From Spirodela intermedia (taxonomy: Eukaryota; Streptophyta; Magnoliopsida; Alismatales; Araceae), in contig LR746269.1 in the NCBI GenBank assembly GCA_902729315.2, positions 1,968,501 through 2,032,500 of the forward strand: DNA of 64,000 nucleotides, read 5' to 3'. The notes beneath the pieces were generated by a model. That model was given only the letters and a program-made list of their open reading frames with translations. It did no database searches and was not told where the DNA came from. Numbering within the stretch: position 1 is the first letter of the stretch; each line of letters opens with the position of its first letter. This document shows, one piece after another, positions 1 through 64,000 of this stretch. The position numbers and the translations under genes are program-made.

Positions 1-60
1 TAATTTTAAATATCATTTTTTTTAAAAGATAAAATTTGCAAGAAGCCGTGCAAACAAGAG

Positions 61-300
61 TTCAACATGGGTCTACGTCGCTGATCCTTTTATACAGCTG
101 CATCCAGCGATGATATGGAGGTGCTATCCCATCTTAGAGGGTGGAGATATTATTATATAACAAGAATCGTGTGGTCAATAATCCGCACACGTGAGCGTTC
201 AACCTAGGTTAACCGTGTGGTCTCTACCATGTTTCATCTCTTATTCTACGAGTCTTATGTCCCACCGCTCCCCTCTTCTGATTATAAGATCCCCTCCACC
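61..300 (+). promoter_or_regulatory. Type I promoter module of A1
   Basis: This is a shortened copy of the upstream module that recurs before A2, A3, B3 and B5. It contains the conserved phrase ending in GAGAGGG-like sequence before a run of TATTATT, then a TATA-like core ATTATAAGAT at 281-290 followed by CCCCTCC. The same core stands at the same place in the other type I copies. The TATA assignment is inferred from this conservation. Confidence 0.55.
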
Positions 301-496
301 TCGTCCCGGTGACTTCATCCCGTCCTCCTTCGATATCATCCTCTCTCTTCGTCGCTCCTAGTGACCTGATTTCTCCCCGTCTATCCCTCTCCTACTATCC
401 AGCCTTGCACTTGCTTGTCGGCGGAACTCCCCTCCGCCGTGTCGTCCAGTTGCACGGTCTGTCTCTTTTTTTCCGTCATTGCACTTGCCGCCGGCG

Positions 497-879
497 ATGC
501 GGCACGACGCTGGCATTCTCCTCGCTCTCTTCTGCATCCTCCTGGCTTCTCTGGTGGCATCAGTCTCCACAGCCTGGCCCGGGCAAGCGACTTACAAACT
601 TACGAGAAGGTGCGCTCAGTGCTGGCGGAGGCCAGATTGAGGAGGGAAGGATCCGAGGTTTGGCCCGTGGATTCGTGGCGGTCCGACAAGAAGAGTGGGC
701 GTCGACCGCCGAGATTGCCACCACCTCCACAATCAAGACCGATAGCCAGTCAGCTCAGACTGCCGATTCGCAGCTTCAGGCCTCCACCGCCAACTTAAGC
801 TCCATCGCCGCCGCCGACGATGCGTTCCCCCATGGTCCCCGGTTACTGGCCGCCCCCGCCGCCTCCGCGCTATGGGTAG
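497..879 (+). pseudogene. A1, broken copy of subfamily A secreted proline-rich peptide
   Basis: The copy starts with an ATG at 497 that opens a good signal peptide (MRHDAGILLALFCILLAS...). Relative to intact copies it carries an 8-bp tandem duplication in the codons for the conserved A-T-Y-E-K-V segment (about 576-591), which shifts the frame by two. The rest of the protein (TYEKVRSVLAEARLRRE, then a proline-rich part) continues in the shifted frame. It meets one nonsense codon at 796-798 and then reaches the usual tail GYWPPPPPPRYG and a TAG at 877-879. Two independent lesions make it a pseudogene, although both halves are well preserved. I do not recognise the family. Confidence 0.8.
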
Positions 880-1345
880 CATTGTAGACTGGCACGAACC
901 TGATCTCCGAAAATCACACCAAAATGGAAAACCATGTATGATTTTTTTCGAGCAAAAACTGGGCAACGTAAGCAAAAGGGAGCTTTTATTGCGGCAAGTT
1001 TGTCATTCTTGCGGATTTTCTCCACGACTTATTAGTCTACAAAAGTGGCTCTGCCATAGTCTTCAAATAAGGAGAATAATTAATAAAATTACTACGGATG
1101 GAGTTTGGTTTAGTCCCACAACCTTTATCAACACCTTGGATTGCGCGAGCTGGGCAAGGTCACCATGTGAAACCTGATATGTTGACCGAGTCGAAAAAAT
1201 AAAGACGAAAACTGGGTGCTTTTGAAGTTAATCTTCGTTACAAAGCCATATGAAGCTCCTATAGAACCACAGATACCACAAGGAAAATGTGAATTTCAGA
1301 AATTCAAGGTAAACAACTATGGTGTAATTTTGAATCTTCTTATTT
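880..1345 (+). repeat. A-type 3' module
   Basis: Downstream sequence shared by the A copies. It contains the recurring block with TTTAATCC/TTTAGTCCC, then CACCAACACCTTGGATTGCG and GAGCTGG, followed by GAAACTTCAAAA-like and CATGTGAAACCTGATATG-like stretches. It probably covers the 3' UTR and spacer. No coding potential is seen. Confidence 0.6.
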
Positions 1346-1770
1346 AATAGGTAAAATTAGGAAGACGTCGTGCACCAAAGCATAAGAGGGGACATTAAAC
1401 CAAACTCGGTCAGGTTCCCCTTGGGGTTTAAGTCGTTGATCAATTCAAACATCTGCAGTCAGCGATGATGTCATACTAATAACAAATAATAGTCAGAGTT
1501 GATGTCCTACTGATAACGATTGATGGCGGGGCGCAATCCCATCTTAGAGGGATACTGTATTATTACGAATAACAATTTATAATTAATTATGGTAATTTAA
1601 AAATGATAAAAGCATCTTCAGATCAAACTACCATATTTCTGGAAGAGTTTCGAAACTGATTTGTTAGACTTCTGTCCAGGTTTCAGCCTTTGGTGCGGCC
1701 CCGGTCTAATGGGAACCGTGTGGTCAAGCTTCTTCATACGTAGGTTGTCAACTTGCGCCGTGCCTTTTGG
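1346..1770 (+). promoter_or_regulatory. Type I upstream module (promoter-like spacer)
   Basis: The conserved spacer begins near CGTGCACCAAAG, continues through TTCCCCTTGGGGTTTAA and a GATGATGTCATACTGATAAC-like stretch, and ends in CCCCGGTCTAATGGGAACCGTGTGGTCAA-like sequence. In other copies it leads into a TATA core and a coding region. Here it runs straight into an unrelated GC-rich block. Confidence 0.55.
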
Positions 1771-2030
1771 TGCACAACGTCGTAGCGCCGATGCGCTCGG
1801 GTTTTGTGCCGCCGGGTGCCGGTGTCGTGCCAACGAGTGCGTGTGCCGTGCCGCTGTGCTCGGCCATTGTGTTAGTGCGCGCCGGCGCGCGCCGCAGTGT
1901 TGTCGCCAGAGGTGGTTCCTGTGGAAGGACCCTGATAACACCCGGGCTTTGCTAAGGAAATCTCCCCTAAAGACGCCGAATGCCCCCCAACCCGAACCAC
2001 CGGATCGAAACGCTTAGCCCCAGGGGGCTT
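1771..2030. other. GC-rich unidentified block replacing a B coding region
   Basis: A block of about 260 bp rich in CpG and CGCGCG sits between a type I promoter module and a B-type 3' module, where a B coding region would be expected. Both strands are open over about 100 codons, but the composition alone explains that. I recognise no protein. It may be a captured genomic fragment or part of a retroelement. Confidence 0.35.
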
Positions 2031-2560
2031 CCACCGACACCAGTGCATTTTTTCCTGTAAAGACAGGCAATAGGAGAGAAGAGGAAAAATACTGTTTGGA
2101 AAGGAAATTAATGACCGAAGATACACCAAATTAAGGTTATTATCTTTTTGAATGTATACATAATTAGATGACGAAGAAGATACCTGATAAATCATCTCAT
2201 CCCCTGCGTCATCTTCCTCAATGGCGGGATCTTCGGGTAACCGGGAGCCACTTCCTGTGACTATTGCTAGGGAATAGGAGTCTAACTATCACAATCCTGT
2301 TACATCTGAAATATATTGCCCATGCCAGCACATGGTCTCAAACTATTTAGATGACGAGTATGCCCTCCTTCTATTCGCAAAAGAAAATGAGTTTGAGAAA
2401 GCCACTTGTGACTTCTTTTGAGCATTTCATCATCTCTACCTTTGTCGACCTCAATAGATGGTGCTTGTGGATGTCCAATAAACTGCGAACCTGACCTATG
2501 CTTGCATTGAAAACTTGACCTATGGCAGGATTCAAATGCTGACCTCTAGTCAGCATATTG
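2031..2560 (+). repeat. B-type 3' module
   Basis: The sequence matches the regions downstream of B3, B4 and B5. It starts at the position of the B stop codon (TTTTTTCCTGTAAA), then has AGAGAAGAGGAAAAATACT-like sequence, the minus-strand exon-like segment, and the TGGATGTCCAATAAACTG phrase. It shows that a B unit once stood here although its coding part is gone. Confidence 0.55.
2184..2270 (-). other. Conserved antisense exon-like frame, copy 1
   Basis: On the minus strand this reads 29 codons with no stop, containing VTGSGSRL and a run of acidic residues, and ends in ATTTATCAG followed directly by the splice-donor-like GTATCT. The start codon seen in copies at 52414 and 60458 is changed here (CTA). 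The same frame recurs in at least five other B-type 3' modules with length differences in multiples of three. Its function is unknown. Confidence 0.45.
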
Positions 2561-3289
2561 TATTGAAGTCTACCACTCTATATAGAATAGATATATATGT
2601 ATAAACTATATTTTTAAAGAGATAAATTCTTTTTTAACGTACTTCTTGTTTTATTTTGATGTGACCAACCATTTGAAAATTTAGTTCTTTCTAAAATTAT
2701 TTTCTATTTATAAAACTTTATATGAAAACTTCTATGCATGATCTGCCTATTAGTACACATGCTCATATCTTAATTCTACAATTAAATGTTTGAAGTATCA
2801 AGATAGAAATCCACGATTTCTCTCATGAATGGGATTTGCAAAATCGACATCATTTATTTCTAAGATCCTTGTACTTCTCTCTTCTTTATTGAACTCTTCC
2901 CCTTATATTTTCATCAACAACCTCTTCTGATATTTCAAATTTGCAATGCTCCTCTCAAAAACAAGCTACTCTCACCTAACAAATTGGACTTAGTTATATA
3001 TTGATAATAAACATGACGAAGATGGAAGCATAATCATGGTAGAGAGAAAAAAAAGAACTCTAACAATGGAAGAGGATGCTCACCACTAAGTGGTACCATG
3101 ATATCATAATGGTGGCATTGAATTGATAGTCATTTTGTTTTACAATTCTCCTATTTATTATGTTTGACACACTTGAATTTGTAGGGTTAATCATTGACAC
3201 ATTTGCACAACAATATGATAATGATTCAGTCATCTTGATATACTGTTGAAAGCCTGGCTTCAATTAATCACCCACGTGGTTTGAGGTCA
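2561..3289. other. AT-rich B-unit tail, no gene seen
   Basis: AT-rich sequence related to the tails behind B4 and the 57 kb copy (phrases such as GTGACCAACCATTTGAAAA and TTTGCAATGCTCCTCT). I see no credible reading frame, RNA gene or transposon end. Confidence 0.4.
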
Positions 3290-3780
3290 CAGATCCACTA
3301 GTAGGAATCAGTCGGGCATACAAATCCACTGCAGACGATAGGAACTCGACAGCACACCAGGAAGAGCAGCAGACCATTAGGATCTTCTAACGATGACTGG
3401 GCCAGTTGGGTGATTAAGAGACCAAGGGGTGACGGTGTCGAAGCTATTCAGGCAGGGACGGTGGGCTTTCCAATGATATGAAGCAACGCTGGGCATTTGG
3501 GAGGACACGGAAGAATACGGAGGAAATGGCTGACGTCGGAGACTTGCCATCTCACTTAACCAACACCTTGAATTGCGCAAGCTGGCATGAGATCTGAGTG
3601 AAACTTCAAAAAAACAAGATCAGCATGTGCAACTGAATTCTTGACGAAATTAATAATCACAAAATAAAAATTGGTTCTTTGAGGTAAATCTGTGTTAGCT
3701 ACTAATATGGATCTCCTAAATATCCATATATAGCATGAGAAAGGCGAATTTTGGAGATCCAACTTTTATGGGGTAATTTA
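3290..3780 (+). repeat. A-type 3' module preceded by an unidentified 250-bp insert
   Basis: From about 3545 the sequence is the A 3' module (ACCAACACCTTGAATTGCGC and the following AACTTCAAAA). The A coding part that should precede it is missing. In its place, 3290-3544 is an unmatched moderately GC-rich segment whose minus strand is open for 67 codons but resembles nothing I know. Confidence 0.4.
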
Positions 3781-4225
3781 GAATCTTATTAATTAAAAGG
3801 CGAAATCAGCAAGAGAGCGTGCACCAAGGCAAAGTAGGGAACACCAAACCTGCGCTCGGTTAGGTTCCTCTTGGGGTTTAACACGGGTCCGCGTCGTTGT
3901 TCTATTTGAACATCTGCGGTCAACGATGATGTCATACGGATAACAAATGGTAGGGAGAGTTAACTTGGAGTATGAAAAACCACAGCCGGGCTACTGTACA
4001 GCTAGGTGCTATCCGATCTGACAGTGATGGGCTATTACTATAGACATCAATTTATAATTTATTATGTTAATTTAGAAATAATTAAAGCATTTCAGGTCAG
4101 ACTAGCATTAATCTCTCTCTCTCACTGCGTCGCTCTCTCTCTCTTCCTCTCGTTCTGTCTCTCATTCTATGACTTTTCTGCCCTACCCCTCCCCCTGTTC
4201 TGATTATAAGGTCCTCTCCCCTACC
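3781..4225 (+). promoter_or_regulatory. Type I promoter module of A2
   Basis: This is a full copy of the module: GTGCACCAAGGCA, GGTTCCTCTTGGGGTTTAAC, GATGATGTCATACGGATAAC, then GAGAGTTAACTTGGAGTATG, a CT run, and the core TGATTATAAGGTCC at 4201. The equivalent of the GTTGACTT W-box-like element of other copies is changed to GTTAACTT here. Confidence 0.55.
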
Positions 4226-4432
4226 TCCGCCGGCCGGCTTTATCCCATCCGATCTCATCCTCTATATTCCTCACCCCTAGTGACCTGATTTCTCCCCGTC
4301 TCCCCGTCTCCCCGTCTCTCCCCTCCTAATATTCCGTCATTTCTCTACCCATTTTTTCTAGGAAAGTATCATCTCTGTTCAACTTTCCTCACTTAGAACC
4401 TTCGTACCATTCAGCTGTCCCCCCTCCCCGCC

Positions 4433-4768
4433 ATGGATCTGGCAGCGATGCGGCGCGACGCTGTCATCCTCCTCGCTTTCCTTTGCATCGTCCTGGCTTC
4501 GCCGGCGGCATCGGTCTACAGAGCATGGCCCGAGCACGCGACCCACGAGAAGGTGCACTCAGCACTGCCGGAGGCCTGGTTGAGGAGGGAAGGATCCGAG
4601 TTTTGGTCCATGGATTGGTGTTGTTGACCGCTGAGAACGCCACCACCGTAAATATTCCGTTACAGACCCGTTTGATTAAACCACAACCTCGACCTATTTC
4701 GCCACCTCGACCTCGCCGGCGCTGACGATGCGTTCGACCCCCGCTCCCCTCCTCGCTATGGCACGTAG
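4433..4768 (+). pseudogene. A2, broken copy of subfamily A secreted proline-rich peptide
   Basis: The ATG at 4433 matches the preferred family start (MDLAAMRRDAVILLAFLCIV...), and the signal peptide and the AWPEHAT...LRREGSEFW segment are intact. A deletion of roughly 20 bp then removes the codons for the conserved W-x-S-D-K-Q-R-R segment just after the W-x-x-D-W motif. The frame now ends after DWCC at 4627. Homology continues beyond the break through a decayed proline-rich part to CGCTATGGCACGTAG at 4754-4768. It would make a 64-residue truncated secreted peptide if transcribed. I call it a pseudogene. Confidence 0.75.
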
Positions 4769-5295
4769 ATGATCTTCTCGGAAGATAAGTTCAAAACGGA
4801 AAATCATGTATAATTATTTTGCCAACATAAGCGAAAAAGGAGCTTCTTTTATTCCGGCAAAAAACGAGTTTGTGAATATTGCGACTTTCTTCCTAAGTTA
4901 TCAGTAAATCAAAATGGGTCGGGCATAATCTTGACATATGAAGGCATACTATAATAAATAAGTGCGATGTACGAACTTCGGTTTAATCCAAGCTTCACCA
5001 ACATCTTGGATTGCGCGACCAGGTCTGAAATCTTAACGAAACTTCAAAACAGTGAGGCCACCATTTACACTTAATATCTTGAACAAATCAAAAAGTACAA
5101 ATAAAAATTGGTACTTTGACGTAAGTCTTAGTTACCGACCTATATGGATCTCCTAAATAGCCATACATAGCATGAGGAAAATGTGAAATTTATAAATTCA
5201 AGTTTTACGGTGTAATTTGGAATCTTCATTTTTAAAAGGTAAAATTATCAAGACGCCGTGCACCAAAGAAAAGGAGGTGACACCAAACGCACTTG
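4769..5295 (+). repeat. A-type 3' module
   Basis: Conserved A downstream sequence with TTTAATCCAAGCTTCACCAACATCTTGGATTGCGCGA-like order, GAAACTTCAAAACAG, and the GGATCTCCTAAATAGCCATA phrase. Non-coding. Confidence 0.55.
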
Positions 5296-5889
5296 GTCAG
5301 GTTCCCCTTGGGGTTTAACAGGGGTCCAGGTCCTTGATCCATTCGTACATCTGGAGGCAAATATGATGTCATACTGATAATAAATGGTAGGGAATGTTGA
5401 CTTGGACTATAAGAAACAACCGCGGGGGTAGTGCTCAGCTGGGCGATATGCCGTCAGAAACGGATGGGATATTATGACAGATAACTACTTATAACTTATT
5501 ATGTTAATTAACAATCAATAAAAGCACAGGTCGAACTACCTTCTTCTTGGAAGCTTTCAGAACCTAATCCTTTAGACTTTTGTGCGGTTTTCAGCCTTGG
5601 GTGCGGCCCCATTCCAATAGGAACCATCTTGTCAATCTTTTTCATACATGAATGGTCTAGCTTCATCAATCCCTCTCTCTCTCCCTTTCTCGTTCTACGA
5701 CTTTTATGTCCTACTGCTCCCCCTCTTCCGATTATAAGATCCCCTCCCCCGCCTCATCCCCGCCTTCTCCCTTGATATCATCCTCTCTTCCGATGGTAAG
5801 ATCCCCTGCCCCACCTCGTCCCGGCCGATTTCATCCCAGCCTTCTCCTTCGATATCATCCTCTGTTCCAATTATAAGATCCCCATGAAA
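5296..5889 (+). promoter_or_regulatory. Type I promoter module with the core repeated three times
   Basis: The usual upstream module includes a W-box-like TTGACTTGG near 5397. It ends in the core CCGATTATAAGATCCCC at about 5729-5745. The core plus its CT-rich leader (CTTCTCC.TTCGATATCATCCTCTCTTCC) is then repeated twice more, as GATGGTAAGATCCCC near 5793 and AATTATAAGATCCCC near 5868. No A or B coding region follows, because an inverted copia fragment lies immediately downstream. Confidence 0.55.
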
Positions 5890-7546
5890 TCATCAAAGAA
5901 GGTGAATTGGCTCGGGGAATGCTTCTTTAGGCAAAAATAGTCACCAAATCGTGGGGATCAGAATTTCCAGTTTCACCTGTCACCCATCTCAAAACGACGT
6001 GTTCTTCCTATTCGCAATTGTCAATTACCTGCTCGGTATCCTTCTCTTTCTTCTACATATTCCCTCCACTATATTTCATTTCTGTCCACCATTCATTCTC
6101 CTGTTGAACTTAAACTGTTTAAAGAAGCATCTCAAAATAAGAATTGGCAACAAACAATATCAGACGAGATTGATGGCTTACATAAAATTGGCACTTGAGA
6201 TCTAGTGTCCTTTCCTTCTGATGGAAATAATTTGTTGTAAATGAGTGTATAATATGTAACTAAAACAGCAAGTCCTTGTACAGCACAATCACCTCGTACT
6301 TGTGGATGAAATATACTTTTTCCTCGACCATGTTCACAGCCATATCCATTTAATTGGGGATAAATTTTTTTCCAATATCCTTTAGCATGACAATAGCTAC
6401 ATTCGTCATTAGAAACTTGATGCATCGTTATCCCAAGTTGCTGAGTAGACACATTATTTACAATAACCATCATAGGTTTAGTACCAAGAACATCAGTTGA
6501 GTTAGTCGTTTTCAAATGGTATCTTCAGCAATTGATTAAGTCCAGCAGAAGCTAGAGGTAGAGGAGAGTGGGTAATAAAGAACCACAAATTACCTGAAAA
6601 TCATCTCAAAGAGCCATCGAAAATTGTGTCAACCTATTTTTATTATGGTATTGCATAAAATCAGCATTACCTTAAATAAACTGTGGCTTTATAAAAGCAA
6701 GTTGGCCGCACAGGACACTAAAATGAGAGTAGAAGTCCTGAATAGATTGAGTTTCTTGATGAGCAGATCTAATATCACCATCGTCTTGATATTATTTAGC
6801 AAAATTTGATTGGATACAAAGAGAGGCAAAATAGTTCCAAGCAATTTAGCAGTAGAAACATTTTCTAATTGTAAATCAATATTTTTTTCGACTGAGTTGT
6901 TGATCCAAGTTAGAATCATGGAATTGTTTACATGTCATTCTTCTAACTACTGTTAATATGCAACTCTAATAGAAGAATCATATTTATCTTTTAGGGGAGG
7001 CATATCAGATGTACCATCTATTTCCACATTTTTGTCTCAAAAAGTGAGTTATGACATGGTTCTAATATGAATAATTTGTTCCATTCAACCTGAGTCTCAA
7101 AAAGATGCTGCAAATGTCACGGCTAACAAGTTTCTTTGGTCTCGCTGGGCAGACTTGGGTCTGAATCCAACCAACAACGTTTGACAATTTTGCTGAGTTT
7201 TTTCTCACAGAGAGAGATGTATAGATGACAGATGACGCAGGATGCATGAGCCTTGATCAGGAAGCGAGAGAAATGATCTTGATGCGAGTGAGATGATGCC
7301 TGGGCCTTATTCTGAGGCGAGGCCTGATCTGATCTGAAATAGCAAAAAATCTGGTGCCCTAATGGTTCTGATACCATGTTAAATTCAAGAGAAGACAGAA
7401 GAAGGGCGGTGGGGAAGAGAAAAAAAGGCCACACAGGACACACCTAAAAAGGATGTTTTAGGGTTACAAAAAGTAAGGCTAATAAGGCCTGAAATATTGT
7501 AGGCCCAATATGAGATCAAATAATAGGCTCAATATGGGATCTAACA
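5890..7546 (-). mobile_element. Inverted 5' fragment of a Ty1/copia retrotransposon
   Basis: Read on the minus strand, the element begins with an LTR (7377-7546) starting TGTTAGATCC and ending in AACA. This is followed without a gap by a tRNA-Met primer binding site TGGTATCAGAACC (7364-7376). A decayed gag follows: MILTWINNSVEK-type residues around 6750-6919 and a zinc-knuckle-like CSYCHAKGYWKK around 6390, where one expected Cys is lost. Nothing of protease, integrase or RT is visible. The stretch from 5890 to about 6130 is less certain and may be another insert. The flanks are parts of an A unit, so the insertion and a deletion removed that unit's coding region. Confidence 0.7.
7364..7376 (-). 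other. Primer binding site of the inverted copia fragment
   Basis: On the minus strand this reads TGGTATCAGAACC, close to the canonical TGGTATCAGAGC complementary to initiator tRNA-Met. It directly abuts the AACA end of the LTR. Confidence 0.75.
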
Positions 7547-8216
7547 CGACGTATAAACTTTGATTTAATCCAAGATTCACCAATACCTTGGGTTGCGTAA
7601 GTAGGTTTGAGATCTTAACGAAACTTCAAAATAGTCAAGGTCACCATGTGACACGATATATTAAGAAAATAAACAAAATAGAAAATGAATACTTTATTGT
7701 AACTCTTAGTTACCTACCCATATGGACCTCCAAAAGCGCCATAAATATAGCATGAGAAAAATGTGAAATGTAGAAATTAAAGTTTTAAAATGTAATTTGT
7801 AATCTTCTTATTTAAAAGCTAAAATTAGCAAGATGACGTGCACCAAACCACACTTGGTCAAGTTCCCCTTGGGGTTTAACGCGGGTCCAAGTCGTTGATC
7901 CATTCGTACATCTGTAGTCGGATGTCAAGTCATACTGATAGCAAATGTTAGGGTGTTGACTTGGACTTTGAGAAACCACAACCGGGGTAGTGCAGAGCGG
8001 GGTGCTATCCTACCCAAGAGGGATGGGATATTATTGCAAATAAAAATATGAAATTTATGATGGTAATTTAAAATTAATAAAAGTATCTTCAGGTCAGACT
8101 ACCACCTTCTTTGAAGCTTTCGGAACCTGATCCGTTTTACTTCTGTACGGGTTTCACGCACTCTCTCTCTCCCTCTTCCCTCTTATATTAATATCCCCCC
8201 GCTCCTCCCCCTCCCT

Positions 8217-8274
<58 letters not shown>

Positions 8275-8480
8275 CTCCCTCTCTCTCGCTCTCTCGACCT
8301 TAACGGGGCATTGGAATAGCGGACCATCGTTGTCCCCACCTACTCCTCTCCTCTCCTCTGGCGTACTCGTCACAGAGAGAGAGTGGGTCTATCTCAATTA
8401 ACCCCCCTCCAATGGGAACCGTGTAGGCAACCGAGTTTTATGTCCCACCGCTCCACTCTTCCGATTATAAGATCCCCCCC
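7547..8480 (+). promoter_or_regulatory. A-type 3' module followed by type I promoter module of A3
   Basis: The A 3' block (ACCAATACCTTGGGTTGCG, CTTAACGAAACTTCAAAATAG) opens the segment. Next comes the upstream module (GTGCACCAAAC, GTTCCCCTTGGGGTTTAAC, GTTGACTTGGACTTTG with a W-box core), then a CT microsatellite at about 8220-8272 and the core CGATTATAAGATCCCC at about 8460. The promoter role is inferred from position and conservation. Confidence 0.55.
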
Positions 8481-8686
8481 CCTACCTCGTCCCAGCAAAT
8501 TCATCCCGCCCTTCTCCTTCGATATCGTCCGCTCTCTTCCTCGCCACTCCTGACCTGGTTTCTCCCGTCTCCCCCTATCCTACCATCTCTTCATTTCTCT
8601 ACCCATACCGTCCAGTGATAACCTTCATACCGTCAACCTGTGCCGTCCCCCTCGCCGTCTCGTCCAGTTGCGTGGATCTGGTGGCG

Positions 8687-8974
8687 ATGCGGCGCGACGC
8701 TGTCATCCTCCTCGCTCTCCTATGCATCCTCCTGGCTTCCCTGGCAGCTTCGGTCTCCACAGCCAGGCTGGAGCACGCGACCTACGAGAAGGTGCGCTCT
8801 GCGCTGGCGGAAGCCAGGTTGAGTAGGGAAGGACCCGAGTTTTGGCCCGCGGATTGGTGGCTGTCTGAGAAGCGGCGTCGGGGTCGACGGGTGAGATTGC
8901 CGCGGCCTCCACGATCCAGAACACCATTCTATCCGATCGAACCGCCGGGTAGCCCCGTCTGGCCGCCACCTTGA
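8687..8974 (+). CDS. A3, secreted proline-rich peptide family member with altered C-terminus
   Basis: The frame from the ATG at 8687 gives 95 residues: a signal peptide (MRRDAVILLALLCILLASLAAS), the conserved ATYEKVRSALAEARL segment, FWPADWWLSEKRRRGRR, and the start of the proline-rich region. It then stops at 8972-8974. The upstream codon that is ATG-Asp-Leu in other copies is GTG here, so the second Met is the likely start; an in-frame ATG at 8615 would add 24 residues. Homology to the family tail (CCCCCGGTTACTGG... near 9030) continues past the stop in another frame, so this is a C-terminally truncated member. The hallmark motifs are intact, but function is doubtful without the tail. Confidence 0.5.
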   Translation: MRRDAVILLALLCILLASLAASVSTARLEHATYEKVRSALAEARLSREGPEFWPADWWLSEKRRRGRRVRLPRPPRSRTPFYPIEPPGSPVWPPP

Positions 8975-9560
8975 CCTCCACCGTCGCCTCGACCTTCCGT
9001 CGCCGCCGAAGCCGCGTCAGGCCTGGGTCCCCCGGTTACTGGGCACACCCGCTCCCTCCGCGCTGTGGGTGGCATCGCGGACTGGCACGAACCTGATCTC
9101 CTTGGAAAATAAGCCCAAAATGGAAAATCATATATAATTATTTTGACGGCAAGAATTGAACAAAATAAGCAAAAAAGGAGCTTTTTTTGCGGCAAGTTTA
9201 TCAACACTACGGCCTTTCTTCACGAGTTATCAGTAAGCAAAATGGGTCAGCCGTAAACTTGAATTAATAAGACATTACAATCAATGAATTACCACGTACG
9301 AACTTTGCTTTAATCCCAGCTTCACCAACACCTTGGATTGCGCGAGCTGGTCTTGAAACCTTAACGAAACTCAAAATAGTTAGGCCGCCATGTGACACCT
9401 TATATATTGACCAAATAAAAGAAGTAAAATAAAAATGTGTACGTTAAAGTAAGTCTTAGTTACTAACCCGTATGGAGCTCCTATAGAGCCATAAATAGCA
9501 TGAGGAAAATGTGAGTTTTAGAAGCTTACGTTTTATGGTGTAAGTCTGAATGTTGTTATT
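8975..9560 (+). repeat. Decayed A3 tail and A-type 3' module
   Basis: This holds the remains of the A3 C-terminal codons to about 9075. The A 3' module follows with TTTAATCCCAGCTTCACCAA, CACCTTGGATTGCGCGAGCT and CTTAACGAAACTCAAAATAG. Non-coding. Confidence 0.5.
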
Positions 9561-9985
9561 TAAAAGGTAAAATTAGTGAGTCAACGTGTACCAAAGCAGA
9601 GGAGGGGACACCAAAGTGCACTTGGTAAGGGTACCTTTTGAGTGCAGAACGGGTTGTCCAACTATTGACCCATTTATGTATCTGAAGTCAGCGATGATGT
9701 CACACAAAAAATAATAGGGAGTGTTGACTTGGGGTGTAAGTAGCCACATCAGGTGCAGTGCACAGCGGGGCACTATGCCATCCGAGAGGGATGGGAAAAT
9801 ATTATTATAATTTAACATCTTAATTTGCAAAATAATAAAAGCATCTTCAGATCATTCTAACATCTTCGTAGAACCCTTTTGAGGCTCGTCCGCTATATTT
9901 TTGTAGGGGTCCAGTCTTATGTGCAGCCCCAATGTAATCGGGTCCAAGTGGTCAGTCTTTTTCATACGTGAATTGTCAACCTGCG

Positions 9986-10021
<36 letters not shown>

Positions 10022-10244
10022 GATATCTATCTCATTCACTCACTCATTCTACAATTTTTATGTCATACCTCTCCCTTTCTTCCATTTATAAGATCCCCTA
10101 CCCTACCTCATCTTGATGGCTTCATGTTTTCCTTCTCTTTTGATATCATCCTCTCTCTTTCTCTCCCCTCTTGACTTGGTTTATCCCCATTTCCCCCTCT
10201 CCTACTATCCTTTTATTTCTTTACTCATTATAGATATGAAAATA
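9561..10244 (+). promoter_or_regulatory. Type I promoter module and leader of B2
   Basis: The order of blocks is as before: GTACCAAAGCAGAGG, GTTGACTTGGGGTG with a W-box core at about 9723, a CT/TA microsatellite at 9985-10021, the core TTTATAAGATCCCC near 10086, then the CT-rich leader of the B genes. It is split from B2 by a solo LTR. Confidence 0.5.
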
Positions 10245-10702
10245 TGTTGGATTTAATATATATGTGGGAATATATCAATAAATATTAATTATATATTATG
10301 AGGCTATCATTAAGGTTAATTAAAAATATATTGATTCACTAAATATTAAATTTTTGAGATGAAGTCATTTCATGTAAGTATGAGCATAAATCTATTTATT
10401 TGTAGAGATCGTCTTATTCTAATTCTATGATGAGAAAAATTAAAAAAGAATACCAGGGGCAAACCACCTCTTGTTTTTTTTAAGGGGGTCATAGTCTTTG
10501 GGTGACACAATATGAGAGTTACTCTTGGAGGATCCCATCTCTCATGAAGGAAGTCATTTGGTATAAACAGCTCCTTTGTATTTATTAAAAAGGTCACACC
10601 CCACTCTTGAGTCATAATGAACTTAGGTATGCTTCTCTTGATCATTCTCACTTTATTATTTTCATTCTTCATGATTCAACATTAGATCCTTAATCTCCAT
10701 TA
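10245..10702. mobile_element. 458-bp solo LTR in the leader of B2
   Basis: The insert starts TGTTGGATTT and ends CTCCATTA. It is flanked by a perfect 5-bp direct repeat AAATA (10240-10244 and 10703-10707). Comparison with the uninterrupted leader of B3 (TTTACT...AAAATAT then TTCC...CTTCCTCCACTGATAACC) confirms an insertion. The size, TG start and 5-bp target duplication suggest a solo LTR of a copia-type element; the final CA has become TA. Confidence 0.6.
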
Positions 10703-10798
10703 AAATATTCCTTTCTTCTTACTTCCTCCACTAAAAACCTTCCTCTTGTCATACACTTCTTGCTTGGCGGAACTCTAGATGTACCTACTCACACTTTC

Positions 10799-10990
10799 AT
10801 GAATCTAGTAGTAAGGGTGCATTTTCCTACCATGCTCCTTGGTCTCCTCCACACCCTCTTGTCTCTGCTAGGTTGTTAGGAGTCTGCCACATGGGTCAAA
10901 CAAGTGGCTTACAAGTAGCTGGAGGTGATATTGTCATGGACGGGGTTAGAAGCTGTGGTTAGTGTGTAATAATGTGGTACAATCTAAGTG
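10799..10990 (+). pseudogene. B2, broken copy of subfamily B secreted peptide
   Basis: The ATG at 10799 begins MNLVVRVHF..LLGLLHTLLSLLG, matching the B signal peptide (compare B3 MDLVVRVHS). A nonsense codon follows immediately where intact B5 continues. Homology persists through codons for SATWVKQVAYK (compare AWAEQVSYDK in B5), followed by another stop. The rest has decayed. CG dinucleotides are largely replaced by TG/CA, as expected of old methylated sequence. Confidence 0.65.
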
Positions 10991-11199
10991 GAAATGTACA
11001 AACATACAAGGGAAGATTAGTGGTAGAATGATATGTACAATAATGTGGTATAAAATATTTTAAATTTTTCATATTAATTTTAAATTTGAAATTTTTATAA
11101 TTATTTTTCTAGTAGTTCTCATAGTTGGTATTTAAGTTTGATGTTAGTTATGCATTTTGATGGATATTTGAATGAAAATGTGTATATTGAGCAATGTTA

Positions 11200-11530
11200 G
11201 GTATTTTTGATTGATACCAAGAGGGACAGTTTACAAGTTGAAGAAAACATTCTTCAGGCTTAAACAAATACTAAGAGCGTGGTATGACTTGTCTTGAATC
11301 CTATTTTGATGAAAATAATTTTCGTTGAAGCACAAGTGAATCATCACTTAATGTGAAGACTAAATAAAAGAATATTTTGATATTGTGCATTTATAGATGA
11401 TATTATTTATATTTGATCATGTTTTGAATTGATATTTGAGTTCAAGACTTCCACGGACATGGAAACTGTGGATGATATTATACATTGATGATGGCATTTT
11501 AAGGTTAGATGAATGATTTTATAGAAGTTT
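11200..11530 (+). mobile_element. Copia reverse transcriptase fragment
   Basis: One frame reads VYKLKKTFFRLKQ..RAWYDL near 11228-11295, the classic copia RT segment VYKLKK-LYGLKQAPRAWY. It is followed after frameshifts by FIDDIIYI near 11388-11415, equivalent to the catalytic YVDD box. Ends and LTRs are not visible. It is a dead fragment. Confidence 0.6.
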
Positions 11531-11639
11531 TAGCTGTGGTTTGATATATTAACTCAAAGTACATCAGATATTATCTTTTTAGATAGAAAAGAATTTAATA
11601 TTACGGAATAAGTTACAGAGTTACAGAGAAGGAGAGACC

Positions 11640-11971
11640 CTTGCCTTCTTTCCCAGAGCGAGAGGGAGAGAGAGAGGGGGAGAGGTGGAATGGAGAGGAA
11701 AGGTAGGGAGGGAGGAAGAGGAAGAGGGAGAGAGAGAGAGGGGGGAGAGGTAGAATGGAGAGAGGAAAGGTGCGGGGAGGAGGGAGAGGTAGAGAGAGAG
11801 AGAGAGAGGGGAGAGGTGGAATGGAGAGAGGAAAGGTGAGGGGGGAGGAAGACGTAGAGGGAGAGAGAGAGAAGGGGAGAGGGGGGAGAGGTGGAATGGA
11901 GAGAGGAAAGGTGGGGAGGAGGAATAGGTAGAGGAAGGGAGGGAGAGGGAGAGAGAGGGAGAGGGAAGAGG

Positions 11972-12006
<35 letters not shown>

Positions 12007-12134
12007 GGAGAGAGAGCGAGAGAGATAATGAGAGAGACAGGGGGGAGAGAGAGAGAGGGAGAGGGAAGAGGGAGAGAGAGCGAGAGAGATAATGAGAGAG
12101 AGAGAGGGGGAGAGAGAGAGAGAGGGAGAGGGAA

Positions 12135-12170
<36 letters not shown>

Positions 12171-12455
12171 TAATGAGAGAGAGAGAGGGAGAGAGAGCGA
12201 GAGAGATAATGAGAGAGAGAGAGGGGGAGAGAGAGAGAGAGGGAGAGAGAGCGAGAGAGAAAGCGGGAGAGCGAGAGAGGGAGAGGAGAGAAAGAGAGAG
12301 AGAGAAGGAGAGAGAGAGAGAGAAGAGAGAGAAAGAGAGAAGGAGAGAGAAAGAGAGAGAAAGAGGCAGAGCGAGAGAGAAAGAAAGAGAAGGAGAGAGA
12401 GAGAAGGAGAGCGAGAGATAAAGAGAGAGAAGGAGAGAGGGAGACAGAAAGAGAG

Positions 12456-12486
<31 letters not shown>

Positions 12487-12548
12487 AGGAGAGAGAGAGA
12501 AGGAGAGCGAGATAAAGAGAGAGAAGGAGAGAGGAGACAGAAAGAGAG

Positions 12549-12621
<73 letters not shown>

Positions 12622-12694
12622 CAAGAGATAAAGAGAGAGAAGGAGAGAGGGAGACAGAAAGAGAGACAGATAGAGAGAGAGAGAGAGAGAGAGA

Positions 12695-12779
<85 letters not shown>

Positions 12780-12790
12780 CGGGAGTGGGA
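11640..12790. repeat. 1.15-kb GA/CT low-complexity tract
   Basis: Almost uninterrupted purine tract on the plus strand. It is built of (GA)n with recurrent higher-order units such as GGTGGAATGGAGAGAGGAAAGGT (left part) and GAGATAATGAGAGAGAG or AAAGAGAGACAGATAGAGAG (middle and right). Long reading frames in several registers are artefacts of the composition. The tract separates the left array from the single-copy block. Confidence 0.9.
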
Positions 12791-12799
12791 GGGCAGAAT

Positions 12800-14061
12800 A
12801 GAGGGGGCTGGGGATAGGGAGAAAGGAAACAGGACGGCGGAAAAGGAAGGAGTTGCTTTTCTGCTTTGGCTTTTCTATTTCCTATCTTTTCTCGCATGTG
12901 CATCACTACGCACGCAAGAAACGGACGAACTCTTCTCCGTCTCTCCTTGCCATTTAATGCTCATCGATCTTTGAAGCGAAGACGCAGTGAGTGGTCGTGG
13001 ATGTTTTCTAGCTTTAAGTAATAAAATATTTCCAGTAATAAGCTCAGATATTTCAAGGCTAATATGTGAACATTCTACTTGTCATTACTCCAAAAAATCT
13101 AATGATCAAATCTTTCTTAGTGACCCTCGGCACCCAACGTAAAACAAGTTTTAATCATAATATTGGAATTATTACCTTAATGGGAGAATATTCCTTGATT
13201 CTTCACATGTATTTCTGATATGAATATATTAAAACTAAAGAATACATGCATAAATTTGATAGCAAAGAATTGAGGCATATAACTCGTAAGAAATTATCAA
13301 TAAGAGGAGTCTTATATCTATAATCACAATATTTCCGTTTACACTTTTGCCATGAAATATTTCTTTTACCCTTATTAAAGGACTTGTTGGGTATTCTTTA
13401 TAGAGCTCATTCTCGAAGGTTGGTTCCTGCAAGGTCTTGACAATGTCCAGCCTCAGCCCAACACTGTGTATAACATATCTATATACATGTATATACATGG
13501 GGGGAGAGGGAGGGAGAGAGAGAGATGCCAGTGATCATAGCATAGTCATCTACCCGAAAAACAAGTTGTATCCAGTTGAAGATCGAACTTCATTCATGAA
13601 GAAATTGAGTTGAACCGTGATTAATTCTCTTTCCATTAGTGATTTTGTAGCCAACGTCAAAAATAAATTTGGTCGAGCTTTTGACGTTGTTGGTTCATGT
13701 AACCCTAATTTTGTGGCCCAACAGAAGAGAATATAATCGTATGCTTTTAAGGAGACAACATAATAGCGCAATTAATGACCGATTGGCAATGCGAAGAGAT
13801 TGGGGTTATTATTCACAGGATATTTCACTGAATATACGTTCGAAGACATTTTATTCTCTGTCACAAGATGATGCTACACGTACTCGAAAGTATACATTGT
13901 ATAATGAAGGGGAGAGCAAGAGAGAGAGGGTAGAGTTTCATCTGCACTAGTTGTACAGCATTTCATGGGGAGACCACGGATATATGTCCTATGATGTGAT
14001 TTACGAACCCCAATGCATCTACATGCACCGATTATTTATATGTTTTCTGTAGAGTATGACT
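12800..14061. other. Intergenic, no gene seen
   Basis: AT-rich sequence with a short GA run near 13500-13530. It probably contains the 3' UTR of the minus-strand CIF gene near its right edge. I see no convincing exon, RNA gene or transposon. Confidence 0.4.
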
Positions 14062-15608
14062 TTAATTTGGTATGAGCTTGAAGGGAGGCTTAACGAATGT
14101 AGGGGATGGGTCATAGCGTCCATAATCATTCGTTCTGACCTTGAGAACCCTTTCAATGAGTCTGGCCTCTCCTCCACTGTGGAAGAACATTCTTGGCATT
14201 TCCTATGAACAGTGAGATAACAAAGTCTTAGTAATATTTACCTGAAATTTAAAAATGTAGCTTGAAATAATTAGGAATGCATAGTTCGGCAGTTACTGAA
14301 ATATAAATTTCACTGAAACATAGGGTTGTTAAATCAACAAGTCAGCTTTAAAGTCTTTAATGAGAGCGGACTGCAAAGCCACGACTTTATTTAGCCACGG
14401 ACTACATAGATAGGTCTTTTGGACGTTTTACATGTAGATCTCTTATATATTACCAATGGTAAGGTATTTGGGATGCCCAATTCAGCCGATCTACAATGAT
14501 TGGAATGAGCTCATGGTCACGATTAGAACTGCTATTTTTATCAATCGATACGTGATTTCCGTGACATGACTGCTCAGACGTAATCTGGTTTTTGGGTTTA
14601 CATTGACAGCAAATGAAGTGGGCAGAAAGTAATAGTCATTGGCAGTAATATATGTTCGTGTATTTTGGATCAATCCAATTCAAAGTTTGGACTACAAAGT
14701 GAATACGTCCAAGTTTGCTTGCTTGCCAACAAAAAGAATAGGATCATATCGAAAATTGGAGGAGATAAGTAAGGCAAACTCCGGCGAATAAAACTTCAAT
14801 GGCCCTACTTTACATACCTTGGTGGATACTATAATTCTCTTCGCTGGCTGACTGATAAACTTCCGTGGCATTCCTGCAAGGAGGTTTTTATTAAGAAAGT
14901 AGGCCTGAGAAAGTTATTTTCGCTGATTAATGTTCACAGAGAAGAGAAGAAACATGAATATTAAATGCTAGAGGAAAGACTTGGCGATGCTGCCTTACCA
15001 TGATACAAGAAATATCTGAAAGAAATGTAACAGTTGACACATATCCATAAATAGAATTCCAGATAAAGCTCACATTCCATTCTTATCTCCGGTTGTATTT
15101 TTCTCCTCTCCCTCTCTCTCTCACTCACACATTCTCTCTCCTTTTCTCCCTCCCACTCTGGATTTATAACTTCTCATATATATGATTAATATTGCATATC
15201 TATCATTTTTCTTTGTGTTTTCAGGTCTGACGGCTCTATTTTTGGTCTCTCCCTCTCTCTCTCTGTGCATTGATATTTATCAATGACCAATGAATGCCAT
15301 ATTTTCATTCATGACGAGAAGGAATGAATAATTACGTAAAATATCAAATAAAAAAAAATCTTGCTCAAAGAAGACACAAGCAATTCCTTGTTTCTCATTG
15401 GTAAGTTTGCTCCGTCTTCCCAAGCGAAGAACCAAGCAAAAAAAAATTAAATCATACTGCAGCCATCCGCGCGAGTGAATCCAAGATTACCTCTGACAAA
15501 GGAGACAAAGTTTGGGTTTTACAGACCTGCGAAAGACGCAGAAATCGACGACGCATAGACGATGACGATGAACAGAAAAGCAGCCTTCCTGGGAACCAGA
15601 GAATCCAT
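14062..15608 (-). CDS. CIF: CASPARIAN STRIP INTEGRITY FACTOR (CIF)-type peptide precursor, three exons
   Basis: Three minus-strand exons join in frame: 15608-15527 (82 bp), 14873-14818 (56 bp) and 14202-14062 (141 bp with stop). They encode 92 residues. All junctions obey GT-AG (donors GTCTGT and GTATGT; acceptors TTGCAG and TTCATAG) and the phases match. Exon 1 encodes a signal peptide (MDSLVPRKAAFLFIVIVYAS...). The last exon ends with a 21-residue peptide beginning DYGRYDPSPTFV and closing with PPFKLIPN. This is the hallmark of CIF1/CIF2, whose mature tyrosine-sulfated peptides start DYG and end PPFKLIPN. In Arabidopsis, CIFs made in the stele bind the receptor kinase SGN3/GSO1 and complete the Casparian strip; sulfation of the DY tyrosine by TPST is expected. 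The family and length fit well. An extra small exon in the second intron cannot be excluded. Confidence 0.85.
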
Positions 15609-15751
15609 TCTCTTCCGGTCTTCTCTCCGAGAACAAGGAGTAGAAGATCGCTTTGCTTCTCTTCAGAGCTGAACGTAGTAACAAAGTGAAGTAGCCCGGG
15701 AATTCCAGCTATCAAAGCTATGATAGATGGAAGTCTCACCTGGCCTCTCAG

Positions 15752-15758
15752 TTTTATA
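15752..15758 (-). promoter_or_regulatory. Probable TATA box of the CIF gene
   Basis: On the minus strand the sequence reads GGATATAAAACTGAG, about 145 bp upstream of the CIF ATG. A start of transcription near 15720 would give a leader of about 110 nt. This is inferred from sequence and position only. Confidence 0.45.
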
Positions 15759-15799
15759 TCCTACGGCAAGGTTTTATGGTTTTAAAATTCCCAATGGAA

Positions 15800-18232
15800 A
15801 GGGAATGGTGGCCACTTTCTCCATGGCAGTGAGTGCGAGTGACGTAAACCAGCCCAACGCATTGACGCGGGTTAACTAAGCTTTCTCGAAGAATTCCACG
15901 CATCTCATCCTCAACCTATAGATTCTTTGTTTGATCAGTAGAACACCAGCAAAGGCCAAGAAGAAGCACGCAGAATCAGATCAACCGTTGGCCTCATTCA
16001 TTGTATTTGTAAGGTTTAAACAATCACGTAGACAACCTGTTTAGACGATCGTCATGGAGAGAAACTGACACGGAGAGGGATACACAAATAGAGAGAGCAA
16101 GACGGGGAGGAAGCGGTAATGGCTAAGACCATGGGGCCTTGATCAAGTGGCTATCCAGATTTTTCATTCCAAAGCTAAATTTTACGTAAATAATGTTTCA
16201 ATTCCCAACTTGCACGAAAGTTTGGTCGATTCGAAGATCCGAATTATACATGGGTAGGATCAAAACCAACATTTAATCAGACGCATGGAGGGAGAATAAG
16301 TATAAGATGACTGTGCTCATTAGTAGGGTGAACTTTACCTCTGGCACTGCCACATATTTTAAGAACAAAGATAAAGGATGGTGGAAGATGCAAGAAAGAG
16401 CTCTGTGGTTGGCCAGTGCCTTCGACGATCCTTGACGACGAGGACAAGAAACCAAACCAATTTGAAATGGACAAGAATGGTGGAGAATAAAGAGAGATCC
16501 AGTCTTTTGCTTAAATAATACCACAACCCTTCTCTCAGCTTTCCTTCGTGATCAACTCGGAACAAGAAACTTTAGGGTTTCTATAGACCAAGTGGTCTAG
16601 CCCCTTCTGCCGGAGAAGGGTTTTTTGTTCACATCGGGAGCAAGATCGTATAAGCATTTGAGCCGGAGAACTAGTTGGGAGAGGAATTGATTTACGACCT
16701 CCGATGCAGGGAACTGTTGTGACATGGCGTGGAAGGCTCAAGGATCCGGCCATGGTCGACCACGGGAGCTGGTGCAAGTGGCCTTCGACGAGGATAGGCA
16801 CTGTACCAGAGCTGCAGCAAATGCCCTACTACTAGATGGCCACTCGAGCCCATGCACAGGGACGAACATGGCGCAGAGAGGAGATTTCTCTCTTGGCATG
16901 ATCAATCGTAGGACAGATACTGGATATGTCGGGTGTCCCATCTCTTTCCAAATCGAAATTTTCTTCTGCGTTCAGCTCTCTTTTTGAAGAGGGAATACTG
17001 TTGCCAACTTCGAAAGTAAGGTTATGCGGTCAAAACATATGGGACAATCTGCTTTTAGTGAATCGATATTATATTGAACGGCTGAATCTTAGACAGTACT
17101 GCAGATTCAACCTCATTTATATCGTTTATATAACTTTGTATACAGAATCTGCCTATTTGTATGCCATAATACCTCTTTTAATAATCTCGTGTTAATTGAG
17201 ATCCCCTCATCAATATTCCGTTTCTTAAACGAGTAGAAAACTTTGTTCTCACCAATCACAGAAAGAGCCCTGAAAACCTAAAGGAAGAATCTAGAGCCAT
17301 TATAATATGAAGTATGATGAGGTATGCATTCCCAGTTCATGTTCTTGGATTATGTTGTCAATTGCTTTGAATGTCATTTCTCTAAGTGCATATTTCTCTC
17401 TGAGTGTCATGCAAGAATTCATTCCTTCTTAGTGAGATTTTTATTGATTTTTTTAATCACAAATCTTTGGAGATAAATTGTGATAAATTCTAAATCTTAC
17501 AACTGCATAGAATAAGTTATTATTTGGTACAATGATCGGTAAGGAATTATTCCGTAGGAGAAGAATAAATTTTATTTTTCTAAAACCAAAGAATGTAACC
17601 AAATCAATGAGAAGTAGGTCAGCACAATTGAATTCAAGGAATATAATCAATAAATCTAACTTACATAGTAGATTCACAGTTTAATAGAATCATGTATTCA
17701 TGTTACCTCATACGTCCTTGCTTCAAGAGAACTAAGCCCTCCTTCTTAGTAGTTCTTGTGATTTCATATGGCATATAGAACCTAATGTCTCAATTATAGT
17801 AGGATTGAAATTCAAGGATTTTTAAATGAATTTCAAACAGAAATCTGACTTATAGTGTAAGATTAAGAAGCTCTATTTATGATTTTGTCTGCAAGTCAAG
17901 GACACCAAGTTGTTAAATACCCTTTTGCAACAAGTAGTTGATTATTAGTTGTCTACAAACATTTCCAATGTTTTAAAATCATTAATATAATTTTATTTTA
18001 AATATATTTCGTTAAAAAGTAAATAAGACTCTAGCATTTTTTCTCATTGTCAATCAACTTTAAGTCAAATAATCTAATAATTCGATATTTTATCTAAATT
18101 GATGATTTTTCGTTTAGTATGCACACAGTATTTCAATAATTTACAGGAGAATGTGGTCACTGATTTTCCTTTGGTACTCATTGAATGGTCTGATAATTTA
18201 ATTATTTCTCACAGTTCAATCCTTTGTAGAAT
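15800..18232. other. Intergenic, no gene recognised
   Basis: Upstream region of the CIF gene and beyond. A more GC-balanced part (about 16270-16990) is open on both strands for 65-90 codons, but I recognise no motif and frames on opposite strands compete. The remainder is AT-rich. No RNA gene or transposon ends were found. Confidence 0.35.
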
Positions 18233-18367
18233 ATGGAAGACGTTGTGGGTGAGCGTGGCTCTTCCATGCTCCACAACTATCCAACCATCGTAATGAAGAA
18301 GCCCATTCCGCTGATGGGTGATGTAGACCAAGCTCTTGAAGTCGACGTAGGAAAGATTAAACGGTGA
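18233..18367 (+). CDS. Possible 44-codon small ORF of unknown function
   Basis: The ATG at 18233 opens a frame of 44 residues (MEDVVGERGSSML...) ending in GKIKR and TGA. Its codon usage is more balanced than the AT-rich flanks and it is hydrophilic with no signal peptide. A GTAGGA donor-like sequence inside it (near 18347) means it could also be an exon of a longer gene. No family is recognised. Treat it as tentative. Confidence 0.2.
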   Translation: MEDVVGERGSSMLHNYPTIVMKKPIPLMGDVDQALEVDVGKIKR

Positions 18368-18877
18368 AAACATACCCCTGGATCTGAGTGGTTCTGGAAA
18401 ACCCAGAAGAAAAGACTACAAGGGAGATGTTTCAGTGATTGCTTTAAACTCTAACCCTGCCAGCCTTCTCCCTTGTGTAACGTCGGCTGAGAAAGAGAGA
18501 GAGAGAGATAGAGAGGGGACGGGCTAGAGATGGAGGTGATACGTAACGTGGACCCTGCTTCGGCCGCTCGCCTAGGACAGCTCATTAATCAGGTTGATAA
18601 CTGATAGTTCTCAACATTTCATGAAATGAATGCTAAACTGTCAGAAATACGACGGTCCAATAAGCCCACGGGGAACAAATTGATCCAGCTGGGCCTGATT
18701 GGAGTCGTCGAAGACTAACTGCCGAATAAAGATTGATGATTCTGATGTGAAGCTGGCGCTGACCAAGGTGAGACGCGAATTAAAAACCCATATAAATGCT
18801 CATTCATTTGTCCCAACATCATCCACAACTGCCGCAGTGAATTCTCGGATTCAATGCCTACATGATTGAAACTGAGC

Positions 18878-18922
<45 letters not shown>

Positions 18923-19436
18923 TCGATCCCATCTGACATGAAAAGTCAAACTTCCCAAACGCAAAATGTCTAAAGGTCTTTCCGAGAGGGTGCGGCAGGA
19001 TGGGTACGTAAGTCTGGTCAAACTAACAATGTCTTTCTCCTCTGACTCCCTCATCTTTCTCTTTCTTTCTTCATTATTATTATTTTTTTATGTTAAAATG
19101 ATAAAAAAATAAATTCTAAAGGGCTTATCAACAAAACATTGCGTAATCAGTTCCGAAGTTTCGATCATGAATAACGAGGACTATATCTAAAATCATCCAG
19201 GATCACATCAACGATATGAATGAAAACTAGTTATCTTCTCTTTCTTGTCCTACAAAGTTAAAAGCTCAACATAAATAGTTTCTGCATGACGTCCTTTCAG
19301 CCACTCAAAAGATGCCTTAATTTAAATTAAACCTTTACATTTCCGAAATTACCCTCCCTGATAATTTCCATTCAGTCCACGCAATTATTTTTATTTAATT
19401 TTCGACCAACTGAGCTGGGATATCCGCTTTCAAGAA
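18368..19436. other. Intergenic with a GA microsatellite; bZIP downstream region
   Basis: This contains short GA runs (about 18497-18515 and 18876-18921) and AT-rich sequence that is the probable 3' flank of the minus-strand bZIP gene. Nothing else is recognised. Confidence 0.4.
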
Positions 19437-19913
19437 TCAGTAATGGAATACGTCGGTGGCCGCCACGACGGCCTGTCTGCCAAAGGAGGAGAAGCCCCAC
19501 TGGTTCATGAACCTGCCGCCGTCGACAGCAGCCGCAGGCCCCTCACAGAGAAACCTGCTGCCGTCCCCCACGGCTGGCTGGAGTATCTCCTCAAGAGACT
19601 GCAACCGGCGGCTCAACTCCACAAGCCGTGCCCTCAGCACGGCGTTCTCCGACTGTACCGCGAGGCGGCGCCGCCCGACCACCTTGAGGTTAGCGAGGAT
19701 CTGTAGGTTCTCCTCACCGAGACGCAACGCCTGCGCCGCCAGGTCGCCGAGTTGCTTCCGCTTGCGCATTCGGGACCGCCTCGCCGACTCCCTGTTGGAC
19801 AACATTCGCTTCCGCTTCCTTTGCTCTGCCGCCGGTGGGAGAGCCCCTTCAGACACTGAGTTGGCGTGCTGGGTGGAGGCCGAGGAGGTACCACTCCCCA
19901 AGGGAGAAGCCAT
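19437..19913 (-). CDS. Group S1 bZIP transcription factor (bZIP11/44/53-like)
   Basis: A single-exon gene of 158 residues, the intronless layout usual for group S bZIPs. Residues 32-55 form the basic region (RKRKRMLSNRESARRSRMRK) with the invariant N-x7-R spacing (N40, R48). A long leucine zipper follows to about residue 111. The N-terminus is Ser/Gly rich and the C-terminus ends in TDVFHY. S1 bZIPs bind ACGT-type sites, usually as heterodimers with group C bZIPs, and control amino-acid and sugar metabolism under low energy. The assignment to S1 is settled by the sucrose-control peptide in the leader at 19992-20117. Which S1 paralogue it is cannot be told here. Confidence 0.9.
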   Translation of the reverse strand: MASPLGSGTSSASTQHANSVSEGALPPAAEQRKRKRMLSNRESARRSRMRKRKQLGDLAAQALRLGEENLQILANLKVVGRRRLAVQSENAVLRARLVELSRRLQSLEEILQPAVGDGSRFLCEGPAAAVDGGRFMNQWGFSSFGRQAVVAATDVFHY

Positions 19914-19991
19914 GGATTTTAATTTATCGAGAAAAGGAAAGGAGAGTTGACTGTTATTAAGCGAGGAGGTTCTCGGAGACGAAGGGATTGA

Positions 19992-20117
19992 TCATGAGAA
20001 GACGTAGAACCAGTAGAGGAAGACGACGGAGAACGACTGAACGAGGTGGGTCCTGCGCCGGAGAGTGGAGTTTATCGTTAACCCAGACAGGAGGACCTCA
20101 CTGACCGATGGAGACAT
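19992..20117 (-). CDS. Sucrose-control upstream peptide (SC-uORF) of the bZIP gene
   Basis: A 41-residue frame lies wholly in the bZIP leader, ending 78 bp upstream of the main ATG. It starts MSPSVSEVLLSG and ends with the conserved block FSVVFLYWFYVFS. Its length and sequence match the SC-peptide of Arabidopsis bZIP11-type genes. In that system the nascent peptide stalls the ribosome when sucrose is high and represses translation of the bZIP (sucrose-induced repression of translation). The C-terminal residues needed for stalling appear complete, so the control is probably active here. Confidence 0.92.
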   Translation of the reverse strand: MSPSVSEVLLSGLTINSTLRRRTHLVQSFSVVFLYWFYVFS

Positions 20118-20130
20118 CGGGTGTAGTCAT
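20098..20130 (-). CDS. Short first uORF overlapping the sucrose-control uORF
   Basis: The ATG at 20130 opens a 10-codon frame (MTTPDVSIGQ) that ends in TGA at 20098-20100. It overlaps the start of the SC-uORF in another frame. Multiple overlapping uORFs are typical of S1 bZIP leaders. It would make SC-uORF translation depend on leaky scanning. Confidence 0.5.
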   Translation of the reverse strand: MTTPDVSIGQ

Positions 20131-20243
20131 CAACGGGGTTGATACGGAGGGTATCCGACGGAGAACCAGAAGAAGTGATGCAAAGCACAGGAACGGAAGG
20201 AGAGAGGAGAAGAAGAGGAGTCAGTGGGGGTGAGGAGGGTGCA

Positions 20244-20250
20244 ATTTATA
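20244..20250 (-). promoter_or_regulatory. Probable TATA box of the bZIP gene
   Basis: The minus strand reads CTATCTATAAATTGC, about 330 bp upstream of the main ATG and 127 bp upstream of the SC-uORF start. It predicts transcription starting near 20215, which would include both uORFs. CT/GA-rich sequence surrounds it. Confidence 0.5.
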
Positions 20251-20559
20251 GATAGGGTAGAGCGAGAGAGAGACAGAGAGAGAGATGGGCAGGGGGAATG
20301 CGTGGCGGAGAAAATGGCTCGGGAGATGCTGAGTGACGGCTGACGGCGGCGGTAAGTGGTGGTGGAGAGATGTGCGGGTCGCCACAATAGTACACTTTCC
20401 AGCTGGCGGGCAGAGGCGCCTTCTCTGCGTTCCGATGAAGTCTGCAGGACCTTTCTTTGATTACGACTTTTTCGTGTAAATTTATTTTGCCGGCCTTCGA
20501 CCGAGGCAGGCAAATGGGCTGGGCTGGATCGGGCCATCCCAAGTCCAGTTCAAGATCTC

Positions 20560-20576
20560 GATGCCCCACTAGAAGA

Positions 20577-20608
<32 letters not shown>

Positions 20609-21877
20609 TGTGACGAATCAGGTTCCGAGCTTTCCGCCAAGAAAATCTCAAAGCCAACACGAAGGCGGAAAGTGGGCCAGACTCTCTCTCTCCACCTCTC
20701 TGTCCTTTTCTCTATCTCCTTATCCGCCTATTTTATCATATATACCAATAAATAGATATAAAAAATAAGTTGGCTGAAGCAGAGAGTCCGGCTTGGCCTG
20801 GTCTTTTTCTGATTGACCTCGATGTCAGCCTTAAGAGGGAAATACGTTCTGTTCAGCCCTACTCTCTCTCTCTCACAAACCGGAGTTTTTCCTCTGTCCG
20901 ACCTGAAAGTCATACTGCTATTATTACCATCCAACAGCCCCCCCCGCTCCTCTTTCTCTCTCTCTAAAGCGCACGTGTGGGAAGTTTGGTGAAGGACTAC
21001 ACGCGTGTGAAGCATTGTAGGACCAAGGTCCTAGTTAGCGGAAAGTACTCGACTTGGCGTAGGCACGGATGGTGCTGGGGACCAGCCGGATTCCAGCCGC
21101 CGTCATAATTAGGCGTGGTCTTGATGTTTGAAGATAATATTCCGTTTCCCTGAAAATTATTGAAGATGGATTAGGTCAAACCTGACGGGTCCACTCATTG
21201 GCACCCTTAACTGTGATTCCGAAAGCCACGATTTTTCTGGTCAACGGTTGGATCTGATATTATGGGTCTCATTCCGAGTTTTGGTCGTCTAGAGATCTCC
21301 CGAAAGCGACTCCATGCGGACCCACATATGCCTTCCCTCACCCGGCGCCTCCCCTTGAGTGGCCCGTGCACTTCCTCGTCGCACCTCCTTTAATGGTGGG
21401 CTCCGCCGCCCGCGGCGATGGTGGCGTGAGCGCCACCAACTTTCACCGTCAGCCGCGTGCCGCTCCGCCACTTTTATCCCCTCACGCCGGGCACTGTGCC
21501 CCAGCCGCCGGCCGCCGGCTGACACGCGGTGCCCGCCTCTTTCCGCCCCAAGAGGGCACAGACTGAAACTTTTGCCACAACATGATGAAGTTAGAGAGAG
21601 AAAACAACCTCTCTCTACCAATCATAGTGAGAGGAAATATGATTCCATGAATTTGATCCATCCCTCGATCGTTCTACAGAGCGCAGCGCAAGAGCACAGA
21701 AACCTTGGCATTCATAATGAAACCAAACGGGCAACCAAAATTGTTCAAAGAAAAGGGTACAACGCTCATACATATCGCATATATACAGCTGAGATCGGGC
21801 CAAGGAGGGAGGGAGGGGGGGGGGCGGATCTCAATCACACGAAGCAACTAGACGGACTTGAAAGAACTAGACGATCC
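20560..21877. other. Intergenic between the bZIP promoter and the MAPK 3' end
   Basis: Contains a GA run (about 20577-20608), a GC-rich stretch (21340-21560) and, nearest the kinase, the likely MAPK 3' UTR. Long frames across 21359-21877 on either strand have no recognisable motif. No gene is called. Confidence 0.4.
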
Positions 21878-21905
21878 TTACGAGGCCACCACCGGGGCAG
21901 CAACA

Positions 21906-21936
<31 letters not shown>

Positions 21937-23727
21937 GAGCAGCAGCGGCGACTTCAGGATGGTAGAAGTGCATCTCTCTCCACATCATCTCCCTGATCGA
22001 CTCCTCGTCGAGGTCTTCATCGAGGTCGAGATCGATGGGGACCTCGGCAGGGGGGTTGGAGTTGGGATCGTAGAGCGGCGACATGTAGGGGTGGTGCAGG
22101 GCCTCGGTGACGCTGATCCTCTTGGAGGGGTCAAATACCAGCATCTTCTTGAGCAGGTCGATGGCCAGTGGGTTTGCATGGGGGTAGAGCGTGGAGAAAG
22201 GGATCCCGGGGGTGTAGGGGAGGGACTTGATGTACTTACGGGCCTTGGGGTTGTCGATGAACTCGAGGTCCGCATCGTTGATGGTGCCGAGGATGTTGAC
22301 GATGAGCTTCAGCTGGTTCAGGCAGTCGGTGCCGGGGAAGATGGGCTTGCGGCCGAGCAGCTCGGCGAAGATGCAGCCGACCGACCAGACGTCGATCGAG
22401 GTGCCGTAGTAGTCGCAGCAGAGGAGCAGCTCCGGGGCCCGGTACCAGCGGGTGACGACATACTCGGTCATCAGCTGGCCCTTGGCGTTGCTGGTGCGGG
22501 CCAGGCCGAAGTCGCAGATCTTGAGCTCGCAGTTGGCGTTGACCAGGAGGTTCCCGGGCTTCAGGTCTCTGTGGAGGATGTTCGCCGAGTGCAGATACTT
22601 GAGCGCTCGGAGCAGCTTCGCGCGATCAAGAACAGAGTTTGTTATTCTCAAATGATTCAGTTCCAGCATCAGTAAAACCAAACATAAGTAAATAAATAAC
22701 AGGAAGTTAGAAATTAAAAACGGGAAAATAACAGCCGTTGATTGAAGAACAATCCGAGTTAGTATTGAGTTTCATGATCTTTCGTTCATGCCTCCTAAAG
22801 CTGCCATTATAGGTTGAATCCACATTATCAGCAGAGTCTGCTCAAAGTCTTGTGAAAATCTCCAACATTGGTATTGTAAGATGGATGCCCATTCAGACAA
22901 AAAAAATTGAATGATGCGTTTGAACAGATTCCGCTCTGCTCAGCGCAGGCAAGATTAATTCAGTGGGAAGGTTTGAACCCGAAATCCTAACAATCCACAA
23001 CAGTTACCTTGAGCACAAGACCCTGACCATTTATTTAAATAAAATAAATCATAAGGAAATAAAACTAGAAACTTTAGGAGATTTTTACTGTGAAAACAGA
23101 AAATGCAAGAACAAATTAATGGTTCTTGGTTACAAAACAATCTTAGCATTTCCCAAATGTTTTACTTGCTGAAAACTAATGAGAGGTTATATTATATTGC
23201 TCATGGACGCTATTTTCTTCCACCGGAAAACTTGGATTCTGATGGGCAACCGGTGACGATTCTACAGAGAAAGTTATCAAGACCGGCACTGCAGAAGCCG
23301 CGCTTACCTGGAAAAGGAAATATTGACAGTGATCATTGGAAAGGGCTTGGGAGGACTTTATTATCTGATGCAGATCCGTGTCCATTAGCTCATATACGAG
23401 GTAGACGTCCTTGAAACTCCTGCTGGCCGGCATCATGATATCCTTCAGCGCTATGACATTCTCATGACGAAGGTGACGGAGGAGCTTCAACTCCCGCAGG
23501 GTTCTGAGCGCGTCCACACGATTATCAAAGACATTATGGATCTTCTTGATCGCAACTTTCTCGTTCGTTTCTCTGTTCACTGAGGAGCACACGATGCCAT
23601 ATGCCCCTCGACCGATCGGCTTGATGGGCACATACTTGGTGTCAATCTCAAACAGGGTTTGCCACATTGCATAGTAGTGCTTGCCCTGGATCCCAATGCC
23701 ATTTGGAGGATCGACCAACGTAGCCAT
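21878..23727 (-). CDS. Group C mitogen-activated protein kinase (TEY type), two coding exons
   Basis: Exon 1 (23727-23308, 140 codons) and exon 2 (22615-21878) join phase 0 across a GTAAGC...AAG intron to give 385 residues. The start [11 protein letters not shown] and the [20 protein letters not shown] segment are typical of group C plant MAPKs (AtMPK1/2/7/14 clade), which also share this two-exon layout. Visible motifs are the glycine loop GRGAYG (39-44), the VAIKK lysine (about 61), HRDLKPGN (155-162), DFG (175-177), and the activation loop TEY (190-192) in [14 protein letters not shown]. An acidic C-terminal docking domain follows (about 345-360). The last 25 residues are an alanine/valine-rich extension encoded by a GCT/GCA-type repeat. 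MAPKKs phosphorylate T and Y of TEY; this clade acts downstream of MKK3 in known plants. The catalytic residues are complete. Confidence 0.93.
21900..21945. repeat. Trinucleotide (CAG/CTG) repeat encoding polyalanine in the MAPK
   Basis: A run of CAG/CAA triplets on the plus strand reads as GCT/GCC/TTG-register codons on the coding strand and gives the Ala/Val tail of the kinase. Triplet tracts of this kind vary in length between alleles. Confidence 0.6.
22616..23307 (-). other. MAPK coding intron
   Basis: 692-bp AT-rich intron with donor GTAAGC. The acceptor lies in ...GATCGCGCGAAG, directly before the codons [10 protein letters not shown]. The acceptor lacks a good pyrimidine tract, but the protein alignment ([13 protein letters not shown]) demands it. 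Confidence 0.75.
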
Positions 23728-23731
23728 GGTT

Positions 23732-24326
23732 CTGCAGACGAGCGAACACCCATGATTAATCAATTCCCCACAGTGAAAGCACAAAATTCTTTCGTATTAT
23801 GCTGGCGAAATTATAGATAACCAGAAATTTCTTCCAGATTCCTCCCAAAACAAGGCCCCTGTTCATCACCCATGGGAGTTCATGATGTGCGGAGACGTCT
23901 GCGTCATTGATCTGGTTTCCTCGCCTTCTAAAGAAGGAAATCAACACGAAGCATCCAAACAGACCAACAATTATATGAATGATCCATGCCCTTAGCTAGC
24001 GTGATACATATTCTTAATAGGGATTATATAAAAATCCAATTATTGGTTCAAATAAACGAAAAAAGAAGAACCAATGAACGACAAGCCAAACATAGCATCA
24101 TCATACCCAGGCATCGAGACCATTGGATTGGACATTCCGTCCTCAAGAAACTAAAGTATTTCCAGAAACAGAAGCGGCCAGACAGAGAACCATACATGAA
24201 ATCAACCTTCAAGCTTGGATGTACAGCAAAAACCAGCTGCTAGCAACAGAACCGCGAAAAATATACAAGTAAATACGGTAAGAAGACTGAAAGTAAGAAA
24301 GAGGGAAAGAAACCGAAGTACCCTAC
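23732..24326 (-). other. Predicted leader intron of the MAPK gene
   Basis: On the minus strand a donor ATCAAG/GTAGGG (24326) pairs with the acceptor TCTGCAG (23732), which sits 5 nt before the ATG codon. This would place the first, non-coding exon around 24327-25000. Inferred from the splice sites and position alone. Confidence 0.45.
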
Positions 24327-25005
24327 CTTGATGACGTCGACCGGACAACAGTGGATCTCACTCGGAGTCTGTTTGCCTCTGTACTGGCGTGATCATCCTA
24401 TCCTAGAATATGACATGGCTTTTTGAAGACTAATTCCAATCAACTCGCTCAGAAAACAATAAACCTCCTACCGAGCTGTACGACGATTGAGATCACAAAA
24501 ACAAAGCTCCCTGATCCACGATAGTTAGGATATCGAGATTTGCGGGGAACTTGAGAGGAGACAATCCAAGGTTAATGGTGAAATTTTCCTCGCATGTAAA
24601 CCAAAATATCCAGTCACTATTCAGATCGTTCGCCAACCCACGGCAACCAATATTCCGTATCTCTCAGCTAAGATTTCAAGTTACTCGTCAGACTCAGAGT
24701 AAGGGAAGCCTCAATCCCAAGAATTCCCCACACCAACTCTTCCCTATCTCTCAGCTCAGATTTCAGCCTCCCCCGGAATCCACCCCTCGCTCCATCGCCG
24801 CTCACAACTCCCCCATAAGTCCCGGCCACCGGGAGATTCTACACCTCCTCCTCCCGGATCGATCCTTACCCACTCCGGCAAATCCTATCCGACGGCGAGG
24901 CCCTCCCCCGCCTCCCCCTAAAATCCAGGGAAAGAAAGGGAAACACGTCCGAGGAGCGCTAGAAGCCGGGATCAGGCAATAACCAGACCTGGCTACCCAT
25001 CCTCT
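24327..25005 (-). promoter_or_regulatory. Predicted 5' UTR and promoter of the MAPK gene
   Basis: Moderately GC-rich sequence upstream of the predicted leader intron. A plus-strand frame of 143 codons crosses it but has no known motif and opposes the kinase leader, so I do not call it a gene. Confidence 0.4.
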
Positions 25006-25016
25006 CTCTCTCTCTT

Positions 25017-25085
<69 letters not shown>

Positions 25086-25100
25086 TCTCCCTCTCTCTCT
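25006..25100. repeat. CT microsatellite in the MAPK upstream region
   Basis: Nearly perfect (CT)n of about 90 bp. On the MAPK strand it is (GA)n. GAGA-type tracts near plant promoters can bind BBR/BPC proteins; whether this one does is unknown. Confidence 0.85.
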
Positions 25101-26230
25101 ACTTCCGAGTCTGGCGTAATGCTTGTGCAAAGGCGCACGTATCAAGGTCCCATGTGCGTCGGACGGATAATTACCATCTGCATGTGACACGTGTCGAGCA
25201 TCTAGCATCAGATAAGAGGCTCACATGTGCCAATCGGGGATCGGACGGCTGAGGATATCCTTCAGAATATGCGTTTTTAGCCCCTAAATTCAGAAAACCT
25301 TTGCGTCGCCTCAGAACCAGGTTTCCAAACTTTCATGACATAGGGGGTAAAAATACAATTAAAGATTAAGTACATATATATACTACTTTTAGGGATATAT
25401 TTTTAAGAAATACTTTCCTACGGGGGCTGAATGAGAATTGAAAGTAGTCTCCACAAAAACGTGGTCTTGACCGCAGATATTTGTTAAGCATCTGCCGACT
25501 TCCACGTGGTGAACGACAAGCTTTTCCCATCTACTCGAAATCCAATTATTTTCGGCCCATTATGGAAAATGGGCCTAAAGGTATATAACTAGGCCCGCCC
25601 CAATCTCCGCTCATAATCGCCCCAAATTGCACTACAAGTGCTAACCTATTCCTCTCCTCCCTTCTCTCACTTACCGTTTGACTTTTAGCCCAACCATTGT
25701 AGGTGATCGTTACGTGTGTGAGGTGCATCCTCTCTTTTTGGGAGTGGTCACGTTTAAGCGTTGACTTTACTCACTTTCACGTCAACTATGAATTTAAATC
25801 AGAATTAATAGATAGTAGCTGTGACAGATAATCTCGATTTTAAATGGATAATTAGTTCTGGGTCCTTGTAAGCTGCAACAATTCGTAATAAGCCCTTCGC
25901 GGGTCTTGTCCTTTTTTTTCCCCCTTGAGCGGAGGTAACTATGGTAATTACAGCTGGTGAAAGGGAGACTCTACAAGAGAAAATGACGGAAATACCCACC
26001 TAGGATATGGGTCGCAGGTAAATTCTATTCAGGCTTTTGTCTGGACGCTGTAAAAGCTGGCCGCGTCTGGCTCGCCAGCATCTCTCAATGTCTCTCTGTC
26101 TGTCTCTGTCGCTGTCCCTCTCTGTTTTTCTGTCTCTCTCTCCCCCCCCCCTCTCTCTCTCTCTCTAAAATCCTTTCACAAGCAGGGTACTTGTGGCTGG
26201 TGCCAATGGGCTGGCAGGCCAACCGACGGC
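25101..26230. other. Intergenic between divergent MAPK and BDP1 genes
   Basis: Contains a CT run at about 26130-26166 and otherwise mixed sequence. No gene or transposon is recognised. Confidence 0.4.
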
Positions 26231-26408
26231 CCAATGGAAACTATTATTGTATTTGGGCCTCAAAATAGAGGCCGGCAGAAAAAGGCACAAGCTTTTGCAG
26301 CCAAGAAGCTCAGATTCAGAGAAAATTTACTCTCCACCTGGGTGCTCTCTCTCATTCTCTCTCTAACAAAGAAGCCCAGCCCAAATTTGCTTTCCTCTTT
26401 GGCTCCCT

Positions 26409-26461
<53 letters not shown>

Positions 26462-27000
26462 AGCCCAGCGCAAATTACTTTCTGCGCGGGTTCTATCTAC
26501 CTCGTCCGCTACCCGCGCATCTTTCTCCCGTCCCGTCGCGAACTCGTCCCTTACCCGGCGTCACCGTCCAAGCGTTCGTTTTTCTCCTCCCTTCCGGCGA
26601 GAAAGTCCCGGTTTTTCCCTCCCTACCTCTGGCAAGCGTCCCGGTTTTTGCTCTTATCTCCGGTGACGAACGCCCATTCTTCTCTCCCGGTTGAACACGC
26701 GTCTTCCCCCCCTCTCCCACTCTTGGCTCCCCACTCCCTCGCTGGCGCTCCCCCTACAACTTCACATGGCATAATCCCTCCCTCCACCCCGCCCCTTCCG
26801 TCTTCAGGCCATATCCCTATCTGTGTCTCTCCCAAACACCCGACGCTTCTCTCTCTCTCTCTCCCCTCCCACTTAGCATCCTGAGCACTTCTCTTTCAAA
26901 TCCCCACCCTCTCCATCCGATATGCAGGTGGAGCGGACCCGCCTTCTCTCATTGTTCTGATTTATTCGCCGAAAAGGGCACCTTCTCCGGGCTTCCCCAG
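26231..27000 (+). promoter_or_regulatory. Predicted promoter and 5' UTR of BDP1
   Basis: CT-rich sequence with a (CT)n tract at about 26408-26460 and C-rich leader-like DNA, ending at CTTCCCCAG just before the donor GTCAGT at 27001. A 216-codon plus-strand frame here is low complexity (Ser/Leu/Pro) and I treat it as untranslated. Confidence 0.4.
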
Positions 27001-27589
27001 GTCAGTTGATGAATGAATTCAAATTTTAATTTTTGTTACGGTGTAAATAATAATAGATAACCATCAACGCAATTTTTGTTACGGGCTTCCCCAGGTCACT
27101 GATCATTGATCTCTAGACTAAAATGTCGTCACCATCTTAGCCACCGTTTCCTAATGGTGTCTGCCTGATGAACTAAATTGGTAGCATTATGAAGCCTTTA
27201 ATGGAATAAAATTACTTGAAAATAAAGTAAGAGGCTTGTTAATGCAGATTTAAGAAGGACATAGAGCCAATCAGCCCTTTGATTTGAAAATATGATTTAT
27301 TGACAGAGGTTTTTCTCAGGATAACCTTTCATTTTGTTTACAATTCTGAACTCAGTGGGCAACACTGGAAAGTAGTCGGATTTTGGTAATTTTTCAAGGA
27401 CTTGATTGAAATCTACTATGGGGCTGTGACCACACATCAGTCCAGGCACGCAAAGGTTATTGTGGAACATGTTTTTAATTTTCTCAATAAGTTTGTGATT
27501 CATTCCTTCTATTTTTTTTTTTGTGCGAACTAAATTACTGTTCTTCATGTTTAACAGTATTTCTTGACAGAGAATTGTGGTTTTCACAG
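27001..27589 (+). other. Predicted leader intron of BDP1
   Basis: The donor CCCCAG/GTCAGT at 27001 and acceptor TTTTCACAG at 27581-27589 bracket AT-rich sequence that ends 4 nt before the start ATG. A near copy of the donor context (GGGCTTCCCCAGGTCACTGA) recurs at about 27082. Confidence 0.5.
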
Positions 27590-27593
27590 GACC

Positions 27594-30500
27594 ATGTCTT
27601 TTGATTCTGATTTCTTCGATGATATTTTCCCTCAGCCTACACATGCTCCAGGTAGAGAAATATTTCATCTTATTATCCTTCAAATATTGTGTTCCAATGG
27701 TTTCCTTTTCTTCTTATTTGCTTCCCTGAGTAGCCATATAAGACGTAAGATACTGACTTTGTTTTCAACGGGAAGTGCATACATTGGGGAAGTTCCAGCC
27801 AAAAGCACGGCAAAAGACTGACAAGGTCGTTCAGCCACCTTCTTCCGATCACCCCTTCCAAGATGGTGACAGAGCGTCTAGCATGAACGCCACCAAAGAA
27901 CTCCATTTGGCTGAGGGTTATGTGGAGGCGCCTGGATCTCCTTTATGGCAAAAAGCAGTGGACTCTGATGTCAATATTTGTTTGCAGGGTAATCAAGAAA
28001 TTTCTATGGAACAGGTAAAGCACATCCTGAGGGTTGTCCGTGTTAACTTGGATGAGTCAGTTTGTGCCTCAAATTGATGAAATATTTTTAAAAAAATTCT
28101 GTCCCTTTAATTTGAATTAAAAAAAGATTCAACGAATTTGAAGCTCTATTCAATACTTGTCAAATCTGTGGCTGTGATTTGAATCCATCAAGGTGAGAAG
28201 TTAGCAGCATTATTAAATGTGAGATTGGTTGATTGGCACAACAAAATCCATCCAAAAACCATAAGTATAAAAGAGTGTAAATATTCAGCATTCTGTACCT
28301 TTTTCTTCTCGTTTGAATATTTTTATTAAATATTTTACATTATTTTCCTAGGAAACCAGGGACTTGACTGGCTTGGAACCATCGACTGATAGTCTGTTTC
28401 AGGCATCAGAAGCTTCCGGTTGGTGAAGATTCCGATGTTTTTTCCTTTATGCTTTATTTTCAATAACCTGGTTCTAGTTGAGTTCTTCTTTATTCTTTTT
28501 TCTGTGTGAAATTTCGAATTTCCTTATGATTCTGCACCAGCCGACCTTTTTCCTGAATAGAAAATTATTTTTCATTTATTCACAGAACCCCACACATTGG
28601 CAACTACATCTTCGGGTATTGATGGCGATACTGGTGCCCTGCACAGTAACAATGCACCAGAGCCGATTGGAAATGAAGATTTTGGAGGCCATGAAGTGGG
28701 TTATCAGCCGATATACTTGCACATTATCATACTTGCCATCACATTTTTGAATATTTTAATATTTCTGCTGACACACAATCATACTATTTTTTCTTTTTTC
28801 AGGCAATGAGTTCAGATTTTGACTTAGAATCTCTTGATACAATTCTCTCCCAGCGTGACACTGCCACTGGTGGGTATTAGTCTATGGAGATGGATTTCAT
28901 TGGGTTGCCCCCTCTAGACTTATTAATATGCTTTATTTGGAGAATAGAAAGGCGTAGGGGTACATTGAGTCCATTTTATGACTAGAAAGTTGGAAAATCC
29001 CGGGACTGCTTGTCTTCCTATGGATCCCCATTTCCCTCCCTCTCCTGAAAATAGCAGAGCTCACTCTCTTTCCATTAGCTAATTCCCCACTTTCTGGTGA
29101 ATGAGACATCTATTGTTGAATGCAGATTCAGAAGCCATGTTGCCTATTCATGGAGTGGGCTTTCAAATTGATGATGAGGGCTTGCAAGGAGTGGTAATAT
29201 TTGCTTCTTATTCCAATTTTTTGTTAATATTTGCTGGTTATCTGCTTTTTTCTTAAAACCTTTTACTACTCTGGGCATGTCTTTGCATGTTTTCAGGTAG
29301 AGTCAGGGCTGTCTGATGATATTTTCATGCAATCCACGTCAAGATCTGGTATCTCTTGTTTTGTTCTTCCGTAAAGGAATTAATTTTTTTAACTTTGTTC
29401 ATTTATTTTAAATTTCATTGATGCAGAAGCTAGGGTTGTTGGCAAGTTCCAGCCAAAGGCCAAGCCTAAGATGAAGAAGGAAAGATCCATTGCGTCTGTG
29501 TCCTGTGGTTCCATGGTGCCACCTACATCTTCAGCTGTCCATCCTCCAGAAGCTGAGTCCCTCAGTAGTCCCTTGCTGGCCTTTCCACCTGATTCCTCAA
29601 CATCGCTCAACAGTCCAGCAGACAATGTGCTTGGAGGCGACATGAATGCCCCTGCCGTGGAAACTTCATCCCTCTACAACTACAGGGAATTGAATGCTGC
29701 TCACGATACGACAGAGGTAGATGTAAGTACTCTCAATAATCCTGTTAATTGTTTTCCTCTTGTAGCTTCCTAATTATTAAACTTTTGACTGTCTTTCTTG
29801 GTCTGGTGATCTTGTGGTTGCAGACAGTAGGCATTCGGAAGAGGAAAGACATGGAACAAGAGCCATCAGGGCAAGCCGTTGATGGAGAGTTGCAGGAGAC
29901 TCTGGATGGAGGAGGCTCTGAGACAGATTTATTTGATGACGCTGATGTGAGCCAAACTTACAGGCAGCTGAGGAAACGGACTTCTGTGCGCACCACTCTT
30001 GATGATCTTGGGGATGGGGATGGGGATGTGGAACAGTGGGGTGTTGGTGGAAAGAAGCGAAATAATTTTGAAACGGTTGAAGAGGAGAGCGATGATGACT
30101 ACATGGCAGGTGGGCTCTTTGAAAAGAAGACACCCAGAAAGCCTAAAACAGTGCTGGATGAAAGAGAGAAGCTTCCTGAGATGGATAAACATGCACATTT
30201 TGAATCTGATTCCTCAACACAGAATTCTCAGAGAAAGAAATTTTCTCATTCGACAAGGAGGAGCAGGAGGCAAGGTACTTGAAATTCTTGTCCCTTTGTC
30301 CTCCTACTTGTGGGCAGAAGGCAGAAGATGGCTGCTCGATGGATTATTCTACATGAAACGTTTTTAGTATCTAATCTATATCAATCGTTGTTCTAATTGC
30401 GTTTGAGTTTGTCTCTAGTATGGTGCCCATTATCCCGTCTTTTCTTTAAGTTGACTTCCCTCTCTTTATGGCTTGCTGCTGGAATATGTATTTATCCTGC

Positions 30501-32385
30501 TGCCTCAAAGTGTATATTCTCTTTTCTATCTGCAGTGGACAAAGTTCTGTTAGAAACACCTGACGAGGATATTAACCCGATGAAACTGAAGATAAAGGAT
30601 CTGATCATGCTTGCTGAAGCCAGAGAACGAATATGTGTATGTTTAATCTCTTTATATTTTTCAAATTGATTGCTGCAGTTGACATTTTTTTTCTTCATTT
30701 CTCAACCTAAAGGGACCATAAGCTGCTATGTAACATTTTTTTTTCTTTTTTGGTTACCTGTGCATTCGATCCAGATTAAAGAAGCAGCGAAAACTGGGCA
30801 ACCTGGTCAAGATCAAAGGTATTGAAGTTATTTACTTAAAGAAAAGAAATGTGGGATATTTAGTTAAGATCGAAAATTGCAGTTTTCTTCGTTACGTACG
30901 AGAAATTTTGCACTAAACATACAATGCAAATTTACGTTCTCATTTTTTTTTCTTTTAGGGATATTTATCGATGATAATCGATGGGAAGTTTTGGTTAGTC
31001 AATGACGACAGATTACCTAGGATTAGATGATCATTTGACCTATGCCATCTTTGTTTCTTCTCTTAAGGTATATTGTCAGAGCGGTTAAAAGGAAATACCC
31101 AAAGAGTGTCTTTATCTTTCGATTACATCTGTGGCTCAAGACTTCTAACACTACCTTCATGTCTATAAATTAGTCAACGCTCATCTTTCTACTTCAATCA
31201 TGGTTAGGAAGCTAACCGTTCTGGATAAGAACTGGCTGTACATAGTTGGAACTTGCTGGGACCAGCCCAGTTTTGCGTTCTTGTTCCCATTTTTTATAAG
31301 GCAGCCAGCTTGAGAGAGATGAATCTTATTCCTTTTTCTAATATCAAAAATACTAGAATACTTGTGCGGATCTTACTGGGTGCCCCGTCATTCATGCAAT
31401 GACAGATTCGTTTTTTTGTGTAATTATTCCAGTTTTGCCAATGACATGAATCGTGGTGGGGACGATGCTGATCAGCCGGTTCAAATCAGCTCCACAAAAT
31501 TAAATTACCACACCTACATGAACAAGCCCAGATCGGAAAGATGGTCCAAAATGGAGACTGAGCTGTTCTACCAGGTAACCTGCACCGTTTTGCCGGCAAA
31601 TTATTGTCCTCTGAAACCATATATCCTGATCCTGAGTTCAAATTTTTCTAGGCTGTTCGTCAGTTTGGAACAGATTTTGCAATGATTCAACAATTGCTTC
31701 CCAATCGGACTCGTCATCAGATCAAACTGAAGTTTAAGAATGAAGAGCGCAAACATCCCTTGCAGATAGCAGATGCTGTAGTCCATCGCTCCAAAGGTAC
31801 AGTACTTGTATCTCAGTTTCCTTCACTCATAGGCTTCAAGCTGAATTTAGAATGAGCTGGAGGTCTGAATTACCCCGGTAATGAAGATCTGTTGTAGCTG
31901 GATTATATTAAACCAAAATCCCACCTTATAAACTGCTTGTTCCTGGACGGTCTGTTGAAGGGAATATTTTAATTTTCATACATATCTCTGGGTTTCCTCT
32001 CAGATCATTCTCAGTTTGAGTTGGTGATCGAACGGCTGAAAGCCCAGGAGAAAGAATCTATGAATTCAGCTGATACAGCTGCTGACCCAGCGGCCGAATC
32101 ACAAGCCACGGGTGCTGAAAACGAGGTATTCGATTCCCATTCCAACATAAGTCCTTTCTTTCTCTGTGCTCACTGTCTCATTTGGGTTATCCATCTTTGT
32201 TGACGATTCAGGAGGAAGAGGGTGGCAAGTCTGGTGATAAGAAAGAGGAGCTTGAAGTAGACGACTGGGATCAGCAGGTGGATGACCCTGAAGATCAAGA
32301 TGTATTTGACTGGAGTCAGTATGACATTCCTGACTCCTCACCCACTTACGGTGCAGATAAAAGTCAGTACAATGAGATGTTCTGA
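27594..32385 (+). CDS. BDP1: BDP1/TFIIIB B'' subunit (SANT-domain RNA polymerase III factor), 15 exons
   Basis: Fifteen exons join without a phase conflict: 27594-27651, 27776-28014, 28352-28418, 28586-28695, 28803-28869, 29126-29193, 29297-29348, 29427-29722, 29824-30274, 30536-30636, 30775-30818, 31433-31574, 31652-31796, 32004-32125 and 32212-32385. They give 711 residues, and every intron is GT-AG. The N-terminus is acidic (MSFDSDFFDDIFPQP). The SANT domain spans residues about 554-600 across exons 12-13 (RWSKMETELFYQAVRQFG, then LPNRTRHQIKLKFKNEERK), the signature of Bdp1. It is preceded by KLKIKDLIMLAEARERI and followed by an acidic tail ending in YNEMF. Bdp1 completes TFIIIB with TBP and BRF at tRNA and 5S rRNA genes. 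The GKFQPKA motif occurs twice (exons 2 and 8). The exact short early exons are my reconstruction. Confidence 0.88.
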
Positions 32386-33039
32386 ATGAATCTATTAGCT
32401 TTATTTAACCCATACACGTTAATCCAATTATGCATCACCGTCGATCTTGATTCTCATTGGTTGGGTTACCCTCTCGGGCCAGGGTTCAGGCTCGTCTAGA
32501 AGTTCCTGTATAAAGAAAATTTTGTCGTGTTCTTGTTTATTAAGCTTAAGTAATACAAAAAAGTCCTACGTTCAATAATACCAGGGACATATTTCTCTGG
32601 GCTCTCTTGATGAATCTGGCTTTAGATGAACTTGCGACCCTTTTTTTTTTCTGCTACAAAAGAGCAGCCGCATTTTTCTGCCATTCAAACTGGAATGAAT
32701 TATTTTTGGCCAAGAATATTTAAATGGATGAGTATTTGGTTTACGATTTCTTGAAGGTGGAAGGTCATCTTTGCATGAACAAGGGTGAGATTTATTTTAG
32801 AAGAGAAGCCAACTAGTTTCATCATTTTGACTTGATGGATTTCACCACATGCCAATATGGCTACAGTACCATGAGACGAACAATAATTTTGGGAAAATTA
32901 ATGCACCGATTGAGAGAGTATGGTGTTAGTCTCATAGTTACTGACGCCAAGACATGGGCTCTCTCAGGCCAACCTCTTGAGGGGTCCTCTCTTTATGGGT
33001 AGGTCTACCTTGACCTTGCTTCCCGTTCTTTGCATTATT
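32386..33039. other. BDP1 3' flank, no gene seen
   Basis: AT-rich sequence following the BDP1 stop, probably the 3' UTR and spacer. Similarity to the right-hand array begins near 33040. Confidence 0.4.
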
Positions 33040-33611
33040 GAAAACCCAATATGGTGATAAAGGTTATTATAGACAGATTTTGATTGAAATTTTTTTTTGG
33101 ATGTAGACAAATCATAGACATCTTTAGAAAGTTAAGTGAACCCCATCTTAGGGTCCACTTCACCGTGTTGACTCTCCCAGGAGTCAAATATCCATCGCTT
33201 GACTAATCAACCAAGTTTTCATTATTTCCTCAGGCTCGACCCAGATTAATTTTTTTTATGGTGGAGATTAGAATCAGTCAGGGCTCTACTTTATCTTATC
33301 ACGCTTCCCTCCAAAAGAGTCAACTATTTCCTACAAGTAATCCGCCTTACATTATAATCACTTTGATTTCTTAATTGGAAAAGATATCATTAATATTACG
33401 ACGAGTGCAACAGCATAGTTCGATCATATATTTCTATTCGAGTTAATATTTTCTATAGATTATTATAGAGAAAAATGGATGTGATTTCCACCGTCGACAA
33501 CGACGTTCCAGCGACTACGTGGCTCTCGCCGACAATATGACTCACGCCGACTCATCAGTCAATGCCAACGGCACTTCTTCACCCGTCCACCTTCGTGTTC
33601 CTCTGTCCGCC
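33040..33611 (+). promoter_or_regulatory. Type II upstream module of A4
   Basis: This module recurs before A6, A7 and A8 and is unrelated to the type I module. It starts near CCCAATATGGTGATAAAGG, contains TGATTTTGATTGAAAT, a TTGACTC/CTTGACT W-box-like stretch, ATTACATTATAATCA, and then the leader GATGTGATTTCCACCGTCGAC with CGACGTTCCAGCGACTACG. The last part is well conserved in all four copies. The array starts here on the right side of BDP1. Confidence 0.55.
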
Positions 33612-34013
33612 ATGGATCTGCCGGCGATGCGGTGCGACACATTCATCCTCCTCGCTCTCCTCTGCGTCCTCCTGGCTTCTCCGGCGGCATCGGTCTCCAC
33701 AGCCTGGCCCCAGCATGCGACCTATGAGATGGTGCGCTCAGCACTAGCGGAGGCGAGATTGAGGAGGGAAGGAGCCGAGTTTTCGCCTGCGGATTGGTGG
33801 CTGTCTGACAAGCAGCGTCGGCGTCGACCGCTGAGATCGCCGCCACCTCCAATATCAAGACCGATTGTCAATCAGAACAGACCGCCGGCTTTCAGCCGCA
33901 GGCCTCCGCTATCATCTCGGGCTCCACCACCGCCTCGAAGTCCGCCGCAGGTGGCGCTGTGTTCGCCACCGATTCCCGCTTACAGAAGATCCCCGCCCCC
34001 TCCGGGCTATTGA
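33612..34013 (+). CDS. A4, intact secreted proline-rich peptide, subfamily A
   Basis: 133 residues from the ATG at 33612 (MDLPAMRCDTFILL...), the start conserved in A2 and A8; an in-frame ATG at 33519 would add 31 residues of no signal-peptide character. A hydrophobic signal peptide (residues 8-28) ends near VSTAW. Then come HATYEMVRSALAEARLRRE (about 32-50), FSPADWWLSDKQRRRR, and a C-terminal half that is proline, arginine and serine rich (SRPIVNQNRPPAF, then many Pro) closing in AYRRSPPPPGY. There is one cysteine in the tail and no membrane segment beyond the signal. No known family fits. A secreted peptide precursor or a small proline-rich wall protein is the most natural reading, and processing at the Arg-rich stretch is possible. 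Confidence 0.7.
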   Translation: MDLPAMRCDTFILLALLCVLLASPAASVSTAWPQHATYEMVRSALAEARLRREGAEFSPADWWLSDKQRRRRPLRSPPPPISRPIVNQNRPPAFSRRPPLSSRAPPPPRSPPQVALCSPPIPAYRRSPPPPGY

Positions 34014-34530
34014 TAGCGTCGAGGGAAATCATGTCTCAGAAATTAAGCACGAAAGGGAAAATCATGTGACAATGTTGCCAGCGAACAAAGTAATAAAAAA
34101 TAGCTTGTTTCGTTGCGACAAGACTATCGGAGAGCATTGTGGATTTTCTTCACGAGTTACGAGTAAACCAAAATGGGTCTTCCATAATCGTCAAATAAGG
34201 AGACGGACAACATTTAATGAAGTATCACTTACGAACTTTGTATTAATTCCGGCTGCACGAAAAACTTGGATTGCGCGAGCTCATGTGAGATCCGAAAGAA
34301 ACTTCAAAATACCTAGGTCATAATGTGAAACCTGATATGATGACCAAGGGAAAAAATAAAATAGAAAAATGAGTACGTTGAAGGAAATCTTAGTCACCTA
34401 CCCACATACATCTCCTAAAGAGCCATATATAGCCATAGGAAAATGTGAATTTTGGAAATTCGAGTTTTATGATATAAGTATGAAGCTTGTCATGGAAATT
34501 CATGTTTTCTGGAAATTCAAGTCTTGAAAG
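34014..34530 (+). repeat. A-type 3' module
   Basis: Conserved downstream block: GTACGAACTT-like, then AACTTGGATTGCGCGAGCTC, GAAACTTCAAAATACC, and TCTCCTAAAGAGCCATATATAG. Non-coding. Confidence 0.5.
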
Positions 34531-34849
34531 GTAAAATAAGCCATGTACCGTGCACCAAAGCAGAGCCAGGGACACCAAAGCGCACTCAGTCATAGTCTCC
34601 TTGGAGTCCAGCACGGGTCTAAGCCGTTGATCCAGTTGTATATCTGCAGTTAGAGATGTTGCCATATACTGACAACAAATGGTAGGGAGAGGTACCGCAT
34701 CCGGTGCAGCGCACAGCGGGCCGCTATTCCATCTGAGAGGGGTGGGATATTATTCTTAAACTTATTACGTTTATTTGAAGAAAAGTAAAAGCATCTTCTG
34801 GTCCGTCTACGATCTTCTGTAAGCTTTCGAAGCCTGGTCCGCTATAAAA
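34531..34849 (+). promoter_or_regulatory. Type I upstream module, truncated
   Basis: The module starts at CGTGCACCAAAGCAGAG, runs through GCAGCGCACAGCGGGCCGCTAT-like sequence to CCTGGTCCGCTAT, and is cut off by a decayed copia element. The core promoter is missing. Confidence 0.5.
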
Positions 34850-37800
34850 TTTCAATCAAACTGATGTGTTTAATAGAATTCACAAACCTACAAAATGATA
34901 CCTATTGAATTATAATATAGACTAATCAAATAAATTTAGTGATTTTTTTCTTCCATTTGAGTATTCTAATTACATTGCAATTGATTTTATCCTCTTATCA
35001 TAACTGTGATTACTGAAACTTGATATGGTTTTAATCTTCTCACAGTGAGGAAATTGAGATTGGACTTGATTAGTGTTTAAGAGAGCTTGATTTTGATGTT
35101 AAAATCTAGGTGCATGATGACTTCATGGGTTAATCCTACTTCTTGTCAAAAACAGAGGAAGAGACATATTAGTAGAGTAATCATTTGCCAAAATCAATTA
35201 ATGAAGATGATGCACAATTTTTACATGTTGTTGATGTGTGCAGTAGGAAGAGCATCATTATTTTTGTTGAAATTTGAATTAAAATCTTCTAACTTGATGA
35301 AGAACAATTGGATGTGCACTTTGGATCTACATCATGAAGTTAAATTTCTCTTTTTATCCACATAAGTAGATGATGTGTCATCGATGAAATGTTCTCTTCA
35401 AAGCTTGAGTATCTCATTTTTTTTTTCATTATCCTGTTGAGTGAAATCCATTTAATACCTTGAGAATTTTTTCTAAAATTATTTCAAAATACTAAGTGCT
35501 ACATAATATGGTGAGATAAATATTTAATCAAATATAGGATATCTCACATGATTTATTTTCATTTATACCCACTTAAATATATATTTTCCTTTTGATTTTA
35601 AAATATTTCTTCAGCTAATATTTTTTTATACCTAAGTATTTATAGGCTAAGAATCACTTAATTTTAAGTATTAATAAGTTTGATTTGATATTTAGTATGA
35701 GGATCATAAAATATACAAAGATAATTCATGTATAAACTATGTTGAATCGTATACATGACATATGTAAATAAATATCATATTAAATAATCAATTACTGATA
35801 AAAGTTTATCTGAAACTATAAAAATGAAGGACATCAATAGGCGTCACAATGACTTATATGACTTTGTTGAAAACACACTAGAGGGGTCTCAACCAATCTA
35901 CACATTACATATGCAAATAAACAAATGAATAATCTAGAACAATGTAGCTGCATCCTTCAAATGCCTTTTTGGTACATTGAGAGTTGATGAAGGACTTGAG
36001 AAAAGTGTTGGGCTTAGGGAGAAAGTCCTTAAGACTTTGAATGGCAACAAAAACTCACTTGAAATGATCAAACTTTCCCCTTGGCTTTTCAAGACTTGAG
36101 AGATGGTGATGGAGAAGATGATCACCCTTTGAAGTAGTTGCCACCATTTGAACGTCATGTATTTTCTTCATTGTATTTTTTTAAAAAAAATCCCTTTTAT
36201 AAGACAGGTTGGACAGTCCCCCTTTGGCCCTTATCAAGTGAAATAGCTAGACTTAAGTGGCCTTAATAAGTCACACGTGCATTCTTGAAAATATAAAAAA
36301 ATGCTCATAAAGATTGATAGTTTTTAATACTTTGAATTTGATTAGTGGTTTTACTTTGGATCCACTTTCCATGGATCATATATATGCTCATATCTATGAC
36401 ATTTTCTCAGATAAAATCATTTTAGTTAGATGGGTCAAACTTTTGTACTATTTTTCCTTGAGTAAAAATCCTACTTTAGTAATTTTGTAAAATCAATAAT
36501 AAACTAATGGCTTGATAGGTGTCTTTGAAATTTATTTCATTATACTACTCATTTGAAAAAAACTCTAATGATTACTCATACACTTATATTTGTGAGCTGA
36601 TTCAATGCAGAAAATGTAAAATTTAGACTTACACAAGGTTATAAAATATCCACAAGTTCTTCAAAAGTATAAAAAGTTTTAAACATTAATTTCATGGAGA
36701 TAATAGAGTTACAACCATAAAACTTCTAACTCTCCATAAATTTTTAAAGTTTTGACATTTGTTTTCTAGCATTTCATTTATTTTTGTTAAAATGAGAAGA
36801 TTTCAGATCACAAAAGGAAATTGTTGAAAAATTGCTTCAAATCCTTCAATCTATTTTTTTCATTTTAATGCTGCTATTTAGTACCTTAAATATTTTTCTA
36901 ATTTTACTGAAAATGAATAAATACAAAGAAAAATCTCTTGAGATAATATCTGAGACTAAAATTGAAATTTTGAAGATGAGAAAAATGATAAAATCACTTT
37001 TAATAAAGAACATGATAAAAAAAATAGAGGTAGTGAACTGAGGTCATAGAAGAGGTTGTGATAAATCTAATTTTGAATAAATAGATTACGGATAAAATAA
37101 TCAAAATCACAAACAACATTATAGAATTATGCAATGTCTATTTTTTAAGAAATATAGATATATTGGAGTATATTTTTGGGATAAGGAAAAAAATAGGACA
37201 ATAGTAGAGAAGAGATGTCCAAGACAAGGTGTAATATTTGTAGAAGTGTAGGCATATTGAAGTTAACTTTTTTAGGTAAGAAAAAAGAGCAAGAAAATAT
37301 TATCGGAGAAATTTATTAAAATAAATGATTTTTTCTTTATTTAACTTTAATTACAAGTAAATCAAGTATATAAGTTATTGATGGTGGCCCCAACAATCAT
37401 ATGATAAGAAAAACATTTATTTCAGTACTTTTATATATTTATAGAAGTGTGTTCACACAAAATCAGGTACAAATACAAGGACATGATGTGTATTTTGTTC
37501 TGAAGTTAGCACACAATTTATTTAGCATGGGTAGGTTGATTGAATGTGACTATATTATTTATTTTGAAGATCATAAATGTGTTTTTAGCATAAAAAAAAA
37601 TGACGTCTTTTATGTTGATTCCTAAAGTTGGAAAAATGATGTTTCTTATTGATATTTCAAGACTTATTAAATTTTTAATGAATATTAAAAATAATGATAG
37701 TTCTTGGCGTTGGCATTTACACTATAGATATTTACATTTAAAGAGTTTATTTTTATTATATCATTAAAATATTTGTTCTGATATGCCATTTATTACACTT

Positions 37801-39280
37801 AATAAACATGTATGTAAAGGTAGTTTTTAGTAAGCAACACCATATTATTTTCAGTTGGCATATCTTAGAGCTTAAGGTTTCTTCTAGATTACTATATGTT
37901 GCTATATGTGAATTGATTAAGACTATATCATTAAACAGAGCTTGTATTTTCTATTAACTATTAAAGTTTCTATACATATTAGTTAGGTATATTGTTTGAT
38001 TCAAAAGTCTTAAGGCATTTGAGAAATTTATTAAATTTAGAACTTTTGTTGAAACATCAAATGAGCTTCTTATAAAACTCCTTTGAGTGAATAGAAGATG
38101 AGAGTTATATCTCATGAGTTTGAGTTATTCCCCACGAAACATGACATTCTCATGTAGATAATAATTAGCAAAAGCTAAAAAAAGATATTACTAAAAATAA
38201 AAAAGACAAAAAAGGTAAAACTAAATCAAATTATTCTTAGTGACAGAGTATATTCTTTGACTAAAGTAGTGAAATATTCATTTATCTTTTAATTATTTCT
38301 CAAACAAAGATAGTAAAGAATATAACTCCTTATGTAGCAAGGTATCATTAAAAGCCAAATAATGGTCATGAAATTTTTTGGGTAGTATTTTATATATATT
38401 AATTGATGTTATAACCATGGAAAAATAGATAAGAAAATTGAAATATGTATTTTTGTTAGTAATATTTTTATAACTTTGAAACTAAGAGATGTATATTTGA
38501 TAAAAATAATTGTTAAAATTGAAGTCAAAATCTAATTTATCAGATATTCTCTTTTAAAAATACAATAGACAAGATCCAACAGTTCAAGTTTCTCCATCAT
38601 CTAGCTCATATTAGAGAGAATATCCCAAGAATTCTAGTGGTTATAAAAACGACAATGATTCAAGTTTAGATTCAAGGCTCCAAGATAGGTAAAAACCTTC
38701 AATGAAATATATAAATCATTTATTTTTCCTCAAAAGATTATAGAACTGTAGTTATCAAGAAGTATAAACTAAAGATAAGTGGGAGAAGACAATAGAGGAA
38801 GAAATTACAACATTGAGAAGAATACCATATGAGAGTTCGTAGATTTATCACCAAATAATAAAGTAATTGGTGTAAAATGGGTTAATAAAGTGAAATATAT
38901 TACTGCATCAATGATTGCATAACAAGGAATATGAATATAGAGGATTTTAGAAGATATTGAATTATCAAAATCAACACCACTATTGATTTATTGCGATTTA
39001 TGACAAAAAATCTAGTATTTCATGGAAGAACAATGCACATTGAAATTCATCATTATTTTATTTGAGATTTAGTTGCTAAGAATTTTATTGAATTGAAGTT
39101 TTGCTCAATAGTAGATTAAGTTGAAAATAACTTTATGAAGTCATTAAGTCACATCGAGTTTATTATATTTCAAGAATTACTTCGTATTATAATTTTTATA
39201 TTGAGTGGGAGTGTTGACATTTAATACAAAATAGACAAAAAAGTATTATTCTATTTTATCTTTTATAAGACTAAAAGTGT
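34850..39280 (+). mobile_element. Heavily decayed Ty1/copia retrotransposon
   Basis: An AT-rich region in which copia polyprotein order can still be read through many stops. It has a zinc-knuckle remnant near 37130-37250 (frame QCLFFKKYRYIG) and a protease/pre-integrase part near 37455-37620 (VYFVLKLAHNLFSMGRLIE). WRWHLHYRYLHLKSL lies near 37710-37760, and an integrase part KAFEKFIKFRTFVE near 38000-38060. Weak RT is seen near 38780-38900, and an RNase H end near 39010-39160 (HIEIHHYFI..DLVAKNFIELKFC). A polypurine tract GAGTGGGAGTG followed by TTGACATTTAATAC near 39212 probably marks the 3' LTR. The 5' limit is approximate. Confidence 0.65.
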
Positions 39281-39466
39281 GGTGGCCCACTTTGATCCCT
39301 CAATGTACAACATAAATACTCTTTCTCCCTCTCTTCATTTTGCAACTACTAGAGACACTTCAAAATTTAGGGCTTTCTATGTGAATTACTCTTTTTCTCT
39401 TCTGACCTTCAGCCATTCTTTCACTCAAAATCGATCTATTGTCTCCCAATTTTCTATTCTTATTTT

Positions 39467-39775
39467 CCTGCAACATCCTCTTCGCTCTCATTTGCCTTCT
39501 CTGGACTTGGCTGGCAATATTGGTCACCACAATCTTGCTAGAGATTGCAAGATATCTGAAGGTCCAGTCAGGACTGGCACAAATTTGATTGAGGGGGATG
39601 GAGCTGTGTATTGGCTAGTGGGTTGGTGGCAGTCCAACAAAAAGTGTGGACAATGACTGCCAAGATCAGTGTCACCTCCATGATGTAGACCAATAAGCAA
39701 TTGGCGTAGACTGCCAACTTGACCTCCACTGTCAGTGATGCTGTGCTCCCCTAATTACTGGCATGAATTTAGTGT
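39467..39775 (+). pseudogene. A5, strongly decayed subfamily A copy
   Basis: It aligns along its length with intact A genes at nucleotide level (ATCCTCTTCGCTCTCATTTG for the signal peptide; TTGGTGGCAGTCCAACAAAA for the DWWQSDK segment; CCTAATTACTGGC for the PGYW tail). Most CG dinucleotides of the intact copies are TG or CA here, and the frame is broken repeatedly. It is a long-methylated dead copy. Confidence 0.65.
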
Positions 39776-40990
39776 CCTATGAGAATATGGGCAAAATGGA
39801 ATATCAGGTGATTATTTTTCCAGAAAAAAAATGACCAAAGTAAGCAAATATGAGCTTCTTTTATCACAACAAGTTTATCAACATTGTGAACTTTCTTCAC
39901 AAGTTACTAGTAAACCAAAATGGTCAGCCCTAATCTTCAAATATGGAAGCATACTACTGTTAATAAAGTACCACATAAGAACTTTGGTTTAATCCCAGCT
40001 TGACCAAAACCTTGGACTACACTAGCTATTCTCAGATCTTTACAAAACCTCAAAATAGCAAGGTCCCCATGTAAAAACCTGATATATTGACCAAATCCAA
40101 AAAATAAAAAAGAAAAGAGGCACTTCAAGCAAGTCTTAGTTATCTGCCCTTTTGCATTTCTTAAAGATCCATAGATTACATGAAAAAAATGTGAAATTTA
40201 GATACTTGAGTCTTATGGTGGAATTTTTAATCTATTTATTTAAAAAGTAGAATGAAAAAGTGGATTTTTTAATCGTATACCAAACCAAAGGAGGGGACAC
40301 CAAAGTATACTTGATCGGGGTCTCTTTGCAGTCGAATAGGAGTTGACCAAATAGTTGACCCATTTCTATATCTACAGTCAGCCATGATGTCATATAGATA
40401 ACAAATGGTAGGGAGAGCTAACTTGGAGTATAGGAAACCACAGTTGGTGCAGTGCACAACAGGGCACTATGCCATCCAAAAGTGATGGGATTTATTATTA
40501 TAATCTATTATGTTAACATAAAAAACATAAAAGCATCTTCATGTCACTTAACAATCTTCTTGGAACCTTCATAGCATAATCTTCTATGCCTTTGTAAGGG
40601 TTTCAGTCTTATGTACAGTCCTAGTCCAAAGGGAAACAAGTGGTCAATCTTTTGAAAATGTGACTTGTGAGTCATTTCTTCTAAAAACATCACTTCTTGG
40701 AACCTTCATAGTGTAGTCTTCTATGCTTTTATATCCTACCACTCCCCCTCTTTCTTTATAAGTGATATTATTATTATTATAAATAATATTTATAATATAA
40801 AAGCATCCTTAGCTCAATCTGCCATCTCTTGGAAGGTTTTGGAGCCTAGTTTAGTATACATTTGTATTGGTTTCAAGACCAGACCCTTCTATCATCTACA
40901 TTAATCTCTCTCTCTCTCTATCTCTCCCTCTTCTTTTGTCTCTCATTCTATGACTTCTATAGTCTACAACTCCTCTCTTCTGATTATAAG
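39776..40990 (+). repeat. A 3' module and partly duplicated type I promoter module
   Basis: The A downstream block is followed by the type I upstream module (GATGATGTCATATAGATAAC, GAGAGCTAACTTGGAGTATA). The end of the module, AACCTTCATAG.GTA.TCTTCTATGC, occurs twice (about 40565 and 40698), and a third start AAAAGCATCCTTAGCTCA is at 40798. The core CTGATTATAAGGTC at 40979-40993 is cut by a solo LTR. Confidence 0.5.
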
Positions 40991-40995
40991 GTCTC

Positions 40996-42906
40996 TGATA
41001 AGTCTTCATTATCATGAGTTAATAATTAATAAATAATATAATTTTAGCCTTAACTCATGATAAATAGATTTATCTTTATGCTAAATTATGAAAAATGATT
41101 TTTAGTTAGTTAATATGATTTTTTGGCTAATTATGTGATTTTATGTAAATTTATATAATTTTTATAATCTTATTTTAAGAAAAATAAAGAAAAATAAAGA
41201 AAAATAAAAGAAAATAAAAAATAGAAAAAGAGGGAGACTTGCCAGCTAATTGGGCTCGCAAGTGGGTCAGATGTTCAGTTAGAGCAGAGTCACGAGTAGG
41301 GGCTCGAGTAGCTATGGACTGATGGGGGCACGTGTGCATCACTCCCCTTCCACATCACCAATGGCTAGCCTTCATCGGTGGTCAATTGGGCGAGGGGAAA
41401 GGAGTAGTTGTACACACACAAGAAAGGGACTCATTGCTTCCTAAATGTTGTATTACTATATAGTCATCTCAACATTCAACATATAACTAATGTGAGACTA
41501 AACTAGTGGTCACACCTTCCCTAGAATATTTTCGAAGATTTTAATACTTAAAATACTCCTTGTTTATCAGAAGGAGGTAGCCTAATGACGTCACTATATA
41601 AGAATATTTGCATACTTATTTCACTCTTTCTCATGTAGGTGGGCGACTAGTGAAGGTTCATATCCAACGAGAGCTTAAACTCACATTTTTATCTAATTAA
41701 ATCATGATTTTCTTATAGATCATCAGTAAAGGATTAAGCCGTTAGAATCGCTCGATCATCGGCAAAAATCTAGTCAATGCCATTCACAGAACATTGTTAC
41801 TAAAATTGTTGAACAATTCGTGATAAAAAGATTACAAATCCATCAAATAAATCATCTCCGATTAATCGACGAACAAGCCGTCGTCAAAAGGAGAATGATT
41901 TGCTGAGAGATGAGTTGCCACCTCCTGAGAGCATACTAAATGCAATGAAGAGCCTCCTCTTATTGTGCGTAGACCTGAGGATGAAGCTCCTTAACACACA
42001 CTCCACCTCTATTTTGCTCCTCTCTGTTAGGTGACAAATGTTGAAGAGCTACAAAGTCATCATTTTTTGGCTCTACTAGGTGACAATCATTGGAGACAAT
42101 TTGATGACTTATTTTACTCTAGACTTCGCAAGAAGATCTAGAGATTGTCCATGTCGTCCTTGTTTAAGGAGAGCTTTCAAAGTTGTGGACATTACACGAC
42201 AATCTTCTTCAACGCTTAGAATTCTGACACATCGCCCCCATGACGCTAGAACTCTGTTTTATCATTTTTTTAATTAATTTAATTTACACTATAATTTTTT
42301 AGACTTTGAAAGGAGATCCAACAAATGTCTAGGTTGTCTATGTCCAAAGAAAATCTTTGAGACTATGGACATTACTCAATAGCCCTCCTGAACACATAGA
42401 ATTATGACAATCACTATCGTGAGGTTGGAACTCTACCTTTCCTATTTGCAACTTAATTTTACTTCATTTAAAGATAATTTGTGTGATTCTAAACTACTTT
42501 TCATTCAATTACAATTTTTTTGACTTCTATAGATCTTAATTTGACTAATTAAATCATCAAGTGGAACTTTATTTTTCTTAATTTACATTTGTTGGGTGAC
42601 AATGTCATCTTGACGTTCGCACCCTTATTTATCTTTTTCGTAAATTTTAAATATATTTTATTTTTATTTTTTAGTTTAAAATTTATAAAAAAATCATATT
42701 CTTTGAGAAAAGTTCTAAAATATTATTCGATATTATATTACATTCCTATGATCGACTTGAAAATTTCTCACTACTTTTGAAATTTTTAGTGAATTATAAT
42801 TGATATATTTATTTTAAAATACTTTTAAATATCTAAAAATTAGTATTTTTTAGTTTTATAAATTTTAAATTTACATGATTTATTATATAACGACTAAGTC
42901 ATGCCA
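40996..42906. mobile_element. 1.9-kb solo LTR splitting the B3 promoter
   Basis: The 1911-bp insert starts TGATAAGTCTTC and ends ATGCCA. It lies exactly between the two halves of the type I core (GATTATAAGGTCTC / ATCCCTTCCCCCACC). Flanking 5-mers GTCTC (40991-40995) and ATCCC (42907-42911) match at three of five bases, differing by transitions, so they are a plausible aged target duplication. No coding frames are present. Size and ends suggest a solo LTR, perhaps gypsy-type. Confidence 0.6.
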
Positions 42907-43164
42907 ATCCCTTCCCCCACCTCTTCTGGGGGCTTCATCCTGTCCTCCTCCTTTGATATCATCCTCTCTCTTCCTCGTACCACCTATCTTGGTTTCTCTC
43001 AATTTCCCCCCACTCCTAGTATCCATTTATTTATTTACTATTTTTGTTACAAAAATATCCCTTCCTTTCCAACTTCCTCCACTGATAACCTTCATTCTGG
43101 TGTACTTCCTAGTCATCAGAACTCTGCTTCCCCATCTCCTCTTACTGCACCCTCTCATGCTTCC
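42907..43164 (+). promoter_or_regulatory. Leader of B3
   Basis: The CT-rich leader continues from the core interrupted by the solo LTR: CCTTTGATATCATCCTCTCT, CTTCCTCCACTGATAACC and CCTCTCATGCTTCC just before the ATG. The same order is found before B2, B4 and B5. Confidence 0.5.
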
Positions 43165-43503
43165 ATGGATCTAGTAGTAAGGGTGCATTCTGCCGCTGTC
43201 CTCCTCGCTCTCCTCAATGTCCTGCTAGCTCTGCTAGGCAAGCAAGATTCCGCTGCATGGGTTTCATAGGTGACCTACGAGAAGGTAGAGTCGATGTTTG
43301 CATGGATTGGGCTAGGAGCCATGGGCGGGGCCCAAGCCTTACTAGGAGAAAGTCCTCCAAGGCAGCCACCGCCCCCACAATCCAAGCCATTGGTCCCGCA
43401 AAGGGTACCAAATCTTTTCCTTGGTTGGTGTCAACCACCACCACCACATTTTCCCTGTAAAAATCATCTAGAAGAGAAAAATTACTATTCCAAAAAGAAA
43501 TGA
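43165..43503 (+). pseudogene. B3, subfamily B copy with one nonsense codon
   Basis: The ATG at 43165 gives MDLVVRVHSAAVLLALLNVLLALLG, a signal peptide, then a TAG at 43267-43269 where B5 has CAA in AEQVSY. After the stop the frame stays open to 43503: TYEKVESMFAW, then PPRQPPPPQSKPLVP, and a tail with QPPPPHFPCK. So a single C-to-T nonsense change separates the two halves. Residues beyond about 43455 run past the usual B end. It would be intact but for that one codon and a few tail changes. Confidence 0.6.
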
Positions 43504-43564
43504 AAGATAAGACACACACTAAAGTATTAGGTATTATCTCCTTCAATCCACAAATATTGATCGT

Positions 43565-43650
43565 CTCATCTTTAGTCTCGTCTTCCTCAATGGCTGCATG
43601 TTTCTCTTTCTATAACTTAATTGGGAGCCACTTCTTGTGACTATTGCCAT
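43565..43650 (-). other. Conserved antisense exon-like frame, decayed copy 2
   Basis: The minus strand has ATGGCAATAGTCACAAGAAG and the TGGCTCCCAATTA block, equivalent to M-A-x-V-T-G-S-G-S of the copy at 52414. Indels then destroy the acidic part. Confidence 0.35.
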
Positions 43651-43752
43651 AGACAAGAATATTACTGTTTGGTGATGTTATGAATATATTACTGATGCTA
43701 GCACATTGTCTTTCTCTCTCTCTCACTCACTATCTATCTCTTCCTCCCTGCT

Positions 43753-44023
43753 TGTAAGGGTGACTTGGTCATCCTTCATTTAGCAAGGCCCATGTGAGCC
43801 ACATCCCTTTTTACTAGGCTTTTCATTGGTTTACTGGTCGTGAGGTGTGTTTATCTTCCTTAGACAATAGTAATCAAAGTCTTGCTTTATTACAACCCAT
43901 TCTACATTTTCATTATCATTTATATATTAGAAGACTTGCTGTACTTGTACTCTCAAACTTCTGTTGCGCTGATAGGTCAATTCAGACCCATTAAGATCCT
44001 GTTCCAAGCACTATTTCCTAATA
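43753..44023 (+). repeat. 5' LTR of the copia element, internally deleted
   Basis: It begins TGTAAGGGTGACTTGGTC and ends CACTATTTCCTAATA. Compared with the 543-bp 3' LTR it lacks about 270 bp between ACTAGGCTTT and CATTGGTTTACT, the part that holds the presumed promoter region. Confidence 0.8.
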
Positions 44024-44026
44024 AAT

Positions 44027-44038
44027 TAGTATAAAAGC
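44027..44038 (+). other. Primer binding site of the copia element
   Basis: TAGTATAAAAGC, nine of twelve matches to TGGTATCAGAGC, three bases after the LTR end. Confidence 0.55.
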
Positions 44039-45872
44039 TTGGTTAGAGTCTTATTTTAGCACAAATTGAGATACAAGATATCTACTCAATTTGATATTGA
44101 GAAGTTCGATTGAAGCATCAACTTTAGAATATGGTAGGCCAAGATGAGAGCTCTCATGACCCACCAAGGGCTACATAAAGTATTATTGGGAAAAGAGAAA
44201 ATGTCAAACACTATATCTATGGAAGCAAAAACAAAAGTTAGATGAAAAGCTCTTGCTATAGTTCAACTTAATTTATCTAATGAGGTTCTACGTGAGGTCA
44301 TTCATGAAACTACAAGAGTTGTATTATGGTTGAAATTGGAGTCACTATATATGATAAGATCACGAAACTATTTCTAAAGCAACATCTATTTGTGCTCAGG
44401 ATGGTAGAAAGTACATCAATTAAAGTTCACCTTGATGAGTTCAATTCTATTTTACTAGATTTAAAAAATATTAATGAAAGAGTAAAGGAGGAAGAAGACG
44501 AAGCCATGTTTTTGTTATATTCCTTACCACCATCATATAGACACTTTCTAGAAACTTTATTATATGGTAGAAATATTATATTTGTTAAAGATGTTAAATC
44601 TTCTTTGTTTTCAAAAGAGTTGATTGACAAAGATATGACTATTATTTCAAAAGGACAGTAACATGAAGGTCTTATTGCAAGAAGTAAACCTAAGGAGAAA
44701 AGTCAAGGAAGAAATAGAGGTGAGTCAAGATCCAAATTAAAATTCAAAAATAAGTTTTGTAATTATTGTCGCAAAAAAGGACATGTGAAGGCTGACTGTT
44801 ATAAACTCAAGAGAAGGCACCAAGAAGACTCAAAAGAGTTTACTTATGGTAAAAGTTCAACACATGCTAGTGATGCCAAAGCCGAGACTTATGATTTTGT
44901 TCTTTCTGTTCATATTATCAAATCCAAAGATGATTGGATCTTTGATACAGGTTGTTCATATCATATGACTCCTCATAGAGAGTATTGTTCCACTTATGAG
45001 CAGATCAATGGTGGAAACGTCTTAATGGAAAATGATGCCTCATGTAAGACTATTGGTATTGGCACAGTTTGAATCGAAATATTTGATGGTATCACAAGAA
45101 TATTATCTAATGTCGAGCATGTTCTCGAAGAAAAATCTCATTTCTTTGAGCACACTTGAAGCTAATGGCTATAAATATTTAGGTGAAAATTGGGTCATAA
45201 AAGTCAGCAAAAGAGTCCTTGTGATGAAAGAACAATAGTGTGGTACCCTCTACACTCTATTAAGGATCACTATTTCTAGTTTAGTCGTTGCAACATCTAC
45301 CTCAATGACAGAAGAAGATGTCACCAAATTGTAGCATATGAGGTTGGGACATATGAGTGAGAAAGGAATGAATCTATTAAGCAATAGAGGCTTACTTTGT
45401 TGGCAAAGTATTAGTAAGGTGGAATTTTGTGAGCATTGCATTTTAGGTAAGCATAAAAGAGTTAACTTTCAAATGGTAACTCACAAGAGCAAAGGTACTC
45501 TTGATTATATCTAGTTGGATCTTTAGGGTCCTTCTCGCGTCCCTTCAAAAGGTGTTGCTCGTTATTTTCTATTATTTATTGATGATTTTTCTTGAAAAGT
45601 TTAGGTATTCATGCTTAAGCATAAATCTGAAATTTTTATGTACTTTAACAATAAAAGACTTTGCTTAAAAGTTAAACTAAGAAGAAAATCAAAAGGTTGA
45701 TGACTGACAACGGTCTAAAATTCTATTCCACTGAATTTCATGATTTTTGCAAAAACGAAGGTATTGCAAGTAGAGGACAGCTTGTTATACTCCACAACAA
45801 AATAGAGTTGTAAAAAGAATGAATAAAACTTTACTAAAATGAGTCTGTTGTATGCTATTATTTGTAGGTCTT

Positions 45873-47878
45873 TGATGGCGAGCGGAACCCATCTCCATCA
45901 GCTCAAGAGACACCGGTAGTTCGAGTTCAGTCTGATCGACGTGCAAAGACGAGGGAGCCTGGCTTTCGCTACATGGCCTAGCCTTCGGGACATCGACATT
46001 CCACCTCCGCGATGATGACGAGCTCGAGCTCACCCTTATCTTTCTTTGTATTTTCACATTGACTTGTTGAGCCTCGCATTTGTGTGTTAGCGGGCCCAAT
46101 TCTATGTGTGTGTTTGTTTGTGTCTCCCTTTCTTTAGGATTTTATTGGGTCTCTTTTTGGAGGCCCAATTAAAACCCTAAGGGGGGGGACTTATATTTCT
46201 TTCCTTTTGGGCTTCTTTTGGGGCTTATTTGGGTCTTCATTTGAGGCCCACTTAAGCATCGTACAAGGGCCCTCCTCTTTCTCCTTTTAGGGGAGCTTAT
46301 TGGGTCTCTCTTTTAGAGGCCCAATAAGCCCCTTTTGTAGCCTTTTTGTGGCTTATGGGCTTGAGGGCCTCAAGTGGGCCCACCTCCCCTTAGCCCACTT
46401 GTGGGCCCTATATAAGGGGAGATAGGACTCCCTCCTCAACCCTAAGCACCGAATTTTGTGAGAGATTATCGTTTGTGAGTTACCTTCTTCGTGACTTAGG
46501 ATAGGGAGGGAAAGGGGGAGAGGAAGGCTGTCGATATCCTTTGAGGACTTTGTTCATCGTGATGCTGCTGCCTAAGAAGTCCTGCTGCCGCCTGAGACCA
46601 ACTACCATCGCCAGACATCGTCATCGTCGCCCGTGAGATTGCTGTGTCACTGGACGAAATGGTCACAGTTGCTGCTGCAACCACCACCGCCTCTATTGGA
46701 ACCCCGTCACGCCGTCATGACGAAAGGGGCTTGCTTCGCCTCCCTACGAGTCGTCGCCGAACACTCCGCCGGAGTCTCTTGACTCTTAGTTCAACTGCCA
46801 CCTCTTCCTTCAGAACTCCATCATAAACTCGCCGGAGCCACCATCCGCCACTCCGCCCAATTGCTGGTTGTTCGCCGACAAACACCTACCTACCACTAAT
46901 GTCGGGAAAGACCCTGCAGCCGTGCCGACGAGCCAAATCCAGTCCAAGCTCCTCACAGGCCCCCCGCCGGAGTTTCCCGATGATCCGCCGCCGTTGCGCC
47001 ATTTCTGGCGCGCCACCTAGACCAAGAGGGCTCCACCCTCCCTGATATCATTGGCTGGGATCGTCTCCTTCCTCTGCTCCACCTCCCGGCGCCACCAAAG
47101 AAGGCCAATCCTTCTGGCGACGGTTGGGCTTCCGCCCAACCGCCGATGCTCGGCATTCCCACCGAAGCGCCGCCACCACACATGCCCTGCGCACTGGCTC
47201 CTACGGCCCGTGCACCCCCCAGCGCCACCGCCTGCGTGCCCCGAGGCACACCGCACGGCTTGCCGCATGCGTCCGCTAGGGTGCCCTTCGGCCCACTAGT
47301 AGGCCCACGCTCGCGCCGACCGTGCCACGCCTTATGACGACGATTACTGCGACTCTCGACTAGAACTGACTATTGACACTGAGCATTGCTCTACACCGAA
47401 CGTCTCTGCTTACGTTGAGTCTCCATTCCGTCACAACCCGTCGGGTTACGCAGCCCCAAAGGTTAGCTCTGTACCCCTTCTTACTTAAGTTTAATTATCT
47501 TTCGAAGAGTTTTCTCGGCTCATTTCCATCGTCATCAGGAGAACGTAGACAGGATAGGATGGGTTATAGGATTGTGACTTCTAACGCTACATTAGACTCA
47601 TCACGGTTCATGAGCTGCAGCCCTAAGCTACTTCACGACGATCATTCCGTCGTCTATCCGGACGTGGACCAAGAGGGTCTCACACTTACCATCGTCGAGT
47701 GTTTCCCCGGGTTGTCCTAAGTTGATAGTGCATATTGGTACACCTACCTGTACTTAGGTTAGGTGGTCAGACCTAAAGTCTAGGGTCCATACATTCGTAT
47801 CGGATCAATCTGACTACCCCATCATGGGTCTTGAATTTCATTGATTAGGTACAAGGGTTCTCACCCTGTCCTGCATCA
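45873..47878. mobile_element. 2.0-kb GC-rich solo LTR nested in the copia integrase
   Basis: A 2006-bp insert starts TGATGGCGAGCGG and ends CCTGCATCA. It is flanked by a perfect 5-bp duplication GTCTT (45868-45872 and 47879-47883). Removing it restores the copia frame (CML...GLGQDF). It carries a TATA-like CCCTATATAAGGGG near 46407-46420 and no retroelement protein, which fits a single LTR left by recombination. Frames of 60-118 codons inside are composition effects. Confidence 0.8.
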
Positions 47879-50176
47879 GTCTTGGTCAAGACTTTTGAAC
47901 AGAAGTAATGTCTACAATTTGTCCTCTTGTGAACAGATTTCTAGCCTCCGCCATTAAGTTCAAAGCTTTTGAAGAAGTCTAGTCAAGTAACCCTTCTGAT
48001 TATTCAAACTTAAAAATCTTTGGTTGTCTAGCATATGTCTATATAAATGATGGCAAGTTAGAGCCTAGAGCTAAGAAGTACATCTTCCTCAATTATGCCT
48101 CTGGAGTCAAAGGATACAGGTTATGACTTTTTGATCCTAAATCTCCTAAGCTTTTAATTGAGAGAAATGTTATTTTTGATGAAGTTGCAATTCTACATCA
48201 TAGAGAAAGGATGTTTGTCCCTAAAATTACAGATTCAAATGATAGTACTCCAAATCAGGTGAAGTTAGATATATTTGATTCACATAAGATGTATCTCAAT
48301 AAGGGCATGTTCAGTGCCTGACACGTATCTTGTGGAGATATCTCCACAAAACTAGAATTACTATTTTACTTGTAATCGGTTAAAGAGAGATACTAACCCA
48401 CTATTGAGATATGGGTATGCTAATATGGTCTCTTATGCATTGATCATTATTGAAGAAACTTTAGATCCGAATGAGCCTTCCAAGTTTTCAAATGCTATAT
48501 CTCGTGAGGATGCAGACAAGTGGCTAGTTGTTATGGAGGAGGAAATTAAATCTCTCCATAAAAATCAAACTTGGGAGCTGTTAGAGGCTCCTAAAGGACA
48601 GAAAGTCATTGACTCCAAGTGAGTTTTCAAGAAGAAAGGAGGCACTCTAAACTCTGATGATGTTAGATACAGAACACGATTAGTTGCAAAAAGTTACAGT
48701 CAGGTCAAAGGTATTGATTATAATGATATCTTTTCTCCTATCATTAAGCATAATTATATATGTGTTCTATTATCTATTGTTGCATCATATAATTTAGAGT
48801 TAGAACAGATGAATGTTAAAATAGTTTTTCTTCATGGTAATTTTGAAGAACATATTTAGATGTAGCAACTAGAAAGCTTTCTTGTTGAAGGAAAAGAGAA
48901 ATATGTTTATTTGTTGAAGAAATCTTTGTATAATCTCAAACAATCTCCACAATAGTGATATAAGAGATTTGATGTATTTATGACACAACATGAATTCTCT
49001 CGTAGTAAATTTGACAATCATGTTTACTTTAAAAAGTTGTCAAATACTTTTTTTCTTTATTTACTACTTTATGTTGACGATATGTTGATCGCAACAAAAG
49101 ATATATTTGAAATTAATAAATTAAAAACTTTATTCAACAGTGAGTTTGAGCTGAAAGATTTAGGAGCAACCAAGAAAATTCTCGAAATGGAGATCTATAG
49201 AAGTTGAATTAAAGGTAAGCTATACTTATCCCAAGTTAAGTGCATTGAGAAAGTACTTAAGCATTTTAATATGTGGGATGCTAAGCCTATTTATACTCTA
49301 TTTGCTGCTCATTTCAAGCTTTTAAATTCTCTATCACCATAGTCCCCAACAGATGAAAATTTTATGTCACATGTTCCATACTTTAGTGCTGAAAGTAACA
49401 TGATGTATAGGATGATATGCACTCATCTTGATATATCACATGCAATCAGTGTAGTTAGTCATTATATGACTAATCCAAATAAAACACATTGGCATATTGT
49501 TAAGTAAATTTTCAAGTACTTGAGGGGTATTATTGATATATATGTTTACAATTTGGGAGAACAAGTGATACCTTGATTGGATTTACGGATTCAGATTTTA
49601 TAAGAGATCTGGATAAATGAAGGTTACTAATTGATTATATATTTTCAATTAATAGATGTGGTGTTAGTTGGAAAGCTTCCCTACAACTTACTGTTGCTCT
49701 GTCCACAATAGAGGCAGAATTTATGACACTTATAAGGCATTAAAGGAAGCTATATGGTTAAGAGGTTTATTCTTTGAATTATGTTCATGTCAAGCTTCAA
49801 TTGTTGTCCATTGTGATAGCTAGAGTGTTATTCATTTGGATCAAAGATCAGATGTATCACAAAAAGATAACACATATTGACGTCAAGTATCATTTTATTC
49901 ATGATATAATTTTCTCAAGTGAAATTAGTCTGCAAAAGATTGGTACTAAAGACAAACCAACTGATATGCTAATAAAACCTCTTCTCATTTCAAAGTTCCA
50001 ACATTGTTTGGACCTGATTAGAGTTCACACCACTTAAATCTAACCTCTCTTCTTCTTTTTATCTTTGAGAGAATGTATGCAACTATATTCCTTTTTGTTG
50101 CAGTCATGAGGAGTTGATAGAGTTTTCAATATGAAGCTTTGAAGATCACCATGATCTCCAAGTCAAGGTGGAGATA

Positions 50177-50719
50177 TGTAAAGGTGACTTGGTCATCCTT
50201 CATTCAACAAGGCCCATGTGGGCCACGTCCCTTCTTACTAGGCTTTCACTTATGACTGTTTTCAGTCCATAAAATAGTCCAGCCCATTTTCTGTTACCTG
50301 TATTTAAAGGGAGCTTAGGGAGAGAGAAAAGTGAGAGGAAACAAACAAATCTAAGGCGCAGAAAACCCAATCCTCTCCAGTAGCTGCAACAGGAGTTATG
50401 ACATCATCTCCCTCCTCCTTTTGTTCTCACTCTCTTCCACTGGTGACTGGTATTACTATTTCATTAACTCTATCTTTGTTGTATTCTATTCCTCAGACCT
50501 TGTCATTACTCTCTTCTCCATTGGTTTACTAGTCGTGAGGTGTGTTTATCTTCTTTAGACCACAGTAATCAAAGTCTTGTCTTATTACAGCCCATTCTAC
50601 ATTTTCATTATCATTTATATATTAAATCACTTGTTGTACTTGCACTCTCAAGTTTCTATTGTGCTAACAGGTCAATCTTAGGCCCATTAAGCTCTTGTTC
50701 CAAGCACTATTTTCTAACA
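50177..50719 (+). repeat. 3' LTR of the copia element
   Basis: 543 bp from TGTAAAGGTGACTTGGTC to ATTTTCTAACA, full length. It includes a TATA-like CTGTATTTAAAGGGAGC near 50299. Confidence 0.8.
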
Positions 50720-51922
50720 CTACCTCCCTCTCTCTCTTGGTCACTCTTATTCTATTTCTTTTGTGTCTCGTTAACCCTTAAATTCTACTCTTGAAAGTCT
50801 ACCACTTGAACCCATTCTTTAGTGGCTTCAAGTGTATGTCCAAGCTTCCAACTTACTAATCAACATTTCATATTAAGTTATACAGCTCTACATAAAAAAT
50901 AGATATATAAGTTCAACCTACATCCTTCTGGGGATTTCTTTTTAGTGCATTTTTCATGTTATTTGTCGTGGCCAGATTTTAACCTTTTTTTATTTTTAAA
51001 TCATTCTGAGTTTTTTTTTTATAATCTAAGCCTCTATACAATATCAGTACATTAATTTAGTAATGCTAATCTTTTAATCATCCAATTCATTTTTTTCGGA
51101 AATCCTTCTATATCTTAATGGCCCCTAAGTTGTCACACAATACATAGAAGGGGTTTTAATTTATTTTAACTTTTAATTCTTCTCTTTTCTCAGAATTTTA
51201 TTTTATGAATAATCATAAACACATTTATAATTCTATATTAGTTAGATTATATTGAGCTACATACACACTCCAAGGGATCTGGTTAAATCACTTGTGAGAA
51301 TGCATGCATTGGAGTAAATTCAAGTTTCAACAAAACAAGAGAAGTTCCCCACTTCTATATTCTTAGATTAAAGATTATGCAGAAAACTTATCTATCAAAT
51401 TTAATGCAAATATGATGGAAATAAAGTATTTATCATAATCAGTAAAATGGCAACAGTAATTGACTATTCATTTGTATTAACTTTATCTAAATAGTACGCT
51501 GTGAATTGATGTAGACCTAATCATGATTGCTATAGTGTGGAGGATCAAATTCTTCTTCATTTTCACATTCTCTTCTTCTTCTCCTTGTTGAGACAATGAG
51601 GAGAAACAACGTGCATGGAGTGGCTCGTCTTTTATCTTTTTATCTCTCTCCTTTTTCCCTTCCTTTCATCTTCCTTTTCTTCTTTTTGTTGGGATGATCA
51701 AGAGCAACGACATGGAGGAAATGGATCGTCCTTCACTTTCTACTTTTACTTCTTACTTACTCCTTCCCTGAGATATTTTTCATCTATCTTCTCTTCTTCT
51801 TCTCAGCCTTGATCAAATGAAGGCGGTAATATCTCCTCTTCTCCTTTTCAGGCTAAGTTCAGAGGTTTGTCATTGTTATCGTCCTCTATTGGCAATGTTC
51901 GGCCCAATCAGCGGGTTCTTCG
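50720..51922. other. Remnant of the B-type 3' module and AT-rich spacer
   Basis: 50720-50900 continues the B 3' module interrupted by the copia element (GTGTCTCGTTAACCCTTAAATTC, CCAAGCTTCCAACTTACTAA). The rest is AT-rich without genes. Near 51575-51740 a roughly 110-bp segment (TTGTTGAGACAATGAGGAGA / TTGTTGGGATGATCAAGAGC) is present twice in tandem, and a homologous pair occurs near 62255-62400. Confidence 0.4.
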
Positions 51923-52195
51923 ATTGATCTAGCAGTAAGGATGCTTTCTGCCGCCACCCTCCTCGCTCTCCTCCATGCGTTGCTTGCTCCGTCATGTTGT
52001 CGGAATTTCGCCACATGGGTCGAACATGTGATCTACCAGCAGGTGGAGTTGGCGTTGGCGTGAACGTTGCCAGGAACCGAGGCCGGGGCCCGCTCTTTGC
52101 TGGGCAACTTGCCTCAATTGGGATGCCGAGCCCAAAACCTGCAGGGATGCCGCCCGTGCAGCGTCCACTGACACCAATACGTTTTTTTCCGGTAA
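51923..52195 (+). pseudogene. B4, broken subfamily B copy
   Basis: The start codon is ATT (ATTGATCTAGCAGTAAGGATG). The signal peptide codons (LAVRMLSAATLLALLHALLAPS) and FATWVEHVIY are readable. After VELALA a TGA ends the frame, and the proline-rich part survives only as decayed sequence up to TTTCCGGTAA at 52186-52195. A pseudogene. Confidence 0.65.
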
Positions 52196-52321
52196 AAATG
52201 ATGGTCATCAAAGAGAGGAAGAAAAATAATGTTCAAAAAGGAAATGAAAGACCGAACATACCTCAGTGTATGAGCTGTTATCTCATTTAAGCAACAAATA
52301 CACCGAGTATCAAGAACATAC

Positions 52322-52414
52322 CCGATAGATCGTCTCGCCCTCGATCTTGTGTTCCTCAACAGCGGCATCATCCTCTTCCTGTAACGGGGAGCCACTTCCT
52401 GTGACTGCCGCCAT
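52322..52414 (-). other. Conserved antisense exon-like frame, intact copy 3
   Basis: The ATG at 52414 (minus strand) opens 31 codons: MAAVTGSGSPLQEEDDAAVE and then EHKIEGETIYR. They end exactly at a consensus-like splice donor CGG/GTATGT. It has no stop, a favourable ATGG start context and a strongly acidic composition. It may be the first exon of a duplicated unknown gene reading opposite to the B copies. No downstream exon was identified. Confidence 0.45.
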
Positions 52415-52648
52415 GGAAGAAGAGACTTGGTAAATATTATAGTCCAGAAACATCAAAAATATATTACCGACGCCAACACATGGCGACATAGTTAGGACTA
52501 GGTCCAAGGTGGGAATCCCCACCCCAAATTAACGAATAAAATGAAATTAAGAAAGTCATGTCTTCTTTAGTGAACTTGATCATCCCTACCTTTCTCAACC
52601 TTATCAAATGCGGCTTTTGTGGATGTCCAATGAAACTGAAGCCTAACC

Positions 52649-52836
52649 TATGCGTGCATGGCAGTACTCTCTTTGTCTCTCACTTTTTCTATCTCGTTCG
52701 CTATCACTTTATTTTCTTTTTGTCTTCTTAACACTTTACTTCTATGCGTGCATGGCAGCACTCTCTTTGTCTCTCACTTTTTCTATCTCGTTCACTATCA
52801 CTTCATTTGTTTTTTGTCTTCTTAACACTTCAATTC
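52649..52836 (+). repeat. 94-bp tandem duplication in a B-type tail
   Basis: Two adjacent 94-bp units share GCGTGCATGGCAG.ACTCTC and the following TTTTTCTATCTCGTTC block with a few differences. The homologous place at 57.5 kb has one unit. Confidence 0.7.
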
Positions 52837-53429
52837 TATCCATCAACTTCTGTTACGTGCACCCACTCTTTTGTTGCCGCAAGGGTACGTCTAAGCTTCC
52901 AAATTACTCGTGAACCTTTTGCATTGAGGTCTACAGCTGACCATAAAACCTGGATATTACTCTTTCAAACAATGTTTTGCAAAAGATAAATTATTTTAAT
53001 GTATTTCCTGTGTATTTTGAAGTGGTCAGCCACTTAAGAAGTTGTTTTTTATAATCATTTTGAACTTTGAAAACTTTTCATCTAAACTTCTATCCAACAT
53101 CTGCCCACTAATTTATCAATGCTTACGTTGTAATTATCCAATTAAATGTCAGGTTTAAGATACGTATCCACAATTTCTTTCTTAAGTGGGATTGCGAAAG
53201 AGCCCTCATTTCTTTTCTATAGACCTTCCATTTCTCCATTCTTTTTCTTCTCGTTTTCTAACCAGGATCAGAGATATATCATCGTTACTGTGCTCGTTTT
53301 TCAGCATAGTTCTTCTTTTGCGGTAAATATTTGCGAGATTTTCCATCTGCATTGTCCTTGTTTTGCTTCTGTGAAGAACAGCAGGCTTTCTCATTGTCTC
53401 TCACTGGCACCCCTAATTATCCATATTTC

Positions 53430-53973
53430 AGAAATAAAGTTAAAACAATCATAGTTTTATTTTGATTGGAATTTATTGGATGTATAAAAATCCAATTTAT
53501 ATTTTTAAGTTTCATAGAGTATTACGTTGGGTCCACCACTCCATTTACTATACCAAGATTCAAAGGTTCAAACGCTTGATTGTCCAACTAGGGGTTCCTC
53601 TTTGATTAAGACATGAACACACTCCATGCTCATAGGGCTCATAAGACAGTGAATATTAGTACAGCCATATTATAGTAACCTATATGGTATCGTGGTTCTA
53701 CTTTATCCTGTGGCCACTGAAGTTAACTATTTTTTACAACAAATTCCATTCACATTATAATTTACAGCCAAAAAATACCTCTCCCATTAACATGAGTACG
53801 ACAGCGCGCTTTTCCCAACGATTATGAAATAAAAAAGGATATAATTTCTACGGTCCACAATGGCGTTCCACCGACTACAAGTATCTGGCCGACCATAAGA
53901 CTCACGCCGACACATCTGTCAGTTCCTGCGGCACTCCACTCCACCTACCTCCCCACCCTTCCACAAGAATCTC
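53430..53973 (+). promoter_or_regulatory. Type II upstream module of A6
   Basis: Same order as before A4: TTTTGATTGGAATTTATTGG, GGGTCCACCACTCC, CGCTTGATTGTCCAAC, CACATTATAATTTACAGCC, then the leader TTTCTACGGTCCACAATGGCG to the ATG. Confidence 0.55.
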
Positions 53974-54330
53974 ATGGCGATGCAGCGCGACGCTGGGATC
54001 CTCCTCGCTCTCCTCTGCAGCCTTCTGGCTTCTCTGGCGGCTTTGGTCTCCACAGCCTGGCCTGAGCACGAGACCTACGAGGAGGAGCAGTCAGCGCTGG
54101 CGGACGTCAGACTGAGGGAGGAAGGAGACCCGATTTGGCCGGTGGATTGGTGGCAGTCCGACAAACAGCGTTGGCGTCGACCGCGGAGAACGCCGCCACC
54201 TCCACGATCCAGACCGATACGCAATGAGCGCGGACCGCCGGCTTTCAGCCGAAGGCCTCCACCGCCGCCGCCGACGCTTCGTCCTCCCCCCGGTTACAGG
54301 CGACCCCCGGCCCCTCCGCCCTACAGGTAG
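53974..54330 (+). CDS. A6, intact secreted proline-rich peptide, subfamily A
   Basis: 118 residues. The MDL start of A4/A8 is lost, so translation probably begins at MAMQRDAGILLALLCSLLAS. The signal peptide should end near LVSTAW. The conserved parts are HETYEEEQSALADVRLREE, then IWPVDWWQSDKQRW, then RTPPPPRSRPIRNERGPPAF, and a tail GYRRPPAPPPYR ending in TAG. Compared with A4 and A8 the middle proline-rich part is about 15 residues shorter, an in-frame difference. That the frame and both end motifs survive amid such length change hints at selection. Secreted, basic, Pro-rich; role unknown. Confidence 0.68.
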   Translation: MAMQRDAGILLALLCSLLASLAALVSTAWPEHETYEEEQSALADVRLREEGDPIWPVDWWQSDKQRWRRPRRTPPPPRSRPIRNERGPPAFSRRPPPPPPTLRPPPGYRRPPAPPPYR

Positions 54331-54379
54331 CGGCGTGACCTCGCACGAATTAGTCTCCTTGGAAAATAAGCCCAAAATG

Positions 54380-54734
54380 CACGGGGCACGGTGCCTCCCG
54401 CAACGTGCCGGCGGAAACGCGGCGACCCCGCAGGACGGCCCTCGAGCTCTCCCCATTCGGGCTGGTGCACCCGCTGGTGCGACGGTAGCGGCAGGGGAAG
54501 AACGGCCCAGTCCCGTGGAACCGGCGGTGGTCGCGGTTTCCGCGGCGGCGGCGGTGGCGGCGGCGGCTACGGCGTCTGCGGTGGCTACGGCGGCCAGCGT
54601 CGCGAAGGAGGTGGCGACCGATGGAAAACCCTAGCGGTTTCCGCAGCGGTGACGGTGGCTACGGCGGTGGCGGCGGCGGTGGCGGCGGCGGTGGCTACGG
54701 CAGCCAGCGTCGTGAAGGAGGCGGTGGCCGATAG
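54380..54734 (+). pseudogene. Captured fragment of a glycine-rich (RNA-binding type) protein gene
   Basis: A very GC-rich segment inserted just after the A6 stop, interrupting its 3' module at CCCAAAATG. One frame reads GGGRGFRGGG..GYGVCGGYGGQRREGGGDRW. After a frameshift another continues SGFRSGDGGYGG...GYGSQRREGGGGR and a stop at 54732-54734. GYGG and QRREGGGG repeats are characteristic of the C-terminus of plant glycine-rich RNA-binding proteins, but no RRM is present. Most likely a captured, frameshifted gene piece. Confidence 0.55.
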
Positions 54735-55359
54735 GGGTGAGGAGGAGAGAGATAAAGTGGGCCTGGCCCATAAAGATAAATATATGTATACATCTCTAAA
54801 AAGTTAATGGGTCATCTCCACCTACCAGCTGTCTAGTGCACGCGTCCATTCGATAACAAAAATGGTCAGTACAGTTGATTTAGTTCAATGCCACAGCTGG
54901 ACGCTGTCCATCCGAGAGGGATAGTATATTATAATTATGAATAATTACTTATAATTTATTCTTTCAGTTTGAAAAATTAAAGCATCCCGTAAGTGTAGCA
55001 TCTTCTTGGAAGCTTCGTCACTGCTTATCTGCATTAATCTCTCTCTCTCTCTCTCTCTCATTTTCTACGACGTTGATGCCCTTCCTCTCCCCCTCTCCCG
55101 ATAATAAGATCCTCTCCCCCAACTCCTCCTGGCAGCTTCATCCTTTCTTCCTTCGATATCCTCCTCTCCCTCGCCCCATCGAAACCTGATTTCTCCCCAT
55201 CTCTTCTCCTACTATCATTTTTACTTCCTCACCCAGTTCTGCTGGAAAATATCCCCTGCATCCAACATCCTCCACTGATAACCTTGATCCCGTCTTGTAC
55301 ATCTTTGTCGGTTGAACTCCCCTTTGCCGTCTCATCCAGTCGCACCCTCTCACGCTTGC
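54735..55359 (+). promoter_or_regulatory. Type I promoter module and leader of B5
   Basis: A shortened upstream module (GCTGTCCATCCGAGAGGGATAG, AATTACTTATAATTTATT) leads to a CT run (55040-55059), the core CCCGATAATAAGATCCTC near 55098 and the CT-rich leader with CATCCTCCACTGATAACC, ending in CCTCTCACGCTTGC before the ATG. Confidence 0.5.
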
Positions 55360-55620
55360 ATGTATCTGGCGGCGAGGGTGCGTTCCGCCGTCCTCCTCCT
55401 CGCTCTCCTTCATGTGCTTCTGGCTCCGCCGGGCCGTCGGGACTTCGCCGCATGGGCCGAACAAGTGAGCTATGACAAAGTGAAGTCGGCGTCGGAGCGG
55501 ACGAGGCCAGGAGTCGCGTCCAGACGACGCCCGCCCCCAGAAGGCAGACGACATAATATAATTGGTATAAACCCCCTGCCGGAACCACCACCACCACCGC
55601 CAACGCGTTTTATCCCGTAA
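55360..55620 (+). CDS. B5, intact secreted proline-rich peptide, subfamily B
   Basis: 86 residues from the ATG at 55360, the start shared with B2 and B3 (an in-frame ATG at 55312 would add 16). The signal peptide is MYLAARVRSAVLLLALLHVL, with cleavage likely near FAAW. Then AWAEQVSYDKVKSASERTR matches the AWPEHATYEKVRSALAEAR of subfamily A. The distinct tail is SRRRPPPEGRRHNIIGINPL, then PEPPPPPPTRFIP and TAA. The W-P-V-D-W-W motif of A is absent. It has no cysteine. It is the only open member of subfamily B in the window. The shared N-terminal half and different C-terminal half suggest a common precursor with different mature peptides. Confidence 0.6.
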   Translation: MYLAARVRSAVLLLALLHVLLAPPGRRDFAAWAEQVSYDKVKSASERTRPGVASRRRPPPEGRRHNIIGINPLPEPPPPPPTRFIP

Positions 55621-56084
55621 AAATAGGCAGTCAGAACGAAGAGGAAAGATACTATTCAAAACAGAAATGATAAAGCAAATACACGCCTAATTATTAACTA
55701 TTATCTTGTTGAATGTATAAATATTGAGAGTATGTAGAACATCTTGGAGATGTGGAGAATAATCCAACCTCTTTAGCGACTATTATTTTGTATTAAGGGC
55801 ATGATTGTCGTTTGTCCTCAAGTGCTTCCCTAACCCCGTGATAGAAGAGAGGGGGAAGCGTCCGCCTTTTACGAGTATTGTTTGTTTAACGAGCACTGAG
55901 GGCTCTGTGTTGTGTTATGGAACGATTCTCCCTCAAGAAGGAAGAAGGAAAATCCTGTGCAACCATGTACGTAGGAAGATTCTCCGAAACACCTATATCT
56001 GTGTCCACTTCTCTTGCCCATGTTCATGTATTTGCATCTCTTCTGCTGTGCAAGGAGGGGACGCTCGTCCCAAACATGACATAC
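55621..56084 (+). repeat. B-type 3' module with a 330-bp extra segment
   Basis: After the B5 stop the usual module runs to about 55745. An additional segment (about 55745-56080) with GAGCACTGAGGGCT, CTCCCTCAAGAA and GGAAGATTCTCCGAAACAC then precedes the antisense exon-like frame. The same extra segment is at about 60150-60360. Confidence 0.45.
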
Positions 56085-56180
56085 ACGATAGATCATATCG
56101 TCCTCTGTCTCATCTCCCTTAACAGCGGCATCTTTCTCGTCCTGTTATAAGTGAGAGCCACTTCCTTTGGCTACTTTCAT
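56085..56180 (-). other. Conserved antisense exon-like frame, copy 4 (one stop)
   Basis: The minus-strand ATG at 56180 opens MKVAKGSGSHL, then a TAA, then QDEKDAAVKGDETEDDMIYR ending at CGT/GTATGT. It is 96 bp, the same length as the copy at 60363-60458, and differs from it in sequence. Confidence 0.4.
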
Positions 56181-56343
56181 GGAATAAGTGACTAACTAAT
56201 CTTTACTGTCAGAAATATGTTGCTGATGATAACACACAAATTTGGGAGTAATTCTACATGAGTCTCCCCTCCCCTGTTAAGCAAAAAAAAAAAGGGCTTT
56301 GTGGATGTCCAATGAACTGCAAACCTGAACTAAGGTTGTATCC

Positions 56344-56345
<2 letters not shown>

Positions 56346-56374
<29 letters not shown>

Positions 56375-56410
56375 ACACACACACACACTCACTCTCACAC
56401 ACACACACGA
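56346..56410. repeat. Compound (CT)n(CA)n microsatellite
   Basis: CT repeats pass into ACACAC repeats. The homologous position in the next unit (about 60640-60710) carries a longer version, so this is an inherited site with expansion in one copy. Confidence 0.8.
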
Positions 56411-56679
56411 TTGCACTATTTCCTTTTTGGCTCATTTTTAAATCATTCTAAGCTTTTAAAAACCTTTCATCTAAATTTCTATACAAGATATGAACAGTAA
56501 TTTAGTAGGACCAATATTTTCATCCTTCAAATAAATGTCCAAGGTTTAAGATAGGAACCCACAATTTTTACTTAAGCAGTATCGCAATAGATCTATGATG
56601 CCTTTCTCCAATCCTCCAATGTTCTTCACTAATAAATTCTCCCTCTTCATACGGCCATGAACATCTTTAGGTCAGAATG

Positions 56680-57115
56680 ACATCCTCCCTTATTCCTTTT
56701 CTTGTTTGGAATTTATAGAAGAAATAGAGGACGAGATAGGGGGAATTTACAAGAGAGAGAGAAAAGAGTTAGTTACAAGGGGTGGTTGGAAACACCCCTC
56801 TAAAAAGGATGAGGTGGTGCCTCTTGGATGCAGAGGCGTCTTAGACTTTGGAGAGGCTCCCATTGAGTGAGGTGTCTTCTTCCATGGGCTCTTCTTCCTC
56901 CATGTCTTCGGCTCATTTCATTAGGTGAATTCTCTTAATGGATCTGAATTCAATAGAGGTGGACCCAAGATTCCAAGGTGGCTCCATCAATGGAGGGAGA
57001 CAACAGTTGACTTGGACCAAATTGACCCTAAAATTAGGGTTGGCTCGAATGTGAGCTCCCACAATGGCAGATATGGCCATATCTTGAGATGGAGAGGCCT
57101 TGACTGACCCGTTGA
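56680..57115. other. Unclassified insertion between B-type segments
   Basis: A segment with GAGGACGAGATAGGGGG, ACAAGGGGTGGTTGG and TTGACTTGGACC that matches neither unit module. It might be an old LTR, but I cannot define ends. No gene. Confidence 0.3.
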
Positions 57116-57176
57116 CTCCATCAATGAGCTATTATCTCATTCAATCAGTCTAATACTCTGAGAGTCAAGAACTTAC

Positions 57177-57268
57177 CCACAGATCATCTCGTCCTCTATC
57201 TTGTGTTCCTCAATGGCAGCATCATCCTCTTCTTGTAATTGGGAGCCACTTCATGTGACTACTGCGAT
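57177..57268 (-). other. Conserved antisense exon-like frame, copy 5 (broken)
   Basis: The minus strand has the start changed to ATC and one TGA in the VTGSGS block. After it comes QLQEEDDAAIEEHKIEDEMI, then TGTGG/GTAAGT. The donor is even closer to consensus than in other copies. One base is missing near the end. Confidence 0.4.
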
Positions 57269-58239
57269 GGAAGAAGAGACTTGGTAAATATTATAGTCCA
57301 GTAACATCAAAAATATATTACCAACACCAACACATGGTCACATAGTTAAGACTAAACTACATGCTTGTCATCCCCTCTCCCCAAATTAACAAAATGCATT
57401 TAAGAATGACACTTGTGTCCTCTTTAGTGAACTTCATCACTCCTACCCTTCTCAAGTTTATCAAATGCAGCATAGTGGACGTCCAATGAACTGGAAGCCT
57501 AGCCTGTCTTCATGGCACTACTCTCTTTGTCTCTCACTTTCCCTATCTCGTTCACTATTACTCTATTTATATTGTGTCTTTTTAACACTCAGTTCTATCC
57601 ATTAACTCATATTACTTGCATCTATGCTTTTGTTGCCCCAAGGGTAGGTCTAAGGTTCCAAATTACTTGTGAACCTTTTGTACTGAGGTCTACAGCACTC
57701 CATAAAAATGGATATTAATGTCCGAACAGTGTTTTGCAAATTTTAAATTATTTTTTACTTTATTTCTTGTTTATTTTGAAGTGATCAACCATTTAAGAAG
57801 TTTTTTATAATCATTTTAAACTTTGAAAACTTTTCATTTAAACTTCTACCGAAGATCTGCGCATTAATTTATCAATTAATGTCTAAGTTTCCTAATCATC
57901 CAACTAAGGGTGTAAGTTTCAAGATACGAATCCACAATTCTTTCTTAAGTGGGATTGCGAAAGACCCATCATATTCTTCTTCTCTGCCTTGATTTGATGA
58001 AGGTGGTGTAATCAGATCTCTTTCTCTTCTCGTTTTCTAACTAGGATCAGAGATATATCGCTGTTACTTTCCTCGATTTTCAGCATAGTTCTCCTTTTGC
58101 AGTGAATATCAGCAGGATTTTCCATCCTCATTGTCCTCGTTTCGGTTCTGCGAAGAACAGCAGGCTTTCTCATTGTCTATCTCCCACTGGCATCCCTAAT
58201 TATCAATATTTCAAAAATAAAGTTAAACTTTTGGCAAAC
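57269..58239. repeat. B-type tail, non-coding
   Basis: Closely matches 52415-53430 behind B4 (AGACTTGGTAAATATTATAG, GTGAACCTTTTG.A.TGAGGT, TAGGATCAGAGATATATC), which shows a recent large duplication. No gene. Confidence 0.5.
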
Positions 58240-58767
58240 AGAAAATCCAATCTGATAAAGGATATCATAGATTAATTTTATTAGAATTTATTGCATGTAT
58301 ATAAATCCAAGCCATAGTTTTCAGTTTCCGGTGACTCTTCCAAGATTCAAGGTTCAAAAGCTTGACTGTCCAACCAGGGCTTCCTCTTTGACTAATACAT
58401 GAACGCACTCAATGCTCAAGGGTCTCATAAGACAGGAAGTGAATACAATTACAGAAATACATTGTAACCCATATGGTGCGTGATTCTACTTTACCTTATC
58501 TCCAATAAAGTTAACTATTTTTTTCAGCAAATTACTTTTACATTATAATTAAAAGCCAAAAAATACCTCTCACACTAACATGAGTACGACATCACACTTA
58601 CACTTTTCCTCAAGATTTTGAAAGAAGAAAGGATATGATTTCTACGGTCCACAATGCCGTTCCACCGACTACAAGGCTCTCGCCGATCGTAAGACTCACT
58701 CTGACCTATCTCTCAATTCCTGCGGCAGTCCACTCCACCTAGCTCCCCACCCTTCCCCAAGAATCTC
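58240..58767 (+). promoter_or_regulatory. Type II upstream module of A7
   Basis: Near-identical in order to the A6 module (GATAAAGGATATCATAGATT, CTTGACTGTCCAACCAGG, TTACATTATAATTAAAAGCC, and the leader TTTCTACGGTCCACAATGCCG). Confidence 0.55.
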
Positions 58768-59155
58768 GTGGCGATGCAGCGCGACGCTGAGATCCTCCTC
58801 GCTCTCCTCTGCAACATTCTGGCTTCTCCGGCGGCTTTGGTCTCCGCAGCCTGGCCCGAGCACGCGACCTACGAGAAGGTGCGCTCAGAGCTGGCGGAGG
58901 TTAATCTGAGGGGGGAAGGAACCCCGATTTGGCCGGTGGATTGGTGGCAGTCCGACAAACAGCGTGGGCGTCGACCGCGGAGAACGCCGTCACCTCCAAA
59001 ATCCGGACGCGAAAGGGACAAATCAGGGAATTCCCTCCGAAGTCCGCCACCCCCGCCTCCATCTCCGCCGACGCTGACGCAGTGTCCCCCCCTTGCCCGG
59101 TTACTGGCGACCCCCGCCCCCTCCGTCCCCTCCGCCGCCTCCGCCCTACTGGTAG
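58768..59155 (+). pseudogene. A7, subfamily A copy with a frameshifted tail
   Basis: It starts MAMQRDAEILLALLCNILAS like A6. The conserved AWPEHATYEKVRSELAEV, then IWPVDWWQSDKQRGRR, are intact. In the proline-rich region the frame shifts, so the ancestral tail (codons for PGYWRPPPPP ... PPYW and TAG at 59153-59155) is out of frame. The open frame instead runs through the 3' module to 59442, giving a 224-residue product with a foreign C-terminus. The N-terminal two thirds are intact, so a secreted product remains possible. I favour pseudogene. Confidence 0.65.
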
Positions 59156-59600
59156 CGGCGTGGACTCGCACGAATCTAGTCTCCTTGGAAAACAAGCTCA
59201 GAATGCAAAATCATATGTTTATTTTGCCAGCAAAATTCGACCATAGTACGCATAAAAGGAGCTTCCCGTACTGCGACAACTTTATCAACTTTGCGGACTT
59301 TCTTCAGGAGTCATCCAGTCGACCAAAATGGGTCCGCCATACCCTTCAAATAACGAGAAATACCATAATTAATAATATACCACGTACGAGCTTTGCTTTA
59401 ATCCCAGCTTCGCCAACACCTGGATTTCATGAGCTGGTCTGAGATCTGAATGAAACTTCAAAACAGCGAGGTCACCAGTTAAGACCTGATATGTTGAAAA
59501 AAAGACAATCAACCAAGTTTTAGTTACGTACGCACATGAAATCTCCTAAAGAACCATAGATAGGATCAGGAAAATGAGAATTTTAGGAATTCAAGTTTCA
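59156..59600 (+). repeat. A-type 3' module
   Basis: CCACGTACGAGCTTTGCTTT, AATCCCAGCTTCGCCAACAC, GAAACTTCAAAACAGCGAGG in the usual order. Non-coding apart from the A7 readthrough. Confidence 0.5.
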
Positions 59601-59948
59601 TGGTCACAGTCTCTTCGGGTTCCAGCAACCGTTGACTAAATCTTTGACCCATTTATATATCTTCATTCAACCATGATGTCATACTGATAATAAATGGCAG
59701 GGAGAGCTGACTTGTAGCATTAGAAACCATAAGTGGTGCAGTGCGCAGCGGGGCGCTATCCCATCAGAGAGGGAAGGGATATTATTGTTATAACTTTTTA
59801 TGCTAACTTGAAAAAGATAAAAACTCTTCAGGTCAGTCTAGAATCTTCTTGGAGGCCGTCGTAGCTTGGTCTGCTATACCTTTGTGGGGGTCTGAGGTGC
59901 GGCCCCGGTCTGCAATACCAAGTGGTCAATCTTATATAGACGTGAGTG

Positions 59949-59994
<46 letters not shown>

Positions 59995-60072
59995 AATGTC
60001 TACGACTTTTATGCCCTTCCTCTTCCCCTCTTTCGATGATAACCCCCCGTTTTGCACTTCTTTGTCGGTTGA
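59601..60072 (+). promoter_or_regulatory. Type I promoter module of a deleted B unit
   Basis: Module with GCGCAGCGGGGCGCTATCCC, a CT microsatellite (59949-59992), and a core changed to TCGATGATAACCCC. The leader ends at CTTTGTCGGTTGAACTCCC, where B5 continues into its coding region. Confidence 0.5.
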
Positions 60073-60362
60073 ACTCCCGTAAAAAAGGCAATCAAAGGGA
60101 AGAGAAAAATGATGCTCAGAAAAGAACTGATAAACCGAATACACGCCGAATATTATCTTTAACGAGCATTGTGTGTTTCACCAGCACTGAGGGCTGTGTT
60201 GTGTTATAGGACAATTCTCCCTCAAGAAAGAAGAGCGAAAATCCTGTGCGACCATGTACGTAGGAAGATTCTCCGAAACACGTACATCTGTGTCCTCTTC
60301 TCATGCCTCTCTCCTCCTCTTCACCTGTGCAAGGAGGGGACGCTCGTCCCCAAATGACATAC
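60073..60362 (+). repeat. B-type 3' module joined to the leader without a B coding region
   Basis: GTTGAACTCCCGTAAAAAAGG fuses the B leader directly to the sequence that follows the B5 stop codon (CCCGTAAAAATAGG). The whole coding region has been removed. The extra 330-bp segment described at 55745 follows. Confidence 0.55.
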
Positions 60363-60458
60363 ACGACAGATCATCTCGTCCACCGTCTCATCTTCCTCAA
60401 CACCGGCATCTTTCTCTTCCTGTTGTAAGTGGGAGCCACTTCCTTGGACTACTTTCAT
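60363..60458 (-). other. Conserved antisense exon-like frame, intact copy 6
   Basis: The minus-strand ATG at 60458 opens 32 codons without a stop: MKVVQGSGSHLQQEEKDAGV, then EEDETVDEMICR, ending at CGT/GTATGT. It is the best-preserved relative of the copy at 52322-52414, at roughly half amino-acid identity. Confidence 0.45.
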
Positions 60459-60633
60459 GGAATAAGAGACTAACTAATCTTTACTGTCAGAAACATGTTA
60501 CCCATGATAACACATCGTCACAAATGTGGGACTAATTCCATATGAGTCTCCTCTCACTTGTTCGGCAAGAAAAAATGGGGTTAAAGAAAGACACTTGCGT
60601 CTTCTTTCGTGTACTTCATCATCCCCATCTTTA

Positions 60634-60637
<4 letters not shown>

Positions 60638-60710
<73 letters not shown>
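60638..60710. repeat. Compound (CT)n(CA)n microsatellite
   Basis: About 35 bp of CT followed by about 36 bp of CA. Homologous to the shorter tract at 56346-56410. Confidence 0.85.
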
Positions 60711-61249
60711 TTGCACTATTTCCTTTTTTTCGCAATTGTGTGTGTGAGAAAGAGAGAGAGAACTAAGCTCAGAATGATTTAAAATCTGAGTTTTTAAAAA
60801 ACTTTCATCAAAACTTCTATCCTTCCGAATAAATGTCCAGGGTTTAACATAGGAATCCAGAACTTTCTCCTTAGGTGGGACCGCGATAGAGCTACGATGC
60901 CTTTTTACAATCCTCCAGTATTCCTCACCAGTAAATTTCGCCTTTTTATACTTCCATGAACAAACCCTTATGAAATTTCGACTTTAAAATGCTCCTCTAG
61001 ATTCTAATCACTTTCAGCATATAAATCTCACTTAGTTATGTCCTGATAACAAACATGATAAAGAAGGAAGCAGGTAGTGGTACAGAGAAACAGGAGTTCC
61101 AAACAAATGTACGAGAGAAATAGCTTGAAAAATAAATCAAATTCGATTTTTGATGGTGCCTTTTAAATTTCAAAATTGAAGTAATTTTACCGCGGTCTCC
61201 TCTGGGAATAACAGAACCCACACAGATAGCGTCGTCTTCCACTCAAAGC

Positions 61250-62240
61250 CAGGCAGCCGAGCACAACAGCCGGTCATTTTTTGTTTACAGATAAATGGAG
61301 GGAGGAGTACGGAAAAATACCGTTACTGAATTCTGAACTACAACCTCGTTCTATGGATATATCTTGGATCAGCCCCCAAGAAGAACGGACTCCGTTTTCC
61401 TCCATCTCGCCCGCCCTCTTCTCTTCCTCCGTCTCATTTCGATGCTCATTCAGTAAATTCTCTACAGCATCGGTAGCAGGCGGCCCCAAGGTCCAATGTT
61501 TCCGTCGTCTAGGCTGCTCTCCCTCCTCGCCGGGATGTACTGGCAGCGTTCTGATAAGACTTTCCTTCGCCTGCAGCCGTAAACCTCCACGTGAGTGGGT
61601 TACATGGCGAGCTCAATCCATGGCGAGCAGGGGGCACCTCGAGAAGGGAAAAGGAACATGAATTTCTCCGATGCTGCCCTCCGCGGTTGCCGACGACTAG
61701 ATGGCGGCGGTCCTCTCTTATCGGATCCCTCTTACGCACCCAAGCCCCAGCCTCCAATGCTAAGCCCCGGCGGCGCTTTCCAGCCAGTCCCTGATTCTCC
61801 TTCTTAGTCGGCTGGAGGATGGGAGAGAGAGCACTTCGGAGACGCGTCGGCCCGCAGGGATCTGGCGAGCGGGGTTGGGTTATCGTCCGAGAGGGATAGC
61901 GCCGCCCATCACCCCCGGATTTTTAACTCCTCTTCCTCTGACTGTCCTCTGGCGGCTCCTTCCTTTTTGATTTCCGCCACCGCACCCTCTGTGGCCTTCT
62001 CCTTACCCCTCAAGAGGTCGAGGAAGACCGTCTGCCTCTTTTTCTGCGACGAAACCCGCGCCCCAGCCGGACGCATCGCCGCCTAGAGCGATGCCATTGA
62101 ACTTCGCAGCATAACTTGGAGGTCACTGGGTTCGCTGATCAGATCTCCCTTTGTTCTGATCCCTTATTTCTCTGGGTAACTCTACGAAAACCTTCTCCAT
62201 CTTGTTCGATCTCTGTTCTGGAGGACCTTTGAGGACGGCT
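61250..62240. other. Unique GC-balanced segment inside the array
   Basis: Not matched elsewhere in the window. It contains exon-like frames, for example from the ATG at 61496 (MFPSSRLLSLLAGMYWQRSD) and one ending at 61807 (GGAFQPVPDSPS), but none is long or recognised. It may be captured genic DNA or the start of an unrelated gene. No call is made. Confidence 0.3.
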
Positions 62241-62559
62241 TCTTCTTCTGTTTGTAGAGACAATCAGCAGTAGCAGCGTGGATAGAGTAGCTTGTTTTTT
62301 ATCGTTTATTTGTCCTTTTCCTCCCCCCTCTGCCTTCCTGTTTGCTGGGACTAGCAGGAGCAGCCGCGTGGATGAAATGGATCGTCTTTCCTCTTCGGGC
62401 GTAGTTCTTCACCTTTTTCTGGCGAATATCAGCGCGATTTTCCGCCATTGGCTGTGAATAACTGCAGGCTTTCTCTCATTGTCTAATCTCTCACTGGCTC
62501 CCCTTTGTTACTATTTTAAAACATAAAGTCAAAATAACTTTTAGAAAATGGAGAACCCA

Positions 62560-63002
62560 ATAAGCTGATAAAAGATATCATAGACTGATTTTGATTGAAA
62601 TATATTGGATGAAAACACATGGAAGACAGATTTTTTAAGTTTCCAGTGGGCCCCACGTAGGAAACGCTTGACACTCCAACTCCACTTCATGGGTTTCATA
62701 ACAGAAAAGAAATAATTACTGTATATAATTGAGGGAAAATATGTGAAGCAATGGGAATTCTAACTTATTAACGTTATTGACATGACTACAACAAGAACAC
62801 TTGACTTGTCACGTACTTTCCTTCCAGTTAATAACCTTTTATAGATTTTATTGGAAAGAAGGATGTGATTTCTACGGTCAACATTGGCGTTCCACCAGCT
62901 GTAGGGCTCTCGCCCATCATAAGAGTCACGCCGAGCCAGCTGTCAATGCTAGCGGCGCTTCTTTCCTCTTCCTCCACCTACGCCAGCCCCCTCCTCTCCG
63001 CC
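62560..63002 (+). promoter_or_regulatory. Type II upstream module of A8
   Basis: GATAAAAGATATCATAGACT, TTTTGATTGAAATATATTGG, GTGGGCCCCACGTAGG, CGCTTGACACTCCAAC, then the leader GATGTGATTTCTACGGTCAAC and GCGTTCCACCAGCTG. Confidence 0.55.
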
Positions 63003-63407
63003 ATGGATCTGACGGCGAAGCGGCGCGACGCTGCCGTCTTCCTCTCTCTCGTCTGTATCCTTCTGGCTTCTCCGGCGGCATCGATCTCCACAGCCTGGCC
63101 AGAGCAAGCGACCTACGAGAAGGTGCGCTCAGCGCTGGCGGAGGCCAGATTGAGGAGGGAAGCAGCCGAATTTTGGCCCGTGGATTGGTGGCTGTCAAAC
63201 AAGCAGCGTCGGCGTCGACCGCTGAGATCGCCGCCACCTCCACGTTCCAGAACGATAATCAATCAGAACAGACCGCCGGCTTTCATCCTCAGGTCTCCGC
63301 CGCCACCTAGAGCTCTGCCGCCGCCCCCACCTCCACCGCAGGTGCCGCTGCGTTCCCCCTCGGTCTCCGGTTACAGGAGACCTACGCCCCCTCGGCGCTT
63401 CAGGTAG
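63003..63407 (+). CDS. A8, intact secreted proline-rich peptide, subfamily A
   Basis: 134 residues from the ATG at 63003: MDLTAKRRDAAVFLSLVCIL. Because the second Met of the family is Lys here, this copy fixes the family start at M-D-L. The signal peptide ends near ISTAW. Then EQATYEKVRSALAEARLRRE and FWPVDWWLSNKQRRRR follow. The Pro-rich part has RSPPPPRSRTIINQNRPPAF and several Pro runs, and the tail is SGYRRPTPPRRFR with TAG. It has no cysteine in the mature part. The most complete copy, with a good type II upstream module. Product unknown; expected to be secreted, basic and probably hydroxyprolinated. Confidence 0.72.
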   Translation: MDLTAKRRDAAVFLSLVCILLASPAASISTAWPEQATYEKVRSALAEARLRREAAEFWPVDWWLSNKQRRRRPLRSPPPPRSRTIINQNRPPAFILRSPPPPRALPPPPPPPQVPLRSPSVSGYRRPTPPRRFR

Positions 63408-63900
63408 CGTCGAGGAATGGCACGAATGTAATCTCCTCGGGAAATAATTCCAAATTGGAAAAATCATAAGACTATTTTGCCAGCAAAACTTTACAGAGCA
63501 AGTATAAAAGGAGCTTGTTTTATTGCCGCAACATTATCAAACAACATTGCGGGCTCTCTTCACGGCTTCTTAGTCAACCAAAAGGGTCAGCCATAATCCT
63601 CAAAAAAAGAAACATACTTTAATTAATAAAGTGCCACGGATGAACTTTGGTCTAATCCCAGCTTCATCAATACCTTGGATTCCGCAGCTAGCCTGAGATA
63701 ACGAAACTTAAAAGTTGCAAGGTCACCATGTGAAACCTTATATGTTGACCAAATAAAAAACAGATAAAAATAAAAGTGGGTATTTTGAACTACGTCTTTG
63801 TTACGTACCCAATATGGATCTCCTTCAACGCCACAGATAGCATGAGGAAACTGTGATCTTTAGATATTCCCAGTTTTACCGTATAATTATGAATCTTTTT
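63408..63900 (+). repeat. A-type 3' module
   Basis: Standard block after A8: GAACTTTGGTCTAATCCCAG, CTTCATCAATACCTTGGATT, TCACCATGTGAAACCTTATA. Non-coding. Confidence 0.5.
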
Positions 63901-64000
63901 ATTTAAAGGTAAAATTAGCTAGACACCGTGCACCAAAGCAAAGCAAGGGACACCAGAGTGTAGTCGGTCATTTTCTTCTTGGCGTCCAGTATAGGTCTAG
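63901..64000 (+). promoter_or_regulatory. Start of another type I upstream module, cut by the window end
   Basis: ACCGTGCACCAAAGCAAAGC and the following GGACACCAGAGTG match the beginning of the type I module, so the array continues beyond 64000. Confidence 0.5.

Follow-up and report, generated by a model that had tools for sequence, protein, structure and literature searches.

Insect proline-rich antimicrobial peptides such as metchnikowin are cationic and cysteine-poor. Metchnikowin itself is a proline-rich antimicrobial peptide of 26 amino acids (PMC4621407). Among plant systems, the tomato HypSys precursor, of 146 amino acids, is described as carrying several hydroxyproline-rich active peptides of 15 to 18 residues (PMC11371470). 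Expanded, fast-turning antimicrobial proteins (MiAMP1) are reported from duckweeds, plants in which this secreted family has grown while EDS1 is reported to be absent (PMC9828482).

The A/B gene family described here, from the duckweed Spirodela intermedia, resembles described systems in part. Like the metchnikowin-type peptides, which serve as a working analogy only, the A proteins are Pro-rich, cationic, and cysteine-poor, but they are plant proteins with a longer tail and no evident homology to the insect peptides, and the antimicrobial activity of that tail is putative. With the HypSys precursors the family shares a predicted secreted precursor of similar size and Pro-rich stretches, and it differs in its Trp-rich conserved block, its monocot host, its large, partly decayed array, and the absence of a sequence match. 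Lineage-specific expansion with rapid birth and death, as reported for MiAMP1 in the Lemnaceae (PMC9828482), is also common ground, although a defense role of the A/B family is putative, and MiAMP1 has a Pfam domain, whereas five A/B members gave no above-cut-off Pfam match. The S-P-P-P-P motifs and basic tail of A4 and A8 recall extensin-like hydroxyproline-rich proteins, but the A family lacks periodic repeats and has a conserved Trp-rich N-terminal half.

An array of duplicated A and B genes

The sequence analyzed is a stretch of 64,000 nucleotides (the window) on S. intermedia contig C6. The array of duplicated small genes is real. Over its whole extent of about 104 kb it contains 14 A-like and 9 B-like places, of which 8 A and 4 B lie in the window (Table 1), and it runs past the window at both ends; two further decayed A copies lie 5 Mb away, at 7.07/7.08 Mb. 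The similarity of A8 to A4 has an E value of 4e-49, although scores in these family matches are inflated by Pro-rich composition. A genome search with family sequences gave 25 matches, of which 19 belong to the array or to the 7.07/7.08 Mb positions, leaving 6 in other places. The matches at C6:3080471 and C9:5304817 resembled Ser/Pro-rich chance once the sequence was inspected, and those on C17, C3, C4, and C5 (E values of 0.4 to 0.9) were dropped by score alone.

A prior sequence-only reading had named 12 A and B places, all on the same strand and all with a signal peptide, a conserved segment, and a Pro-rich C terminus. Family sequence does lie at or beside all 12, on the forward strand, but several of the statements were too strong. 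The common strand holds within the window; outside it, A copies are inverted at -10298, about -7.1 kb, and 69209, and a B copy at -9514. Nor is the layout universal, as A5 is a relic in which no signal peptide was recognized and recognizable family sequence is limited to the tabulated span (DGAVYWLVGWWQSNKK), and A1, A2, B10, B43, and B51 are broken. The G-Y-R-R-P tail ascribed to the A copies appears as a Y-R-R-P/S ending in the complete genes A4, A6, and A8, but the A7 tail is in another frame and A3 stops early. B55 is the only open copy among the four B copies in the window. The rapid decay that had been proposed is borne out across the array, where about half of the 23 A/B places are broken, and partial pseudogenization of the family is certain.

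The conserved initiator site reads GTG in A3 and AAG in A6, A7, and A10, with an ATG 3 to 5 codons downstream. The A copies have 5' regions of two kinds, whose distribution is discordant with the coding tree. Upstream inspection also turned up TATA-like sites in many copies and scattered W-box matches, neither of which was counted as evidence.

Table 1. Positions of A and B copies and associated segments, numbered from the first nucleotide of the window
Feature	Positions	Strand	Remarks
A1	485..873	+	Frameshift after A-T-Y; ATG at 497
A2	4433..4672	+	Three in-frame stops within 330 nt
A3	8672..8974	+	Open; conserved start reads GTG, with ATG at 8687; stops early, at codon 101
B10	10799..10912	+	Decayed B copy, internal stops
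A4	33612..34013	+	Complete open A gene, 133 aa
A5	39597..39716	+	A relic (named place 39467)
B43	43165..43455	+	Single stop, residue 35
B51	51923..52156	+	Start site without ATG; internal stop
A6	53974..54330	+	Complete open A gene, 118 aa
B55	55360..55620	+	Open B gene, 86 aa
A7	58768..59442	+	Open; tail frame differs from that of the family; first ATG 58774
Type II 5' region of A8	62822..63002	+	Also in A4, A6, A7, and two copies beyond the window
A8	63003..63407	+	Complete open A gene, 134 aa
A8 codons 31-73 (mature core)	63093..63221	+	Moderate constraint across copies
Repeated 3' segment D (part), downstream of A8	63662..64000	+	Continues beyond the window

Frame conservation and constraint in the A copies

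Among the forward frames, it is frame 0 that has stayed open, which together with the A8-A4 similarity takes the array beyond chance. It is open for at least 100 codons in 8 of 12 A copies tested, compared with 1 of 12 for frame 1 and 3 of 12 for frame 2, and over 330 nt in 6 of 12, compared with 1 of 12 for each of the other two. In 15 pairs of 6 copies, substitutions amounted to 17.8% in coding sequence versus 28.8% in the 3' flank, and indels to 4.0 versus 20.1 per kb, a roughly fivefold difference; segment D was treated as non-coding flank. A neutral simulation with flank-like substitution and indel rates, in which copies were treated as independent, left 1 to 7% of copies open. The open-frame argument rests on indels, because the same simulation with substitutions only left 19 to 60% open.

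Over 80 codons, omega was 0.98, 0.91, 0.87, and 0.92 in four sets, none of them distinguishable from 1. Constraint is moderate in the mature core (codons 31 to 73): omega there was 0.53 in seven copies (P = 0.01) and 0.44 in the four open copies A4, A6, A7, and A8 (P = 0.02), and it ranged from 0.44 to 0.58 across the sets tested (P values of 0.01 to 0.05), all P values being uncorrected among about 27 omega tests (6 + 21) plus 28 pairwise estimates. The sequence-only reading had taken a dN/dS close to 1 among the open copies as counting against itself; for A4, A6, A7, and A8 that value is found over 80 codons (0.98) but not in the core. No constraint on the signal peptide was found by omega. 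The two other forward frames of the core gave values of 1.16 to 1.77, not significant, and reverse frame 0 gave 1.87 (P = 0.016). Reverse frame 1 gave 0.50 (P = 0.004) with 5 stops in seven copies; a second gene there was considered and rejected, the signal being read as mirroring that of the sense frame because third positions are common to both. Synonymous and nonsynonymous sites are both less diverged than the flanks, and gene conversion may therefore account for part of the low coding divergence.

These values bear on the possibility, which we consider unlikely, that the family is simply dying, its copies derived from a secreted protein gene that was formerly useful and is no longer functional, with the open ones so far spared by mutation and aided by conversion between copies. 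The broken half of the array, the 80-codon omega, the loss of the start codon in A3, A6, A7, and A10, and the low divergence of both site classes, as gene conversion would yield, all point that way. Against it stand the core omega, the indel rate of about a fifth of that in the flanks, and the three complete open reading frames in the window with the same kind of tail.

Protein architecture and relatives

The A genes encode a signal-peptide-like N terminus, a conserved stretch some 43 residues long, and a strongly basic, cysteine-poor Pro/Arg-rich tail. In A8 the conserved stretch is AWPEQATYEKVRSALAEARLRREAAEFWPVDWWLSNKQ, followed by an R-R-R-R-P-type basic cluster. AlphaFold2 modeled helices at residues 3 to 27, 34 to 56, and 59 to 71 and a tail without structure, at low confidence (mean pLDDT of 64.5, pTM of 0.20); the first helix is the hydrophobic N terminus, and the conserved stretch probably forms two short helices. 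Composition was taken from the seven A copies that are open and not frame-shifted, with the cleavage site placed by eye. Their tails contain 37 to 45% Pro, 10 to 24% Arg/Lys, and 0 to 4% Asp/Glu, and the mature proteins have a net charge of about +6 to +16 and a pI of 10.4 to 12.0. Past residue 20, five of the seven have no Cys, A4 has one, and Am3 has two, and all seven show the composition of proline-rich antimicrobial peptides (cationic, Pro/Arg-rich, with few or no Cys). The tails vary strongly, and the Trp-rich core is the constrained part.

Searches of Pfam, of the PDB by sequence, of protein databases, and of prokaryotic genomes found no relatives outside S. intermedia. Within these searches, this agrees with the proposal that small Pro-rich proteins, apparently secreted, form a duplicated family that matches none described. 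A Pfam scan of A8, A6, B55, A7, and A3 gave no above-cut-off match in any of the five, to CLE, CEP, PSY, CIF, IDA, PIP, systemin, or other described peptide families as represented by Pfam models, and short peptide families may lack a sensitive model; A3 had a sub-threshold match to DUF1088 (E value of 0.38), and the other four had none. Profile searches of about 5.8 billion proteins with family sequences, as the sequence-only reading had suggested, returned S. intermedia proteins only, within the reach of a method that relatives without shared 5-residue words escape. Scoring in the initial protein search was restricted to 7979 candidates with the most words in common, many of them surely Pro-rich chance, and a second round therefore used the N-terminal portions of ten sequences. 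Judged by eye, four (P0003-P0006) of the five protein models recovered for S. intermedia are truncated, change frame, or fuse different copies. Taken as a whole, the initial interpretation is partly supported.

Candidate function of the family

The tail might instead be the source of a short hydroxyproline-rich peptide, cut out as in HypSys and sensed by a receptor kinase, a reading that we regard as quite improbable. The layout is comparable, with a signal-peptide-like start and a precursor of similar size to that described from tomato (PMC11371470), and Pro-rich stretches lie between basic residues, for example, RTPPPPRSRPIRNERGPP in A6. However, the profile searches returned no HypSys sequence match, HypSys is described from Solanaceae and Convolvulaceae (PMC11371470), and it is the Trp-rich core rather than the variable tail that is constrained, when the active peptide of a ligand would be expected to be conserved.

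Least probable is a short extensin-like cell-wall protein, with a basic Pro-rich tail that would carry hydroxylation and glycosylation and bind pectin. The S-P-P-P-P motifs (by eye, two in A4 and two in A8) and the basic tails, with a Tyr close to their ends, speak for it; against it are the lack of periodic repeats, the lack of S-P-P-P-P in A6, and a conserved Trp-rich core, which is not known to be a feature of extensins.

Our preferred reading, held tentatively and at somewhat less than even confidence, is that of a birth-and-death family, specific to this lineage, of secreted pre-pro-peptides that are poor in cysteine and rich in Arg and Pro and would most likely serve in apoplastic defense. 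The precursor, if expressed, would enter the secretory pathway, with the helical segment as a pro-domain; cleavage within the apoplast, by a protease acting on the basic cluster, would then free a cationic Pro/Arg-rich peptide to work extracellularly, most likely against microbes. Duplication, together with reshuffling of 5' regions and coding blocks among copies, would generate new variants while others die.

A bolder form of this proposal, which we consider rather unlikely, is a new plant family of cationic Pro/Arg-rich antimicrobial peptides that is restricted to duckweeds, has precursors whose helical pro-domain is rich in Trp (W-P-V-D-W-W), and owes its diversity to the reshuffling of coding blocks between loci that bear either of two 5' regulatory regions. 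It would form a chemical defense arm in plants reported to lack EDS1. If the family is merely decaying, it would be a case of ordinary gene death. The family also illustrates how poor the gene models of small secreted orphans can be. As a fast-evolving cationic secreted family with no known match, it would be a candidate of the MiAMP1 sort in plants reported to lack EDS1.

Extent of the array

Copies of the A and B subfamilies, which encode apparently secreted proline-rich peptides, were inventoried by local searches over 124 kb, with all three frames read. There were 14 A-like places, 8 of them in the window (G000:C6:1968501-2032500, in a genome of 136.5 Mb and 32 contigs), and 9 B-like places, 4 of them in the window. 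In window coordinates the array runs from about -28.5 kb to +75.5 kb, a span of some 104 kb, with ordinary genes interspersed among the copies; those in the window lie on the plus strand, and some outside it are inverted. Searching the translated genome with A8, the last A copy in the window, gave 25 matches at E ≤ 1: 19 fell within the array or at 7.07/7.08 Mb, and the other 6, all weak, lay elsewhere. The 3' repeat, segment D, was searched with A8's copy, and all 16 genome matches fell either within the array or at 7.07-7.08 Mb; some segment D copies seem to stand without an adjoining A gene. The highest-similarity large duplicate among the matches listed is an inverted pair of about 2.4 kb (L036 and L037, 93.6% identity), each member carrying one A copy and both lacking the same 39 coding bases.

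Segment D copies, the inverted pair and other features, in window coordinates
Feature	Position	Strand	Remark
Segment D	1154-1630
Segment D	3555-4104
Segment D	4993-5538
Segment D	7576-8101
Segment D	9320-9854
Segment D	34253-34809
Segment D	39999-40546
Segment D	63662-64000
L036	68519-70945		outside window
L037	73385-75814		outside window
GA/TC-type simple repeat	11554-12906		~1 kb; source of long spurious ORFs on both strands
bZIP-like ORF	19437-19913	-	resembles small transcription factor (by eye)
Protein kinase exons	21878-23784	-	MAP-kinase-like T-E-Y motif (by eye, ORF list)
Copia-type gag-like ORF fragments	44326-45072		by eye

Decay and constraint

The assembly analysed here fits that of clone 8410, which is listed as Nanopore/Illumina (PMC7645714, Table 1), and because Illumina reads were used we take most frameshifts and stops in the copies to be real. 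The sequence-only reading had described an array of secreted proline-rich peptides; the family is real, but that description went too far. About half of the copies are decayed. Frames were compared at 12 of the 14 A places, the fragments Am7 and A5 being left out. Counted from the conserved initiator site, 100 or more codons were open in frame 0 in 8 of 12 (Am10, Am3, A3, A4, A6, A7, A8 and A10), in frame 1 in one (A1) and in frame 2 in three (A1, A8 and A11); over 330 nt the counts were 6, 1 and 1 of 12. Across 15 non-independent pairs of A1, A3, A4, A7, A8 and A10, coding bases 1-240 showed a divergence of 17.8% and 4.0 indels per kb, whereas the 3' flank (430-1150) showed 28.8% and 20.1. 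Indels that were not a multiple of three made up 5 of 14 in the coding region and 154 of 200 in the flank. The six copies sharing the type II 5' region gave 17.0% and 4.3 indels per kb in coding sequence, against 26.4% and 20.8 in the 5' flank. In neutral simulations, which assume independent copies, an assumption violated by common descent and conversion, the share of copies still open was 1-7% when rates resembled those of the flank (substitutions 0.15 per site, indels 0.005-0.010), 9-11% with 0.09 substitutions and 0.005 indels, and 19-60% without indels.

Pairwise NG86 omega (28 pairs) was 0.59 for A4-A8, 0.73 for A4-A6, 1.09 for A6-A8 and, with very few synonymous changes, 2.68 for A6-A7. 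By maximum likelihood over 80 codons, omega was 0.91 (9 copies), 0.87 (7) and 0.92 (another 7), and dN/dS close to 1 among the open copies, the result that the sequence-only reading had named as counting against it, was obtained over this length (0.98, four copies) but not over the Trp-rich core, codons 31-73 (0.44, p=0.02). None of the four 80-codon values differed from 1, and dN/dS does not set the whole coding region apart from neutrality. Other core estimates were 0.58 (p=0.052) and 0.53 (p=0.01), and the core is moderately constrained; codons 1-30 gave 0.98 and 1.26, neither different from 1, and the signal peptide is not measurably constrained by dN/dS. Core forward frames 1 and 2 gave 1.16-1.77, not significant, and the reverse frames 1.87 (p=0.016), 0.50 (p=0.004) and 1.06. 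Synonymous distances, too, were smaller than those in the flanks, a pattern that suggests conversion or an effect of base composition.

Proposed exchange among copies

The A and B copies have in common a signal-peptide-like start and an A-W-x-x-x-x-x-Y-x-x-V stretch. When 280-base upstream regions from 12 A copies and 8 B copies were compared, a type I region (A1, A2, A3, A10 and Am3) was matched by 6 of the 8 B copies; B10 matched other B copies only, and B51 matched none of the regions compared. Type II copies (A4, A6, A7, A8, A9r and A11) matched one another and, over these 280 bases, none of the type I A copies. In the coding tree, A10 (71572, outside the window) groups with the type II copies A6 and A7 at 100% ultrafast bootstrap, and A3 falls with A4 and A8 at weak support (67, 33); the 3' flank tree pairs A7 with A10 (78). 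The coding sequence and 3' flank of A10 thus go with type II copies despite its type I 5' region, a sign of exchange. Since the coding groups cut across the 5' types and the 3' flank pairs A7 with A10, the simplest account is that copies exchanged their 5' regions, perhaps alongside conversion of coding blocks.

Relatives and predicted product

No Pfam match above cut-off was found for five proteins scanned, no PDB sequence matched the A profile, and none of 52 pattern hits in prokaryotic genomes was confirmed. The sequence-only reading had recognised no plant peptide family with these motifs. When about 5.8 billion proteins were searched with profiles, those for A returned 4 and 5 proteins, all from S. 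intermedia, and the B profile returned none. The family was described in none of the listed titles and abstract openings of open-licence duckweed and Spirodela peptide literature. The S. intermedia gene models are described as predicted by similarity to nine reference genomes, including S. polyrhiza and Lemna minor (PMC7645714), and therefore some reference genome, most likely that of S. polyrhiza, probably holds an annotated relative. The database models of the A family are poor and do not count as transcript evidence: P0004 is identical to A8 across its first 62 residues and joins that start to a piece matching A11, and P0005 changes frame after a gap of 35 bases (counted by eye).

The seven A proteins that are open and not frame-shifted have predicted lengths of 95-134 residues, a predicted mature net charge of about +6 to +16 and a C-terminal tail with 37-45% Pro. 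AlphaFold2, run with four sequences, placed helices at 3-27, 34-56 and 59-71 with the remainder beyond unstructured (mean pLDDT 64.5, pTM 0.20). A basic cluster ahead of the tail, read by eye, is a possible cleavage site. The leading explanation is a putative cationic Pro/Arg-rich apoplastic peptide, which would be released in the apoplast from a predicted secreted precursor.
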